This document shows positions 1 through 55,701 of a DNA stretch of 55,701 nucleotides, piece after piece (positions within the stretch are counted from its first letter, which is position 1; every line of letters starts with the position of its first letter). The position numbers were made by a program, and so were the translations under genes. This DNA comes from Betaproteobacteria bacterium. GTDB lineage: Bacteria > Pseudomonadota > Gammaproteobacteria > Burkholderiales > Rhodocyclaceae. Under the pieces are notes generated by a model. It was not told the DNA's origin, ran no database searches, and saw nothing but the letters and a program-made list of their open reading frames with translations. Location: positions 1-55,701 of the forward strand of contig JAPTVL010000030.1 in the NCBI GenBank assembly GCA_028065725.1. Reading direction: 5' to 3'.

Positions 1-1
1 G

Positions 2-1186
2 ACGCCGGTGATGACGCTGTTCGGGCGACGAGGGCAGATTATCGGCTTCGACCTGTTCGACAACACGGGCGGTAATTTCAATTTTGCCGTTGCGGCGCTT
101 TCAGGTTCCGGCAAGTCGGTGTTCGTCAATGAAATGACTTATCGCTACCTCGGCGCCGGCGCGAAGGTCTGGATCATCGACGTTGGTCGCTCCTACAAGA
201 ACCTGTGCGAGTTGCTGGACGGCGAGTTCATCGAGTTTTCCGACGAGCGACAGAACACGATCTGCCTCAACCCGTTCTCCATGATCATCGATATCAACGC
301 CGACATGGAGATGGTTTTGCCGCTGCTGGCGCAGATGGCCAGTCCGCGCGAACCGCTCGACAACTACGGCTATACGGCGCTGGGTTCCGCCATCAAGCGC
401 GTCTGGGATGCCAAAGGGCGCTCGGCCACGATCACCGATATTTACGAGCTGCTCCAGACCGGTCGCCTTTCCAGCGAAGGCGAATACGAGCGGGATCTGA
501 GTCGTTTGGCGACGGCGCTGGAACCTTATACCCGCCACGGTGTGTATGCGAGTTACTTCGAGGGCGATGCCAACATTCAGTTCGACAAGGATTTCGTCGT
601 GCTCGAACTGGAGGAACTGAAGTCCAAGAAAGACCTGCAATCGGTGGTGATGCAACTCATCATGTACCGGATCACCCAGGAGATGTACCGCGACCGATCT
701 CGGCGCAAGCTGGTCATCATCGACGAAAGCTGGGATTTGATGGGCTCGGGGTCAAGCGGCAGCTTTATCGAGGCCGGCTATCGGCGCGCCCGCAAGTATG
801 GCGGAGCCTTCGGCACGATCACCCAGTCGGTCGACGACTACTACAAGAACGAAGCGACCAAGGCCGCCATTAACAATGCCGACTGGCTGTTTCTGCTGCG
901 CCAGAAAGCGGAGAACATCGAGCGGCTGGGCAAGGAAGGGAAGCTCTCCCTCGACGAGTGGCTGAAACGCCAGCTTGGCTCCGTCAGTACCGAGCATGGA
1001 AACTTCTCCGAAATCTACATTCATTCGCCGATGGGGTCCGGCCTTGGGCGTCTCCTGCTCGATCCCTTCTCAATGCTGGTTTATTCGACACGCGCTGAAG
1101 ATTACGAGGCGATCAAACGTCTGCGTGATCAAGGATTGTCCGTGACGGAGGCCATCGAACAACTGGTAGCCCAACGTGCAACCTGA
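2..1186 (+). CDS. traC: TraC, F-type T4SS ATPase (5' truncated by window)
   Basis: This is the C-terminal ~394 residues of the VirB4-class ATPase that powers pilus assembly and transfer at the inner membrane. The frame is open from base 2, so the real start lies before the window; the GTG at 8 and ATG at 11 are internal. A Walker A motif (GSGKS) is visible about 35 residues in, and a Walker B-like stretch (KLVIIDESWDLM) at about residues 235-246, followed by the TraC/VirB4-typical 'TITQSVDDYYKN' region. The stop overlaps the start region of the next gene, as expected for a tra operon. Family assignment is firm; the length before the window is unknown. Confidence 0.93.
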   Translation, partial: TPVMTLFGRRGQIIGFDLFDNTGGNFNFAVAALSGSGKSVFVNEMTYRYLGAGAKVWIIDVGRSYKNLCELLDGEFIEFSDERQNTICLNPFSMIIDINADMEMVLPLLAQMASPREPLDNYGYTALGSAIKRVWDAKGRSATITDIYELLQTGRLSSEGEYERDLSRLATALEPYTRHGVYASYFEGDANIQFDKDFVVLELEELKSKKDLQSVVMQLIMYRITQEMYRDRSRRKLVIIDESWDLMGSGSSGSFIEAGYRRARKYGGAFGTITQSVDDYYKNEATKAAINNADWLFLLRQKAENIERLGKEGKLSLDEWLKRQLGSVSTEHGNFSEIYIHSPMGSGLGRLLLDPFSMLVYSTRAEDYEAIKRLRDQGLSVTEAIEQLVAQRAT

Positions 1187-1592
1187 TCCAGTGAGCCATG
1201 TCGTGCCATCGATCAAGCCCTACGTACTGACCGGTATCGCCACCTTGCTGGCGGGGGCCATGCTTCTGGTCGTCTGGATGTATCGCCATCCGCCAGAGAT
1301 TCCCCGTTTTGGGCGAGTCGATATCGCTCGGCTGGTCGCACATCAACAGCAATCCATGGTGCAACGGATCAAGCCCGGGCTGGATGCTCAGGAGCAAGCA
1401 AAACTCTTCGAGGAGGCCAAGGCCTTCGGTGCCAGGCTCGATGCTGCCCTCGAACAGGTCAGCCGGGGATGTGCCTGTGCCTTGGTTAATACGGCGGCGC
1501 TGCTCAAGACTTCCGATACGCGGATTCCGGACCTAACCGAGCAGGTTGCGCAGGCGACTGGTCTTGTCCTGCCGGCGTCGACGACCAAGTGA
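1176..1592 (+). CDS. trbI: TrbI, F-type conjugation protein
   Basis: A protein of about 138 residues with one N-terminal membrane segment (TGIATLLAGAMLLVVWMY) and a helical periplasmic tail, the layout of F-type TrbI, which influences pilus extension and retraction. The GTG start at 1176 overlaps the end of traC. A second in-frame GTG at 1203 would remove nine residues and cannot be excluded. Its position directly after traC matches the F transfer operon (traC-trbI). The tail contains CACALVN, giving a CxC pair. The assignment rests on size, topology and position more than on sequence motifs. Confidence 0.7.
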   Translation: MQPDPVSHVVPSIKPYVLTGIATLLAGAMLLVVWMYRHPPEIPRFGRVDIARLVAHQQQSMVQRIKPGLDAQEQAKLFEEAKAFGARLDAALEQVSRGCACALVNTAALLKTSDTRIPDLTEQVAQATGLVLPASTTK

Positions 1593-1595
1593 TCC

Positions 1596-2390
1596 ATGCC
1601 GATGAGACGCTTGTTGGCGCTACTCGCCGTCCTGCTTTGCTCAAGTGCCCAGGCGCGCGAGGCGCTGGACTATCCGTCCTCCTGGCAGTGCGATGAAACC
1701 CGGTTCCACTGGTATTGCGATCTGGCGGAAGAGGAAACCGCCGAAGCCAGTCCAAAGAAGACTCCGGACCGTGCAGAGAGCGAAGGCGAACGAGCCGTCG
1801 ATGCGCTCAAGAAGCTGCGCGAGGAGGTCGAGCAGAAAAGGGCGATCGCCATCCTCAAGCCGACCCCGGAAAACCTGAAGACCTACATCGTTGCTCAGGA
1901 AGCCCTGATGGACCGGGCCTCGGTGTTTTCGGATGTATGGCGGCGAGTGGTCTGGGCCAATCCCGAAATCAACTATCAGCTGCGCAATCCGTCGAACAAC
2001 GCGGCCATCCAGGTGCGCGACAGTCAGCGCAACCGGCGCGAGACAGACACGCTGGCGGCGCTGGCGAAGGAATGGGGCTTGTTCTTCATCTTCCGCTCGG
2101 ATTGCCCTTACTGCCATCGCCTGGCGCCCACGCTCAAGCTGCTGTCCGAGCAATACGGCATCACCGTGTTTCCCGTTTCGCTCGATGGCGGCGGTCTTCC
2201 CGACTATCCAAGACCGGCCAAAGATAACGGGATGGCCGGTGCGTTGGGTGTATCGGTTGTGCCGCTGGTCGTGCTCGGCAATGTCAAGGATCGGCGTCTG
2301 CTGCCCATTGGCTCCGGCGTCCTCTCGGCGCAGGAAATCGTCGAGCGCATCTACATCCTGACCCAGACCAAACCAGGCGAACTTTACTGA
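1596..2390 (+). CDS. traF: TraF, thioredoxin-fold conjugal pilus assembly protein
   Basis: A 264-residue secreted protein with an N-terminal signal peptide (RRLLALLAVLLCSSAQA) and a C-terminal thioredoxin fold carrying a CPYC active site (FRSDCPYCHRLAP) and a cis-proline region (VSVVPLVVLG). F-type TraF/TrbB proteins act in the periplasm and help fold the disulfide-rich mating-pair proteins TraH, TraU and TraN. The start is ATG 1596, four bases after the trbI stop; ATG 1602 is an alternative. The F plasmid has both TraF (usually lacking the CxxC) and TrbB (with CxxC); this protein has TraF-like length plus an intact CxxC, so it may do both jobs. Confidence 0.88.
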   Translation: MPMRRLLALLAVLLCSSAQAREALDYPSSWQCDETRFHWYCDLAEEETAEASPKKTPDRAESEGERAVDALKKLREEVEQKRAIAILKPTPENLKTYIVAQEALMDRASVFSDVWRRVVWANPEINYQLRNPSNNAAIQVRDSQRNRRETDTLAALAKEWGLFFIFRSDCPYCHRLAPTLKLLSEQYGITVFPVSLDGGGLPDYPRPAKDNGMAGALGVSVVPLVVLGNVKDRRLLPIGSGVLSAQEIVERIYILTQTKPGELY

Positions 2391-2401
2391 TGGAGATCGG
2401 C

Positions 2402-3826
2402 ATGGCACTTTCATCACGGCGCTGTGCGCAACTTGTATCCTTCGCGTTTGCGCTGACCTGCATTCCTGCGCACGCCACCGTCAACCAGTCGATGCAGGAC
2501 TGGTTCAACGAGATCGGCGCCTACGGCAACGTCACCGGCCCCAATGCCTACCGCGGTCAGACCATGAACATGTACACCGGCGGCAGCCTGTACATGCGAA
2601 CGCCTGTCCGCAACTATCAACTGGCCAGCATCTCGCCGCCGTCCTTCAGCGCCGGATGCGGCGGCATTGATCTCTTCGCCGGGTCGTTTTCCTTCATCAA
2701 CAAGGAGCAGTTTGTCTCGCTGCTGCGGAACATCGGCAATAACGCTATTGGCGCCGCCTTCAACATGGCCCTGTGCTCGATGTCGCCCGACCTTTGCGAT
2801 TTGCTGAAGTACCTGCAGGACCAGGCCACCAAGATGAACAACCTGAACATCAATTCCTGCCAGGCGGCAGAGGGCATCGTCAGCGCGGTGGGCAGCATGG
2901 TCACTGATCGCGTCCAGGAAAAGGAAGGCAAGACGGCTGGAGCCAGTCTCAACATGTTCGGTGACGTCTTCGAGTCCTGGGATGAATGGAAGAAGAGTCG
3001 CACCACGGCGAAGAACATTCGCAATGCCGCAAAAGCCACCTCGCAGGGCGCGCGGGAAGTCTTCGATCCCGGCAACGTGGTCTGGCGCTCACTCAACCGC
3101 ATTACCGGCATCACCGATGAAACACGGGAATTGTTGATGAGTCTGACCGGCACCATCATCGTCACGCCACCAGGTGAAAACGCCGATGAAAAAGCCAGAT
3201 GGACCTACCTGCCAGGCGGCAAGCTGACGTTCCGCCAGTTTGTTGGCGACGGCTCGTCGGCCACCGTCAATCTCCCCGGCCTAAAATGTGGAACGGATCT
3301 GGCCGAATGCATGACGCCGAGCTTTTCGGAAACGGCATTCACGGTAGCGCCGTTTTCCCGTCAGGTCCGTACCCGGATTGCCACCATGCGCGACAAGATC
3401 GTCAATCGTGACACGGGCGGACAGTCCTCCATGGATGCTGCCCTGATTGGCAGTTCCTCGTTGCCGGTCTGGAAGATGCTCGCGGTATCCAGCAGTATCC
3501 CTGGCGGTGACCGCATCACTGAGGATTACGCGCAACTGATCGCCGTGGATGTCGCCTACGCGTACTTCACGAACCTTTCAAAGACTCTGCGCAATGCCTT
3601 ACAGAACGATGCCGGCAAAAGCGGACCGGATGCCGTGATGGCAGCAGAAAAAATCCTTGTTCGGTTGACCGAGGTGGAACAGGAAGCGCGGGACATGCTT
3701 CGTGCCGAATATCAGAAAGGGATGCAGGTCGCCGAACTCAGCCGTTCGCTGCAATTGATGCACCAGAGCCTCAATTCCGGGATGCCGACCAACATCTTCC
3801 AGTCGATGGCTGTCTTCAACCGGTAA
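2402..3826 (+). CDS. traH: TraH, conjugal pilus assembly protein
   Basis: A secreted protein of about 474 residues, close to the F TraH length, with a signal peptide ending near AHA and the TraH-like N-terminal pattern (MQDWFNEIGAYGNVTGPNAY, then GGSLYMRTP). TraH works at the outer face of the F-type channel in pilus extension and mating-pair stabilisation. ATG 2390 overlaps the traF stop as TGATG, but ATG 2402 has GGAG six bases upstream and gives a cleaner signal peptide, so I chose it. Several cysteines (SAGCGGIDL, MALCSMSPDLC, LKCGTDLAECMTP) would depend on TraF-type oxidation. Confidence 0.9.
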   Translation: MALSSRRCAQLVSFAFALTCIPAHATVNQSMQDWFNEIGAYGNVTGPNAYRGQTMNMYTGGSLYMRTPVRNYQLASISPPSFSAGCGGIDLFAGSFSFINKEQFVSLLRNIGNNAIGAAFNMALCSMSPDLCDLLKYLQDQATKMNNLNINSCQAAEGIVSAVGSMVTDRVQEKEGKTAGASLNMFGDVFESWDEWKKSRTTAKNIRNAAKATSQGAREVFDPGNVVWRSLNRITGITDETRELLMSLTGTIIVTPPGENADEKARWTYLPGGKLTFRQFVGDGSSATVNLPGLKCGTDLAECMTPSFSETAFTVAPFSRQVRTRIATMRDKIVNRDTGGQSSMDAALIGSSSLPVWKMLAVSSSIPGGDRITEDYAQLIAVDVAYAYFTNLSKTLRNALQNDAGKSGPDAVMAAEKILVRLTEVEQEARDMLRAEYQKGMQVAELSRSLQLMHQSLNSGMPTNIFQSMAVFNR

Positions 3827-3829
3827 GCC

Positions 3830-6652
3830 ATGTACGAGGTCTATGCCTATTGGAATGTCGTCGAGCTGGAGGCGATGTTCAATGCGGTTGCCTCGCTCAT
3901 GGGCAGTGGCGATTACCGTGGCCTGCTTCAAACCATTGCCATCGTCGGCATGATCGTCGTCGTTATCGCCACTTTGACCGGGAGGGAGCGGCTTGACGGC
4001 ATGTGGAAGTGGCTTTTCTTCCTCGCCATCTTCCAGTCGATGCTGCTGATTCCAAAAGTCACGGTCATGATCGTCGATCGGACGGGCAACGAACCGCCGC
4101 GGGCCGTGGCCAATGTGCCGATCGGTCTCGGGGCGTTCGCGCACACGATGAGCAAGGTGGGGGATTGGCTCACCGGTTCTTTCGAGACGGTTTTTTCGCT
4201 GCCTGACGATGTGAAGTTCCGCAGGAACGGGACGCTGTTTGGGCATCGCGTCCTTTCGGAACGGCAGGCGATCAAAAGCGGGAATCCGGTATTGACCGGC
4301 AATCTGCTGGAGTTCTACCGGGAGTGTGTTGCGCCCGACATTGCGACCGGCTATATCCGCATGAAGGAAGATATTCTCCAGGTCAATAACATCTGGGACA
4401 GCCTGAACGGCAAGACCAATCCGTCGAGGTTGGTGACGATCCGCGATCTCGCCGATCCGACGCTGATGAGCACCGTGGGATGTGATGCGGGCTATCAGTC
4501 GCTGACAACCCAGATCACCGCCGAGACGAGCCGGCAAGTGACATTACTTGGTTCCAGGCTCTATCCCCGCATGACGACCGCGGATGCCGGCGTCGCTATT
4601 GCAGGATCGCTGTCGACCTCGACCAACTATCTTCTCGGGATTTCGTCGTCGGCACAGGACACGGTGAAGCAGGCCATCGTCGCCAATTTTATGATCGATG
4701 CCCAGTACATGCTGCCGGCGCAACTGGGCGATGCGGCCAGCGCCCAGACCAATCTGGCGATGGCGCAATCGCTACGCTCGACCAGCGATTCCTACAAACT
4801 GATGGCGCGGGTCGCCGAGTCGACCATGCCGAAGGTGAGGAATGCCATCGAGATGGTGCAGTACGCTATCTTTCCGGTGTTCCTCTTGTTCGTGGTGTTG
4901 AGCGGTCACCAGGCAACCGGGGTCATCAAGTCCTATGCTGCGAGTCTCTTCTGGATACAACTTTGGGCACCGCTGTACGCCGTGATGAACTTCATCATCA
5001 CGATGTATTCGAGAAGCCAGTACATCAGCGGCAGCGCATCGAGTGGCCTGTCGATCGAACAGATGAGCTTCCTGAATACCGCGATTGTCAGCGACCAGGC
5101 CATTGCCGGCATGCTGGTCATCTCTATTCCCGCCATTGCCGCCGCTGTTGTGAAGGGCGGTGAGGTTGGCATGCAGGCGGTGGCCGGCCTGGTCGCGCCA
5201 CCGCGCGACCCCGAGAAGATAGCCAGCAGCCTGGCCATGGGCAACATGCAGATGGGCAATGCCTCGCTCAACAATGCCAGCCACGACACCATGAAGGGGC
5301 TGGCCGTCGACATGAACCCGAGCCTGCGCCAAGGGGCAACCCAGTATCAGGCTCGGGGTGGCTTCGATTACAGCCATTTCTCAGGCGGTGGTTTTGTGGT
5401 GAAACAGGCCAAGAGCGATGTGCGCGCCGACATGGCGCTCAACGATTCGCTCGGTGCTGCAGCCAAGGAGAACTATGAACGCTCGCAGCAGGCGTCGCAG
5501 CAGAGATCCTCGGAATACGCTGAAAGTGCTCTGGCGGCACTCAAGCAGGAAGCCGGATTCGAAAGATCACACGCGAAGGGCGCCAGTGACTCTACAGGCT
5601 ACCGGCACGGCATGGGGTCGAGCCGGAATCAGGAAGCGAATGACACCTTGCGTCAGGTCGATCAATGGGCCAGAAAACTCGGCGTCAGCGAAAAGGTGGC
5701 CATGGAACTCATGGTCGGCGCATCGATGGGCATGAGTACGCCCAAGCTGCTCGAGATTACCGGCCTGCGCGGCGGCGTCGAAATGTCGGCCAAGATGCGT
5801 AACTCGGCCGACTCGATGCGCTCCCTGGAGGAAATGGTTCAGTTCGCCCGTGAGTCGAGTTTTGGCAAGAAAGTCGGCACCGTCATCGACAATGGCTGGG
5901 AGCGAAACTATCGAACTTCCGACGAGGGAAAGACGTCGGGATCGGAAGGGCAGCGAGCGTCGCTGGATCGGGCACGGCAGTCCCGTGATGCGCTCAGTTC
6001 CTCGTTTCAGGAAACCGAGGGGCATCGCCAGATGTGGGAGCTGTCACATTCCGGGCAGCTTGGCTCCAACCTCCAGCTTCAGGATCACTTCATCAAGGAC
6101 TTCCTGCTGCCGAAGCTTGAATACAACTACGAGAAGTTCCAGGGCGTCATGGGCGATCCGCATCGCCTGCGACCCTACATCGAGGAATACACCACCCAGA
6201 ACTACGACCGGATGCTGGGAGAAATGGCGGGGCAAGTATCTGGCGCCGAGGCAGTGCGGGCGCGCCATGAGGCGAATCGCGCGGGAGTGCCGGACGGACA
6301 GACGGTCGAGGCAGCAGGCGCGGGTTATCTGGGACAGGTGAAGGGTGCCGCCAGACGCTCTGGCGTGTCTCCTCAGGCTACCCCGACGGATCAGGCCATG
6401 CATACGGCAATGCAGGAGTTCTCCCGAAACAGCTTCGAGGTTCGTGACCGGCAGGCTGGGGCGGGGCAAACCCATCAGGAAAACGCGACACCTTCGACGT
6501 TCCGGAAGCTCAAGCCGGTTTCATTGGCTGGCAAGGGGGCGGAAACAGTCGAGCAGGTGGGCGAATCGGCAAGTCGCGTGGCAGAAGGACTTTCTGGAAG
6601 CGATCCGGGCAAATACTTGACGGATACACTGGCTGGGAAGAAACGAGAATAG
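3830..6652 (+). CDS. traG: TraG, mating-pair stabilisation and entry-exclusion-type inner-membrane protein
   Basis: A 940-residue protein with the TraG_N architecture: hydrophobic segments at about residues 30-70 (TIAIVGMIVVVIATL, FFLAIFQSMLLI) and 340-450, then a long hydrophilic, Ser/Gln-rich C-terminal region. In F, the N-terminal part is needed for pilus synthesis and the periplasmic tail for mating-pair stabilisation and for recognising TraS. It starts three bases after traH and closes the traC-trbI-traF-traH-traG run. The length matches the family (about 900-1000 residues). No entry-exclusion partner (traS) is evident downstream. Confidence 0.9.
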   Translation: MYEVYAYWNVVELEAMFNAVASLMGSGDYRGLLQTIAIVGMIVVVIATLTGRERLDGMWKWLFFLAIFQSMLLIPKVTVMIVDRTGNEPPRAVANVPIGLGAFAHTMSKVGDWLTGSFETVFSLPDDVKFRRNGTLFGHRVLSERQAIKSGNPVLTGNLLEFYRECVAPDIATGYIRMKEDILQVNNIWDSLNGKTNPSRLVTIRDLADPTLMSTVGCDAGYQSLTTQITAETSRQVTLLGSRLYPRMTTADAGVAIAGSLSTSTNYLLGISSSAQDTVKQAIVANFMIDAQYMLPAQLGDAASAQTNLAMAQSLRSTSDSYKLMARVAESTMPKVRNAIEMVQYAIFPVFLLFVVLSGHQATGVIKSYAASLFWIQLWAPLYAVMNFIITMYSRSQYISGSASSGLSIEQMSFLNTAIVSDQAIAGMLVISIPAIAAAVVKGGEVGMQAVAGLVAPPRDPEKIASSLAMGNMQMGNASLNNASHDTMKGLAVDMNPSLRQGATQYQARGGFDYSHFSGGGFVVKQAKSDVRADMALNDSLGAAAKENYERSQQASQQRSSEYAESALAALKQEAGFERSHAKGASDSTGYRHGMGSSRNQEANDTLRQVDQWARKLGVSEKVAMELMVGASMGMSTPKLLEITGLRGGVEMSAKMRNSADSMRSLEEMVQFARESSFGKKVGTVIDNGWERNYRTSDEGKTSGSEGQRASLDRARQSRDALSSSFQETEGHRQMWELSHSGQLGSNLQLQDHFIKDFLLPKLEYNYEKFQGVMGDPHRLRPYIEEYTTQNYDRMLGEMAGQVSGAEAVRARHEANRAGVPDGQTVEAAGAGYLGQVKGAARRSGVSPQATPTDQAMHTAMQEFSRNSFEVRDRQAGAGQTHQENATPSTFRKLKPVSLAGKGAETVEQVGESASRVAEGLSGSDPGKYLTDTLAGKKRE

Positions 6653-6708
6653 TGACTCGCTTGGCTACAATGATTTGCTTTCTGCAGCCAATTAAATCAA
6701 TAACAGAG

Positions 6709-6800
6709 TCTAAAAATAGGTTTTTACGTACCATATTTATTCGTAGAGGACTAAAAATAGGCTTTTCATTGACATAGGCACATAATGTTCTAAAATTAGT
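6709..6800 (+). promoter_or_regulatory. Promoter and repeated operator-like boxes of the hipBA pair
   Basis: An unusually AT-rich 190-bp gap holds two near-identical 16-bp boxes, CTAAAAATAGGTTTTT at 6710-6725 and CTAAAAATAGGCTTTT at 6751-6766, spaced 41 bp start to start. A third partial copy (CTAAAATTAG) starts at 6790. Just downstream is a sigma-70-like pair, TTGACA at 6769-6774 and TAAAAT at 6791-6796, with a 16-bp spacer. HipB-type antitoxins repress their own operons at repeated sites; assigning these boxes to this HipB is inference. Confidence 0.55.
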
Positions 6801-6843
6801 CCAGAGTGATTATTAATAACTATTAATGGGCTATTATTAGACT

Positions 6844-7176
6844 ATGGATGTCTATCGAATGACCAATGATGAGGTGGCGCACACACTCGCCTCGGCGGTG
6901 AAAGCTTGGCGGATATCTCCCAATGGAGCAGGTTTGACCCAGGCAGACCTGGCGCACAAAAGCGGCATCGGCCTGACGCCGTTGAAACGGTTTGAAAAGA
7001 CTGGGGCGATCACACTGCGAAATCTCATTGCCATATTGCGGGCCATGGACTTGCTCGATGGCCTGACCGGATTGGTGCCCGATGCCGATAGCCCGAGCCC
7101 TCTGGATGTATTGGCTGAAGAGCAAAAAAAAGCAAAGCGGACCCGCAAGCGTGCGCCGCGCTCAAGCAAGGAATAA
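6844..7176 (+). CDS. hipB: HipB-like antitoxin, HTH (Xre) DNA-binding protein
   Basis: A 110-residue protein with an Xre-type helix-turn-helix at about residues 30-55 (LTQADLAHKSGIGLTPLKRFEKTG) and a basic, disordered-looking tail rich in Lys/Arg. It lies three bases upstream of a hipA homologue, the standard order in which HipB neutralises HipA and represses the operon. ATG 6844 is used; ATG 6859 is a possible alternative because no strong ribosome-binding site precedes either. The AT-rich promoter region contrasts with the GC-rich tra genes, a sign that the cassette was acquired separately. Confidence 0.82.
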   Translation: MDVYRMTNDEVAHTLASAVKAWRISPNGAGLTQADLAHKSGIGLTPLKRFEKTGAITLRNLIAILRAMDLLDGLTGLVPDADSPSPLDVLAEEQKKAKRTRKRAPRSSKE

Positions 7177-7179
7177 GCG

Positions 7180-8460
7180 ATGGATGAGATCAAGGCCGTA
7201 CAGGTCAATATCTGGGGACAGTTCGTGGGGGCTGTGGCACCTCTAAAGAACAAGCCGGGGTTCTACGAATTCAGCTATTCCCCCGAGTTCGAAAAAGGGC
7301 GCCTCGAACTGTCGCCCATCCTCATGAAACTGAAGTCGAAGCGCCGTTTCAGCTTTCCCTCGCTGTCGCAGGAGACGTATTACGGTCTCCCCGGACTGTT
7401 GGCCGATGCATTGCCGGACAAGTTTGGCAACGCGCTCATCGATGAATATCTGTCGCGTCGCGGGGTGCTATCCAAGGATGTCACTACCCTGCAGCGCCTG
7501 CTGTACGTGGGGCGGCGAAGCATGGGAGCACTGGAGTTCGAACCGGCCGAGACTCAGGTCAGGGGAGACGCAGCCAGCTTGCCGCTGGATATGGCGCATC
7601 TGGTTGAGGATGCGCGCCGTGCGCTGAAAGGCGAGTTCTCCAAGATCGCCCAGGACATGATCGACATCGGTAGTTCGGCTGGTGGCGCTCGGGCGAAGGC
7701 GGTGATCGGCTGGAACCCGCAGACCAATCAGGTCGTCTCGGGCCAGTTCGACGTGCCGGAAGGCTTTGAACACTGGCTGCTCAAGTTCGATGTCGGCGCG
7801 GATGGGGAACTGGGAACGACAGCGGGTTTTGGCCGGATCGAGTACGCCCATGCGCTGATGGCCGAGGCTGCGGGCATCGACATGAGTCCCTGCCGCTTGC
7901 TGGAAGAGGGCGGGCGAGCGCATTTCATGACCCAGCGCTTCGATCGGAAAGGCAATGACAAGCTGCACACCCAGTCCCTCTGTGCGCTCATGCACCTCGA
8001 TTTCAACATTCCCTATGTGCATGGCTACGATCAGTACATGCGAACCGTGCTGAGCCTGAAGCTTGGTGCCGACGCCATCGAACAGGCCTGGGCGAGATGC
8101 GCGTTCAATGTCGCGGCGGTGAACTGCGACGATCACACCAAGAATCTCGGATTTTTGATGGACAAGTCGGGCCAATGGACGCTTGCACCTGCCTATGACA
8201 ACTGTTTTTCGCACAACCCCGGCGAAGGCAAATGGACGCGAATGCACCAGATGCAAATCAATGGCAAAAAATGGGATATCAGTGCGGAAGACCTGCTCAA
8301 CTTTGCGAAGGCCTACGACGTCCGCCGCCCTCGCGAACGCATGCAACAGATCGTCGATGCCGTTGCTCGCTGGCCGGAATTCGCAAGAAAAGCCGGTGTG
8401 TCAGATGAGGAAATCAGCAGGATCGGCGGATTTCATCCGGCCTGGGTGAGGGCGACCTGA
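7180..8460 (+). CDS. hipA: HipA-like serine/threonine kinase toxin
   Basis: A 426-residue HipA-family kinase. Visible landmarks are the glycine-rich ATP loop (GSSAGGARAKAV, about residues 164-175), the catalytic loop (NVAAVNCDDHTKNLGF, about 309-324) with its Asp and Asn, and the metal-binding region (LAPAYDN). HipA toxins phosphorylate glutamyl-tRNA synthetase and slow growth; on plasmids the pair stabilises the element. AAGGA precedes ATG 7180 at normal spacing. The length is close to E. coli HipA (440 residues) and no key motif is missing, so the toxin is probably functional. The actual substrate is not deducible. Confidence 0.9.
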   Translation: MDEIKAVQVNIWGQFVGAVAPLKNKPGFYEFSYSPEFEKGRLELSPILMKLKSKRRFSFPSLSQETYYGLPGLLADALPDKFGNALIDEYLSRRGVLSKDVTTLQRLLYVGRRSMGALEFEPAETQVRGDAASLPLDMAHLVEDARRALKGEFSKIAQDMIDIGSSAGGARAKAVIGWNPQTNQVVSGQFDVPEGFEHWLLKFDVGADGELGTTAGFGRIEYAHALMAEAAGIDMSPCRLLEEGGRAHFMTQRFDRKGNDKLHTQSLCALMHLDFNIPYVHGYDQYMRTVLSLKLGADAIEQAWARCAFNVAAVNCDDHTKNLGFLMDKSGQWTLAPAYDNCFSHNPGEGKWTRMHQMQINGKKWDISAEDLLNFAKAYDVRRPRERMQQIVDAVARWPEFARKAGVSDEEISRIGGFHPAWVRAT

Positions 8461-8569
8461 CGAGTGGTGGGTGCGCATAACAATGCGTCCGGCTCAAGTC
8501 CTCGTCTGGCGGGTTGAATATCTTGTCGGCGTTGGGATGGCCGTGCAGAAAAATCGCGTCTTTAGGCAT
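8409..8569 (-). pseudogene. Truncated start of an AbiEii-type nucleotidyltransferase toxin
   Basis: ATG 8569 overlaps the end of the upstream AbiEi-like gene by eight bases. The first residues, MPKDAIFLHGHPNADKIF, resemble the opening of AbiEii-family toxins (often MxxxAFLHGHPxF). The frame then leaves the family pattern, runs antisense into the 3' end of hipA and stops near 8409, about 53 codons in all, against roughly 250-300 for an intact toxin. I read it as a 5' stub left when the toxin gene was cut away, perhaps when hipBA was joined. The family call rests on about 16 residues. Confidence 0.5.
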
Positions 8570-9173
8570 GGACGCCCGACTTCAACTGCCGAAAAATACG
8601 TCGTGTCCTGGCCGATCCGTAATCGGCAAGCATCTTCTCGAGACGTCCCTCGTCGAAGGTGTCGAGCTTGCGTCGCACATTGGACAACACAGTTTCCGGA
8701 TCTTCGGCTAGGTCGGTCAGGTTGTTCAGCATATCGACCAGTAGATATTCGCGATTGACCTGCTTGCGCGAAGGAAAGCGAGGTTTGTCGCGAAAGTCGA
8801 ATTCAAACCCGGCCAGGGCGAACTTGCCGTGGCGTTTGTGGTTGTAGACGACGGTCTTGCTGTAAAGCTGCGTGGTACCCAGGCCCAAGGCGTTATAGCA
8901 ACTCGGGTTGAACATCAGGAAATGACGGTCATCGAGAAACTTTTCGACGAGCGCTTCCTCGCTTGGCGGTGCATCGCCAAACGGAGTTCTTCGGGGGACG
9001 TAATAAAGCCCCTGAGCAGCCTTTCGCACGGTTCCGGCCTTCACTGCCAGACCGAGTTCCCGATCAACGCTGGGCAACTCATCGGCTAGGTCTTTACGTC
9101 GAAAAACCTTGCCGGCTAGTTGCTTCCATCGCCGGTCGAGTGTGGCATTCACAGTGTTTTTTCGGTGCGACAT
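8562..9173 (-). CDS. AbiEi-like antitoxin / transcriptional regulator, orphan
   Basis: A 203-residue protein with an N-terminal winged-helix-like region (GKVFRRKDLADEL, then GTVRKAAQGLYYVPR) and a C-terminal part (FNPSCYNALGLG, then TVVYNHKRHGKFALAG) typical of AbiEi-type type IV antitoxins. Such proteins repress their operon and counteract a nucleotidyltransferase toxin without direct contact. Only a stub of the toxin follows, so the antitoxin is an orphan here. It is transcribed convergently with hipA. A plain regulatory role or anti-addiction function is possible. Confidence 0.65.
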   Translation of the reverse strand: MSHRKNTVNATLDRRWKQLAGKVFRRKDLADELPSVDRELGLAVKAGTVRKAAQGLYYVPRRTPFGDAPPSEEALVEKFLDDRHFLMFNPSCYNALGLGTTQLYSKTVVYNHKRHGKFALAGFEFDFRDKPRFPSRKQVNREYLLVDMLNNLTDLAEDPETVLSNVRRKLDTFDEGRLEKMLADYGSARTRRIFRQLKSGVHA

Positions 9174-9254
9174 GTCTCAAAAACCTCACTGACATTTCAT
9201 GCAAATATGCCACAGCCTTCCGGTCAAGGGAAATCGACTCTTGAGCGTTGCGTT

Positions 9255-9695
9255 TTACGTCACCACGACGGCGGTACCGGAATAGATCACTCGGGAAACC
9301 CGCCATTGCGATCCTGGTTGGTCGTAATGGGCATGGGTTTTCCTCAGGCCGACGATGGCGTTCGCTCCCTTTGCCAAGGCGTTTCGGGCCAGAGTCAGAA
9401 GGGCATCGCATTCGGCGAGTTGGTAATCAGCATCCGACGCGGCCTCGACTGCGGATACCGACTCCAGGTAGCCGATCGTCCGGATCGCCGCCCTTGATGG
9501 TGGCAGGTCGGTCGAGATCAGCAGAACCTGGTGTTTGATCGCCTCCAGATCCGAAAGCATTCGATCCATCTGACGATGAGCGACTGTTTTGTTCCGCCGG
9601 TTCCAGCGGTACAGCGTGAGTCCTGCAAGGACGCACGCTACGATGGGCATCCACCCGAAAAAACTGCTCGTCTGGGTTGCTGCGGTCAGGCTCAT
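9255..9695 (-). CDS. Membrane-anchored YbjQ/DUF74-like protein
   Basis: A 146-residue protein with one N-terminal membrane segment (WMPIVACVLAGLTLYRW), a short helical linker and a C-terminal domain resembling YbjQ (heavy-metal-binding domain, DUF74), shown by the pattern ALAKGANAIVGLR followed by VIYSGTAVVV. Stand-alone YbjQ is cytoplasmic and about 107 residues; the membrane anchor here is an addition. Its molecular role is not known. It lies between the antitoxin and the S26 peptidase, on the opposite strand to the tra genes. The family resemblance is moderate. Confidence 0.55.
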   Translation of the reverse strand: MSLTAATQTSSFFGWMPIVACVLAGLTLYRWNRRNKTVAHRQMDRMLSDLEAIKHQVLLISTDLPPSRAAIRTIGYLESVSAVEAASDADYQLAECDALLTLARNALAKGANAIVGLRKTHAHYDQPGSQWRVSRVIYSGTAVVVT

Positions 9696-9764
9696 GAAAA
9701 GTCTCCAAAGGCTGTATTTCGTTTCAGCTTCTCACAGTCGCCCGAAACTGCAACGGGCAAAGTC

Positions 9765-9793
9765 AGCCGTCAAGGCCGATCCTGAGACGGCTC
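9765..9793 (+). terminator. Possible hairpin with 7-bp arms
   Basis: AGCCGTC (9765-9771) pairs with GACGGCT (9787-9793) across 15 bases and is followed by the pyrimidine-rich CTTCTTGCTT. It could act as a weak terminator ahead of the S26 peptidase-traI unit. The loop is long and there is no clear U run, so this is tentative. Confidence 0.25.
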
Positions 9794-9811
9794 TTCTTGC
9801 TTGCGTGGGTG

Positions 9812-9838
9812 AAATGCGGCCAGGAAGTGCGCATTTCG
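9812..9838. promoter_or_regulatory. Palindromic site A upstream of the S26 peptidase-traI operon
   Basis: GAAATGCG (9812-9819) and CGCATTTC (9831-9838) are perfect inverted arms. The full 27-bp stretch matches 52293-52319, upstream of traW, at 23 of 27 positions, including most of the spacer. It ends 37 bp before the S26 peptidase start. Two copies, each ahead of a conjugation operon, suggest an operator for an element-encoded regulator; a role in oriT or as an RNA hairpin is also possible. Confidence 0.55.
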
Positions 9839-9875
9839 AAAACCGGCACCGCTGGCTATCCCATAGAGTCAGGCC

Positions 9876-10358
9876 ATGCGATTCCGATACTCGACATGGC
9901 AAGAAATCCGATTTCCGCTCATCCTCTGGCTGATGGCCGCCTACTTGGCGGTGAGCGGAAGCTACATGCTCGCTTTCAACCTGACGGAAAGCCTGCCGGG
10001 AACGGTATTTGTCATCTGCAAGGACACCTTCCCCGATAGTGGTGAGTTCGTGGCTTTTCGGTGGGAGCGAAACTGGCCGTATCCGAAAGGAAGCATCTTC
10101 GTTAAGCGCCTGGTTGGCCTGCCTGGATCGCGTGTGACGACGCAAGGACGGGATTTCTACGTGGATGGCCGGGCGGTGGGGCAAGCCAAGGAACGGGCAA
10201 GAACTGGCGAACCGCTGATTCCAGGACCCGTGGGGGTGATTCCGGAAGGTAGCTATTACGTCGCGGGCGGGCACCCCGACAGTCTCGATTCCCGCTACCA
10301 ACTGACGGGATGGGTAAAACGCGATCAAGTTATCGGCCGTGCGTTTCGGCTGATATGA
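9876..10358 (+). CDS. S26-family signal-peptidase-like conjugal maturation protease (TraF/TrhF type)
   Basis: A 160-residue protein with one N-terminal membrane segment (PLILWLMAAYLAVSGSYML) and the S26 fold. The catalytic serine is in ESLPGTVF (about residue 48) and the lysine in FVKRLVGLPGS (about residue 84), followed by the S26 box (GGHPDSLDSRY). In R27/SXT-like systems such a protease (TrhF type, related to RP4 TraF) is part of the transfer region and processes pilin. It starts 37 bp after the palindromic site and is followed 64 bp later by traI, suggesting a shared transcript. It is unrelated to the thioredoxin-fold TraF at 1596. Confidence 0.85.
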   Translation: MRFRYSTWQEIRFPLILWLMAAYLAVSGSYMLAFNLTESLPGTVFVICKDTFPDSGEFVAFRWERNWPYPKGSIFVKRLVGLPGSRVTTQGRDFYVDGRAVGQAKERARTGEPLIPGPVGVIPEGSYYVAGGHPDSLDSRYQLTGWVKRDQVIGRAFRLI

Positions 10359-10422
10359 GCGGATTAAAGATGCCGCTCGAATTTTGCGGGTGTGCCGTCA
10401 ACGTCTCCGCCAGGAAACTCGC

Positions 10423-12531
10423 ATGTTGCACTTGCTGAAGAAAGTGATGGGCAAGGGAGAGATTTCTTTGCCGCAGCAAGTAATCGAGATACCGCCCATC
10501 GCCAAATCCTTGCCTGACGATGAAATCCCGCGTTACCCGCCCTTTGTCAAAGGGTTGCCGGCATCCCATCCCGATCGGCTGATCGAAACCCAGCAAGAAC
10601 TGATTGGGCAGATTCGAGAGTCCGGGTTGGCGTCGAAAGATGTCTATGAGGAATTTTATCTGGGGCCCTTGCGCCGCTTTGCCTCCTACGCCCATTTGCT
10701 GCCGGCCAGCGAGACTCACCATCATCGTGGCGCCGGGGGCTTGTTCCGGCATGCCATCGAGGTTGCCTTGTGGTCATTACAGTCCGGGGATAGGGTACTT
10801 CTGCCGGGCGATCAAACTCCGCGACGGCGGCGGGAACTCGAACCGCGTTGGCATTCGGCGGTTTTTCTCGCGGCACTGTGTCATGACCTGGGTAAGCCCA
10901 TCACCGATCTGATGGTGACCAATCAGGATGGAGGGAAAGTCTGGGATCCATTTTGTGAAGATCTCTACGCTTGGGCCGTCCGCAATCAGGTAGACCGCTA
11001 TTTCCTGCGCTGGCGCAAGAACCGCGGAACATCTCACACCTCGGTTTCGCTGCTGCTGGTTGAACGCATCGTCGGTAGAACCGGATTGGGCTGGATATCG
11101 CAGGGCGATCCCAATCTGGTGACCTGGATGATGGAAGCGATCAGTGGCCATCCCAGTCAGGAAAACATGATCCACAACCTGATCGTACGATCTGATCAGG
11201 TCAGCGTGACGCGTGACATCGAGAGCATGGGCGCCAACTTTGCTGGCTACGAAATAGGAATCCCCGTCGAGCGGATTCTTCTCGATATCATGCGTCGGCT
11301 GGTTCGGGACGGGGTCTGGATTGTCAACGAACCGGGATCGAGGCTATGGCACATGGACGGCCATCTCTACCTGGTCTGGCCCGCAGGGGGCGAGGAGATC
11401 GCTGCGATCATCAATCAGGAAAAAATGCCCGGACTGCCCAGGACACCGAACAGCATTCTCGACATGCTGGTCGAGCGCAAACTGGCTGAATTCAAAGTCG
11501 GGCAGCCCGATGGCAACCGCTACTGGTTGATCGCTCCGGCCATCCTTGCGGAAAAAATTCCCAACATACAACTGAAGGCGATACGCCTCAACAACCCGGG
11601 CGCACTGTTGGATTCACTGCCTGCATCGGCAGCTGGAAGGCTGGTTGGTAACGACGATCCGCCCGCCAAGTCGTTGAGCAACGCATCGGTTGTCGCGCCG
11701 ACAAAACCCGCGGAGCCGACCGTCGAAGTGGTTCCAACCGCCGTCGTCACTTCGGCCACACCGGCTGCACCGCTCGCTGATCAACCGCCTGATCAACTGG
11801 ATGGTCCGGTTGGCGAAGCGCTCAAAGCGCTGGTGGAGGATATCGAGCACGGCCGCAGGGACGGCAGCAAGCTCACTCATGTCGATTCGGAAGGAATCCT
11901 GTGTCTGAAGTGGCCTGATGCGTTCAAGGGGTACGGACTGGAGAACAAGACGATCCTCGACGAACTTGGACGAAGAGACTGGTTGGTGGTCGATCCCATG
12001 TCACCATTCAGAAAAGTTGCCGAGCTTCAGGTTGGTATCGGAGCCCCATGGAAGATCCTCCGCATCCAGCCGGTCGCGGCAGCCATGATGGACATCAGTA
12101 AGGCAAAGAATATGTCCAAGGCAGCTTCAAAATCGGTGCGTAAATCAGAATCCAAACCTGTGGCGAAAATCGATGCGACGAATCAGGAAGCGACAGAACC
12201 AATTCTTCCGGTAGCTCATCCTGTCCTACCAATTATTTCCTCGAAGGAGGAGGGATCCGTAGAAAAGATGGTCGCCCGCCAACGTGCGCTGCTTGAGGAT
12301 GTAGTGGGCGTGCTTCGTCAGGCGGTAAATGATGGTACGTTGGCCGCCGATCACGAAAACGGCTATCTGCTGATCAATGTCCGGGATGCCGATGCAGTGC
12401 TGAAGGCCGGCATCAAGGCGTCACGCTCGCAAATTTTTGGCTTGAAGGGCATCGATCCTGATCGATTCACGACAGAGGACAGAAAACCGAAGGTGTACTT
12501 TCGGATTCGAGATCACGATACGCATTGTTAG
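10423..12531 (+). CDS. traI: TraI, MOBH-family relaxase
   Basis: A 702-residue relaxase of the MOBH class, which nicks oriT and leads the strand into the channel. The N-terminal TraI_2 domain shows the metal-binding series LPASETHHHRGAGGLFRH and, further on, the HD motif (ALCHDLGKPITDL). The C-terminal TraI_2_C-type domain is at about residues 620-700, with a Pro/Ala/Val-rich linker in between. I start at ATG 10423, with AGGAA six bases upstream, rather than the in-frame TTG at 10384. The HHH and HD motifs are intact. No oriT could be assigned; the gaps before and after the S26 peptidase-traI pair are the places to look. Confidence 0.9.
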   Translation: MLHLLKKVMGKGEISLPQQVIEIPPIAKSLPDDEIPRYPPFVKGLPASHPDRLIETQQELIGQIRESGLASKDVYEEFYLGPLRRFASYAHLLPASETHHHRGAGGLFRHAIEVALWSLQSGDRVLLPGDQTPRRRRELEPRWHSAVFLAALCHDLGKPITDLMVTNQDGGKVWDPFCEDLYAWAVRNQVDRYFLRWRKNRGTSHTSVSLLLVERIVGRTGLGWISQGDPNLVTWMMEAISGHPSQENMIHNLIVRSDQVSVTRDIESMGANFAGYEIGIPVERILLDIMRRLVRDGVWIVNEPGSRLWHMDGHLYLVWPAGGEEIAAIINQEKMPGLPRTPNSILDMLVERKLAEFKVGQPDGNRYWLIAPAILAEKIPNIQLKAIRLNNPGALLDSLPASAAGRLVGNDDPPAKSLSNASVVAPTKPAEPTVEVVPTAVVTSATPAAPLADQPPDQLDGPVGEALKALVEDIEHGRRDGSKLTHVDSEGILCLKWPDAFKGYGLENKTILDELGRRDWLVVDPMSPFRKVAELQVGIGAPWKILRIQPVAAAMMDISKAKNMSKAASKSVRKSESKPVAKIDATNQEATEPILPVAHPVLPIISSKEEGSVEKMVARQRALLEDVVGVLRQAVNDGTLAADHENGYLLINVRDADAVLKAGIKASRSQIFGLKGIDPDRFTTEDRKPKVYFRIRDHDTHC

Positions 12532-12564
12532 GGTATGGTTCAACCTGACAGCAAAGGATTCAAG

Positions 12565-12592
12565 CAGCTTATCCCCGACGGAGAATAAGCTG
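12565..12592. terminator. Hairpin between convergent traI and the CcdA-like gene
   Basis: CAGCTTAT (12565-12572) and ATAAGCTG (12585-12592) form an 8-bp stem with a 12-base loop in the 67-bp convergent gap. Flanking sequence (CAACCTGACAG before, CTGACAGGTTC after) extends the symmetry imperfectly. It may act as a bidirectional terminator, and it marks the edge between transfer genes and cargo. Confidence 0.4.
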
Positions 12593-12598
12593 ACAGGT

Positions 12599-13294
12599 TC
12601 AAGCGGCCAAACCGGGAATGACCACAAAATAGGCATTGAGCATGTACAGGCCAGAGAGGATCAGCAGAATTCCGCCGATAACTTCAAAAGCCTTGTGGAA
12701 TATTCTCAGTCCCGACAAGTTTTGCAGCCAGCCCACGGCAATTGCGCCCAACAAGATCGGAATCGCACGTCCCAAGGCGAAAGCCAGCAGCAGCGCTACG
12801 CCGAAAACGGGTGAGCCAATGCCAGCGGCAACACCAAGCAGAACGATCAGCGCTGGCGTGCAAAACGGGCAGATCGCCACCGAGAATGGCACGCCCAGTA
12901 CAAAAGCACCCCACGCTCCTGTTACGGGTTTGGCTCGCAACTTCAATGCCGGTAGTGACAGGCGCAGCCATCCCGGCCAGATTAGGCCCAGCACGATCAG
13001 CAGGGGACCGAGTACCAGGCCCCATGCACGGCCAAGCAGGTGTTGCACCCATCCGCCGCCCAGACTGGCAGCCAGACCCAAAGCCACATGCGTCAGGATC
13101 ATGCCCAGGACAAAGAGACCGCCATAGAGCGTTGCTTGGTGCGAAGTGCGCGATGTCGTCACGTAGGCGAGCGAAACCGGGATCGCCGCTAGCGCGACCG
13201 GGTTGAAGCTGAATACAAAGCCTGTCACAAACCCGACCCACAACGCCCCGAAGCTGGCTTGAGCCACCGCCTGGCGCAGTGCTTCGGCGTCCAT
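12599..13294 (-). CDS. CcdA/DsbD-like cytochrome c biogenesis-type membrane protein
   Basis: A 231-residue protein with six or so hydrophobic segments, and the CcdA hallmarks of a proline in the first segment (SFNPVALAAIPVSLAYV) and a cysteine pair in a later one (VAICPFCTPALIVLLG). CcdA-type proteins pass electrons across the inner membrane to periplasmic thiol proteins. I start at ATG 13294, which shares one base with the stop of the thioredoxin gene (TGATG), indicating coupling. The upstream extension of the frame is overlap with that gene. Together with the MerR regulator and thioredoxin it forms a three-gene metal/thiol operon. Confidence 0.82.
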   Translation of the reverse strand: MDAEALRQAVAQASFGALWVGFVTGFVFSFNPVALAAIPVSLAYVTTSRTSHQATLYGGLFVLGMILTHVALGLAASLGGGWVQHLLGRAWGLVLGPLLIVLGLIWPGWLRLSLPALKLRAKPVTGAWGAFVLGVPFSVAICPFCTPALIVLLGVAAGIGSPVFGVALLLAFALGRAIPILLGAIAVGWLQNLSGLRIFHKAFEVIGGILLILSGLYMLNAYFVVIPGLAA

Positions 13295-13560
13295 CAGAAA
13301 GACCCCAGGCTGGTCAGCATGGTACGGAACTGCTCCGAGGTAGGCAGCGACGAAAACTTCAATTCGCCATTCACAGCAATGGCCGGCATGCTCAATACGC
13401 CGAGCGAGACTGCGTAATCCAATTCTTTGAGCACGTTGACCTCGCGCCAAACTACCTCGTTCTCGCCGAGCACGGCGGTTGCGATGGCGCGGAGCTGCTT
13501 TTGCGCGGCTGCACATTTGCTGCATCCCGGCGCGGCAAAGAGTTCGATCTTGATGCTCAT
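13294..13560 (-). CDS. Small thioredoxin-like redox protein
   Basis: An 88-residue protein with an N-terminal CxxC ([14 protein letters not shown], Cys about 12 and 15) and the cis-Pro motif [11 protein letters not shown], the two landmarks of small thioredoxin/glutaredoxin folds. It has no signal peptide, so it is probably cytoplasmic, where it could feed electrons to the CcdA-like protein encoded next. ATG 13560 overlaps the merR stop as ATGA; the longer in-frame extension lies inside merR. The substrate is unknown. A paralogue-like protein is encoded at 15428-15691. Confidence 0.8.
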
Positions 13561-13973
13561 CGGGCCACCTCGGCGAGACTGTTCTCCAGCGCCGCCAGGA
13601 TGGGACATTCGTCGGTCGCGGCCTCGCCACCAGCGCAGCGCTCGATCAGTTCATCGAGTGCGCACGACATAGCTTGTAGGGCTTGGAGCTTGTGTGCGAT
13701 ACGCAGCTTCTTTTCGATAGCCACGCTGCGCACGTCCTCGCAACAGGCACTATCGGCCTGCTTCAATGTCAGAAGTTCGTGAATGTCCGACAGAGTGAAC
13801 CCGCAGTGCTGTGCGGTTTTGATGAAGCGGATGCGGCGCACGGCGTCATCGTTATATAGGCGGTAGCCCGCATCGGTTTTCGATGCAGGCGTGATCAGAT
13901 GTTCTTTTTCGTAGTAGCGCAGCGTATCGGGACTAACTCCCGACAGCGCGGCTACTTTACCGATAGTGTGCAT
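13557..13973 (-). CDS. MerR-family heavy-metal-responsive regulator
   Basis: A 138-residue MerR-family activator with an N-terminal winged helix ([25 protein letters not shown]), a dimerisation coiled coil, and metal-ligand candidates in ADSACCEDV and in the C-terminal [14 protein letters not shown]. The cysteine pattern is closest to the Zn/Cd/Pb-type branch (ZntR, CadR, PbrR), though the metal cannot be fixed from sequence alone. ATG 13973 has GGAG six bases upstream. The gene is autogenous: a promoter with a MerR-style 20-bp spacer lies directly upstream, and the stop overlaps the thioredoxin start. Confidence 0.85.
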
Positions 13974-13997
13974 GGCGCTCTCCAAGTCATAACTATC

Positions 13998-14029
13998 AGC
14001 ATAAACCTTGGAGTTAACACTAGGGTCAA
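13998..14029 (-). promoter_or_regulatory. MerR-type promoter of the merR-thioredoxin-ccdA operon
   Basis: On the minus strand TTGACC (14029-14024) and TATGCT (14003-13998) are separated by 20 bp, the over-long spacing that MerR-family activators correct. The spacer carries an imperfect dyad (CCTTGGAG to ACTAGGG on the plus strand). The CCTTGGAG half-site recurs in the promoter at 15770-15801. Confidence 0.7.
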
Positions 14030-14053
14030 TCGTTCATCCAAAAGAATTTGAAT

Positions 14054-15305
14054 TCATCCGGCTCTCGTGTGGGTCACGGCGGCTGGATACAGGTTGAGAC
14101 CGCCACAATGGAAATAGACGGCGATCTTGAAGTTGTTCGGATTGCGATAGCCGCAAGCGCGCTTCTGGACCGTAGCGATCTTGGAATTCAATCCTTCCGC
14201 GACAGCATTGGTGACGCGATGGGCAAAGTAGGTCAGCACATTCGGCAAGTGGCGAGCGATCAGCTTGGCGGCGTCGATTATCGGCGGCAGGCGGCTGTGC
14301 GTCGCCCAGAAGTACCAGCGCTTCCAGAATTTCGTTGCCCACGCCACCGAAGTATAGCTCCACAGGTCCCGCAGCGCCTCCTTCAGCGCCCATACCCGGC
14401 CGGTCTTGAGTTCAGCACCCTTCAGTTCATCGAAGCGCTCTTTGGTCTTCTCGGTCATGTTCGCCGGGTTGGTCAGCCACAGGTACTTGCTCTTGGTCAG
14501 GCTGTTGTCGCCGGCCTGCATCAGTCCCTTGTGCTCCCGTTTCCTGACCCTGTCCACCGCATCGAGGACGTGCCGCATGATGTGAAATCGGTCGAAGGCC
14601 ATCTTGCCGTCGGCGCCGGGCACCTTATCGCGGCAGGCATTGATATAGGCCGGCCACATGTCCAGGCTGATCGCTTCGATCTTCTCCAGGCGCTCTTTCG
14701 GAAACGCATCGAAGTAGGCGGCAAGACTGGTTTCCTTACGGTCTTCACCGATGTACTCGACGGTGGATTCTTCAAGGTCGCACACCAAGGTCATGTAGCG
14801 ATGCCCCTTGGCGATCGCCTTCTCGTCAATGCCGATCTGCTTCGGGATATCGTCACTCTTGGCGGCGCGACCACGAAGCACCGCACGTTCCATCAGGTGC
14901 CAAGCTTCGTCCCAGGTAATCCTCAGGATTTCGGCGGCCTTCTTGACGTTCGCCGCCAGCAGAACATCAATGGCCAGCGCCTCGAACAGATTCGTGAAGC
15001 GGCTTCCCGATTGCGCCCACGGCAAGGTCGCTTGATGCACGCCGTGCTCCGGACACGATACGCGCGGCGGTCGCGCATGCAGGTAGGTGAGGAACTGGCA
15101 ACTGTCAAGGTGGCGCCAAACACGTTCAGCGAGATGGTCATAGACCCCAAGCTCACGCCCGCACTCGGGGCACGCAAAGCATTGTCCACTTGGATGTCCA
15201 ACATGAACTTCAACATGCTTCTTCGCTATATCCAATTCGACTTGCTTCACCGTCCAGGGCGCCGTCAGCCCCAAGCAATTGCCGGTACAACTCCACGCTG
15301 TCCAT
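14054..15305 (-). pseudogene. ISL3-family transposase with a frameshift near the start
   Basis: The protein has ISL3 features: a Cys-rich N-terminal zinc finger (CFACPECGRELGVYDH, then VSCPEHG), the DDE core (QIGIDEKAIAKGHRYMT, then AISLDMWPAYINACRDKVP) and the typical C-terminal FHCGGLNLYP. A strong ribosome-binding site (AAGGAGG) precedes ATG 15305, which opens MDSVELYRQLLG, the usual ISL3 beginning, but that frame is lost at a GGGG run (15269-15272). Removing one G rejoins it to LTAPWTVKQVELD. So it carries a one-base insertion, a sequencing error, or a slippage site. The open frame running up to 15424 reads through a hairpin and is not the natural start. Terminal inverted repeats were not resolved. 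Confidence 0.8.
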
Positions 15306-15388
15306 CGCACGTCCTCCTTGCAGACCGTGCGCGAAAGCGTACTACCGACCCATAGAAATGTCTGAAGGACCAGAATTTGATTGAACGG

Positions 15389-15420
15389 TCTTGGCGAGAA
15401 GCCGTAGTTTCTCGCCAAGA
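15389..15420 (-). terminator. Strong 12-bp-arm hairpin after the second thioredoxin gene
   Basis: TCTTGGCGAGAA (15389-15400) and TTCTCGCCAAGA (15409-15420) are perfect inverted arms with an 8-base loop, starting eight bases after the thioredoxin stop. There is no U run, so it may stabilise the RNA end rather than terminate by itself. It shows that this stretch belongs to the thioredoxin gene's 3' end. Confidence 0.6.
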
Positions 15421-15427
15421 GCATGAT

Positions 15428-15691
15428 TTATGCTTGACCGAGGCCAGCGGCACGAAGCGCCTGCTCCTCGACACCTGCACCCGAGCAGCACGATGCCAAC
15501 TGGCCGTTAATGGCGACTGCCGGTACTGAGCGCACACCCAGATCACGAGCACGTTTTGCGACATTGATGTCGTTCATATCGAGGATTGAGACTTCGCATG
15601 AATTGCATGCGAGGCGATTGACGAGCTCGATGGCGGTCTGGCAGGCGGGACAGCCTGCACTAAAAACTTCGACTTTACGTTTGGTAGTCAT
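15428..15691 (-). CDS. Second small thioredoxin/glutaredoxin-like protein
   Basis: An 87-residue protein with CxxC (FSAGCPACQTAIEL, Cys about 14 and 17), the cis-Pro motif SVPAVAINGQ, and additional cysteines (LACNSCEV, ASCCSGAG). It resembles the 88-residue protein at 13294 in length and motifs but has more thiols. It is read toward the merR-thioredoxin-ccdA operon, from which the ISL3 element now separates it. A MerR-type promoter about 80 bp upstream probably drives it. Likely a cytoplasmic thiol carrier in metal or thiol stress; no substrate can be named. Confidence 0.75.
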   Translation of the reverse strand: MTTKRKVEVFSAGCPACQTAIELVNRLACNSCEVSILDMNDINVAKRARDLGVRSVPAVAINGQLASCCSGAGVEEQALRAAGLGQA

Positions 15692-15707
15692 ATCATTTCT
15701 CCAAGAG

Positions 15708-15742
15708 GATTATGTTACGGAAGTGTGAGAGCAGACGACCCC
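15708..15742 (-). repeat. Candidate Tn3-family terminal repeat (outer end at 15742)
   Basis: Read on the minus strand from 15742, the sequence starts GGGGTCGTCT, identical over ten bases to the outer end of the Tn21-type repeat at 20377-20414 and in the same orientation, but it then diverges. It could be the end of a different Tn3-family element lying to the left, or chance. Confidence 0.35.
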
Positions 15743-15769
15743 GCAAGGAACATCGCTCTGCACACCATC

Positions 15770-15801
15770 ACGGTAGCCCTTGGAGCATGCTCCAAAGTCA
15801 A
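15770..15801 (-). promoter_or_regulatory. MerR-type promoter with perfect 16-bp palindrome
   Basis: On the minus strand TTGACT (15801-15796) is followed by the perfect palindrome TTGGAGCATGCTCCAA (15780-15795) and a weak -10 (TACCGT at 15775-15770, 20-bp spacing, or CTACCG with 19). Over-long spacing with a central dyad is the signature of MerR-family promoters. It points at the thioredoxin gene 15691-15428. The half-site CCTTGGAG is shared with the merR promoter at 14006-14013. Confidence 0.65.
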
Positions 15802-15903
15802 GCGCCACTGACTCATTGCTCACCGCGCTGGCTTATTAGTCAGCTCATCGCAATCGAGGGTTTGGTCCTCTGTTGCTGCGGTAAGCGTGGCGCGCACCTG
15901 AAA

Positions 15904-16819
15904 TCACTGATAGCGCTCTAACCCACAGAAGGGTTTGACGTATTCCGCGCCCTCCGGTGTGAAGGCGGCATCGAGCGGGATGTCCTTGCAGCACACGCAG
16001 CAACTGGTGGCGGTCGAGTCACTTGCATTCATGGTGGCACCTCTCCATTGACTGACAAAGGCGGCGAATGCCGCCGCCGGCATTGGCCTGGCGAACAGGA
16101 AGCCTTGTCCTGCGTCGCAGTCCGCTTGTCGCAACAGACCAAGACTCGTCGATGTTTCCACGCCTTCAGCCACCACTTCCATGCCCAGCCCGTGCGCAAG
16201 CTGAATCACGGAGTGCACGATGGTTTGGTCGCGGTGGTCGTTGGCGAGTCCGGCGACAAACGATTGGTCGATCTTGAGCGTGCTGATTGGGCAGCACTTC
16301 AAATGCTGCAGACAGGAATAACCCGTCCCGAAGTCATCGGCGGCGAAGCGCACACCGATCTGTCGCAAGGCTTCCAGGGCGGGGAAGATCGGCCGGATCA
16401 CCGAACGCGACCGATTCGGTCAGCTCGATTTCAAGATACTCGGCGGGCAACTCGGCATCGGCCAGCACGCCCTTTACCCAGCCGTCGAAGTCTGATCCCA
16501 CTTGGCTCGCCGAAACATTGACGGCCAGCCGGAACGGTTGGCATGCCAGCGTCTGCCTGTCGCGCATCTGACGGCAGGCTGCGCCCAGCACCCAAGCACC
16601 GATTTCAGGCAACAGGCCAGACGATTCGGCCACGGGCAGGAACTGGCCCGGCGGCAACAGTCCGAGCATCGGGTGACGCCAGCGCAACAGGGTTTCCGCG
16701 CCGACAATTTGGTCACTACGCAAATCGACAATCGGCTGGTAGTGCAGCTCAAGCTGACCGCGCGCAACCGCCGGCGCCAGTTGCGCCAACGTGCATTCAA
16801 TGGGTTGGGAAGCGCTCAT
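15904..16819 (-). pseudogene. Urf2-like EAL-domain protein of the mer operon, frameshifted
   Basis: From ATG 16819 the frame gives an EAL domain (ETLLRWRHPMLG, then [16 protein letters not shown]) and is lost near 16390. The second half resumes in another frame ([20 protein letters not shown], then [10 protein letters not shown], then [13 protein letters not shown]). Deleting one base at about 16390 restores the Tn21/Tn501-type reading ('FGDPAIFPAL'). The C-terminal Cys-rich tail ([15 protein letters not shown]) ends at a TGA where relatives read YQR, and similar-looking codons continue behind it. So there are two lesions. The start overlaps the merE stop (ATGA). EAL proteins degrade cyclic-di-GMP, but the mer-linked form is dispensable for resistance. 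Confidence 0.85.
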
Positions 16820-17052
16820 GATCGCCCCCTGAAGGCCCGTAGCAGCCGCGTCACAGACAGGACAAACAAACCGGTCAGCGTGAGGGCTGCAATACCCCAA
16901 TACTCCCCGATGAACGCGCCGGCCGTTGTTCCCGCCAGCACAATGGCGAGAATCGGCAAATGACAGGGACAGGTGAGCACGGCCAGTGCGCCCCACAGGT
17001 AGCCGGTGAACGGCTTGTGCGTCTCGGACGGTAAACGCTCGGGGCTGTTCAT
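16816..17052 (-). CDS. merE: MerE, mercury transport protein
   Basis: A 78-residue inner-membrane protein with two hydrophobic segments. The first ends in a CPCHLP motif ([17 protein letters not shown]) and the second follows ([15 protein letters not shown]). MerE is known to take up Hg(II) and methylmercury. The sequence closely matches what I recall of Tn21/Tn501 MerE (opening [14 protein letters not shown]), and the length is exact. ATG 17052 overlaps the merD stop as ATGA, and its own stop overlaps the Urf2 start, so the distal operon is coupled. Confidence 0.95.
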
Positions 17053-17414
17053 GGCAGACTCTCCGCGTGCTGTGCCGGCTCGGTCGGCATGGCGGCCAAC
17101 TGCACTTCCAGGCTGACCAGCGCCTCGCGCCGGCGTTCGACGAGTTGACGCAGCACGGCAAGCTGCGCAGCCGCATCGTCGCCGTCCGCAGCATCCAGCG
17201 CCCGATATAGCCGCGCCAGTGCATCGAGGCCGATACCCGCCTCGAAGGCGGCCCGCACGAAGCACAGGCGTTGCAAGGCGGCGTCATCGAACAGGCTGTA
17301 ACCGCCCGTGGTGCAGGCGACTGGCCGCAGCAATCCGCGCAGCAGGTAGTCGCGCACGATATGCACGCTCACCCCGGCATCAACAGCCAGCCGGGACACC
17401 GTGTAGGCACTCAT
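17049..17414 (-). CDS. merD: MerD, secondary mer operon regulator
   Basis: A 121-residue MerR-like protein with an N-terminal winged helix ([20 protein letters not shown]) and the conserved stretch [21 protein letters not shown]. MerD binds the mer operator and helps turn expression off once mercury is gone, probably by displacing MerR. It matches the Tn21/Tn501 MerD length. The start is ATG 17414, rather than the upstream in-frame codons, because it gives the canonical MSAYTVS beginning. It lies 17 bases after merA. Confidence 0.95.
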
Positions 17415-17431
17415 TGAATGCCTCCTTTTTC

Positions 17432-19129
<1,698 letters not shown>

Positions 19130-19188
19130 TTATCGTTTGTGGCACCAAGCAATGGCGTCAGATGTGCTGCGGTGCCGTTTTCTGTGGT

Positions 19189-19488
19189 TCACTGCTTGAC
19201 GCTGGACGGATAGCCCGCGTCCGCGGTTGCCTTGGTCAGCTTCTGCACGCTGGTCTTGGCATCATCGAAGGTGACAACGGCTTCGCGTGTCTCGAAGGTC
19301 ACGTCAACTTTGCTGACGCCTTCGACCTTGGAAATCGCCTTCTTGACGGTGATCGGGCAGGCGGAGCAGGTCATGCCCGGCACAGACAGCATGACGGTCT
19401 GGGTGGCGGCCCACACGGGTGCAACAACGGCAGCGAGGGAGAGGGAGGCAAACAGCTTTTTGGCTTGCGCCGAAACTTGCGTTTTCAT
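19189..19488 (-). CDS. merP: MerP, periplasmic mercury-binding protein
   Basis: A 99-residue secreted protein: signal peptide (KKLFASLSLAAVVAPVWA) then an HMA-type domain with GMTCSACPITV. It binds Hg(II) in the periplasm and hands it to MerT. Compared with the usual 91 residues it has an eight-residue N-terminal extension (MKTQVSAQ) before the familiar KKLFASL; ATG 19488 has GGAG upstream and no internal ATG fits the short form, so the longer start is used. It sits between merT and merA. Confidence 0.96.
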   Translation of the reverse strand: MKTQVSAQAKKLFASLSLAAVVAPVWAATQTVMLSVPGMTCSACPITVKKAISKVEGVSKVDVTFETREAVVTFDDAKTSVQKLTKATADAGYPSSVKQ

Positions 19489-19503
19489 GGTGAACTCCTG
19501 TGA

Positions 19504-19854
19504 TCAATAGAAAAATGGCATGACGTAGGGAAATCCGAGCGCGACCAGAACCAGCACGGCGACGACCCAGAAAAGGAGCTTGTAAGTTGCTCGCACTTGG
19601 GGAATCGCACACACATCCCCTGGTTTGCAGGATTGCGCCGGGCGGTAGATGCGCCGCCAAGCGAACAAGAGCGCCACCAGCGCCACGCCGATGAAGATCG
19701 GGCGATAGGGTTCCAGCACTGTCAAGTTTCCGATCCAGGCGCCGCTGAACCCCAGGGCGATCAGAACCAGCGGCCCGAGGCAGCAGGCCGAGGCAAGAAT
19801 GGCGGACAGCCCCCCAGTGACCAGTGCCCCGCGCCCGTTTTGAGATTCCGACAT
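19504..19854 (-). CDS. merT: MerT, mercuric ion transporter
   Basis: A 116-residue inner-membrane protein with three hydrophobic segments. The first holds the vicinal cysteines ([12 protein letters not shown]) that accept Hg(II) from MerP, and a cytoplasmic loop holds a second pair ([12 protein letters not shown]). Length and motifs match Tn21/Tn501 MerT. The start is ATG 19854 ([11 protein letters not shown]); the open frame extends further upstream through the operator and is not used. First gene of the merTPADE operon. Confidence 0.96.
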
Positions 19855-19889
19855 ACGCTTGTCCTTTCGAATCTGAATTGAATAGCTTA

Positions 19890-19920
19890 AGCTTACTTCC
19901 GTACTCATGTACGGAGTCAA
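19890..19920 (-). promoter_or_regulatory. mer operator-promoter
   Basis: The merT promoter has TTGACT (19920-19915) and TAAGCT (19895-19890) with a 19-bp spacer. The spacer contains the dyad TCCGTAC/GTACGGA (19898-19915). This is the classic MerR-regulated arrangement of Tn21/Tn501: MerR with Hg(II) untwists the long spacer. MerR is transcribed the other way, from 19926. Confidence 0.93.
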
Positions 19921-19925
19921 GCGAT

Positions 19926-20381
19926 ATGGGAAACAATTTGGAGAATCTAACCATCGGCGTTTTCGCCAAGGCGGCCGGGGTCAACGTGGAGACCATCCGG
20001 TTCTATCAGCGCAAGGGCTTGTTGCCGGAGCCGGACAAGCCCTATGGCAGCATTCGCCGCTATGGCGAGGCGGACGTAACGCGGGTGCGCTTCGTGAAAT
20101 CAGCCCAGCGGCTGGGTTTTAGCCTGGATGAAATCGCTGAGCTGTTGCGACTGGATGACGGAACACATTGCGAGGAAGCCAGTAGCCTGGCCGAGCACAA
20201 GCTCAAGAATGTGCGCGAGAAGTTGGCCGACTTGGCGCGCATGGAGGCCGTACTGTCTGAACTGGTATGCGCCTGCCATGCGCAAAAAGGGAACGTTTCC
20301 TGCCCGCTGATTGCGTCGCTGCAAGACGGAACGAACCTCGCGGTGTTTGCGCGGGGTGGTCGCGGGGTGACTGCGCCTTAG
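19926..20381 (+). CDS. merR: MerR, mercury-responsive regulator
   Basis: A 151-residue MerR with an N-terminal winged helix ([22 protein letters not shown]) and the three Hg-binding cysteines: one in [10 protein letters not shown] and two in [15 protein letters not shown]. It represses its own gene and activates merTPADE when Hg(II) bridges the dimer. Length is near the usual 144. The stop codon lies inside the Tn21-type terminal repeat, as in related transposons. The mapped start is ATG 19926. Confidence 0.95.
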
Positions 20382-20414
20382 CGTGCTTTATTTTCCGTTT
20401 TCTGAGACGACCCC
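20377..20414 (-). repeat. 38-bp Tn21/Tn501-type terminal inverted repeat
   Basis: Read inward from 20414 on the minus strand the sequence begins GGGGTCGTCTCAGAAAACGG and continues as the 38-bp repeat I know from Tn21-subgroup transposons. It marks the merR-side end of the mercury transposon. No matching opposite end and no tnpA/tnpR were found in the window, so the transposon is one-ended here. Confidence 0.9.
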
Positions 20415-21029
20415 TGCGATGGCCTCACAGGCTGCCACCGTAATTTTTCGCTTCACGCCGCCGCCATGCCGCGGATACAGGGCCACATATCCTCGCTCAA
20501 GCAGGCTTTTTCCGTGTCGGCGACCGTATTCCGATTGATGGAATACTTCGTGGCGATGTCTTTTCGACGCATCCCCGCGTTCAAATCCAAAAAGCATGAG
20601 AGCACGGCGACGAGCGCACACCAGTTCGCCCGGCCCAGAACAGTCGGCTTAGCTCGGTACGGTCGTGGGCATCGAGTTGGAGATGAGATAGGGTAGGCAA
20701 AGACGATATAGACACCGGGTATGGCTCTGCGGTTCAGCGCGGAAAGGCGTTACGCAACCCATTTACCGTACGCACCGACAATTGAAAACGCCGGGAACGA
20801 ATGCCCCGAATCCCAGCCACGGCACAACGGATATCGTTTCCCTCGTTCGGGCAATCCATGGTTGGAATATGGTTGGAATCAGATAGACGGAATTCTCCCT
20901 ACCCTGGGTAATATTCGAGTGAGAGCGTTATGGGTTTCTTCATTTTTGTTTCCTTTCATTGCAGGCGATAAAAATCGGGTCTTGCATTACCAGGGGAAGC
21001 GGATGGCCCGAAGACCATCCGCCGCTACC
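20415..21029. other. 615-bp gap with a possible HTH-protein remnant
   Basis: No convincing gene. On the minus strand an open frame 20749-20453 lacks a start codon until ATG 20572. Its product contains an HTH-like stretch (MRRKDIATKYSINRNTV) near the end, which could be the residue of a regulator or transposase. A short direct repeat (GGTTGGAATATGGTTGGAAT) lies around 20865. The block separates the mer transposon end from copK. Confidence 0.35.
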
Positions 21030-21305
21030 TCAGAACTTCGGGTTCAGGGTTCCCTTTTCGGTGATCGTCTTCCAGATGGCATTGTTTTTCATCACGTACT
21101 TGGCTCCATCCTTGCCTTCCATCGTCACGCCGTTCCGCATCTTGACGCGACTGCCGGCGGCGTCGATATGAACCATCGTGCCGTCCTTCTGCACGGTGAC
21201 CTTGCCGCCATCCTTGAGCTCGATGGTCTGTGCCGTGACCCGCTCGCCAGCGGCGAAAGCGGACAGTGAAACAGCCAGCAACAGCGGTATCAGAAATTTA
21301 CGCAT
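21030..21305 (-). CDS. copK: CopK-like periplasmic copper-binding protein
   Basis: A 91-residue secreted protein: signal peptide (MRKFLIPLLLAVSLSAFA) followed by a small beta-rich domain (ELKDGGKVTVQKDGTMVHID, then KMRNGVTMEGKDG) that resembles CopK of Cupriavidus metallidurans, which binds Cu(I) through methionines in the periplasm. Met residues in TMVHID, VKMRNG and VTMEGK are candidate ligands. ATG 21305 has GGAG seven bases upstream. It is the last gene of the copper island, about 240 bp beyond the Rieske gene, so it may have its own promoter. Confidence 0.72.
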   Translation of the reverse strand: MRKFLIPLLLAVSLSAFAAGERVTAQTIELKDGGKVTVQKDGTMVHIDAAGSRVKMRNGVTMEGKDGAKYVMKNNAIWKTITEKGTLNPKF

Positions 21306-21548
21306 GATCATTCTCCTTCGGGTTAATAAACTGGTTGCACTTCCTTGCCTGAATCGATTAATCACAATCGGGTCACCCCCTTCCCAGGTTTCGGGTTGAG
21401 CCGGCGGCGGCGCCAAAGCACAGGGAAAAAGATCACCTCATCCGAGTCGTCCGCCATTTCAGGCAGTTGGTGTCGCGCCCCAGATACATTTGTCTGCCGG
21501 GACCTCTTGACGAGCCTCAGGTCGAGTAGCGATGCTTGACTAGAATGG

Positions 21549-22154
21549 CTAAGCACCATCCTGATCCTCTCCAACCAACAATCGCGTGTCGGCAAGATAT
21601 TTATGCCTCGGTACTTCAAGGTTGAGTGGTGCCGGCACATTCCGAAACACCCGACCGGCGAAGTCGAACTTCGAACCGTGGCAAGGACAGTAGAATCCGC
21701 CTGGCCACTCGGGGCCGAGGTCTGCCGGGGCCACCTCTTTGCGGAAAGTCGGCACGCATCCGAGGTGAGTGCAAATCGCCACGGCAATGAAAAATTCGGG
21801 CTTTCGCGAACGCCACGGGTTCTGGCAGTACTCCGGTTGCTGTGGTTTCTCCGATTCCGGATCTCTCAGGCGCGTGTCGAGCGTCTTCAGGCGTTCGATC
21901 ATCTCCGGTGTTCGACGCAGGATCCACACCGGCTTGCCCCGCCACTCCACAGTCATCAATTCGCCCGGCACGAGCTTGGAAAAATCCGCCTCCACCGGCG
22001 CGCTTGCCGCACGTGCCCGCTCGCTGGGTGCCAGGCTGGCAACAAGGGGAATTGCGCTGCCCACTGCCGCTACCGTGCCGGCTGCCGAGGCGGCGACCAC
22101 GAGTTTGCGGCGCGTCGGATTCATCGGTCGGGGCCAAGATTTCTGGTCATCCAT
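21549..22154 (-). CDS. Orphan Rieske iron-sulfur protein, PetA-like
   Basis: A 201-residue protein with a Tat-type N-terminus (NPTRRKLVVAASAAG), a membrane anchor, and both Rieske cluster boxes (CTHLGC and CPCHGS), so it should carry a [2Fe-2S] cluster on the periplasmic side. It resembles the iron-sulfur subunit of the cytochrome bc1 complex in size and in the QNPWRSRKPEFF region. No cytochrome b or c1 gene is nearby; it directly follows copA on the same strand with 13 bases between. A spare subunit replacing a copper-damaged one is an inference. Confidence 0.85.
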   Translation of the reverse strand: MDDQKSWPRPMNPTRRKLVVAASAAGTVAAVGSAIPLVASLAPSERARAASAPVEADFSKLVPGELMTVEWRGKPVWILRRTPEMIERLKTLDTRLRDPESEKPQQPEYCQNPWRSRKPEFFIAVAICTHLGCVPTFRKEVAPADLGPEWPGGFYCPCHGSKFDFAGRVFRNVPAPLNLEVPRHKYLADTRLLVGEDQDGA

Positions 22155-22167
22155 GGTTCGCCTCCAA

Positions 22168-24468
22168 TCAAAGTCTTGTCCGGTTCAGGCGCAGCGCGTT
22201 GAGCACCACGGACACCGAACTGAAGCTCATGGCTGCGGCGGCGATGATCGGCGACAGCAGCAATCCGAAGAACGGATAGAGCACGCCGGCCGCGATGGGC
22301 ACGCCGAGCGCGTTGTAAATGAACGCGAAGAACAGGTTCTGCCGGATGTTGCGCATGGTCGCCTGGCTCAAGCGCAACGCTCGCACAATGGCCCGCAGAT
22401 CGCCCTTGATCAGGGTGACGCCGGCGCTCTCCATAGCCACGTCGGCGCCCGTGCCCATGGCAATCCCGACGTGGGCCTGCGCCAGCGCCGGCGCATCGTT
22501 GATGCCGTCGCCGGCCATGGCCACGATGCGGCCTTCGGCCTGGAGTCGCTTCACCATCTCGCTCTTCTGCTCGGGCAGTACCTCGGCGATCACTTGGTCG
22601 ATGCCAAGCTTGCGGGCCACCGCGTCAGCGGTCACTCGGTTATCGCCCGTGAGCATCACGATCTTCAGACCTTCCCCATGCAGTCCCCGGATTGCTTCCG
22701 GCGTCGTGTCCTTGATCGGATCGGCCACGCCGATGAGCCCGGCCGGTTTCCCATCGATGGCGACGAACATCACGGTCTGTCCGTCCGTGCGGAGCATCGC
22801 TGCCTGTTCGTCCAGCGTATGGGCGTCCAGGCCAAGCGCTTCGAGAAGCTTGAGGTTGCCCACGGCCACCGGCCGCCCATTAACGCGGCCGGTGACGCCC
22901 TTGCCCGTCGAGGACTGGAATTCCGCCACGGCCAGCAGAGCCAGCCCCTTGTCTTGCGCACCGGAGACGATGGCGGCCGCCAGCGGATGCTCGCTCGCCC
23001 GCTCCAGGCTTGCGCCGAGTTGCAGCACGTCGTCCTCCGCGAACTCCGAGACGGCGGCGACCGTGGTGAACCTGGGCTTACCGAGCGTGAGCGTGCCCGT
23101 CTTGTCGACGACGAGGGTGTCCACCTTTTCCATGATTTCCAGCGCCTCGGCGTTCTTGATGAGCACGCCTGCCACGGCGCCACGCCCGGTACCGACCATG
23201 ATGGCCATCGGCGTCGCCAGCCCGAGGGCGCACGGGCAGGCGATGATGAGGACCGCCACGGCATTGATTACCGCACGTGCCAGGCGCGGCTCCGGCCCCC
23301 AGCCTGCCCACACGACGAGCGTGATCATGGCGACGACCACCACCGCCGGAACGAAATAGCCGGTCACGACGTCCACCATCCGCTGGATTGGCGCGCGGCT
23401 GCGTTGAGCCTCGCCGACCATGCGCACGATCTGCGCCAGCAGCGTTTCGGCACCTACTCGTTCGGCCCGCATGAGCAAGCTGCCGGTGCCGTTGACCGTC
23501 GCCCCGATGACCCGCTCGCCCGGTTGCTTTTCAGCAGGGATGGATTCCCCCGTCACCATCGATTCGTCCACCGCGCTGGTGCCTTCGATGACCACGCCAT
23601 CCACCGGGATTTTTTCGCCCGGGCGAACGCGCAGCACATTCCCCGGCTGCACCTGCTCCAGCGGCGTGTCTTCCTCTTGTCCGTCGTCGCGTACGATGCG
23701 TGCCGTTTTCGGGGCGAGGCCGAGCAGCATGCGGATGGCGGTGCCTGTCCGGCTCCGGGCGCGCAGTTCCAGCACCTGGCCGAGCAGCACCAGCGTCGTG
23801 ATGACGGCAGCTGCTTCGAAATACACCGGCACGGTGCCGTCCGCCAGCCGAAGGCTCGGTGGAAAGAGTTGCGGCAGCAGACGCCCGACCGCGCTATAGC
23901 TCCAGGCCATGCCCACGCCCAGGGCGATGAGTGTGAACATGTTGAGGCTGCGCTGGAGCACCGACTGCCACCCGCGCACGAAGAGCGGCCAGCCACCCCA
24001 CAGGACCGCGGGCGTCGCCAGAGCGAATTCCAGCCACTGCAGCGCGTCGTGGGAAATGAGCCGGGCTGCGGCGCCTGGCCAGAGATCCGCGCCCATGGCC
24101 ATCAGGAACACGGGCAGGGCCAGTGCGGCGCTCACCCGGAAGCGCCGCGTCATGTCCGCCAATTCCGAGCTTTCCTCGGCGGTTGCAGCCACTTCCAGCT
24201 CCAGCGCCATGCCGCACTTCGGGCAGTTTCCGGGTGTCGGCTGGCGTACCTCGGGGTGCATGGGGCAGGTATAGATACCGGCGGCCTTTTTGATCTCCCG
24301 TGGCGCGGTTGCGGCGGGCGAATGCGCGACGTAGGCGCCGGGATCCGCCTCGAAGCGTCGCAGGCAATGCGTCGAACAGAAGGAATAGGTGACACCCTGG
24401 TACGATGCGCTTCCCGCCGCGGCCTGCTCCTCGACCGTCATGCCGCATACCGGATCTGTCGTCGCCAT
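22168..24468 (-). CDS. copA: Copper/silver-exporting P1B-type ATPase, CopA/SilP-like
   Basis: A 766-residue transporter that pumps Cu(I)/Ag(I) out of the cytoplasm. N-terminal features are a YHS-like domain ([11 protein letters not shown], then [10 protein letters not shown]) and a heavy-metal-binding motif ([11 protein letters not shown], then [10 protein letters not shown]) instead of the usual HMA domain. Then follow MVTGES, the transmembrane CPC motif (411-413), the phosphorylated Asp455 in DKTGTLT, SEHPLA and [13 protein letters not shown]. All catalytic motifs are intact. GAGGAG precedes ATG 24468. Upstream on the same strand is an ICMT-like gene; downstream the Rieske gene. Confidence 0.95.
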
Positions 24469-24594
24469 GATCGCTCCTCTCGCTTTGCTCGAACCGTGGG
24501 CCTACCGCACAAACAGTCCCCAGCCCTTCAAATTGCCACTCCCCGGACACTTGCCTGACTTGACGAGCAGCGTGCCCCCGACATCAAGTCTGAC

Positions 24595-25281
24595 TCAATC
24601 GACACCGATACCGCCATCGCCGCTTAAGAGCGCGTTCAGCGTTCGTCCCCAGTCGCCGCGGCGTGGCACAAACATCGAGACCTGCTGCCGATATTCCTGA
24701 TAGGCCGCCCCGAACCGGTTCAGCATCTCCCGCTCTTCCTTGCGTGCCAGCCGTACGTAGGCAAATACGATGACCGGGAACAAGACGAGCGTGACGATGG
24801 TCGGCCAGTGCACGATCTGCCCGAATATCGCCAGGATGATGCCGGTGTACTGCGGGTGGCGAATCACGCTGTAAAGCCCCGTATCCGCCATGCGATCTGC
24901 CTTGCGCGCCCGGTAGACTTCCTGCCAGCCGCGGACCAGGAGCAACAGTCCGGCCACGATGAAAACGCCGCCCAGGAGCATTTCGATCATTCCGCCGATC
25001 AGGCCGTACCCGAACAGGGTCGCCCATAGATGGCCTGGCATGGCGTTTAATGGAAGGTCGATGCCGAAAACGCCTACCAGCAGATAGATGGTGAGCGGGA
25101 AGCCGTACATCTCGGCGTAGAGGGCGATGATGAACGCCTGCACCAGTCCCGCGCCGGCCCACTCCCGCCAGCCTTTCGGCGCTACGTACCGGTAAAGCAC
25201 CCAGGACACCAACACGATGATGATCAATACCAAGCCCCAGTGCCCATAGTGGGCAGCGAAGCCATTCATCTCATTGTTCAT
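24595..25281 (-). CDS. ICMT/PEMT-like integral membrane methyltransferase-family protein
   Basis: A 228-residue protein with five or so membrane helices and a C-terminal pattern typical of isoprenylcysteine carboxyl methyltransferase-like bacterial proteins (GLYSVIRHPQYTGIIL, then RLARKEEREMLNRFGAAYQEY). Such proteins are often found beside copper ATPases, but their substrate in bacteria is unknown. It lies 126 bp upstream of copA and 15 bp after the small membrane protein, all on the same strand. Confidence 0.8.
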   Translation of the reverse strand: MNNEMNGFAAHYGHWGLVLIIIVLVSWVLYRYVAPKGWREWAGAGLVQAFIIALYAEMYGFPLTIYLLVGVFGIDLPLNAMPGHLWATLFGYGLIGGMIEMLLGGVFIVAGLLLLVRGWQEVYRARKADRMADTGLYSVIRHPQYTGIILAIFGQIVHWPTIVTLVLFPVIVFAYVRLARKEEREMLNRFGAAYQEYRQQVSMFVPRRGDWGRTLNALLSGDGGIGVD

Positions 25282-25296
25282 GATCTGGCCTCCCCC

Positions 25297-25590
25297 TTAC
25301 TGGCCGCCCGGCTTTTCTGCCGGGGGCCTGCTGTCCCCGGCATCGCCGCTTTGGCCGCGTTTCATGCACAGGTGGATGGCGCACATCGCGGCGCAAGGCA
25401 CCAGGACCAGGACCAGCGGCGCCAGTCCGGCCACGACCAGGGCGCTCCAATTGAGCGCTACGCCAGCGATGATTGCCAGCAGGGCGCCGGCGATCAACAC
25501 CCAACGAAGGCGGATTCGGCGCCGAAGCGAACGAAACATTTCCCCCAGATTCGGCGGTAGCGGGGCACTATTTTGCGGATGGTTTTCCAT
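25297..25590 (-). CDS. Small two-TM protein of the copper island
   Basis: A 97-residue protein with two adjoining hydrophobic segments (WVLIAGALLAIIAGVALNW and LVVAGLAPLVLVLVPCAAMCA) and a C-terminal cysteine and Met-containing stretch (CAAMCAIHLCMKRG). This resembles the small DUF2933-type proteins found beside copper genes; C, M and H residues near the membrane could bind metal. ATG 25590 has GGAG six bases upstream. No function is established. Confidence 0.65.
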   Translation of the reverse strand: MENHPQNSAPLPPNLGEMFRSLRRRIRLRWVLIAGALLAIIAGVALNWSALVVAGLAPLVLVLVPCAAMCAIHLCMKRGQSGDAGDSRPPAEKPGGQ

Positions 25591-25685
25591 GATGATCTCC
25601 TGATGTCCGGCGACGGGCCGTCGCCACTCCTCTAGCGGATCGCGGAAAGCCTTGGAGGCAGACCCCCAAGGCTTCTTTGCGGCGC

Positions 25686-26078
25686 TTACTTGACCGCGGT
25701 CACGACATAGCCCTTGCCTTCCTTCATGAACTCGAATTCCACCTTCTTGCCCTCGGCGAGTTTGTCGAACAGCATCTTGTCCTTGACACCGAAGCTCATG
25801 CTCATCGCCGGCCAGTTGAGGCTTTTCACCGGTTCGTGGGCGAGGGTTACGGTGCCGGCCGTGGCGTCCAGCGCCTTGACGACGCCGACGGCATGGTGGG
25901 TTTTCATGCCCGGAGCGGACTTCTTGCCCATGTCCATCTGTTTCATGTCCATGTTCTTCATGTCCATGTCTTTCATGTCCTTGCAGCATTTCATGTCATC
26001 AGCCTTATGCTGCGCCAATACGGTGGTAGCGGACAACATCGAGGCCAGAACGAGGGTGGTGATTACGACTTTTTTCAT
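25686..26078 (-). CDS. cusF: CusF-like periplasmic Cu/Ag chaperone with Met-rich insert
   Basis: A 130-residue secreted protein. After the signal peptide comes a Met/Asp/Lys-rich run with a repeated MDMK pattern (about residues 29-51, including KCCKDMKDMDMKNMDMK). The CusF domain follows, with the ligand set in NWPAMSMSFGV (Trp plus two Met). CusF carries Cu(I)/Ag(I) in the periplasm to CusCBA. The Met-rich N-terminal insert is longer than in E. coli CusF (110 residues) and could hold extra metal. It lies 36 bases after the porin gene. Confidence 0.88.
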   Translation of the reverse strand: MKKVVITTLVLASMLSATTVLAQHKADDMKCCKDMKDMDMKNMDMKQMDMGKKSAPGMKTHHAVGVVKALDATAGTVTLAHEPVKSLNWPAMSMSFGVKDKMLFDKLAEGKKVEFEFMKEGKGYVVTAVK

Positions 26079-26114
26079 GATGTGAATCTCCTTTACGGAT
26101 TGGGTTGAAAAAGG

Positions 26115-27407
26115 TTAGAACATGGCGCTCAGCCCCACGCCGATCGTGGTCTGATTGCGAGTTGACTGGAAGGCGTCGCCTTTGGTGAAGAAATTCGCGT
26201 CGGAGCGGTCGTAGCGAATCTCCGGCCGAACCATGATCACGGTCTTGCCCACCGGGATTTTCGTATTCAGCGTCAGCGTGTATCCCCTCAACTTCTGGGC
26301 GGTTCCGGTCGTGAAACCATTCGGATCGCGAAAGTCTTCAATGCGCAGACTTGGCTCGAAGGTGTCGTTGATCTTGTACCGGGCATAGAGCGTGGTGCCG
26401 TTCCAGCGGACATCCGTCGTGTTGGCAGGCGGCACGCGCTCTTCGGTGCCATGGTCGTAGTTCACCATGAACGTCCAGCGGTCGTTGAACGGGCCAAACA
26501 TGATCTGCGTGTCGAACAGATGGCGCTGGTTCGAGCTGTTGTTGTTCTGCTCGGGACCCGTCAGGTAGTTCGCCACAATGGACAGCCAGGGCAAGGGCGT
26601 CCACCCGACCGAGGGCCCCCAGGTCTTGCCGGAATTGTTGTCGCCCGTCACATTCCATCCATTGAGCACGTACAGCTCGGTGTACAGCGTGTCGGACCAG
26701 GCGTAGTTGGCCCGGACGCCGGTATCCTGGAAGGGGATGGCGTAGGTGTAGAAGAACGAGTGCGAGTAGTTCCAGTTCTTCACCGTCGCGATCGTTTCGC
26801 CGCCGATGTGGGTCACGAATTTCCCGAGATCCAGTCGCAGCCCGGTCCCGATGGGGGCGAGGTAACTCACCGAGGCATGCTGGATGTTGCGTCCGAGGCC
26901 GTTCACCTGCCATTTCGATGCCATCGGCCCGAGCGCCCCGCGAATCGTGTCGAGAATGACGTTCTGGGTTTCGCCGGCGGCCACATCCAGCTTGAAGCCG
27001 AATCCGCCACGTTCCGGGATTTTCTCGATCTCGATTTCGGCCAGCGAGAGGGAAGGGTTTTGGTCCTGAACGTCAAATGTGCGGCCCTCGACACTGATGT
27101 TCTTGCCCTTGACGATCGATGCGCCTTGGTTGCCATCGACGGTGGAGCGCGATGGGTGGTTGCGGTTGATCACGTAATAGCCGTCCACCCACCCACGCAC
27201 CTTGACGCCGGTAAGCCATTCCTGGCCGGTGAGTTTGCCCAAATCCTTAGCGTCTGCCGGCATCCAGATGCCGGAAACAGGCCACGACGGTGGTCCGGCC
27301 TCCGCTGCGGGAGGTGTTGATTCCCCCGGCTGCTGGGCGAATGCAGCCGTGGTTACGCAGGCCAGTGATATGGCAGAAGCAACAACAGTTTTCTTCTTCA
27401 TGTTCAA
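26115..27407 (-). CDS. Outer-membrane beta-barrel porin (BBP2-like)
   Basis: A 430-residue protein with a signal peptide (cleavage near AFAQQ) and alternating amphipathic strands ending in a C-terminal aromatic residue (GVGLSAMF), as expected for outer-membrane barrels. The N-terminal GWVDGYYVINRNHPS and the strands around FGPFNDRWTFMVNYDHG match the family of putative porins DUF1597/BBP2. Its place within the copper cluster suggests a role in metal handling at the outer membrane, but the solute is unknown. Confidence 0.8.
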   Translation of the reverse strand: MNMKKKTVVASAISLACVTTAAFAQQPGESTPPAAEAGPPSWPVSGIWMPADAKDLGKLTGQEWLTGVKVRGWVDGYYVINRNHPSRSTVDGNQGASIVKGKNISVEGRTFDVQDQNPSLSLAEIEIEKIPERGGFGFKLDVAAGETQNVILDTIRGALGPMASKWQVNGLGRNIQHASVSYLAPIGTGLRLDLGKFVTHIGGETIATVKNWNYSHSFFYTYAIPFQDTGVRANYAWSDTLYTELYVLNGWNVTGDNNSGKTWGPSVGWTPLPWLSIVANYLTGPEQNNNSSNQRHLFDTQIMFGPFNDRWTFMVNYDHGTEERVPPANTTDVRWNGTTLYARYKINDTFEPSLRIEDFRDPNGFTTGTAQKLRGYTLTLNTKIPVGKTVIMVRPEIRYDRSDANFFTKGDAFQSTRNQTTIGVGLSAMF

Positions 27408-27560
27408 TATCTCCAGTTAAGAATTACGGAGCCAACACATTGAGCAAAGCACTTCAGTCTTCATCGGCCGAAGGCTTCGCCCAGCACACTTGTTTGTCAT
27501 TAGTCGCTAGTGGCAGGCTATCCGTGGATAGCCTGCCTTGCATCGGAACGATAGGCGAGG

Positions 27561-27833
27561 TCATTGCTGCTTCGCCGCCGCTTCCTTGCACGCTTTCATC
27601 TCGGCTTCGAAGCGGGCCTTGCGCTGTTGGTTCAGATACGGCGTGGTCGTCGCACGCGGACCGTGGTCGAGCAGCGGTACGAATCGCTTCGCTTCGCAAC
27701 CTTTCTCCGTCGCGGCCCGCTCCTGAGCCGCCTTGCGTCCCTTCTCGATGATCTGGAAATCGGGACCGGCGATGGCCGGCAGGGTGGCGCCGAGGGTCAG
27801 GACGCCGGCGAGGGTGATGAGTAGCTTGTTCAT
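27561..27833 (-). CDS. Small secreted protein of the cus cluster
   Basis: A 90-residue protein: signal peptide (MNKLLITLAGVLTLGATLPAIA) followed by a charged, helical region (EKGRKAAQERAATEKGC, then KARFEAEMKACKEAAAKQQ) with two cysteines. ATG 27833 has GGAG six bases upstream; the upstream TTG of the frame is not used. It resembles short uncharacterised proteins that accompany Cus genes. I do not recognise a defined family. Confidence 0.65.
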   Translation of the reverse strand: MNKLLITLAGVLTLGATLPAIAGPDFQIIEKGRKAAQERAATEKGCEAKRFVPLLDHGPRATTTPYLNQQRKARFEAEMKACKEAAAKQQ

Positions 27834-27899
27834 GATGAACTCCTTCAATAATGGATACGAAATGGGTAATTCGACTGCGTTGGGTGCCTTCGCGGCTGG

Positions 27900-28262
27900 C
27901 TAATTTCGCCATCGGCAGTACGCAATACGCAGCGGCAACGGCGCACGCGGCGCCCCCGAGCCGAACGACCAGTCCGAAGGCGCCTGCGGCACGGCGTGAT
28001 TCGGCCGCGCCAGCACCTCGGGTTCATGGTCTTCCCCTCCACATCGTTGCGCCGATGGAAGGGGCGCGACATAACAGCGCGCACAGGGCACGCAATCCAT
28101 GGCTTCGGCGGGCGACGAAGCCATCGCTGTGGCCTCCATGGGCCGTGCCTGCTGAACCACGAAGGCCCATGCCTCGGTACCAGGCCTGAGCAGCACCAGG
28201 TACAGGCTGAAAATGATGCAGCCGAGGGCGCGCCATCTGCCGAGACGCTCAGTCCGTCTCAT
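27900..28262 (-). CDS. Small Cys-containing protein coupled to cusA
   Basis: A 120-residue protein with one N-terminal hydrophobic segment ([17 protein letters not shown]) and a periplasmic tail with a cluster of cysteines ([26 protein letters not shown]) that could bind copper or silver. ATG 28262 lies inside the end of cusA, overlapping by 14 bases, so the genes are coupled. No named family recognised; proteins of this kind are common at this place in cus operons. Confidence 0.55.
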
Positions 28263-31200
28263 GGCGACGCCTCCAGAAGAACCCACGGGACGCTTGGCGC
28301 TCGCGCGGACGGCGCAGCAGCAGATAAGCGGCCGGGATGACGAACATCGACAAGAGCGGCGCGGTGATCATGCCGCCGACCATCGGTGCGGCGATGCGCT
28401 GCATGACTTCGGAGCCGGTGCCGGTGCCCCACATGATCGGGAACAGGCCGGCGAGAATGACGGCGACGGTCATCGCCTTGGGCCGCACGCGCAGCACCGC
28501 GCCTTCGCGGATGGCGTCGAGCAGATCGGCGGTGCCGGTCTTGTCCCGGTCGAGGCGATCGTCCCAAGCGGTCTTCAGGTAGAGCAGCATGATCACGCCG
28601 AACTCGGCCGAGACGCCGGCCAGGGCGATGAAGCCCACGGCCCCGGCCACCGACAGGTTGTAGCCGAGCAGGTAGAGCAGCCAGATGCCGCCGACCAGGG
28701 CGAAGGGCAGCGTCGCCATGATGAGCAGCGCTTCGTCGAAGCGCTTGAAGGTCAGATAGAGCAGCACGAAGATGATCAGCAGCGTGAACGGCACGACCAC
28801 CTGCAGTTTGGCCGTGGCCCGCTCCAGGAATTCGAACTGGCCTGACCAGGCGATCGAATAGCCAGGCGGCAGTTTCACTTGCTCGGCCACGGCGCGCTGC
28901 ATGTCGTGCACCGCGCCGCGCAGGTCGCGGCCGCGGATATCCACATATACCCAGCCCGACAGGCGCGCATTTTCGCTCTTGAGCATCGGCGGGCCGTCGA
29001 CCACGGCAACCGTGGCGACATCGGAGAGCAGGATACGCGCGCCGCGCTCGGTGACGATGGGCAGTTGGCGAATACGCTCCACTGAATCGCGGATTTCGCG
29101 CGGGTAGCGCACGTTGATCGGGAAGCGCGACAGGCCCTCGACCGTCTCGCCGATGTTCTCGCCGCCGATGGCCGACGACACCACCGACTGCACGTCGGCG
29201 ATGTTCATGCCGAAGCGCGCGGCGGCGTCGCGGTCGATCCTGACATCGAGGTAGCGCCCGCCGGTCAGACGCTCGGCCAGTGCCGAGGAGACGCCCGGGA
29301 CAGCCTTCAACACCCGCTCGATGTCGGCGGTCACGCGGTCGATCTCGGCCAGGCTGGTGCCGGCCACCTTGACGCCGACCGGGCTTTTGATGCCGGTGGC
29401 CAGCATGTCGATGCGGTTGCGGATCGGCGGCACCCAGATGTTGGCGAGACCCGGCACCTTGACGATGCGGTCGAGTTCCTCGACCAGCTTGTCCGGGGTC
29501 ATGCCGGGCCGCCACTGCTCGCGCGGCTTGAACTGGATCGTGGTCTCGAACATCTCCAGCGGCGCCGGGTCGGTCGCCGTCTCGGCGCGCCCGGCCTTGC
29601 CGAACACGCTGGCCACCTCGGGCACGGTCTTGATCAGCCGGTCGGTCTGCTGGAGGAGTTCCGCGGCCTTGCCCGCCGACAGGCCCGGCAAGGCGGACGG
29701 CATATAGAGCAGGTCGCCCTCGTCGAGCGGCGGCATGAACTCGCCGCCGATGTGCTGCAACGGCCACAGGCTTACGACCAGGAACAGTGCGGCGACCGCC
29801 AGGGTGGCCTTGGGGGCGCGCAGTACGGCATCGAGCAAGGGGCGGTAGGCGGCGATCAGGAAACGGTTGAGCGGGTTGGCCTGCTCATCCGGGATGCGGC
29901 CGCGGATCAGGTAACCCATCAGCACCGGGATCAGCGTCACCGCCAGGCCGGCCGCGGCCGCCATGGCGTAGGTCTTGGTGAAGGCGAGCGGCGAAAACAG
30001 CCGCCCCTCCTGCGCTTCCAGCGTGAACACCGGGATGAACGACAGGGTGATGATGAGCAGGGAAAAGAACAGCGCCGGGCCGACCTCGGCCGCCGAGTCG
30101 CCGACCACCCGCCAGTGCGCTTCGCCGGCCAGTTCCTGCGGGTGCTCGTGCTTCCACTGCTCGATGTGCTTGTGGGCGTTCTCGATCATCACCACCGCCG
30201 CATCGACCATGGCGCCGATGGCGATGGCGATGCCGCCCAGCGACATGATGTTGGCGTTGACGCCCTGGTAGCGCATGACGATGAAGGCGGCGAGGATGCC
30301 GAGCGGCAGCGACACGATGGCGACGAAGGCCGAGCGCAGGTGGAACAGGAAGAGGAAGCAGACCGCGGCGACGACGATGAACTCCTCGACCAGTTTGTGG
30401 CTGAGGTTGTCCACCGCCCGCTCGATCAGGCCGGAGCGGTCATAGACCGGCACGATCTCGACGCCCTGGGGCAGGCTGGCCTGCAAGGACTTGAGTCTGG
30501 CTTTCACCGCGTCGATCGTCTCCAGCGCGTTCTTGCCGCTGCGCATGACGATGACGCCGCCGGCGACCTCGCCTTCGCCGTCGAGCTCGCCGATGCCGCG
30601 GCGCATCTCCGGCCCGACCTGGACCCGGGCGAGATCGCCCAGGCGTACCGAGACGCCGGCTTCAGTGGTCAGTAGCGGAATCTTGCGGAAATCATCAAGC
30701 GATTGCAGGTAGCCGGAAGCGCGCACCATGTATTCGGCTTCGCCCAGTTCCAGCACCGAGCCGCCGTTCTCTTGGTTGGCTTTCTGGATCGCGTCCACCA
30801 CCTTGCCGTGCGGCAGGTTGTAGGCACGCAGCTTGTCGGGATCGAGCACGACCTGGTACTGCTTGACCATGCCGCCGATCGAGGCCACCTCGGCGACGTT
30901 GGGTACGGCCTTGAGTTCGTACTTGAGAAACCAGTCCTGCAAGGCGCGCAGTTGGGCCAGATCGTGCTGGCCGGAGCGATCGACCAGGGCGTACTCGTAG
31001 ACCCAACCGACGCCGGTAGCGTCCGGCCCGAGCGAAGCCTTGGCGCTGGCCGGCAGGCGCGACTGCACCTGGTTCAGGTACTCCAGCACGCGGGAACGGG
31101 CCCAGTAGAGGTCGGTGCCATCGTCGAACAGCACGTAGACGAAGGAGTCGCCGAAGAACGAGAAGCCGCGCACCGCCTTGGCGCCCGGCACCGACAGCAT

Positions 31201-31416
31201 GGTGGTGGTCAGCGGATAGGTGATCTGGTTCTCGACGATCTGCGGCGCCTGGCCGGGGTAGGTCGTGCGGATGATGACCTGTACGTCGGAGAGGTCGGGC
31301 AGCGCATCGAGCGGCGTCTTGCCCACCGACCAGACTCCCCAGGCCGCCACCATTACCGTGGCCAGCAGCACCAGGAAACGGTTGTCGATCGACCAGCGGA
31401 TCAGTTTGGCGATCAT
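28249..31416 (-). CDS. cusA: CusA, RND-type copper/silver efflux pump
   Basis: A 1055-residue HME-RND transporter that drives Cu(I)/Ag(I) efflux with the proton gradient. It shows the CusA/CzcA-type beginning ([19 protein letters not shown], then [12 protein letters not shown]), the conserved TM4 region ([23 protein letters not shown]) and the two large periplasmic halves. I use ATG 31416, whose first bases overlap the cusB stop (ATGA), not the open frame further upstream. Length is typical (1047 in E. coli). Confidence 0.95.
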
Positions 31417-32975
31417 GGCTTGCGCTCCATGGCGCCCTTCGGCTCGATATAGGTCAGCACCGGCATCCCATCCTTGTTCATCGTGAAGGCGAAGCTCACC
31501 GACTGCCCGGGCGTCAATCCCGGCGGCAGACCGGTTGTCGACACACCAAAATCCATCGTCATCGCGCCCCACTGCAGGGATGGTATGGGACCGTGGGAAA
31601 GCGTGACGGTCGCCTTGCCGATGGCTTCGATCCTGGCCTCGCCGCGGTGCTCGACGGCAGCGGACGAGTTGTCCGACTTGCCCGGGGAGGTATCCTCCAT
31701 GCGCGTGCCCGTGGCCTTGAGGCTGGCCTCGGAATCCACCAGGAACTGGCCCGAAACCACGACCTTCTGGCCGACTTCCAGGCCGCGCTTAATCTCGGTC
31801 TGGCCGGCCGATTCGATGCCGATATCCACGTCGACCGGACGGAACTTGCCGCCGGCCTCGGCCAGCATGACCACCGTGCGTTTGCCGGTCTGGATGACAG
31901 CTTCGGTCGGCACCATCAGCCCCGCTTCAGCCCGGGCGGCCAGGGCGACGCTGACGAACATCCCCGGCGCCAGTTGCCCGCCTGGATTGGCCAGTTCGAC
32001 CCGCGCTTTTATGGTGCGCGTGGCCGGGCTGACCTCCGGCAGGATGGCCTGCACCTTGCCCTTGAACACGGTGCCGGGCAGCGCCGGCGAGCGTGCCTCC
32101 ACCGCTGCGCCCGGACGCAGCAGGCCGGCCTGGCTCTCGGGGATTTCGGCGTTGGCCCAGACGGTGGACAGCCCGTTGATGCGGAACAGGGTCGCACCCG
32201 GCATCACCGTCATGCCCTCACGCGCCATCAGTTCGACGACGACCCCGCCGACTGGCGCCGTGAGCGTGATGCGCGGCTGCACCTTGCCGCTGGCTTCTAC
32301 CCAACGGATCTGTTCGTTATTCATGCCGACCTGGCGCATACGGCTACGGGCGCCATCGACCAGCACCGCCAGACCGCTGCCCTGCATGCGGCGCAGCGAC
32401 AGGAATTCCTCCTGGGCCGCGACCCAGTCCGGCACGTAGAGATCGGCCAGCGGCTGGCCCTTGGCCACGCGGTCCAGGGTGGCACGCACGTAGAGGCGCT
32501 CGACGTAGCCGGTGGCCCGCGCCTGCACGAGCGCCTGGTTGCGCTCGTTGAAGGCGATGCTGCCGACGGCCTCCACCTGCGGCGAGAGCGTGCCGCGGAC
32601 GACCTCGGCGGTGCGCACCCCGAGGTTTTGCTGCACGCGGGGGCTCACGGCCACCTGGCTTTGATCGCCCGCATTTTGGTCACCTGCATCCGCATAGACC
32701 GGCACCAGTTGCATGTCCATGAAAGGCGACTTGCCGGGCTTGTCGAATTTCTGCACGGGAACCATCGGGTCGTGCCAGTACAACACCTTCTTGCCGGTGG
32801 ACGGATCGATGTCGCCGGCCTTCGTCGGCGCCGCCGCGCTGGCCGTGCCGGGGGCGCCCACGGCGCCATTCGCTTGGCCCAGGCCGCGTTGCAGGCCGAG
32901 TGCATACAGTCCATAGCCGCCGGCAGCGAGAACGCCGGCGGCGATGAGGCCGATGACGAGGGGTTTTAATTTCAT
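31413..32975 (-). CDS. cusB: CusB, periplasmic adaptor with fused CusF domain
   Basis: A 520-residue membrane-fusion protein that links CusA to CusC. It has an N-terminal membrane segment, a heavy-metal-binding motif ([20 protein letters not shown]), the adaptor core, and a C-terminal CusF-like domain (about residues 450-515) with [11 protein letters not shown], giving the Trp-Met-Met ligand set. It is about 110 residues longer than E. coli CusB because of that fusion. It therefore carries its own chaperone in addition to the separate CusF. Coupled to cusA by an ATGA overlap. Confidence 0.93.
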
Positions 32976-32999
32976 GCGGTGGTTCTCCAGGGGAGGGGC

Positions 33000-34289
33000 T
33001 CAGGGACGCGGCGCCGCCACGTCGTGGCCGGCCGGAATCAGGTAATTGAGTTGCGCCCACAGGCGTGCGGTCTCCATTTCCAGGCGAACGCGCTCAATAC
33101 GGACATCGATCTCGGCGCGGCGCGCATCGAGCACGGCGGAAAGGATCGCCGTGCCGCCCCGGTAGGCGGCAATCGCTGCGCGGGTACGATCGGCGGCGAG
33201 CGGGATCAGGGAAGTGTCGTAGCGCTTCAGGCGCTCGCGGTTGCTTTGCCACTCCTCCAGCATGGCCAGCGCTTCGGCCACATGCTCGCGCGATGCCTCG
33301 TCGCGCTGGGCGCGCATCTGCTCGGCGGTCGCGAGCTTGGCCGCCAACTCGCGGTCCTGGCGGTTCTTCCGATCCCATTGCAAGGGGATCGAGACGTTGA
33401 CTGAGACCATGTTGGAGTAGGCCGGGCCGCGCTGGCTGAACATCAGCTCCGCGCTCCAGTCCGCCTTCCTGTTGGCGCGTGCGAGTTGCACGTCGGCCTC
33501 GGCCATTTCTTCCTGCTTGACCATCACCGCAATCTGCGGGTGGTGGGCGAGTCGCGTTTCGAGGTCCGCCGCATCCAGGCGGACGGTATCGGTGGCCGGG
33601 GGAGTGCCCAGGGGTTGGGTGGCGGCATCGCCGACCCAGCGCGCCAACTGGATCCTGGTGGTGGCGACCTGGCGTTCAGCCTGGGCGATGCGATCATCGA
33701 TTTGCGCCGCGGCCGTGCGGGCGGCGAAAACATCCGCCTGCGAGCCTTTCCCGCCGCGGTAGGCGGTCTCCGCCGCGTCGATTTGCAGCCGGGCCTCGTC
33801 GCGCTGGCTGGCCAGCACCTCACGCAGACGCTCCTGGTAGTGGCGATCCAGCCAGGCGATCGCCGCATCGCGCTGCAGGTTGGCCAACGCCAGGGCGCCG
33901 CCGGCCTGGGCCGCCTCGGCTTCCCGATCGAAGCGCGCCGCACGCGCGCGGCGCTTGTCGTCGCGGGTGAATTCCTGCGCCATGCCGATCGAGCGCTGGG
34001 TCATGAAATCACGGGAGAGGCTGAACTGATCCGGGCCGTTGATGGGCAGGTTGTCGACGCCGACTTTGAGCGTGGGGTCGGGCAGTTGCCCGGCGGCCAC
34101 CGCCATCTCGCGGGCGGCTGTAGCAGCGGCGTCCTGCGCCGGGAGCTGGCGGGAGCGGTCCTGGGCCAGGCGCAGGGCCTGGTCGAAATTCAGCGCATTC
34201 CCGGCCTGGGTACTGGGGGCGGCGATGGCCAGGGCCAGGGCGAGAACGAAACTATGCCGATTGGCAGGGCGGAATGAGTGGGTAAACAT
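33000..34289 (-). CDS. cusC: CusC-like outer-membrane efflux channel
   Basis: A 429-residue TolC-family protein: signal peptide (cleavage near STQAG), then the duplicated coiled-coil pattern (ALNFDQALRLAQDRS, then AARTAAAQIDDRIAQAERQVA) of outer-membrane factors. It forms the exit duct of the CusCBA pump. ATG 34289 follows GGAGG with four bases between; the in-frame codons further upstream are not used. It lies 24 bases upstream of cusB. Confidence 0.9.
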   Translation of the reverse strand: MFTHSFRPANRHSFVLALALAIAAPSTQAGNALNFDQALRLAQDRSRQLPAQDAAATAAREMAVAAGQLPDPTLKVGVDNLPINGPDQFSLSRDFMTQRSIGMAQEFTRDDKRRARAARFDREAEAAQAGGALALANLQRDAAIAWLDRHYQERLREVLASQRDEARLQIDAAETAYRGGKGSQADVFAARTAAAQIDDRIAQAERQVATTRIQLARWVGDAATQPLGTPPATDTVRLDAADLETRLAHHPQIAVMVKQEEMAEADVQLARANRKADWSAELMFSQRGPAYSNMVSVNVSIPLQWDRKNRQDRELAAKLATAEQMRAQRDEASREHVAEALAMLEEWQSNRERLKRYDTSLIPLAADRTRAAIAAYRGGTAILSAVLDARRAEIDVRIERVRLEMETARLWAQLNYLIPAGHDVAAPRP

Positions 34290-34426
34290 GGAACCTCCGG
34301 ACATGGAAACGAATCAGCTCGGGCGAAGTCCCGATGCGAGCGAGCCTAGAGGCCGCAAGCAGGGACGAGCAGAACCGATGCGCTGGATCGACCGCTCAGG
34401 TCGTCAGCGCAGCGTCGTCTGGAGGC

Positions 34427-34885
34427 TTAAATGCGGAAGCAGCAGTGCAGGATGGCGTGCGGCGGGGAGGCCGCAGCGAGAAGGTCGGCCGACGCCGTGG
34501 CGGGCCAAGTCGGCAAGGTCAGCGCAGACACCGTTGAAACGACGTAGAGGCTGGCGAGCAATGCCGCAGGCACCGTCGGTGTCTGCGTCTGATCGCTCTG
34601 CTGGCCGAAGTGGCTATGTTCGGCGCAGAGATTGGGGTTATTCGGGTCCGGCCGGTCCATCCCGTCGCAACAAGCGGCCATGTCCATGGTGGACTTGTCG
34701 TCGGCCCCGGCCGCCGTGGCGTCCGAAGCGGCGGGATTGCCATCCGCGGCCATCGCCGATGCCGGCGCTTGACTGAATCCGGCCGGTGATAGCTGAGGGC
34801 AGGCATAGGCGGCGATCGCCATTTGCGCGAACAACAGGATGCCAATCAGCAGACGGCAGACCCGTTGTTTGACGCGCCGGGTCAT
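34427..34885 (-). CDS. CopL-like secreted Cys/His-rich protein
   Basis: A 152-residue protein with an N-terminal hydrophobic segment, a loop containing many candidate ligands (MDMAACCDGMDRPDPNNP, then LCAEHSHFG) and a second hydrophobic stretch ending in HCCFRI. The pattern is that of CopL-like or uncharacterised copper-cluster proteins. ATG 34885 has GGAG eight bases upstream; an upstream GTG at 34894 overlaps the MerR-gene end. It sits between the regulator and cusC and probably belongs to the same transcript. Confidence 0.6.
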   Translation of the reverse strand: MTRRVKQRVCRLLIGILLFAQMAIAAYACPQLSPAGFSQAPASAMAADGNPAASDATAAGADDKSTMDMAACCDGMDRPDPNNPNLCAEHSHFGQQSDQTQTPTVPAALLASLYVVSTVSALTLPTWPATASADLLAAASPPHAILHCCFRI

Positions 34886-34887
34886 GT

Positions 34888-35403
34888 TCAGCACTCCACC
34901 GCGTCGCGCTGGCGATGCCGCTGGGCACCGTTGGCCGTCTGACGAGGCTTTTGCACTTCGCTCGCCGGCACTTCCTGAACCGAGTCAGCCGCGAGTGCAG
35001 CGATGATCGGACAGGACTGCGACTTCGGCGCGCAGGCGCAACGGTCGGCAAGGTTTTCCAGGGCGAACGCCATCGCCGCCAGGCGGCTAATGCGCTCGCG
35101 AATCTCGGCAGCGCGCCGTCGGGTCAGTTCGCGCACTCGCACCTGATCGCGCTCGGCACTCAAGGACAGGAGTTCAGACACATCGTCGAGGGAAAACCCG
35201 AGATCCTGCGAACGCTTGATGAAGCGCAGGCGCTGCACATCGTCCGCCGAATATTCCCGGAAGCCGCCCGCCACGCGTGGCGGCTCGGGCAGCAAGCCGC
35301 GTCCCTGGTAATAACGCACGGCCTCCACCCCGACACCGGCGGCGTCGGCGAGTTTGCGAATGGTGAAAGCGTGCGTGGGCATGGATGGTTGGTAAAACGT
35401 CAT
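34888..35403 (-). CDS. MerR-family regulator of the copper island
   Basis: A MerR-family protein of about 171 residues with a winged helix (FTIRKLADAAGVGVEAVRYYQGRG) and a metal loop with cysteines (CACAPKSQSCPIIAAL). It lacks the first Hg-binding cysteine found in Hg-type MerR, and the loop from the second Cys to the last is 7 residues against 9 in the Hg MerR at 19926 and 8 in CueR. It is therefore probably a Cu/Ag sensor of unusual loop length (inference). Start ATG 35403 is used; ATG 35382 is possible. First gene of the 14-kb one-strand copper block. Confidence 0.8.
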   Translation of the reverse strand: MTFYQPSMPTHAFTIRKLADAAGVGVEAVRYYQGRGLLPEPPRVAGGFREYSADDVQRLRFIKRSQDLGFSLDDVSELLSLSAERDQVRVRELTRRRAAEIRERISRLAAMAFALENLADRCACAPKSQSCPIIAALAADSVQEVPASEVQKPRQTANGAQRHRQRDAVEC

Positions 35404-35424
35404 AACTCTGTTTGATGATACGGA

Positions 35425-35452
35425 GTTTAATTCAAGCAATCTCGAGTGTCAA
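35425..35452 (-). promoter_or_regulatory. Possible promoter of the copper-island regulator
   Basis: On the minus strand TTGACA (near 35452) is followed after 17 bp by TAAACT, then ACTCCGTAT, a half-site resembling the Hg operator arm. The normal 17-bp spacing differs from the long spacing of MerR-activated promoters, so this may be the basal promoter for the regulator. Confidence 0.4.
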
Positions 35453-35487
35453 CCATCCAATCCATCCAATCCGGGCGGACGTTATAG

Positions 35488-36135
35488 CCAACCGTGGCAC
35501 TGCTGTTCTTCGGGGTGCAAGAGCCGGAACGTCATCAGGACGGCAAGCGCGTCAATCCGATCAACCGGAAAAACCTGCGCCGACTGCCACCCGCGTACTG
35601 GTGAGTGGTCGGGATCGGCGCGATTTTCACCCTGGCACGGTTCTCTGAAGCCTTCCTTGTACTGCGCGTCCATGCGGGGAGGCTGCCGCTGGCGTTCGTG
35701 CCGCTGGTGTTGATCGTGATGAACGTGGTCTATGCGGCGGCGGCATATCCCTTCGGGAAGCTGGCCGACGCCATGAGTCGTCAGAAATTGCTGGCCTGGG
35801 GGCTGGTGCTGCTGATCCTGGCCGATATCGCGTTGGCGTTTGACGGTCACTGGAGCATCGCTTGGGCGGGCGTAGTGCTCTGGGGCCTGCACATGACGAT
35901 GATGCAAGGTTTGCTGACGGCGATGATTGCCGATACTGCGCCGACCGATTTGCGCGGGACTGCCTACGGATTCTTCAATCGCGCCAGTGGCGTCGCGATG
36001 CTGTTTGCCAGTGCGCTGGCGGGACTGCTGTGGGACCGCCTGGGGCCACAATTCACCTTCATCGCCGGCGCGGTATTTAGCACGTTGGCGCTGGGGGGAA
36101 TCGGACTTCGGCGTCAGGCGAAGCTCTTGCCGTAG
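35488..36135 (+). pseudogene. Truncated MFS transporter with an in-frame stop
   Basis: The 3' half of a major facilitator transporter. The frame 35605-36135 encodes about six membrane helices and the central MFS loop (YPFGKLADAMSRQKLLAWG). In-frame homologous coding continues upstream (VALLFFGVQEPE from 35494) through a TGA at about 35602, where TGG-TGA-GTG stands for YW-stop-VV. An upstream TAG at 35485 ends the frame. So the gene lacks its N-terminal half and has a nonsense codon; a short product from GTG/ATG near 35605 could still be made but would not be a full transporter. Confidence 0.8.
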
Positions 36136-36175
36136 GCACTTCAAATCAGCCGGTAACCGCCCAGCGAGGTCGCTT

Positions 36176-36421
36176 TTACTTCAGACGGTAGCAGGCGTCG
36201 CAGGTGACGCATTGGGCGGTAACGTTGACCAGCGCTTCGAGCGCCGGCTTGAGGTCGCCCGTGACGGCGGCATCCTTTGCCGCGACGGCGAAGCGACTGG
36301 CGTTGCGACGCATGCCGCTACCGGCCGCTTTCATGCTGTCCGGCATAGATTGGGAGACTTCGTGGGCGCCATGACGCTGCAAGGAACTCATGCCAAGCCG
36401 CTGTTCGACAATGTCTGCGGC
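36176..36421 (-). pseudogene. Remnant of a cytochrome c (heme motif lost)
   Basis: About 80 codons of the C-terminal end of a cytochrome c'/c556-like protein (pattern DMxxVEQRLGM, then SRFAVAAKDAAVTGDLKPAL, then TAQCVTCDACYRLK). The heme-binding motif CxxCH reads CVTCD: one base change turns His into Asp. The 5' part is missing beyond an in-frame TAG at about 36422. It lies between the MFS remnant and nrdG. Classification is by pattern. Confidence 0.55.
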
Positions 36422-36453
36422 CTAGCCGTACCAGGGTTCTTGGACGGGCGGTT

Positions 36454-37038
36454 TCAGTGGCGGCAGGTCTGCACCGCGAGGTGCGCGACGCCGAGGGTGG
36501 CGAGGTCGGCGCGCAGGCGATCCAGCGTGGGGCCATCGAGTTGCGGCGGCACCGTACAGCGAATCTCGTGGGCCACGCCCGAGGCAAGCAGTTGTTTGAG
36601 CGCGGCACGCGCGGCAGCGCCGCTGTCGCAGCCGACGATGGGCGCATACTCGCCAAACGGTGCTTTCACGTCGAAACCGACCCAGTCGAGCAACGGCAGT
36701 GCTGCGGCGAGTCGTTCGGGGTAGGCGCCCGCAGTGTGAAGCGCCGTGGCGAAGCCAAGCGCGCGCACCTCGGCGAGGGCGGCCGGTAGGTGGCGTTGCA
36801 GCAGCGGTTCGCCGCCGCTGAAGACGACGCCGTCGAGCAGGCCGCGCCGGCTCTCCAGCCAGCCGAGCACGTTCGGCCACTCCTGCGCGCCCGCGCCACG
36901 CGACAGCAGATGCGGGTTGTGGCAGTAGGTGCAGCGCCAGGGGCAGCCCTGGCAGAACACTACGGCGGCGAGCCGGCCGGGAAAGTCGATGGTGGTGAAC
37001 GGCACGAGGCCGCCGACCGCCAGTCGCGCCTCATGCAT
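36454..37038 (-). CDS. nrdG: NrdG, class III ribonucleotide reductase activase
   Basis: A 194-residue radical-SAM enzyme that generates the glycyl radical on NrdD, using S-adenosylmethionine and a [4Fe-4S] cluster. The cluster motif is CPWRCTYCHNP (CxxxCxxC, about residues 32-39), followed by the SAM-contact pattern VFSGGEPLLQ. Length is usual for the longer NrdG branch. ATG 37038 lies inside the end of the glycyl-radical ORF (8-bp overlap), so the genes are coupled. All motifs intact. Confidence 0.93.
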   Translation of the reverse strand: MHEARLAVGGLVPFTTIDFPGRLAAVVFCQGCPWRCTYCHNPHLLSRGAGAQEWPNVLGWLESRRGLLDGVVFSGGEPLLQRHLPAALAEVRALGFATALHTAGAYPERLAAALPLLDWVGFDVKAPFGEYAPIVGCDSGAAARAALKQLLASGVAHEIRCTVPPQLDGPTLDRLRADLATLGVAHLAVQTCRH

Positions 37039-37210
37039 GCGAGATTCGTTCGCCGCAGGGCTCGATGAAATGCCGGCGCTCGCGGTGTTCGCTCTGCTTG
37101 CCGGGGTTGAATTCGGACACCGGGCGGTGGTAGCCCATGACGCGCGTCCAGACCTCGCAACGCTGGCGTTCGTGGTCCTGAAGATGCGTTTGGTGATTGC
37201 TTTCGGACAT
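37031..37210 (-). CDS. Separate glycyl-radical tail of NrdD (59 residues)
   Basis: A 59-codon ORF that encodes a sequence like the C-terminal end of class III reductases (RCEVWTRVMGYHRPVSEFNP), including the RVxGY glycyl-radical motif that the larger NrdD ORF lacks. It begins at ATG 37210 with AAGGA upstream, 27 bases after the nrdD stop and in the same reading frame, so nrdD looks split at a UGA codon. It overlaps nrdG by 8 bases. The product could complement NrdD in trans, or be joined by read-through. The motif match is by recollection of the family. Confidence 0.75.
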   Translation of the reverse strand: MSESNHQTHLQDHERQRCEVWTRVMGYHRPVSEFNPGKQSEHRERRHFIEPCGERISHA

Positions 37211-37237
37211 GAGGTTTCCTTTCGTGGTCGAAAAAAC

Positions 37238-39277
37238 TCAATGGGCTGCCGCGCGCCGGGCGAGGATTTCTGTGTCGCACTTCGGGCAGAACTCTTGCTC
37301 GCCGGCGAGATAGCCGTGCTTGGGGCAGATCGAGAAGGTCGGCGTGAGCGTGATGTAAGGTAGGCGGAAGCGCGTCAGTGCCGTGCGCACCAGTTGACGG
37401 CAGGCCACCGGCGTCGAGATTCGCTCGCGCATGTAGAGATGCAGCACGGTGCCCCCGGTGTAGCGTGTCTGCAATTCATCCTGCCGCATCAGCGCCTCGA
37501 AGGGATCGTCGGTAAAACCGGTCGGCAGTTGCGAGGAGTTGGTGTAGTAGGGCTTGTCCGTCGTGCCGGCCTGCAGGATGCCGGGCCAGCGCTTCCGGTC
37601 TTCCTTGGCAAAGCGGTAGGTGGTGCCCTCCGCCGGCGTCGCCTCCAGGTTGTAGAGATTGCCGGTCTGTTCCTGATAGCCGCGCATGCGCTCGCGCAGA
37701 CGGTCGAGCAGGCGTAGCGCAAGGATGTGGCCGGCAGGCGTCGCGATGTCGTCCGCGCCGCGAGTGAAGTTGCGCACCATTTCGTTGATGCCGTTCACTC
37801 CGATGGTCGAGAAGTGGTTGCGCAGCGTGCCGAGGTAGCGCTTGGTGTAGGGAAAAAGGCCGTCGTCCATCAGCCGCTGCACCACCTTGCGCTTGAGCTC
37901 CAGGCTGTCCTTTGCCATGTCGGCGAGGCGGTCGAGCCGTGCCAACAGCGCCGCCTCATCGCCGGCATGGAGATAACCGAGGCGCGCACAGTTGATCGTC
38001 ACCACGCCGATCGAACCGGTCTGTTCGGCCGAACCGAACAAACCGTTACCGCGCTTCAATAGCTCACGCAGATCGAGCTGCAGGCGGCAGCACATCGAAC
38101 GCACCTGATTCGGTTTCATGTCCGAGTTGATGAAGTTCTGGAAGTACGGCAGGCCGTACTTGGCAGTCATGGCGAACAGGCGGTCGGCGTTCTCCGATTC
38201 CCAGGGAAAATCCTCGGTCATGTTGTAGGTCGGGATCGGGAAGGTGAATACGCGGCCACGTCGGTCACCGGCGCTCATCACCTCGATGTAGGCGCGGTTG
38301 ATGAGGTCCATCTCGGCCTGTAGCTCGCCGTAGGCGAAGGGCATCTCGACGCCACCGATGACTGGCACCTGTGCACGCAGGTCATCGGGGCAGACCCAGT
38401 CGAAGGTCAAGTTGGTGAATGGCGTTTGCGTGCCCCAGCGCGAGGGCACGTTGAGGTTGTAGACGAACTCCTGCATGCCCTGCCGTACCTCGTCGTAACC
38501 AAGGCTGTCCTTGCGCACGAAGGGCGCGAGGTAGGTGTCGAAGGAACTGAAAGCCTGCGCGCCGGCCCACTCGTTCTGCAGCGTGCCGAGGAAGTTCACC
38601 ATCTGACCGAGCGCGCTGGAGAAGTGCTTCGGCGGATCGGCCTCGGGCTTGCCGGGTACGCCGTTGAATCCCTCGTACAGCAGCTGGCGCAGCGACCAGC
38701 CCGCGCAGTAGCCGGAGAGCATGTCGAGATCATGGATGTGAACGTCGGCGTCGCGATGGGCCTGGCCGATCTCGGGTGGATAGACATGGGAAAGCCAGTA
38801 GTTGGCGACCACCTTGCCCGAAACATTGAGGATCAGCCCACCGAGGGAATAGCCCTGGTTGGCGTTGGCCTGCACGCGCCAGTCGGCGCGGCCGACGTAT
38901 TCGTCGACGGCGGCGGCGACATCCACCAACGTGCGGCGGTCCTCGCGCAGCCGGCGGTGCTGGTCGCGGTAGGCAACATAGGCGCGGAAGGTGGCGAGGT
39001 GGTTGGCATCCACCAGCGTCTGCTCGACGATGTCCTGCACTTGCTCGACGGTCGGTGCCGTGCCACCGTGGCGGTGGCGTAAGACCTTGAGCACGCGCGC
39101 GGTCAGGAGCTGCGCTTCGTCGGTGTCGTATTCGCCGCTGGCGGTGCCGGCGCGCGTCAGGGCCGAGGCAATGCGCTCAGCGTCGAATGGTGCATCACCG
39201 CCGTCGCGCTTGACGATGCGAACGGGCAGCGCAGGCGTGACAGCGCGGGATACGGACTGTGGCATGACCATATTCAT
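37238..39277 (-). CDS. nrdD: NrdD, class III anaerobic ribonucleotide reductase, catalytic body
   Basis: A 679-residue protein: N-terminal ATP-cone (IVKRDGGDAPFDAERIASAL, about residues 20-105), then the ten-stranded reductase barrel (pattern GGLILNVSGKVVANYWLSHV, then DVHIHDLDMLSGYCAGWSL). Near the C-terminus are two CxxC/CxxH-like zinc sites (ICPKHGY, then FCPKCDTE). It reduces ribonucleotides without oxygen. The protein ends after the zinc region, without an RVxGY glycyl-radical motif, which appears in the next ORF. ATG 39277 overlaps the stop of a 37-codon ORF (ATGA). Confidence 0.93.
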   Translation of the reverse strand: MNMVMPQSVSRAVTPALPVRIVKRDGGDAPFDAERIASALTRAGTASGEYDTDEAQLLTARVLKVLRHRHGGTAPTVEQVQDIVEQTLVDANHLATFRAYVAYRDQHRRLREDRRTLVDVAAAVDEYVGRADWRVQANANQGYSLGGLILNVSGKVVANYWLSHVYPPEIGQAHRDADVHIHDLDMLSGYCAGWSLRQLLYEGFNGVPGKPEADPPKHFSSALGQMVNFLGTLQNEWAGAQAFSSFDTYLAPFVRKDSLGYDEVRQGMQEFVYNLNVPSRWGTQTPFTNLTFDWVCPDDLRAQVPVIGGVEMPFAYGELQAEMDLINRAYIEVMSAGDRRGRVFTFPIPTYNMTEDFPWESENADRLFAMTAKYGLPYFQNFINSDMKPNQVRSMCCRLQLDLRELLKRGNGLFGSAEQTGSIGVVTINCARLGYLHAGDEAALLARLDRLADMAKDSLELKRKVVQRLMDDGLFPYTKRYLGTLRNHFSTIGVNGINEMVRNFTRGADDIATPAGHILALRLLDRLRERMRGYQEQTGNLYNLEATPAEGTTYRFAKEDRKRWPGILQAGTTDKPYYTNSSQLPTGFTDDPFEALMRQDELQTRYTGGTVLHLYMRERISTPVACRQLVRTALTRFRLPYITLTPTFSICPKHGYLAGEQEFCPKCDTEILARRAAAH

Positions 39278-39387
39278 TGGCAGGCCTCGCAATCCGGGTT
39301 ATCTATGGAACACATCTTCGACGCCTGCACGCTGCCGCTCGCGGGCGGCATCCGATGGCTTGTAACGACTGACAGCGTTTGTATCAT
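39274..39387 (-). CDS. 37-residue ORF between riboswitch and nrdD
   Basis: ATG 39387 follows GGGGAGAGG at good distance and opens a 37-codon frame whose TGA overlaps the nrdD ATG (ATGA, 39274-39277). The peptide (start MIQTLSVVTSHRM) ends in a Cys-rich stretch (CSIDNPDCEACQ). A strong ribosome-binding site plus overlap indicates translational coupling to nrdD. I do not recognise the peptide. It may be a true small protein, or a leader whose translation opens the nrdD start. Confidence 0.55.
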   Translation of the reverse strand: MIQTLSVVTSHRMPPASGSVQASKMCSIDNPDCEACQ

Positions 39388-39514
39388 GCGACCTCTCCCC
39401 GTGGCTGTGTTGCGGGGCATTTCGGTCGATGCGCCATGGAACCCGGACGGCAAGTCGGGTGTCATTGCTCGCTTCGCCTCCGGAGACACCCCGCTCCGTT
39501 GAACAAATGTGCGC

Positions 39515-39700
39515 TGGCAGGTCTCCTGGCTCTCGGTTCATCGCCTCGCGCCGGCCTTCCCGGATCGCTCCAGTGGCTTGGGGTGGCGCAAGACTCGCCG
39601 ATGACAGTTGCGGGGGCAGCCCCGGATTTCAGGTCGAAGATCATTTCGGCCCGTCACCGGATTCCCTTTTCATCCCCGGATGGGGAACCAACACCCGCGC
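39515..39700 (-). ncRNA. Cobalamin (B12) riboswitch upstream of nrdD
   Basis: On the minus strand the conserved cobalamin-aptamer blocks occur in order: GGGAATCCGGTGA near 39660, GGGGCTGCCCCCGCAACTGT near 39615, GAAGGCCGGCGCGAGGCGA near 39560 and the B12 box GAGCCAGGAGACCTGCC near 39530-39516. Aptamers of this class bind adenosyl- or methylcobalamin and usually repress downstream genes. Control of a B12-independent reductase would let the cell save it when a B12-dependent reductase can run. The exact 5' edge is approximate. Confidence 0.93.
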
Positions 39701-39729
39701 AAGATAATCGGTGGCGACAGGAAAGTCAA
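39701..39729 (-). promoter_or_regulatory. Sigma-70-type promoter of the nrdD operon
   Basis: TTGACT (39729-39724) and TATCTT (39706-39701) are separated by 17 bp on the minus strand, just before the riboswitch begins. The transcript would start near 39694 and carry the aptamer as leader. Confidence 0.7.
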
Positions 39730-39955
39730 TACGCCAGCCTACTATAGGTAGTGGGTGATCAGCATCTATTGACTATATACAGTGGTTTCGGTGACGACCG
39801 GCGATGATCCCACCAAGAATCCTGGGCTAAGCCGCGAGGCGCTTTCTCGAACACTGCGGCAGATGGAGCAAGGCAATCGAAAACCGCAATGAATTGATGG
39901 GCACAGCTATTGCTGTTATTTCGTTGGTCTGAAATTTCGGTAAGGGAATAAGCAA

Positions 39956-40618
39956 ATGAACGTTTCTTCGGTGGCAGCATCGAGTTATGCGGCAAGAATT
40001 GCCGCTGGCGGTAGTTTTTACACGTCAACGGATAATTCCAGAACGGCCGCCATCACTCAAACGACAGTACCCGCCGAGACCGTATCCATCTCCAGTGCGG
40101 CGCGGGCGGCGCTTGCGGCATCGAGTATCGGTGCAACCTCTTCATCCGATTCGGTTGATGCTCGGCTCGCCGAGATCAGAGCCAGAGGTTCGGTGAACAG
40201 AAGTCAGGAAGACCAGGAATTTCTGTTCGCCAACGACAAAAGGCTTGCTGAAATCACCGCACAAGGCAAGCCTCCCGAGAAGCTCACCGCCGATGAGCTC
40301 GATTACCTGCAAAAGGCGACAGGGTTAGTCAGCACCTTTGCGAATCTCAGTCCGGCGGAAAAGGCGCTGTATGACAAGGCTGTGGCCAGCGGCAACGCTG
40401 TGGCCGCAGAAGGCATCGCCCAGATTGCACTGATTCGAATGGGTGGAAGCATGGCGGGCGGCGCCAACGGCACGACCTACGACCCACTCAACACGGAAAT
40501 CACTGCAGCCAACATCGAGAAATACTTCAGCCACAGCATCGTCGATCCGACCGGTAATGCCCAATCTCGATTCCAAGCCTTGATCCAGTTCTTGCAAAAC
40601 AAACCGACCACCGCATAG
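39956..40618 (+). CDS. Hypothetical 220-residue Ser/Ala-rich protein
   Basis: No recognised family. The N-terminal third is rich in Ser, Ala and Thr (VSSVAASSYAARIAAG, then TTVPAETVSISSAARAAL), resembling surface- or flagellum-associated low-complexity regions. The middle and C-terminal parts are mixed helical (LTADELDYLQKATGLVSTF, then NIEKYFSHSIVDPTG). No signal peptide or membrane segment is clear. It stands alone on the plus strand between the nrd riboswitch (divergent) and catalase (convergent). Ordinary GC content and codon use support a real gene. Confidence 0.6.
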   Translation: MNVSSVAASSYAARIAAGGSFYTSTDNSRTAAITQTTVPAETVSISSAARAALAASSIGATSSSDSVDARLAEIRARGSVNRSQEDQEFLFANDKRLAEITAQGKPPEKLTADELDYLQKATGLVSTFANLSPAEKALYDKAVASGNAVAAEGIAQIALIRMGGSMAGGANGTTYDPLNTEITAANIEKYFSHSIVDPTGNAQSRFQALIQFLQNKPTTA

Positions 40619-40711
40619 CGCTGTACTTTGATAGACAGCGAAAGCGTCGTTTTAAAAGTCGACGCCGACAGGACCGCACCGATGACAGATGCCGTCCCAG
40701 CCGGTTAATGC

Positions 40712-42166
40712 TTACGCGGCGACGTCGCTCAATGCAATCCCCAGAGCATCGGCGATGCCCTTTCCATAGGCCGGGTCGGCCTTCAGACAATGGCGGATGT
40801 GACGCATCTGCACTTCGCGCGAGGCGCCGCCGATGGAGGCTGCGGTATTGGCAAACAGCGCTTGTTGCTGTGCCGGCGCCATCAGGCGGAACAGCGCGCC
40901 GGGCTGCGAGTAGTAGTCGCCGTCCTCGCGGTGGTTCCAGTGGTCGGCGGCACCTTCGATCGACAGCGGCGGTTCGCGAAAGTCTGGTTGTTCCTTCCAT
41001 TCGCCCAGGCTGTTCGGCTCGTAACTCTTGGTGCTGCCGAAGTTGCCGTCGACGCGCATTTGCCCGTCGCGATGGTAGTGATGGACGGGGCAGCGCGGCG
41101 CATTGACCGGAATCTGGTAGTGATTGACGCCGAGCCGGTAGCGCTGCGCGTCACCGTAGCTGAACAGCCGCGCCTGCAACATCTTGTCCGGCGAAAAGCC
41201 GATGCCCGGCACGACGCTGGCCGGATTGAATGCCGACTGTTCGACCTCGGCGAAGAAGTTTTCCGGGTTGCGGTTCAACTCCATGACGCCGACCTCGATC
41301 AGCGGGTAGTCCTTGTGCGGCCAGACCTTGGTCAGATCGAAGGGGTTGTAGGCCACTTTCGAGGCGTCGTGCTCCGGCATGATCTGCACCTTGAGCGTCC
41401 ATTTCGGAAAGTCGCGGTTCTCGATGGCTTCGTAAAGATCCTTCTGATGCGATTCGCGATCCTTGCCGATGATCGCTTCCGCCTCGGCGTCGGTCAGATT
41501 CCTGATCGGCTGCTGGCACTTGAAGTGGAACTTGACCCAGAAGCGCTCGTTGTTGGCGTTGATGAAGCTGAAGGTATGCGAGCCGAAGCCGTGCATCGTG
41601 CGGTAGCTGGCCGGCAGGCCGCGGTCGGACATGACGATGGTGATCTGGTGCAGCGCTTCGGGCAGCGAGGTCCAGAAGTCCCAGTTGTTCTGCGCCGAGC
41701 GCATGTTGGTGCGCGGATCGCGCTTGACGGCATGATTGAGGTCTGGAAATTTGAGCGGGTCGCGCAGGAAGAAGACCGGCGTGTTGTTGCCGACCATGTC
41801 CCAGTTACCTTCCTCGGTGTAGAACTTGACCGCGAAGCCGCGGATGTCGCGCTCGGCATCGGCGGCGCCGCGCTCGCCGGCGACGGTGGTGAAGCGGGCA
41901 AAAAGATCGGTCTTCTTGCCGATTTGCGAGAAGATCTTGGCGCGGGTGTACTTCGTGATGTCGTGGGTGACGGCGAATGTGCCGTAGGCGCCGCTGCCCT
42001 TGGCGTGCATGCGGCGCTCCGGAATCACCTCGCGGTCGAAGTGGGCGAGCTTTTCCAGCAGCCAGATATCCTGCAGCAGCGCCGGGCCGCGTGGGCCGGC
42101 GGTCATGCTGTTCTGGTTGTCAGCGACAGGGCAACCGAAGGCGGTAGTGAGTTTCTTGTCAGTCAT
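40712..42166 (-). CDS. katA: Monofunctional heme catalase
   Basis: A 484-residue small-subunit catalase that converts hydrogen peroxide to water and oxygen. Visible landmarks are the opening [19 protein letters not shown], the distal-His region ([13 protein letters not shown], about residue 53), the Asn-containing stretch near 125 ([12 protein letters not shown]), and the proximal Tyr signature ([18 protein letters not shown], about residues 333-350). Length fits small-subunit catalases. Last gene of the minus-strand stress operon, 36 bases after the CBS gene. Confidence 0.95.
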
Positions 42167-42202
42167 GGTGGTGCACTCCTTTGTGAGTACTACGAATTGG
42201 AA

Positions 42203-42835
42203 TCATCGCCACAGGCTGAGCGGTGGATCGGTGATCACCGTGCGCAAAATGTCGCCACGCGACACAAAGCCCAGCAGTCGGCCTGTTTCATTGGTAATGG
42301 GTACGCCATCAACATCATTATCGATCATGACCGCGGCGATACGACGAATGTCCGTGACGGGAACGGCGGCCACCACGGGGGTGCTCATCACGTCGCGCAC
42401 GACCCGGTCGAGCGATTCGACGATACGTCCGTCTTCGATATTGAGTGCGGTCAGAAGATCTCGTTCGCTGGCGATGCCGACCAGTCGCGTATCGTCATCC
42501 ATCACCGGGGCTTGATGGATGGCGTGGTCGCGTAGGGTGCGCCAGGCATACGCGACCGAATCGCCCGCATTCAGGCGAATTACCATGGTCTGCATGATCT
42601 GACTGGCGTGATACAGCGGCCCACGTTCGAGATCCCGAGGCAGCATGGATCGATAGGCATTGACGGCCTCATTCCGAAGGTGAGTGGTCGCGCCCGCCGT
42701 TGCCTCGATGCCCAATTCGTCACCATCCTGGGCGATGGCGCGTGCCGCCTTGGCTCTGGCGAGTGCGTTCACACGATTCATTTCCTCCAGTGTGCCGCTG
42801 AAGACCTGTCCCGAGATGCCGTAGATCGAGAACAT
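42203..42835 (-). CDS. CBS-pair domain protein
   Basis: A 210-residue cytoplasmic protein with two CBS domains (about residues 80-200), shown by the repeated pattern AGDSVAYAWRTLRDHAIHQAPVMDDD and DIRRIAAVMIDNDVDGVPITN. CBS pairs bind adenine nucleotides and sense energy state; no catalytic domain is attached, so this is a stand-alone sensor or regulator of a neighbour. I start at ATG 42835 (MFSIYGIS), just past the end of the Usp gene, rather than at in-frame codons inside it. Confidence 0.85.
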   Translation of the reverse strand: MFSIYGISGQVFSGTLEEMNRVNALARAKAARAIAQDGDELGIEATAGATTHLRNEAVNAYRSMLPRDLERGPLYHASQIMQTMVIRLNAGDSVAYAWRTLRDHAIHQAPVMDDDTRLVGIASERDLLTALNIEDGRIVESLDRVVRDVMSTPVVAAVPVTDIRRIAAVMIDNDVDGVPITNETGRLLGFVSRGDILRTVITDPPLSLWR

Positions 42836-42849
42836 GTCGGCTATTCCGA

Positions 42850-43281
42850 CTATGCGGGATGCTTGATGCAAATTACCGGAATGCGCGTCAGGTGCAATAA
42901 CTTGCGCGTCACCGATCCGAGCACGATGCCTGAAATTGCGCCTAGACCGCGTGTCCCCATGACGATGTGATCGCAACCGAGTTCATCGGCCAGCGCCGCC
43001 AGGACTTCGGCCGGGTCACCGAGTTTGATGTGGGTCTGGTGGGCGATTTCTTCCTCGTTCAAGGCGTGCAGAATTGGCTTCATGACCATGTGCGCCTCAA
43101 TCGCCTGATGGTCGTTTATTACCTCCTTATCCGTACCGCGGGTTTGCCACTCCAGCGGCTTGGGCTGGACGTTGACCACATGAACTTCGAGGGGACCGTG
43201 CTTTTGAACGAAGTCGATCACGTACAGAGTTGCCTGGAAGGCTGAATCAGATCCGTCTACAGGTAGCAAAACTTTACGCAT
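42850..43281 (-). CDS. Universal stress protein, UspA family
   Basis: A 143-residue single-domain Usp (RKVLLPVDGSDSAFQATLY at the start) with the ATP-binding signature MGTRGLGAISGIVLGSVT near residues 108-125 (G-2x-G-9x-G-S/T). Such proteins bind ATP and support survival in stress; the target is unknown. Its start overlaps the end of the ATPase gene by 8 bases, so it is translated as part of the same transcript. Confidence 0.9.
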   Translation of the reverse strand: MRKVLLPVDGSDSAFQATLYVIDFVQKHGPLEVHVVNVQPKPLEWQTRGTDKEVINDHQAIEAHMVMKPILHALNEEEIAHQTHIKLGDPAEVLAALADELGCDHIVMGTRGLGAISGIVLGSVTRKLLHLTRIPVICIKHPA

Positions 43282-45988
43282 CTCGGCCTCCCTTAACGAA
43301 CAAATCGCATCTCAGCAAGAGTTTCCGCGCCTCCTCCAGCACCAGTACCGACCCAGCAATCGCCGCCGCCAGCAGCCAGTCGTTCAGGCTCAGATCAACG
43401 GTATCGAACACCGCCTGAGCCGGTCCCCAGTGGACCACCAGCACTTGCAGGCCGACCACGCCGGCCAGCGCCAGCCATAATTTGCCGTTGCTGAAGAACT
43501 GGCGGTTGAAGGCCGAGCCGAACTCGGCGCGGGCATTGAAGATGTTGAAGAACTGGAACAGCACGAAGGTGGTGAAGGCCATGGTCACCGCGTAGGCATG
43601 GCTGCTGCCGCCACCGCTTCCCGCCCGTTCGCCCCAGGCATAGGCGGCCAGCGTGCCGACCGCCATGGTCAGGCCGTAGAGCGCGAGGCGCCAGAGACGG
43701 CCGAGCGACAGGATGTGGGCGTCGGGTGCCCGCGGTGACGCATTCATGATCCCGGGGCGCGCCGGTTCGATCCCCAGCGTCATGGCCGGCGGGCCGTCCA
43801 TGATGATGTTGACCCAGAGAATCTGGATCGCCGTGAACGGCGTCGGCATGCCGAACAGCGGGGCGCCGAGCACGGTGAGGATGGCGCCGATATTGGTGGA
43901 CAGCTGGAAGCGCACGAACTTGACGATGTTGTCGTAGATGGTGCGCCCCTCTTCGACGGCATGGACGATGCTGGCGAAGTTGTCGTCGGTGAGCACCAGC
44001 GTCGCCGCCTCCTTGGTGACCTCGGTGCCGGTGATGCCCATGGCCACGCCGATGTCGGCGGTCTTCAGCGCCGGCGCGTCATTGACCCCGTCGCCGGTCA
44101 TGGCGACGACATGGCCGCGCGCCTGCAGCGCCGCGACAATGGCGAGCTTGTGCGCCGGAGAGACGCGGGCGAACACGGCAGTGCGCTCGACCATCTCGCT
44201 CAGCGCCGCGCCGTCGAGTTCTTCGATCTCGCGGCCTTCGCGCACTTCGCCGACCAGCCCCAGGTCGTGGGCGATGGCCGCCGCCGTGGCGCGATGGTCG
44301 CCGGTAATCATCTTTACCGCGACGCCGGCTTGCCGGCAGACGCGAATGGCTTCCTTCGCTTCCGGGCGCGGCGGGTCGATGATGCCGACCAGCGCCATCA
44401 GCGTCAGCTCGTCGGCCCAGCGCATCAGATCGCCGGCCGGGTCGAATTCGGCGGCGGGAATGGTCCGGCCGGCGAGCGCCAGGACGCGCATTGCGGCCTC
44501 CGCATAGGCGGCGTTGTGCGCCGCGAACTTGGCCCGTGCGGCATCGTCGATGGGCTGCTCGCCGGACGGCGTCAGGTGGCGACTGGCGCGGGCCAGCAGC
44601 ACGTCGGGGGCCCCCTTAACCCACATGCGCACGACCGTTCCATCGTGATGGAAGGTCGCCATGAACTTGTGTGCCGAATCGAAAGGGATTTCGGCGATAC
44701 GCGGATACTGTTCCAGGAGGCGTTCCGCGTCGACGCCAGACTTCTGCACCAGCGCCAGCAGCGCGCCTTCGGTGGGGTCGCCGATCAGTTCACCGTCCTG
44801 GATGCGGGAGTCGGAGCACAAGGCGGCCGGTGAGAGCAGTGCCGCCCATTCCGGTATTGCTTGCTTATCCTCCGGCTCGATACCGCCTTCGCCACCATAA
44901 CCTTCGCCGCTGACAACGAAACGGTGCCCCAGGCAATAGACGCCGCGCGCGGTCATCTGATTCAGGGTCAGCGTGCCGGTCTTGTCAGAGCAGATCACCG
45001 TCGTGCAGCCCAGGGTTTCCACCGCCGCCAGTTTCTTGACGATGGCGTGGCGGCGGGCCATACGGTGCATGCCAAGCGCCAGCGTGACGGTCACCACCGC
45101 CGGCAAGCCTTCGGGAATCGCCGCAACCGCCAGGGCAATGGCGGTCATCGCAGTTTGTACCAGATCGTCGCCACGCATCACGCCCATCACGAAGATCAGC
45201 GCCACCACAACGCCGGCAATAACGGCAAGGTGCTTGCCCAGTTTGTCGAGTTGCGCCTGCAAGGGTGTGGCCGATTCCGCAGCATTGGCCAGCAGACCGG
45301 CGATCTTGCCCATTTCGGATTGCATGCCGGTGGCGGTGACGATGGCCTCGATACGGCCGTGCGTAACCACGGTGTTCATGAAGACCATCGAACGCCGTTC
45401 CGCCAGCGCCGACTTTTCCTCGACGAGGTTCGAGCTCTTGGCCACGGCGTGCGATTCGCCGGTGAGCGCCGCTTCCGCGATCTCGGCGGAATGCGCGTGG
45501 AGTACGCGCGCATCGGCGGGAATGCGGTCGCCGGCTTCGAGCAGCAGGATGTCACCCGGTACCAGCTCAAGCGCCGGAATCAGGGTTGCATGGCCGGCAC
45601 GGCGAACGCGGGCAATGGGCGCCAGCATGTTCTTGAGCGCCGCCAGCGCTGCCTCGGCGCGATGCTCCTGGACGAACCCGAGCGTCGCATTGAGCAGTAC
45701 CACGATGGCAATGACCGCGGCGTCCTTGAGGTCGCCCACCACTCCGGCCAGCACGGCGGCGCCGAGAAGGACGATCACCAGAAAGTTCTTGAACTGGTCG
45801 AGGAACTTCTGCCAGGCCGGACGCGGCGGCTTGCTGGCAAGCTGGTTCGGGCCGTAAACGAGGAGTCTGCTTCCTGCCTCGGCCTCATCCAGGCCCATGG
45901 CCAACTCAATGTTCAGGGTGCGGGTAACCTCTGTTGTGGAAAGGGCGTGCCAGGGCAGCAGTTTGTCAGTGAGCGGTGGTGCAGCCAT
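43274..45988 (-). CDS. P2-type cation-transporting ATPase
   Basis: A 904-residue P-type ATPase of the Ca2+/Na+-type (P2A-like, PacL family). Order of motifs: the N-terminal cation ATPase domain (LPWHALSTTEVTRTLNI), EAALTGES, a phosphorylation site in CSDKTGTLT, the TGDHRATA hinge, TGDGVNDAPALKTADIGVAMG, and C-terminal membrane helices. Ion specificity (Ca, Mn, Na/K) cannot be read with certainty. I use ATG 45988 and not the in-frame codon at 46021. The Usp gene overlaps its 3' end. Confidence 0.9.
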   Translation of the reverse strand: MAAPPLTDKLLPWHALSTTEVTRTLNIELAMGLDEAEAGSRLLVYGPNQLASKPPRPAWQKFLDQFKNFLVIVLLGAAVLAGVVGDLKDAAVIAIVVLLNATLGFVQEHRAEAALAALKNMLAPIARVRRAGHATLIPALELVPGDILLLEAGDRIPADARVLHAHSAEIAEAALTGESHAVAKSSNLVEEKSALAERRSMVFMNTVVTHGRIEAIVTATGMQSEMGKIAGLLANAAESATPLQAQLDKLGKHLAVIAGVVVALIFVMGVMRGDDLVQTAMTAIALAVAAIPEGLPAVVTVTLALGMHRMARRHAIVKKLAAVETLGCTTVICSDKTGTLTLNQMTARGVYCLGHRFVVSGEGYGGEGGIEPEDKQAIPEWAALLSPAALCSDSRIQDGELIGDPTEGALLALVQKSGVDAERLLEQYPRIAEIPFDSAHKFMATFHHDGTVVRMWVKGAPDVLLARASRHLTPSGEQPIDDAARAKFAAHNAAYAEAAMRVLALAGRTIPAAEFDPAGDLMRWADELTLMALVGIIDPPRPEAKEAIRVCRQAGVAVKMITGDHRATAAAIAHDLGLVGEVREGREIEELDGAALSEMVERTAVFARVSPAHKLAIVAALQARGHVVAMTGDGVNDAPALKTADIGVAMGITGTEVTKEAATLVLTDDNFASIVHAVEEGRTIYDNIVKFVRFQLSTNIGAILTVLGAPLFGMPTPFTAIQILWVNIIMDGPPAMTLGIEPARPGIMNASPRAPDAHILSLGRLWRLALYGLTMAVGTLAAYAWGERAGSGGGSSHAYAVTMAFTTFVLFQFFNIFNARAEFGSAFNRQFFSNGKLWLALAGVVGLQVLVVHWGPAQAVFDTVDLSLNDWLLAAAIAGSVLVLEEARKLLLRCDLFVKGGRDA

Positions 45989-45999
45989 GATCGATCCCT

Positions 46000-46329
46000 T
46001 TACGGGGCCGCGGCGTTGCACGCCCGATCAGCCCGACCGATGCCAACCGCCGAGTTCCGACGTGACGGAACCAGAACCGCGCCTTCGACGATGCCCATCG
46101 CTGCGGCACTGGTTTGCAGGAAACGTGTCGCGGTCATGGTCTCGAATGGACCGAAGTACCTCACACCGCGACCGTAATGGATCGTGCCTCCAGGCCCCAG
46201 TGCAAGGTAATGGCCCGGTGCCAACATTCGCCCATCGTCGGTTTCATAGCGACAGGCATGCTGTGCCGAATTCACAAGAAATCCCGGGGTGACGACGCGG
46301 ACGAGTTCAAGTCGTCTATTTTTCCGCAT
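46000..46329 (-). CDS. Hypothetical 109-residue protein in the stress operon
   Basis: No family recognised. The protein is soluble-looking, with no clear signal peptide, and mixed beta-rich character (RLELVRVVTPGFLVNSAQ, then GHYLALGPGGTIHYGRGVRYFGPF). It ends 12 bases before the ATPase start and begins 39 bases after the Tim44-like gene, on the same strand. This spacing suggests co-transcription. A coding start at ATG 46329 is adopted. Confidence 0.55.
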   Translation of the reverse strand: MRKNRRLELVRVVTPGFLVNSAQHACRYETDDGRMLAPGHYLALGPGGTIHYGRGVRYFGPFETMTATRFLQTSAAAMGIVEGAVLVPSRRNSAVGIGRADRACNAAAP

Positions 46330-46367
46330 GATCCTTCTCGCTTATCGATAGGCCAACAGCGTGAACA

Positions 46368-47243
46368 TCAGCTTTGCTGAATGCCGGCGATGGCCCAACC
46401 GCGGCTGCCGTCGAGCGGCTTGGTCAGATGCCAGACTTCGTTGAATGGTTCTGGCGGGGCATTCACCTCTTCACGCAGCTGGCCGGAGAAACGCACACTC
46501 GCCATCGCCTGATTGGCTTGGGTCATAACATCGAGCAACTCGGCGTTCAGTTGCATGACATTCGTTTCCTGCGCAAGTTGATTGCGCTCCTGAAACTGCA
46601 TCTGGATCTCAGCCGCCATCTCGGGAGTACAAAACTCGCGGATATCGTCCATGTCGCCCCGGTCGTTGGCGGCCTGCAAACGGATGAAGTTGAGTCTGGC
46701 CTGACGCAGGAAGCCATCAACATCGAAGTCGGCGGGAACGTTTGCCGCGCCAGCGGACGTGCCACCAATGGATACCGGAATGGACGGTTCGCTGGCGCGT
46801 ACAGTCTCCATGCCAGCGGGCATGCCGGCATACTGCATGGCCGGCTGCGTGCCAGCGGGCTGGCGCTTCCTCAAGAACCAGCGCACGGCCATGACGACGG
46901 CCAGGCCAATCAGCAACAACATCATCATGTTGGCCATGCCTTCACCCATGCCCAAATGCGAGAACAGGGCTGCCAGGCCGATACCGGCCGCCAGTCCAGC
47001 CAGCGGGCCAATCCAGCGGCTCATCCCGGATGCCGGGGCAGCGGCGGCAGGAACTGCGGCTGGGGCCGCCGCTTGCGCGGGCGCATCGGCGGGTTTGGCC
47101 GGCACGGCTTCGCGTTTCATTACCGATGCGTCACGACTGACTCCGGAGGACTTGCCTCCACCTAGCCGCTTGGCCTCGGCATCCGGAACCATCGCGCCGA
47201 CACCCATTACGACGGCAAACAATGCAATTGCAATACGTTTCAT
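46368..47243 (-). CDS. Tim44-like domain protein, membrane-anchored
   Basis: A 291-residue protein: signal peptide (MKRIAIALFAVVMGVGAMV), a long Ala/Pro-rich linker, a pair of hydrophobic segments (WIGPLAGLAAGIGLAALFS, then ANMMMLLLIGLAVVMAV), and a C-terminal Tim44-like domain (about 180-290; pattern FLRQARLNFIRLQAANDRGDMDDIREF). Bacterial Tim44-domain proteins are poorly characterised. ATG 47243 is adopted. The operon context implies a role in stress at the cell envelope. Confidence 0.82.
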   Translation of the reverse strand: MKRIAIALFAVVMGVGAMVPDAEAKRLGGGKSSGVSRDASVMKREAVPAKPADAPAQAAAPAAVPAAAAPASGMSRWIGPLAGLAAGIGLAALFSHLGMGEGMANMMMLLLIGLAVVMAVRWFLRKRQPAGTQPAMQYAGMPAGMETVRASEPSIPVSIGGTSAGAANVPADFDVDGFLRQARLNFIRLQAANDRGDMDDIREFCTPEMAAEIQMQFQERNQLAQETNVMQLNAELLDVMTQANQAMASVRFSGQLREEVNAPPEPFNEVWHLTKPLDGSRGWAIAGIQQS

Positions 47244-47278
47244 GGTAATTCTCCTTTGAAATATCTGTATGAAGGCGG

Positions 47279-47878
47279 TCATTGATCCGCCTTGGGCACT
47301 GGCGTCACGATGCTGACCTTGACGGTGCCCTTGTTGCCACGGGTAATCGCAAATTGAATGCGGTCGTTGCCCTTGATGAATTCGTGCCGCTCTTCGTCTG
47401 CCGATGCAGACAGCAAGTTTTGTGAATAGGCTTGCTTCGCAAAACCGGTAACGTAGGCATCGCGCACGGCGGCGTAATCGACTTTTCCTTCGTAACGCAC
47501 CGTGATTTCTTGTCCCTCGCGCTGCCAGTGCGTACGCACGAGACCGGGATAGCGCGTCACGGTGGCCGGATCGGTACCGGAAACATCCTGCGGCGGCGGT
47601 ACAGGTTTCGTCGCGGCGCGCAGAGCATCGAGCGCCTCATTGGCGCCGGGAATCACGCGCTCTGCCTGCTCGATCACGACGCGGGCTGTTTCGGGCGCCG
47701 CACCCGCCATGGATTTTGCCTGCCCCCACAAGCCGCCGATCAGCGCCACGGCGGCCCATGCGGTGAGTCCGAGGAGACCTATGAAGCCGACGCCAACGGC
47801 TATCCAGGTGGAACGGCGCACTTGCAAAATGCCGGGGGCGAGCGTGGCGGCATACGAGAGCAACGTCAGTCTGCTCAT
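47279..47878 (-). CDS. Hypothetical membrane-anchored protein, 199 residues
   Basis: No family recognised. One membrane segment near residues 25-50 (WIAVGVGFIGLLGLTAWAAVALIGG) is followed by a soluble C-terminal part (TRYPGLVRTHWQREGQEI, then GNDRIQFAITRGNKGTVKVSIV) that could lie in the periplasm. It is on the same strand as its neighbours, 10 bases after the hibernation-factor gene and 35 before the Tim44-like gene. Confidence 0.65.
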   Translation of the reverse strand: MSRLTLLSYAATLAPGILQVRRSTWIAVGVGFIGLLGLTAWAAVALIGGLWGQAKSMAGAAPETARVVIEQAERVIPGANEALDALRAATKPVPPPQDVSGTDPATVTRYPGLVRTHWQREGQEITVRYEGKVDYAAVRDAYVTGFAKQAYSQNLLSASADEERHEFIKGNDRIQFAITRGNKGTVKVSIVTPVPKADQ

Positions 47879-47888
47879 GGGGAGTCCC

Positions 47889-48275
47889 TCAGTCGGTGCC
47901 TAAGGCCATGACCGCATCCCGTTCGGCATTTGCTTCACAGGAGGAGGCAGCATTAAGGTGCGTGTGGGGATACTCCCGCAAGCGCTCCAAGCGACGCGCA
48001 ACGGTGCGCTCGGTCCGGTCGATCGCGCGATCGATGGCAACATAGAGGTCCGCATCGGTATCCTCGATGACCACCGTCCGGACGCGGGGCAAGGAAATTC
48101 TCACCTGGCAGCGCTTGTCGTTGCCGCCGCGGGGTCCGTTGATGTCGGACAGACTCACGCTGACTTTACTCACGTCGTGACGTGCCCAGTCCAGGGCAAA
48201 CTTGAGACGTCGCTCGGCATGCTCGCGCAAGCCCTCCGTCAGATCAAAGCCGTGTGCACGTATGTCAAATTGCAT
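47889..48275 (-). CDS. Ribosome hibernation factor-like protein (HPF/RaiA family)
   Basis: A 128-residue protein with the HPF-type beta-alpha-beta fold (QFDIRAHGFDLTEGLREHAERRL, then SKVSVSLSDINGPRGGNDKRCQ) and basic C-terminal helix (DRAIDRTERTVARRLERL). HPF binds the small ribosomal subunit in stationary phase and stops translation. ATG 48275 has GGAGG seven bases upstream. The frame continues upstream but its codons there are in the regulatory gap. First gene of the eight-gene stress operon. Confidence 0.78.
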   Translation of the reverse strand: MQFDIRAHGFDLTEGLREHAERRLKFALDWARHDVSKVSVSLSDINGPRGGNDKRCQVRISLPRVRTVVIEDTDADLYVAIDRAIDRTERTVARRLERLREYPHTHLNAASSCEANAERDAVMALGTD

Positions 48276-48357
48276 TTGTCTTCCTCCCGAAAAAGTAACC
48301 ATGAGAGAAAGATAGGCTTTTAAATACAAACAATAAAGACGAATCATGTTTATATAC

Positions 48358-48377
48358 TGTTCGTCATTTAACGAACA
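48358..48377. promoter_or_regulatory. Perfect 7-bp-arm dyad between hpf and the LysR gene
   Basis: TGTTCGT (48358-48364) and ACGAACA (48371-48377) form a perfect dyad with a 6-bp AT-rich centre, in the divergent gap and 11 bases before the LysR start. The size and position suit a LysR-type binding site that could control both directions. The surrounding gap is AT-rich. Confidence 0.6.
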
Positions 48378-48387
48378 ATTGCAAACC

Positions 48388-49296
48388 ATGAACCTCAAAC
48401 ATCTGCGCTATTTCTGGACGGTTGCCCGCATGGGGGGCGTGGCGCGCGCGGCCGAGCGTCTCGATCTCACGCCACAGACCATCAGCGGCCAGGTCAAACT
48501 GCTTGAGGAGGATCTCGGCACGTCGCTGTTTCGGCCCGCCGGGCGCGGAATCGAACTGACCGATGCGGGACGGATGGCCTTGTCCTACACCGACGAGATC
48601 CTGCAACTTAGCGATGAAATGAAGACGGCGCTGGCGGCACGACAACGCCAGCCCCTGCCGATCCTGCGTGTCGGCATTACCGATGTGGTGCCCAAATCCT
48701 TCGCCTATCGCCTGCTGGCGCCCGTCGGCAACCTGCCGGAACCGGTGCGATTACTCTGTCGGGAGGGGCACATCGACATGCTGCTGGCGGAACTGGCACT
48801 GCACCGGCTCGACATGGTGGTGTCGGACCGTCCCATGCCGCCCGGTCTGGCGGTACGCGGCCACAACCACAAACTGGGCGAAAGTGCCGTGGCCTTCTTT
48901 GTCGCGTCATCACTCGGGGATACTCGCCATGATTTCCCCGGCTGCCTCGACGATGCGCCACTACTGCTGCCCGGTCAGGGCGCTGCGGTACGCGGCCAGA
49001 TCGATCGCTGGCTCAATGAAGCACGCCTGACGCCCCGCATCATGGGCGAGTTCGACGACGGCGCCCTGATGAAAGCATTCGGCCAGGCCGGTGCCGGATA
49101 TTTTCCCGCACCGGCATTGTTGGCCGACGAAATCTGCGCCCGTCATGAGGTGGCTCTGGTTGGGGAAGTCGACAGTATTCGCGAAACTTTCTGGATGATC
49201 ACCACCGAGCGACGCATCAGTCATCCGGCGATACGCACCGTGGTTGAGGCGGCGCGCACTGCCTTGAACTCCGACGGGGAAACCACGGCGGAATAG
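48388..49296 (+). CDS. nhaR: NhaR-like LysR-family regulator
   Basis: A 302-residue LysR-type regulator with the N-terminal winged helix (MNLKHLRYFWTVARMGGVAR, then LDLTPQTISGQVKLLEEDLG) that is a close match to NhaR, the Na+/osmotic regulator. The C-terminal two-lobe effector domain is complete. The start at ATG 48388 is chosen because it gives the NhaR beginning; upstream codons lie in the operator. It diverges from hpf. No nhaA is in the window, so the stress operon may be its regulon. Confidence 0.86.
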   Translation: MNLKHLRYFWTVARMGGVARAAERLDLTPQTISGQVKLLEEDLGTSLFRPAGRGIELTDAGRMALSYTDEILQLSDEMKTALAARQRQPLPILRVGITDVVPKSFAYRLLAPVGNLPEPVRLLCREGHIDMLLAELALHRLDMVVSDRPMPPGLAVRGHNHKLGESAVAFFVASSLGDTRHDFPGCLDDAPLLLPGQGAAVRGQIDRWLNEARLTPRIMGEFDDGALMKAFGQAGAGYFPAPALLADEICARHEVALVGEVDSIRETFWMITTERRISHPAIRTVVEAARTALNSDGETTAE

Positions 49297-49326
49297 TCGG
49301 TGCTGACAGGACGGCGGTATCTGACC

Positions 49327-50304
49327 TCAGTTTCCGCGAACCAAGTTCATCACTTGGTTCATGTCGAGATTGCGCGCTTTTTGCTCGATCTGCGGCAGAT
49401 ACTGTGTTTGCAATTGTTTGGCCGGACCCAGCAGGCTCTGGAATGCATCCTGCAACATGGCTGTGTTCATGGTTCGCCCACCGGCATAGTAGCGTTTGGC
49501 CACCTGACCGAGCGCGTAGGTCGTGGCGAAGGAAAATGCCATGCCCGTGGCAGCACTGCCGATCTTGCCGAACGTCTTGCCGGCTGCCTTGCCCAGTAAG
49601 CCGCCGAGCAACTTGCGCCCAAACTGCTCCAGATATTGTGACGTCAGTCCCACCCCGGCGGCGGCGATGAACTCCTTGATGTGCCCCTGGTCAAGATCGA
49701 TTCCGTGCGACTGGCCGATGCCATACACCATCTTGATCTGAAGCGGAATGATGGCCATGGAGGCCCACGATTGCGGCAGCAGTTCGAGTGCACCATTCAG
49801 CAGCGCGTAATTGAGAATGGATTTATCGAGCTCTGCTTCGGATGTCACGGGTCTGGCGTTCGCGGCGTTGGACGCTGAATAGGATTGCTCAAGGGGGGCG
49901 CGCATCTTGGGGGCCGAGGTTTCAGCCGCCTCCACGAAAGTATCAATTTCGCCTTCGATCAAATCCGTCTGTGCGACGTCGAGTTTCAACAGGGACTTGA
50001 GGTTATCGAGGAATTTGCGCTCGGTAGCGGTCATGCGTCCATCCGCATCGCAGACACATACTGCCATCTCGTAAGCATAGTGACGCTGCCCGGCTTCGAT
50101 CAATGACGATGTCGCGGTTTCAAGCGGAAGCTGCTTCAATAGAACGTCCTGGTAAAGGCGTGCCATATCGACCGCGCCCGGTGCATCGGTGAGGGATTCA
50201 GCAATCCGCCGGACTTCCTCGCGCTCCCGGTCATCCTTGATCCCGTCGGCGAATGCTGCGTGCAGTGCAATGGCGAGGATCGATCGTTGTTCATCAATGG
50301 TCAT
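49327..50304 (-). CDS. TerB-like / DUF697-like protein
   Basis: A 325-residue protein. The N-terminal ~130 residues resemble a TerB-type acidic helical domain (ALHAAFADGIKDDREREEVRR, then VCDADGRMTATERKFLDNL). The C-terminal ~180 residues are a DUF697 (YcjF)-like membrane region (MAIIPLQIKMVYGIGQSHGI, then KLLGGLLGKAAGKTFG). ATG 50304 has GGAG six bases upstream. It is convergent with the LysR gene. The function is not established; TerB-like domains occur in tellurite-resistance and membrane-stress systems. Confidence 0.72.
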   Translation of the reverse strand: MTIDEQRSILAIALHAAFADGIKDDREREEVRRIAESLTDAPGAVDMARLYQDVLLKQLPLETATSSLIEAGQRHYAYEMAVCVCDADGRMTATERKFLDNLKSLLKLDVAQTDLIEGEIDTFVEAAETSAPKMRAPLEQSYSASNAANARPVTSEAELDKSILNYALLNGALELLPQSWASMAIIPLQIKMVYGIGQSHGIDLDQGHIKEFIAAAGVGLTSQYLEQFGRKLLGGLLGKAAGKTFGKIGSAATGMAFSFATTYALGQVAKRYYAGGRTMNTAMLQDAFQSLLGPAKQLQTQYLPQIEQKARNLDMNQVMNLVRGN

Positions 50305-50533
50305 GGTGGTCTCCATAAATGGTCAGTAATGTTTTATGGTCATCTCTCCGTGCCTTCATCAAGGCAGGCTCGATAACCGTCGAGAGCTAGAAATAATGTC
50401 ATGCTTTCCATCCTTTTTTCTTTTCTACGCGCGATGCAGTTTGCTTCGTGTTTTCGCTGATCCACCGATGAGTCTTCACCCGTCATGAAACCAAGGGAGT
50501 GAGCAGGTCGCGTTCAATCCTGGGAAGACGGGG

Positions 50534-51109
50534 TCAGAGTCCGAGGCTCTCGCCGGCACCAAGCAGGGTTGCAATGCCCAGCACTGCAAAGATTGCGGCG
50601 GCGATTCCGTGTACCAGCCGAATCGGGAGCTTGTGAGCAAGCCGATCGCCAATCAGTACGGCGGGTACATTTGCAATCATCATGCCGAAGGTCGTTCCGG
50701 CAACGACGGAAAAAAATGCGTGATACTGAGCGGCCAATGCGACGGTGGCGACTTGAGTCTTGTCACCCATTTCGGCAAGAAAAAAGGCAACCAGCGTAGT
50801 AACGAAAACACCGGATCGAGTGAGTTTTGCATCGGTCTCATCGAACTTGTCCGGAATCAATGTCCAGATTGCCATGGCGATGAAGGAAATGCCGAGCACC
50901 CAGCGCAGGGTTTCGGGTCCGACAACGGTGGTAATCCAAGCGCCAATCGCACCGGCAAACGCGTGGTTTGCAAGCGTTGCGACCAAGATGCCGAGGATAA
51001 TCGGGAGTGGACGCTTGAACTTTGCGGCAAGGATGAAGGCGAGGAGTTGCGTCTTGTCGCCAATTTCGGCCAGAGCAACGATGCCGGTAGAGATGAGGAA
51101 GGCTTCCAT
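50534..51109 (-). CDS. GDT1/UPF0016-family Mn2+/Ca2+ exporter
   Basis: A 191-residue membrane protein made of two homologous halves, each with the hallmark ExGDKT motif (ALAEIGDKTQLLAF at about residue 15-20 and LAEMGDKTQVATVA at about residue 112-117). Bacterial members (MneA and relatives) export manganese. Six membrane helices fit the family. A yybP-ykoY-type manganese riboswitch precedes it, which independently supports a Mn role. It is the only gene on this transcript that I can see. Confidence 0.93.
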   Translation of the reverse strand: MEAFLISTGIVALAEIGDKTQLLAFILAAKFKRPLPIILGILVATLANHAFAGAIGAWITTVVGPETLRWVLGISFIAMAIWTLIPDKFDETDAKLTRSGVFVTTLVAFFLAEMGDKTQVATVALAAQYHAFFSVVAGTTFGMMIANVPAVLIGDRLAHKLPIRLVHGIAAAIFAVLGIATLLGAGESLGL

Positions 51110-51164
51110 AACAGTTCCTTGGCCGGATCAAGACAGATGACCACATCACCCCTCCAGCCATTCG

Positions 51165-51280
51165 GAAGGCAACGTGGTCAAAGGTCTTGCCAGGTTCGGA
51201 AACTGCTTACGCCATGGCCAGAAGGCCAAGTGTGTTGACGTAAACCCCTTGCGCGGAAGGGCGGCTACTCCCCAATGACG
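51165..51280 (-). ncRNA. yybP-ykoY-type (manganese) riboswitch
   Basis: On the minus strand the aptamer's conserved blocks are present: GGGGAGTAGCC at 51273-51263, GTCAACACACTTGG near 51240-51227, GGCGTAAGC near 51210, and AAGACCTTTGACC at about 51188-51176. This is the class that binds Mn2+ and turns on Mn exporters. It is placed about 60 bp upstream of the GDT1-family gene start. The edges are approximate. Confidence 0.88.
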
Positions 51281-51328
51281 GTGCGAATACTACATGGAAG
51301 CAAAGGTGTCGTCTATCCAGGTAGTAAG

Positions 51329-52234
51329 ATGATCGATATGTTCCGTTGCAATAGCACCCAAACGCATCCTTTAGCACACTCGGGCATGCATGAGGAAGTT
51401 GAAACATACCTGAAGAACGGGTGCCACGATCCGCAGTTCGAAGCTTGGCCGGGTAGCGGTTTTTTCGACCGAACGCAAAACGGAAGCGAGACCCTGCGCG
51501 ACGCGCTGATTGCAGAAGTGCTGGCAAGAACGCAGCGCCCTCCAGTCATTACGCCTCCGGACGATCTGGATCTTCGTCAGTTCGCGCACCAGAAATTCGG
51601 CGGCATGGTGAAGGGGCTTTTCCCCAAGTCTGAACAGGCGATCGTCCTTTCCATGCTTGAACGCTCCGTGGTATTCCTGACGCCACGAAACATCGTCTCG
51701 GTGTTGCGGGATATGCCTTGGCTCGATACGGCATGGGACTTGGCCAACCTCTATCTGGCCAGCCACTCAGCGGAATTGCTGTCGGTTGAGGCTCAACCGA
51801 TCCTTGGATTGAGCATCGAAACGACCTGCTACGTCTCGACCGACTATTTCCGCGCAGCGAATCCCTTCGACGATTTCGTCCTGCACGAAGCCGCTCATGT
51901 TTTTCACAACTGCAAACGTGAGACGCTGGGTCTGCCCCATTCAAGGCATCGGGAATGGCTGCTCGAGATCGAATATCGAAAGCGCGAAACCTTTGCCTAT
52001 GCCTGTGAGGCATACAGCCGCTTGCTCGAACTGGGGCGCGATTCAAAACATCGCCAAGACCTGTTGAACGAATTGGCTGCAACCCCGTTGCCCAACGATG
52101 AACGCGTGGACGGTGCGGAGTATCTCGACATTCTTGCCGAAGCCAATACGGCCAGAAATGGGTGGAAGCGCATCCTCGTGCGATGTTCCCCGTCCAGGGT
52201 TCGCAATCAAACAATTCCGACGCCTACATCGTAG
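51329..52234 (+). CDS. HExxH-containing hypothetical protein next to traW
   Basis: A 301-residue soluble protein with a zinc-protease-type motif (VLHEAAHVFHNCK, about residues 191-203) and downstream acidic residues (RKRETFAYACEAYSRLLE) in the position of a third ligand in gluzincin-like enzymes. I do not recognise a named family. ATG 51329 is adopted; an upstream in-frame ATG at 51275 lies inside the riboswitch region. It is the last gene before the traW block and reads in the same direction. It may be cargo or a transfer accessory. Confidence 0.55.
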   Translation: MIDMFRCNSTQTHPLAHSGMHEEVETYLKNGCHDPQFEAWPGSGFFDRTQNGSETLRDALIAEVLARTQRPPVITPPDDLDLRQFAHQKFGGMVKGLFPKSEQAIVLSMLERSVVFLTPRNIVSVLRDMPWLDTAWDLANLYLASHSAELLSVEAQPILGLSIETTCYVSTDYFRAANPFDDFVLHEAAHVFHNCKRETLGLPHSRHREWLLEIEYRKRETFAYACEAYSRLLELGRDSKHRQDLLNELAATPLPNDERVDGAEYLDILAEANTARNGWKRILVRCSPSRVRNQTIPTPTS

Positions 52235-52292
52235 TTCGTTTCCTCTACGCGCCCCGTTGAGTCGTCAGCGACCGTAGCTGCTACGGGTAGCC

Positions 52293-52319
52293 GAAATGCG
52301 CCCGAAAAGTGCGCATTTC
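52293..52319. promoter_or_regulatory. Palindromic site B upstream of the traW operon
   Basis: GAAATGCGC (52293-52301) and GCGCATTTC (52311-52319) are perfect 9-bp arms around a 9-base spacer. Compared with site A (9812-9838), 23 of 27 positions are identical in register. It ends 40 bases before the traW start. An adjacent smaller hairpin (CCGTAG/CTACGG near 52272-52286) precedes it. Confidence 0.6.
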
Positions 52320-52359
52320 AAAAATTCAGGGGTGTTTCCCCCAGCCAGAATCGCCCCTC

Positions 52360-52983
52360 ATGTGGTCTCTGGTTCGCATCCTCCCTTTGCTTTTCTCCTG
52401 TACGACATTTTCTGCGTTCGCTGCGGAACTGGGTGTCGTCGGCCCGACCTATGAGATCGCGGAACCGGATTTGATTGAGGTCATCCAGGGCCGGTTGATG
52501 CAAATGCAAAAGTCCGGCGAACTGGCGCGCAAGCAGACTGAATATCGCGACAAGGTAATCGGCGGCATCGAGGCACCCAAGGTCGTTGCTGGCGTCAAGG
52601 CCACCGACGCACCCCGTACCTACCATGTCGATCCGACCTTGACCGTGGATCGGGATATACGCAATGCGGAAGGCGCCTTGCTTTTCGCTCGCGGCATCAA
52701 GATCAATCCGTTCGATCATGTTTCCCTGACCCGAAAGCTGCTGTTTTTCGACGGACGTGATAGTCGGCAGGTGGCCTTTGCCAAGCTTCGTCTGGGCGAG
52801 GGGGGCGGGAAGAACAAACCGATCCTGGTGGCCGGAGAACCCCTGAAACTGATGCGGGCCTGGAAGCAGGCGGTGTATTACGACCAGGGTGGATCGTTGG
52901 TTCGGCGACTGGGGATTCGCCAAGTGCCGGCGATCGTTAGCCAAGACGGCAAGAGATTGCGGATCGATGAAATCCGCCCGTAG
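52360..52983 (+). CDS. traW: TraW, F-type pilus assembly protein
   Basis: A 207-residue periplasmic protein with a signal peptide (cleavage near FAAEL) and the TraW pattern (VVGPTYEIAEPDLIEVIQGR near the N-terminus; KINPFDHVSLTRKLLFFDGRD and VPAIVSQDGKRLRIDEI near the end). TraW works with TraU and TrbC in F-pilus assembly. ATG 52360 is chosen because it gives a proper signal peptide. Its 3' end overlaps traU by 17 bases. Here it opens a separate block, unlike in F, where it follows trbI. Confidence 0.9.
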   Translation: MWSLVRILPLLFSCTTFSAFAAELGVVGPTYEIAEPDLIEVIQGRLMQMQKSGELARKQTEYRDKVIGGIEAPKVVAGVKATDAPRTYHVDPTLTVDRDIRNAEGALLFARGIKINPFDHVSLTRKLLFFDGRDSRQVAFAKLRLGEGGGKNKPILVAGEPLKLMRAWKQAVYYDQGGSLVRRLGIRQVPAIVSQDGKRLRIDEIRP

Positions 52984-53980
52984 CCTCGCATTCCTTTCGG
53001 TCATTGTGCTCGGCGTGCTTTTCTTGCGCCCAGCCTTTGCTACGGCAACCTGTACCGGGCGGTTTGCCAATCCGATTACGGACATCTGCTGGAGCTGCCT
53101 GATGCCGCTCCGATTTGGCGGCCTCGATCTGGTTTCCCTCGATCAGGAAGACACTCCGAATCCTGGTGGATCCCCCGTCTGCCTCTGTCCATCGCAATTG
53201 CGTGTCGGCTTCAAGGTCAGCTTCTGGGAGCCGGTGCGGCGCGTGGATGTGGTGCGCCGTCCCTTCTGCATGACCAGTCTTGGTGGCATCGAACTCAATC
53301 CCGGCTTCGATGCGCCGCGCGGGTCCCGTTTCAGCCAGGACAGCACCGCGACATCGTCGTTCTATCAGGTGCATTGGTATGTCGATCCAATCATCTTCTG
53401 GCTCGAAGCGATCTTCGATAACGCCTGCCTGGAACAAAGTTCATTCGACGTGGCGTACCTCACCGAACTCGATCCCATGTGGAACGACGACGAACTGACC
53501 TTCATCTTCAATCCCGATGTCGCTTTGTTCGGCAATCTCCCGGCACGAGCCGCCTGCGCCGCGGATTGTGTCTCGGCAACCGCCGGCTTTCCGTCGAACG
53601 CCTTGTTCTGGTGTGCCGGATGCCAGGGCAGCTTGTATCCACTCAACGGAAACGTGCAAGCGCATATCGGCGGGGTACAGGCTTCCAGCCTGGAAATGAC
53701 GCGGCTGATCGCCAAGATGCACCGCGAAGGTCTGATGTGGGCCGCCTCCGGCGAGGACGGCCTGTGCGGTTACTACCCGCAACCGATCATGGACAAGACC
53801 GGCTACAAGTATCAGATGCTGTATCCGGTTCCGCAAACCGCGAAGATCGCCGGGAAGTGCTGCCAGCCCTTGGGGCGTTCGACGATCCTGTGGGGTGCCG
53901 GGAAGGAATATCCGTTTGAGGGCGAAGACTTTGCCTACATGGTGTTCCGCAAGCGCAACTGCTGCCAGGGAGCCTTCTGA
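52967..53980 (+). CDS. traU: TraU, mating-pair formation protein
   Basis: A 337-residue Cys-rich secreted protein with a signal peptide (FLSVIVLGVLFLRPAFA) and the TraU landmarks (CTGRFANPITDICWSCLMPLR near the N-terminus, then DELTFIFNPDVALFGN and PAIFDNACLE-like stretches). It is required for DNA transfer and depends on disulfide-forming TraF/DsbC-type proteins. ATG 52967 is used; it lies inside the end of traW. Length matches F TraU (330). Confidence 0.93.
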   Translation: MKSARSLAFLSVIVLGVLFLRPAFATATCTGRFANPITDICWSCLMPLRFGGLDLVSLDQEDTPNPGGSPVCLCPSQLRVGFKVSFWEPVRRVDVVRRPFCMTSLGGIELNPGFDAPRGSRFSQDSTATSSFYQVHWYVDPIIFWLEAIFDNACLEQSSFDVAYLTELDPMWNDDELTFIFNPDVALFGNLPARAACAADCVSATAGFPSNALFWCAGCQGSLYPLNGNVQAHIGGVQASSLEMTRLIAKMHREGLMWAASGEDGLCGYYPQPIMDKTGYKYQMLYPVPQTAKIAGKCCQPLGRSTILWGAGKEYPFEGEDFAYMVFRKRNCCQGAF

Positions 53981-53984
53981 CGCC

Positions 53985-54689
53985 ATGAACGGCTCTACGC
54001 ACACCTTTCCCGTCGCCATATGCCTTTGGGTTTGCATGGCTACTCAAGCCTGGGGACAGGCGGCATTGCCGACTGATTACGACATGCGACTGGCCAGGCA
54101 GCGTATGGAGGAAGCGCTTGGCTCCGGCAAGCTGCCCAAGAACTTCGGTGCGCCTTCAGTCCCCAAGGTCGAGTCCTTGCCCAAGCCAGAGGCAAAGCAG
54201 GCCGATATTGCCAAGATCGCCGAAGGCTACCGCCAGTTTCCGGCCGCAAGCAATCGGCCGAGCACATCAGACTCGCCGGAGTTGATGATTTTTGTGTCCT
54301 TCTCGATGCCTCGGGAATCTCTGGAGCGAATCGTCATCCAGTCGGAAAAGTCGGGTGCGGTCCTGGTGTTGCGCGGTTTCAAGGGCAATTCGATGGCACG
54401 GATGGGGGAGGAAATTGCCAAGCTGATCGGCAAGCGAAACGTCACGGCCATTATCCACCCGCCGGCGTTCACCCAATTCAAGGTGACTCAGGTCCCGGCG
54501 CTGGTGCTGGCCAAACCCAGCCAGGCAACCCGGATTGGCACCGATGGCTGCGCGGCGCCGACGAGTTACATCAAGGTCGACGGCGATGTTACCCAGGACT
54601 ACGCCCTTGATCTCATCGAGCGTCAGGCGCCGACATGGGCCGATGCGGCTCGGCGGTTCTCGGCCATCCTGGCAGGCCGCAAGCCATGA
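53985..54689 (+). CDS. trbC: TrbC, F-type conjugal transfer protein
   Basis: A 234-residue periplasmic protein with a signal peptide (cleavage near AWGQA) and the TrbC_Ftype thioredoxin-like domain in the C-terminal half (SPELMIFVSFSMPRESLERI, then FKVTQVPALVLAKPSQ). TrbC takes part with TraW and TraU in pilus assembly. ATG 53985 follows the traU stop by four bases. Its stop overlaps the TraN start. Confidence 0.9.
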   Translation: MNGSTHTFPVAICLWVCMATQAWGQAALPTDYDMRLARQRMEEALGSGKLPKNFGAPSVPKVESLPKPEAKQADIAKIAEGYRQFPAASNRPSTSDSPELMIFVSFSMPRESLERIVIQSEKSGAVLVLRGFKGNSMARMGEEIAKLIGKRNVTAIIHPPAFTQFKVTQVPALVLAKPSQATRIGTDGCAAPTSYIKVDGDVTQDYALDLIERQAPTWADAARRFSAILAGRKP

Positions 54690-55701
54690 GGTTTCTCGGG
54701 CTGCTCTATTTGCTCGTGAGCGGAATTACGTCAGCCTTTGCTCAGGGCTATGACGCCAGCAGCGCTTTTGGCGATGGAAGATCGCTCGGGTCAGGGGCGG
54801 TGGGCGGTGCATTTCAGGGAATCGGTACCGGAAGTGCGACAGCCATTGTCCCGGGTTATGGACAGGGCGCCAGCCAGACACAGTATTACCAAGGGGGCAT
54901 GGGACAGCTCTCCGGTCCCGGTGTTGCCAAGGTGACGGATTGTTCCAGCCAGGCTCCAGACGCAGACGCCTATCGACGGCAGGAATGCGATGCCGTCAAT
55001 TTCGTTGCCCGGAATCCCAGTGTCAGGCCAGCATTCTCGATCGATCGGACCACGGACCCACTGATCAGCCGAGCCAACTCGATCGCCAGCAATCCTGCGC
55101 TGCAATTCACCGGCATCAATGTGGGATCGAGCACGGAATCCTGCCGGGTAGTGACGGATACGACCCCCGCGACTTTTACGACGGAAATCTGCACAGAGTA
55201 TCGGCCGGTGACCAGTAATTTGTGCTCGACAGCGCGTCAGATCACGGTCGATCAGCATCACCTTTACCAATGTGTCGAGCAGATGCAGACCCTGAGCAAT
55301 GCAACGTGCTACATCGGTCGTCAGATTGCGGTGAACACCGCCTACAACTACCAGTGCAACCAGACCGTTCAAGGCTACGAAACCTTGAGTTGTCGCCGCG
55401 GCGTTTCGGCGACGGTGGGTTTCGGTCAATGCACGCCCGGGGCATGGTTGGGCCGAACCGCGTTCATGGACTGTAGCTGGTGCGTCGATCCCTACATGGC
55501 CATGAACATTTTCTGCGGAAGCGATGGCCACTCCTATGTCGTCGAACCATACCGCTCCTACGACGGCGTCAATCGTTATGACTACAACTGGATCGGTTAT
55601 CCGTGGGATGGCAGCTATGGCCGGTTTCCGGTGGCGGTGGCCCCAGGGCAATCAGTCACCGACTACTACGTCAGCAATCTTGGTTTCGGTTGCAACCTGT
55701 A
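54686..55701 (+). CDS. traN: TraN, mating-pair stabilisation adhesin (3' truncated by window)
   Basis: ATG 54686 overlaps the trbC stop (ATGA). The frame stays open to the window edge, about 338 codons. A signal peptide (LGLLYLLVSGITSAFA) precedes a Gly/Ser-rich stretch and then a region dense in cysteines (VTDCSSQAP, then ESCRVVTDTTP, then FMDCSWCVDPYM), as in TraN, a Cys-rich outer-membrane protein that stabilises mating pairs. The C-terminal part lies outside. Position after trbC matches the F order traW-U-trbC-N. Confidence 0.88.
   Translation, partial: MRFLGLLYLLVSGITSAFAQGYDASSAFGDGRSLGSGAVGGAFQGIGTGSATAIVPGYGQGASQTQYYQGGMGQLSGPGVAKVTDCSSQAPDADAYRRQECDAVNFVARNPSVRPAFSIDRTTDPLISRANSIASNPALQFTGINVGSSTESCRVVTDTTPATFTTEICTEYRPVTSNLCSTARQITVDQHHLYQCVEQMQTLSNATCYIGRQIAVNTAYNYQCNQTVQGYETLSCRRGVSATVGFGQCTPGAWLGRTAFMDCSWCVDPYMAMNIFCGSDGHSYVVEPYRSYDGVNRYDYNWIGYPWDGSYGRFPVAVAPGQSVTDYYVSNLGFGCNL

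Follow-up and report, generated by a model that had tools for sequence, protein, structure and literature searches.

A 27-bp palindrome ahead of two separated transfer units is a probable operator of an FlhDC-like activator in a betaproteobacterial element family

Why should two conjugation units 42 kb apart carry the same palindrome in front of their first genes? The question arises in a 55,701-nt stretch of DNA (the window), for which a first-pass annotation had proposed either an operator through which one regulator turns on both transfer units or a nicking/oriT component. FlhDC-like master activators of mobile elements are well characterized in IncA/C plasmids and in SXT/R391. A search with the pattern GAAATGCG-N(5-17)-CGCATTTC found exactly two matches in the window, both on the plus strand: box 1, a predicted 27-bp activator site (GAAATGCGGCCAGGAAGTGCGCATTTC) at 9811 to 9837, also found at the S26 promoter of relatives, and box 2 (GAAATGCGCCCGAAAAGTGCGCATTTC) at 52293 to 52319. 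The second position agrees with the earlier one, and the first had been placed one base off, at 9812 to 9838. Direct comparison of the sites bore out the earlier count of 23 identical positions of 27. The pattern was absent from 100 dinucleotide shuffles of the window, with 0 occurrences expected by chance, in keeping with the earlier argument against coincidence. No further copies were found in the 55,701 nt, where the next-best places have 8 mismatches to the joint box 1/box 2 consensus. Both boxes have GT on the right side where the consensus has GG, and an identical copy of box 2 is found at the traW promoter of the related element E460 and in locus L021.

All genes of the two units lie on the plus strand. 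Box 1 heads a TraF/TrhF-like S26 signal peptidase gene (9876 to 10358; Pfam PF10502, 3.1e-20) and traI, encoding a MOBH-type relaxase with a TraI_2 domain (10384 to 12531; PF07514, 4.7e-80). Box 2 heads traW (52360 to 52983; 207 aa if translated from ATG 52360, a longer GTG start at 52309 falling within the box), traU (52889 to 53980; PF06834, 2.1e-118), and trbC (53895 to 54689; PF09673, 1e-29). The S26 ATG (9876) lies 38 bp past box 1 and the traW ATG 40 bp past box 2, within the 37 to 40 bp given earlier. A plus-strand -10-like element begins exactly 26 bp past each box (TAGAGT, 9864 to 9869; CAGAAT, 52346 to 52351). The S26 and traW mRNAs are predicted from these positions to be leaderless, which is a new point: transcription would start at or beside the S26 ATG and at the traW ATG.

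Between the units lie cargo genes, some of them heavy-metal genes, which are outside the switch (12599 to 51274, annotated without strand), and a plus-strand open reading frame (ORF) without a Pfam family that is kept in several relatives (51275 to 52234). The cargo has a counterpart of ~1.3 kb in E003 and none in E001. While the 42-kb separation holds for the window, the traI-traW distance varies among relatives, the two genes being adjacent in E001, L039, L069, and L097, ~8 kb apart in E460, and ~22 kb apart in E446. The wide distance between the boxes is the product of genes inserted between traI and traW.

The first-pass annotation had suggested looking for further copies ahead of other tra genes and for conservation in related elements. 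A database search with the box pattern listed at least 118 loci, 13 of which (from 11 genomes) were analyzed further. Among the loci listed, 10 encode the tra proteins of the window, and a box precedes traW or S26 in all 10, some of which are near duplicates. The genomes of the loci analyzed further have extra copies elsewhere, and the three best-covered relatives have 7 to 9 boxes per element. In relatives, boxes do precede other tra operons: the units they head are S26-traI, traW, a lytic-transglycosylase operon with traE/traB, mobI/parM, ssb/acaB, and repA, a set that spans transfer, mobilization, partition, and replication. At the traW promoter, the box was kept while the flanking DNA diverged: between the window and E001, E446, and E402, identity is 81 to 93% in the box versus 27 to 33% in the 60 bp upstream and 31 to 35% in the spacer between box and -10 element. 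In the close relatives E003 and E460, the traW spacer (88%) is almost as conserved as the box.

Judged by record titles, the hosts of box elements are mostly Rhodocyclaceae-type Betaproteobacteria; contigs 3.66 and 3.80 Mb long also carry such elements. In genomes G460 and G446, every box match falls in the element region. Among 369 genomes of the class, matches were confined to the already known carrier G001 and a second genome with a single match; a reversed control pattern also matched one genome. De novo motif searches returned the box as the top motif in E446 (8 of 13 listed sites), a ribosome-binding-site-like motif instead of the box in Sulfuricystis multivorans pSTJ2 (NZ_AP018720), and no convincing motif in the portions of Delftia and Simplicispira plasmids that were analyzed. 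The exact box consensus had 0 matches in IMG/VR, and the first 50 kb of Acidovorax pACP3.3 (MOBF, F-type) held no box. Distant-mode searches of PLSDB found no close relative; in the best match, pSTJ2, the DNA is ~70% identical across 21% of the traW query.

The boxes share a promoter geometry. Of 25 sources scanned, some near duplicates, 24 held 55 boxes with a score of at least 19, and their 109 full-length flanks were thinned by similarity to 82 nonredundant ones. TANNNT begins exactly 26 bp past the box in 29 of these 82 flanks, versus a mean of 0.35 and a maximum of 2 at other offsets. One or both sides of 36 of the 55 boxes have it at +26, and one or both sides of 51 have the looser YANNN[TG] there (background of the looser form, 0.042 per place). 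The four boxes lacking a -10 element at +26 on either side include both that adjoin AlpA-type excisionase genes, in E460 and E446. Sequence beside the box is conserved at single positions only (offsets 0, 1, and 5), and there is no recognizable -35 hexamer. As read from sequence, the placement is that of a class II activator site, immediately upstream of a poor -35 region and with a sharp -10 peak at +26.

The window covers just a portion of the element, and no FlhD/FlhC-like activator genes were found in it. In E460 and E446, boxes occur together with FlhD-like, FlhC-like, and CI-like genes, the FlhD/FlhC-like operon being divergent from the SetR/CI-like repressor gene; the FlhD-like and FlhC-like pair is also present on contigs of G001, G006, and G007. 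Pfam matches were FlhC (6.5e-12), FlhD (2.1e-4, under its cutoff), and, in the repressor, HTH_3 plus S24; the FlhC-like protein also matched FlhC in the PDB (8j56, 2.3e-7). A close FlhC-like protein (60 to 100% identical) is encoded in 6 of 14 box-bearing genomes and absent from the other 8 (G002, G003, G004, G005, G009, G010, G011, and G402). Several of these 8 may be incomplete assemblies or carry islands or remnants. In 5 of 5 orthologs of the CI-like repressor, the S24 site has Ser replaced by Ala and Lys by Arg, so SOS cleavage is not expected; the repressor is apparently noncleavable, which is also new.

We postulate, with a rough probability of 0.85, that the palindrome is the operator of an element-encoded master activator of the AcaCD/SetCD type (FlhDC family) in a betaproteobacterial element family. 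The earlier reading of one regulator acting on two transfer units is supported by the multiple copies ahead of tra operons and by the conservation of the box relative to its flanks. The FlhDC-like complex would bind 11-bp half-sites, GAAATGYGNCC, and once bound would make up for the lack of a -35 contact (class II activation). S26-traI and traW-traU-trbC would be switched on jointly with the remaining regulon, and its own box would keep the traW unit controlled despite the cargo separating it from traI. The SetR/CI-like repressor, divergent from the activator operon in relatives, probably silences that operon. The switch looks like a cousin of the one that governs how IncC resistance plasmids and SXT elements spread.

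An alternative hypothesis, which we consider improbable, is that an AcaB homolog, not the FlhDC-like complex, recognizes the palindrome and activates the promoters. AcaB homologs occur in E460, E446, pSTJ2, and pRA1, all examined elements with the box/-10 geometry, and co-occur with it as well as the FlhDC-like complex does; pSTJ2 and pRA1 each have both FlhC-like and AcaB-like genes. A box heads acaB itself. However, PMC4207636 and PMC4605294 assign the IncA/C class II box, with its GCCC-N5-GGGC core, to AcaCD by footprint and ChIP-exo, and the core and spacing found here resemble that box. Slightly less probable again is direct silencing of the transfer genes by a CI/SetR-like or PrtN/AlpA-like small HTH protein bound to the palindrome as a repressor operator. 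Palindromes are typical for repressor dimers, and the PrtN/AlpA-like gene has its own box, but the placement of the box ahead of the -35 region, together with the lack of a -35, favors activation, and neither protein has a detectable homolog in pSTJ2 or pRA1, where the geometry recurs.

One box lies within the mobI/parM intergenic region, and PMC4542580 places oriT upstream of mobI in IncC relatives, as might be expected if the boxes were origin-of-transfer parts (nicking or relaxosome sites), the other proposal of the first-pass annotation. However, an element can have as many as nine boxes, almost every one linked to a promoter-like -10 and most at a fixed distance from it, which does not resemble a single cis site, and ssb/acaB and repA are box-headed too; we regard this explanation as extremely unlikely. 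We give equally little credence to chance similarity or an RNA hairpin/terminator. The single-stranded arms could pair, but the shuffles lack the pattern, the box recurs across elements, and its position ahead of the predicted transcription start would leave it untranscribed from its own promoter. The multicopy, fixed-spacing pattern refutes both.

The AcaCD/SetCD-type reading can be set against known systems. In IncA/IncC plasmids, the AcaCD box has a core that the present one resembles, (G)NCC-N5-GGN(C), and likewise lies just upstream of the -35 region (PMC4207636, PMC4605294); acaB is controlled by AcaCD (PMC11493245). When our motif was aligned with eight published AcaCD sites, a single register stood out clearly as the best (column-permutation p = 0.002), with NCC-N5-GGN in common and different flanks; the published sites lack the outer GAAAT/ATTTC arms that make the present palindrome longer. 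The earlier statement that no described regulator has this site is only partly right: the core is similar to that of the IncA/C AcaCD box (PMC4207636, Table 1). In pRA1 (IncA), compared outside its 50- to 60-kb part, which was searched for proteins only, the TANNNT peak falls within 1 bp of the window-family position, and boxes precede the MOBH relaxase gene, dsbC-traC, traN, traF, and parM. AcaC aligns with the FlhC-like protein over 45 aa only (31%), and the IncA/IncC repressors are Acr1/Acr2, whereas here the repressor is of the SetR/CI kind.

SetCD/SetR of SXT/R391 integrative and conjugative elements share the FlhD/FlhC-like activator, the control of tra genes, and the class II position, and the SetCD motif reportedly departs drastically from that of AcaCD (PMC4344509, PMC4542580). 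SetR is a divergent HTH_3 plus S24 repressor, as here, and the G001 protein has the same length (215 aa). Unlike SetR, which is cleaved in the SOS response, the present repressor has its catalytic Ser and Lys substituted; unlike SXT/R391, box elements have an AcaB homolog. pSTJ2 has a similar tra set, FlhC and AcaB family proteins, and MobI, but its box consensus, GAAATAGTGCATCTCYGTGCGCTTTTC, discovered solely by comparing homologous promoters, is unlike the window-family box. Its six best box sites have TANNNT at +26; a traW site picked by eye was missing from the final pSTJ2 scan. Its FlhC-like protein is 41% identical to the box-family one, and its flhD-like and flhC-like genes lie apart. 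Box sequence thus changes across systems while promoter geometry stays constant.

More tentatively, and as a possibility we would not favor, these elements may form a distinct betaproteobacterial lineage of conjugation control. An FlhDC-like activator on the 27-bp box would fire two divergent promoters at once, pilus and relaxase mRNAs would be leaderless, a SetR-like repressor without SOS cleavage would have to answer another signal, and tra-less islands would parasitize the box beside an excisionase gene. A 2015 review (PMC4542580) foresaw further activators with unrelated boxes, whose definition would expose new mobilizable islands. With an FlhDC-like activator box now defined, in our reading, for a betaproteobacterial family, the box offers a searchable tag and a promoter set that can be tested at the bench.

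The E460 region has an integrase gene (Pfam Phage_integrase), and in E446 the AlpA-type gene adjoins an integrase-like frame. The end stretches compared for E460 and E446 share no exact repeat of at least 16 bp, and no tRNA was found in six loci scanned. The SXT integrase integrates at prfC. A tra-less island with boxes was also detected, a new point. In E460, in E446, and in the G009 island, the AlpA-type gene has a box before it, and the hexamers at +26 on that side are TGTAAT, TGAAAT, and TTCAAT. The AcaCD box of IncA/IncC is used by helper-dependent islands as well, and the present box points to one candidate island of this kind.

The first-pass annotation had described two like palindromes ahead of separate conjugation units, and this pair is real: the boxes at 9811 to 9837 (GAAATGCG-GCCAGGAAGTG-CGCATTTC) and 52293 to 52319 (GAAATGCG-CCCGAAAAGTG-CGCATTTC) of the window agree at 23 of 27 positions. 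No third copy of the palindrome was found in the window, and none of 100 dinucleotide shuffles of the window contained it. A Pfam search of the window assigned an S26 peptidase and a TraI_2 (MOBH-type) relaxase to the unit behind the first box, and TraW, TraU, and TrbC to that behind the second, with the TraW_N match slightly below its cut-off. The other window genes include the end of TraC, TraF, TraH, TraG, and a hipBA pair. The hipBA pair lies behind traG (6844 to 8460), hipBA immediately precedes the S26 box at locus L090, and the annotation of the IncA plasmid pRA1 likewise includes an HTH-hipA pair.

Scanning of genome contigs with the arm pattern returned at least 118 loci, most with unrelated spacers. 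Among the 118 listed, tra proteins of the window are encoded at 10 (L008, L011, L012, L021, L036, L039, L061, L069, L090, and L097), and in all 10, some of them near duplicates, the palindrome is immediately 5' of traW or S26; L011, a 6.7-kb contig, is classified under Planctomycetaceae, possibly in error. Between the window and the box-bearing elements E001, E446, and E402, the traW promoter shows 81 to 93% identity in the box, versus 27 to 33% in the 60 bp upstream and 31 to 35% in the 26-bp spacer. In comparison with E003 and E460, which are close relatives, the corresponding values are 93 to 100%, 60 to 75%, and 88%; E460 proteins match those of the window at identities of 100% (TraC end), 97% (TraG), 99% (TraU), and 91% (TraI).

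The 11 genomes behind 13 of the listed loci were searched for the arms with at most one mismatch. Nine had at least two matches, G006 and G011 had one each, and some additional arm matches in G002, G005, and G008 had interiors unlike the joint consensus, GAAATGYGNCC-N5-GGNCRCATTTC. With one mismatch to this consensus allowed, 369 genomes of the class yielded the known carrier G001 and a second genome, which matched once, and a reversed control pattern likewise matched one genome; among 121 genomes from the same family as G003, six matched (the known G003, G007, and G011, plus G402, G446, and G460). The contigs that carry the box sites of G460 and G446 measure 3.66 and 3.80 Mb, and all matches of these genomes to a looser pattern fall inside about 65 kb (6/6) and 95 kb (7/7), respectively. 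At a score of at least 19, E460 and E446 carry nine boxes each and E001 carries seven.

Boxes head a PrtN-like HTH gene, traW, S26-traI, repA, and a lytic transglycosylase gene leading to traE/traB; this last box is the copy that the first-pass annotation had proposed to look for ahead of traL/traK/traB. Divergent pairs with a box are mobI with parM and ssb with acaB; an AlpA-type gene, excisionase-like, also has one, as do a few other genes. No box of its own was seen at traF/H/G. Between the box and repA is a predicted leaderless 29-amino-acid open frame (E446, 71069; E001, 31267; L151, 2026); these frames share length, not sequence, and perhaps represent a leader peptide or chance.

Promoter geometry was assessed on 55 boxes picked on box score alone, which gave 82 nonredundant flanks when both sides were counted. 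TANNNT begins exactly 26 bp past the box (+26) in 29 of 82 flanks, versus a mean of 0.35 and a maximum of 2 at the other 74 offsets. At least one side has TANNNT at +26 in 36/55 boxes, YANNNT in 47/55, and YANNN[TG], with a background of 0.042 per place, in 51/55; the last occurs on both sides of 14 boxes and on neither side of 4, 2 of which adjoin AlpA-type genes. No conserved -35 hexamer was found in the box flanks. With the start of the -10 taken as -12, the box would span about -65 to -39. SetCD boxes are placed directly upstream of the -35 (PMC4344509), and AcaCD promoters are reported as class II (PMC4207636, PMC4605294). An AcaCD motif made from eight sites in Table 1 of PMC4207636, themselves predicted matches to a ChIP-derived motif, had 18 matches in the parts of pRA1 covered, several being one core read on both strands. 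TANNNT was most frequent at +24 past the 28-mer (7/18), one base off the position at our box after core alignment, and this register is also the one in which the two motifs align best (column permutation P = 0.002).

From the regulator evidence as a whole, we infer that the box is the operator of an FlhDC-like complex. FlhC-like and AcaB-like genes are present in both pRA1 and the Sulfuricystis multivorans plasmid pSTJ2, where searches with this element family's CI-like and PrtN-like genes gave no match (E up to 0.01). Pfam FlhC was found in 6 of 11 genomes, as divergent short proteins in G001, G006, G007, G008, and G009; G003 and G007 gave strong matches of the flagellar type. On contigs of G001, G006, and G007, an flhD-like and then an flhC-like gene are divergent from a CI/S24 repressor gene; this module is also present in E460 and E446, where the flhC-like gene ends 1.4 kb from the mobI/parM box. 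The FlhC-like protein matched FlhC structures 8j56 (2.3e-7) and 2avu (0.0029), and the FlhD-like protein matched Pfam FlhD at 2.1e-4, below the family cut-off. Six of 14 box-bearing genomes searched encode a relative of the FlhC-like protein at 60 to 100% identity, and no close one was found in the other eight; with 44 relatives at E <1e-10, the protein is not a one-off. A half-box-like GTGCGCATTTTA lies in the flhD-CI intergenic region of E460 (57062 to 57150), from which the activator and repressor genes diverge.

Our searches found no literature linking AcaCD, SetCD, or FlhDC to betaproteobacteria, and none of the papers viewed from a looser search named AcaCD or SetCD. A 2015 review (PMC4542580) lists FlhCD-like activators of mobile elements for Enterobacteriaceae and Vibrionaceae. 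This would thus be a switch of a familiar type, in a lineage whose box we did not find described in the literature searched.

The FlhC-like protein of pSTJ2 is 41% identical to that of this family, and the pSTJ2 boxes differ in sequence (GAAATAGTGCATCTCYGTGCGCTTTTC). TANNNT is at +26 in all six of the best pSTJ2 sites and is missing from the next two matches. Four of the six were seeds chosen by promoter comparison, and therefore two are independent, one before the open reading frame at 19888 and one before the flhD-like gene. The latter site (L158, 46592) has TACTGT at +26, and positive autoregulation of this gene is possible. Other genes, including one annotated as a RAMP-type CRISPR protein, separate flhD-like from flhC-like in pSTJ2.

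An ATG lies 5 to 8 nt beyond the +26 hexamer in 20/44 flanks with YANNN[TG] versus 2/38 without. Fourteen of these 20 open full-length genes (4 S26, 7 traW, and 3 lytic transglycosylase), at whose starts a pattern search found no Shine-Dalgarno-like sequence; the remaining six open short or wrong frames. The 14 starts, both window units included, are predicted to yield leaderless mRNAs.

SetR/CI-like repressor orthologues are encoded at L165 (468 to 1115, minus strand), in E460 (57150 to 57776 of the joined L196-L201), and in E446, G006, and G007. The serine and lysine of the S24 domain are catalytic. The repressor domain is alignable with UmuD, and in all five orthologues these residues are replaced by Ala (GEAM for GDSM) and Arg, so that SOS cleavage is probably not to be expected.

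The distance from traI to traW varies. The two genes adjoin in E001, L039, L069, and L097 and are about 22 kb apart in E446, and the gap from traI to the next conserved open reading frame is about 1.3 kb in E003 and about 8 kb in E460. In the window, the stretch from traI to the traW region (12599 to 51274) encodes, among other products, a mercuric-reductase-like protein, a copper-type P-ATPase, CusABC-like efflux, the anaerobic nucleotide reductase NrdD, a radical-SAM protein, a second cation ATPase, a LysR regulator, and an ISL3 transposase. Given this content and the variation among relatives, the junction looks like a cargo site, with traW retaining its own promoter.

Two boxes (L154, 12883 and 17333; G009:C1, about 2.643 to 2.649 Mb) accompany an integrase-AlpA unit in G009, and a search of the 35 kb around it with 33 queries (tra, regulator, and backbone) gave no match. 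The -10 at +26 of the AlpA-adjoining box (TACGCT) faces away from AlpA, the AlpA side reading TTCAAT. No close FlhC-like protein was found in G009, and a distant one is present on another contig. SGI1 xis and rep have predicted AcaCD boxes (PMC4207636, Table 1); by analogy, the G009 island may borrow the activator of a helper element. The island and related fragments in G010 and G011 (L157, L092) are candidate helper-dependent mobilisable elements; the G010 fragment has a box before a TrfA-type initiator.
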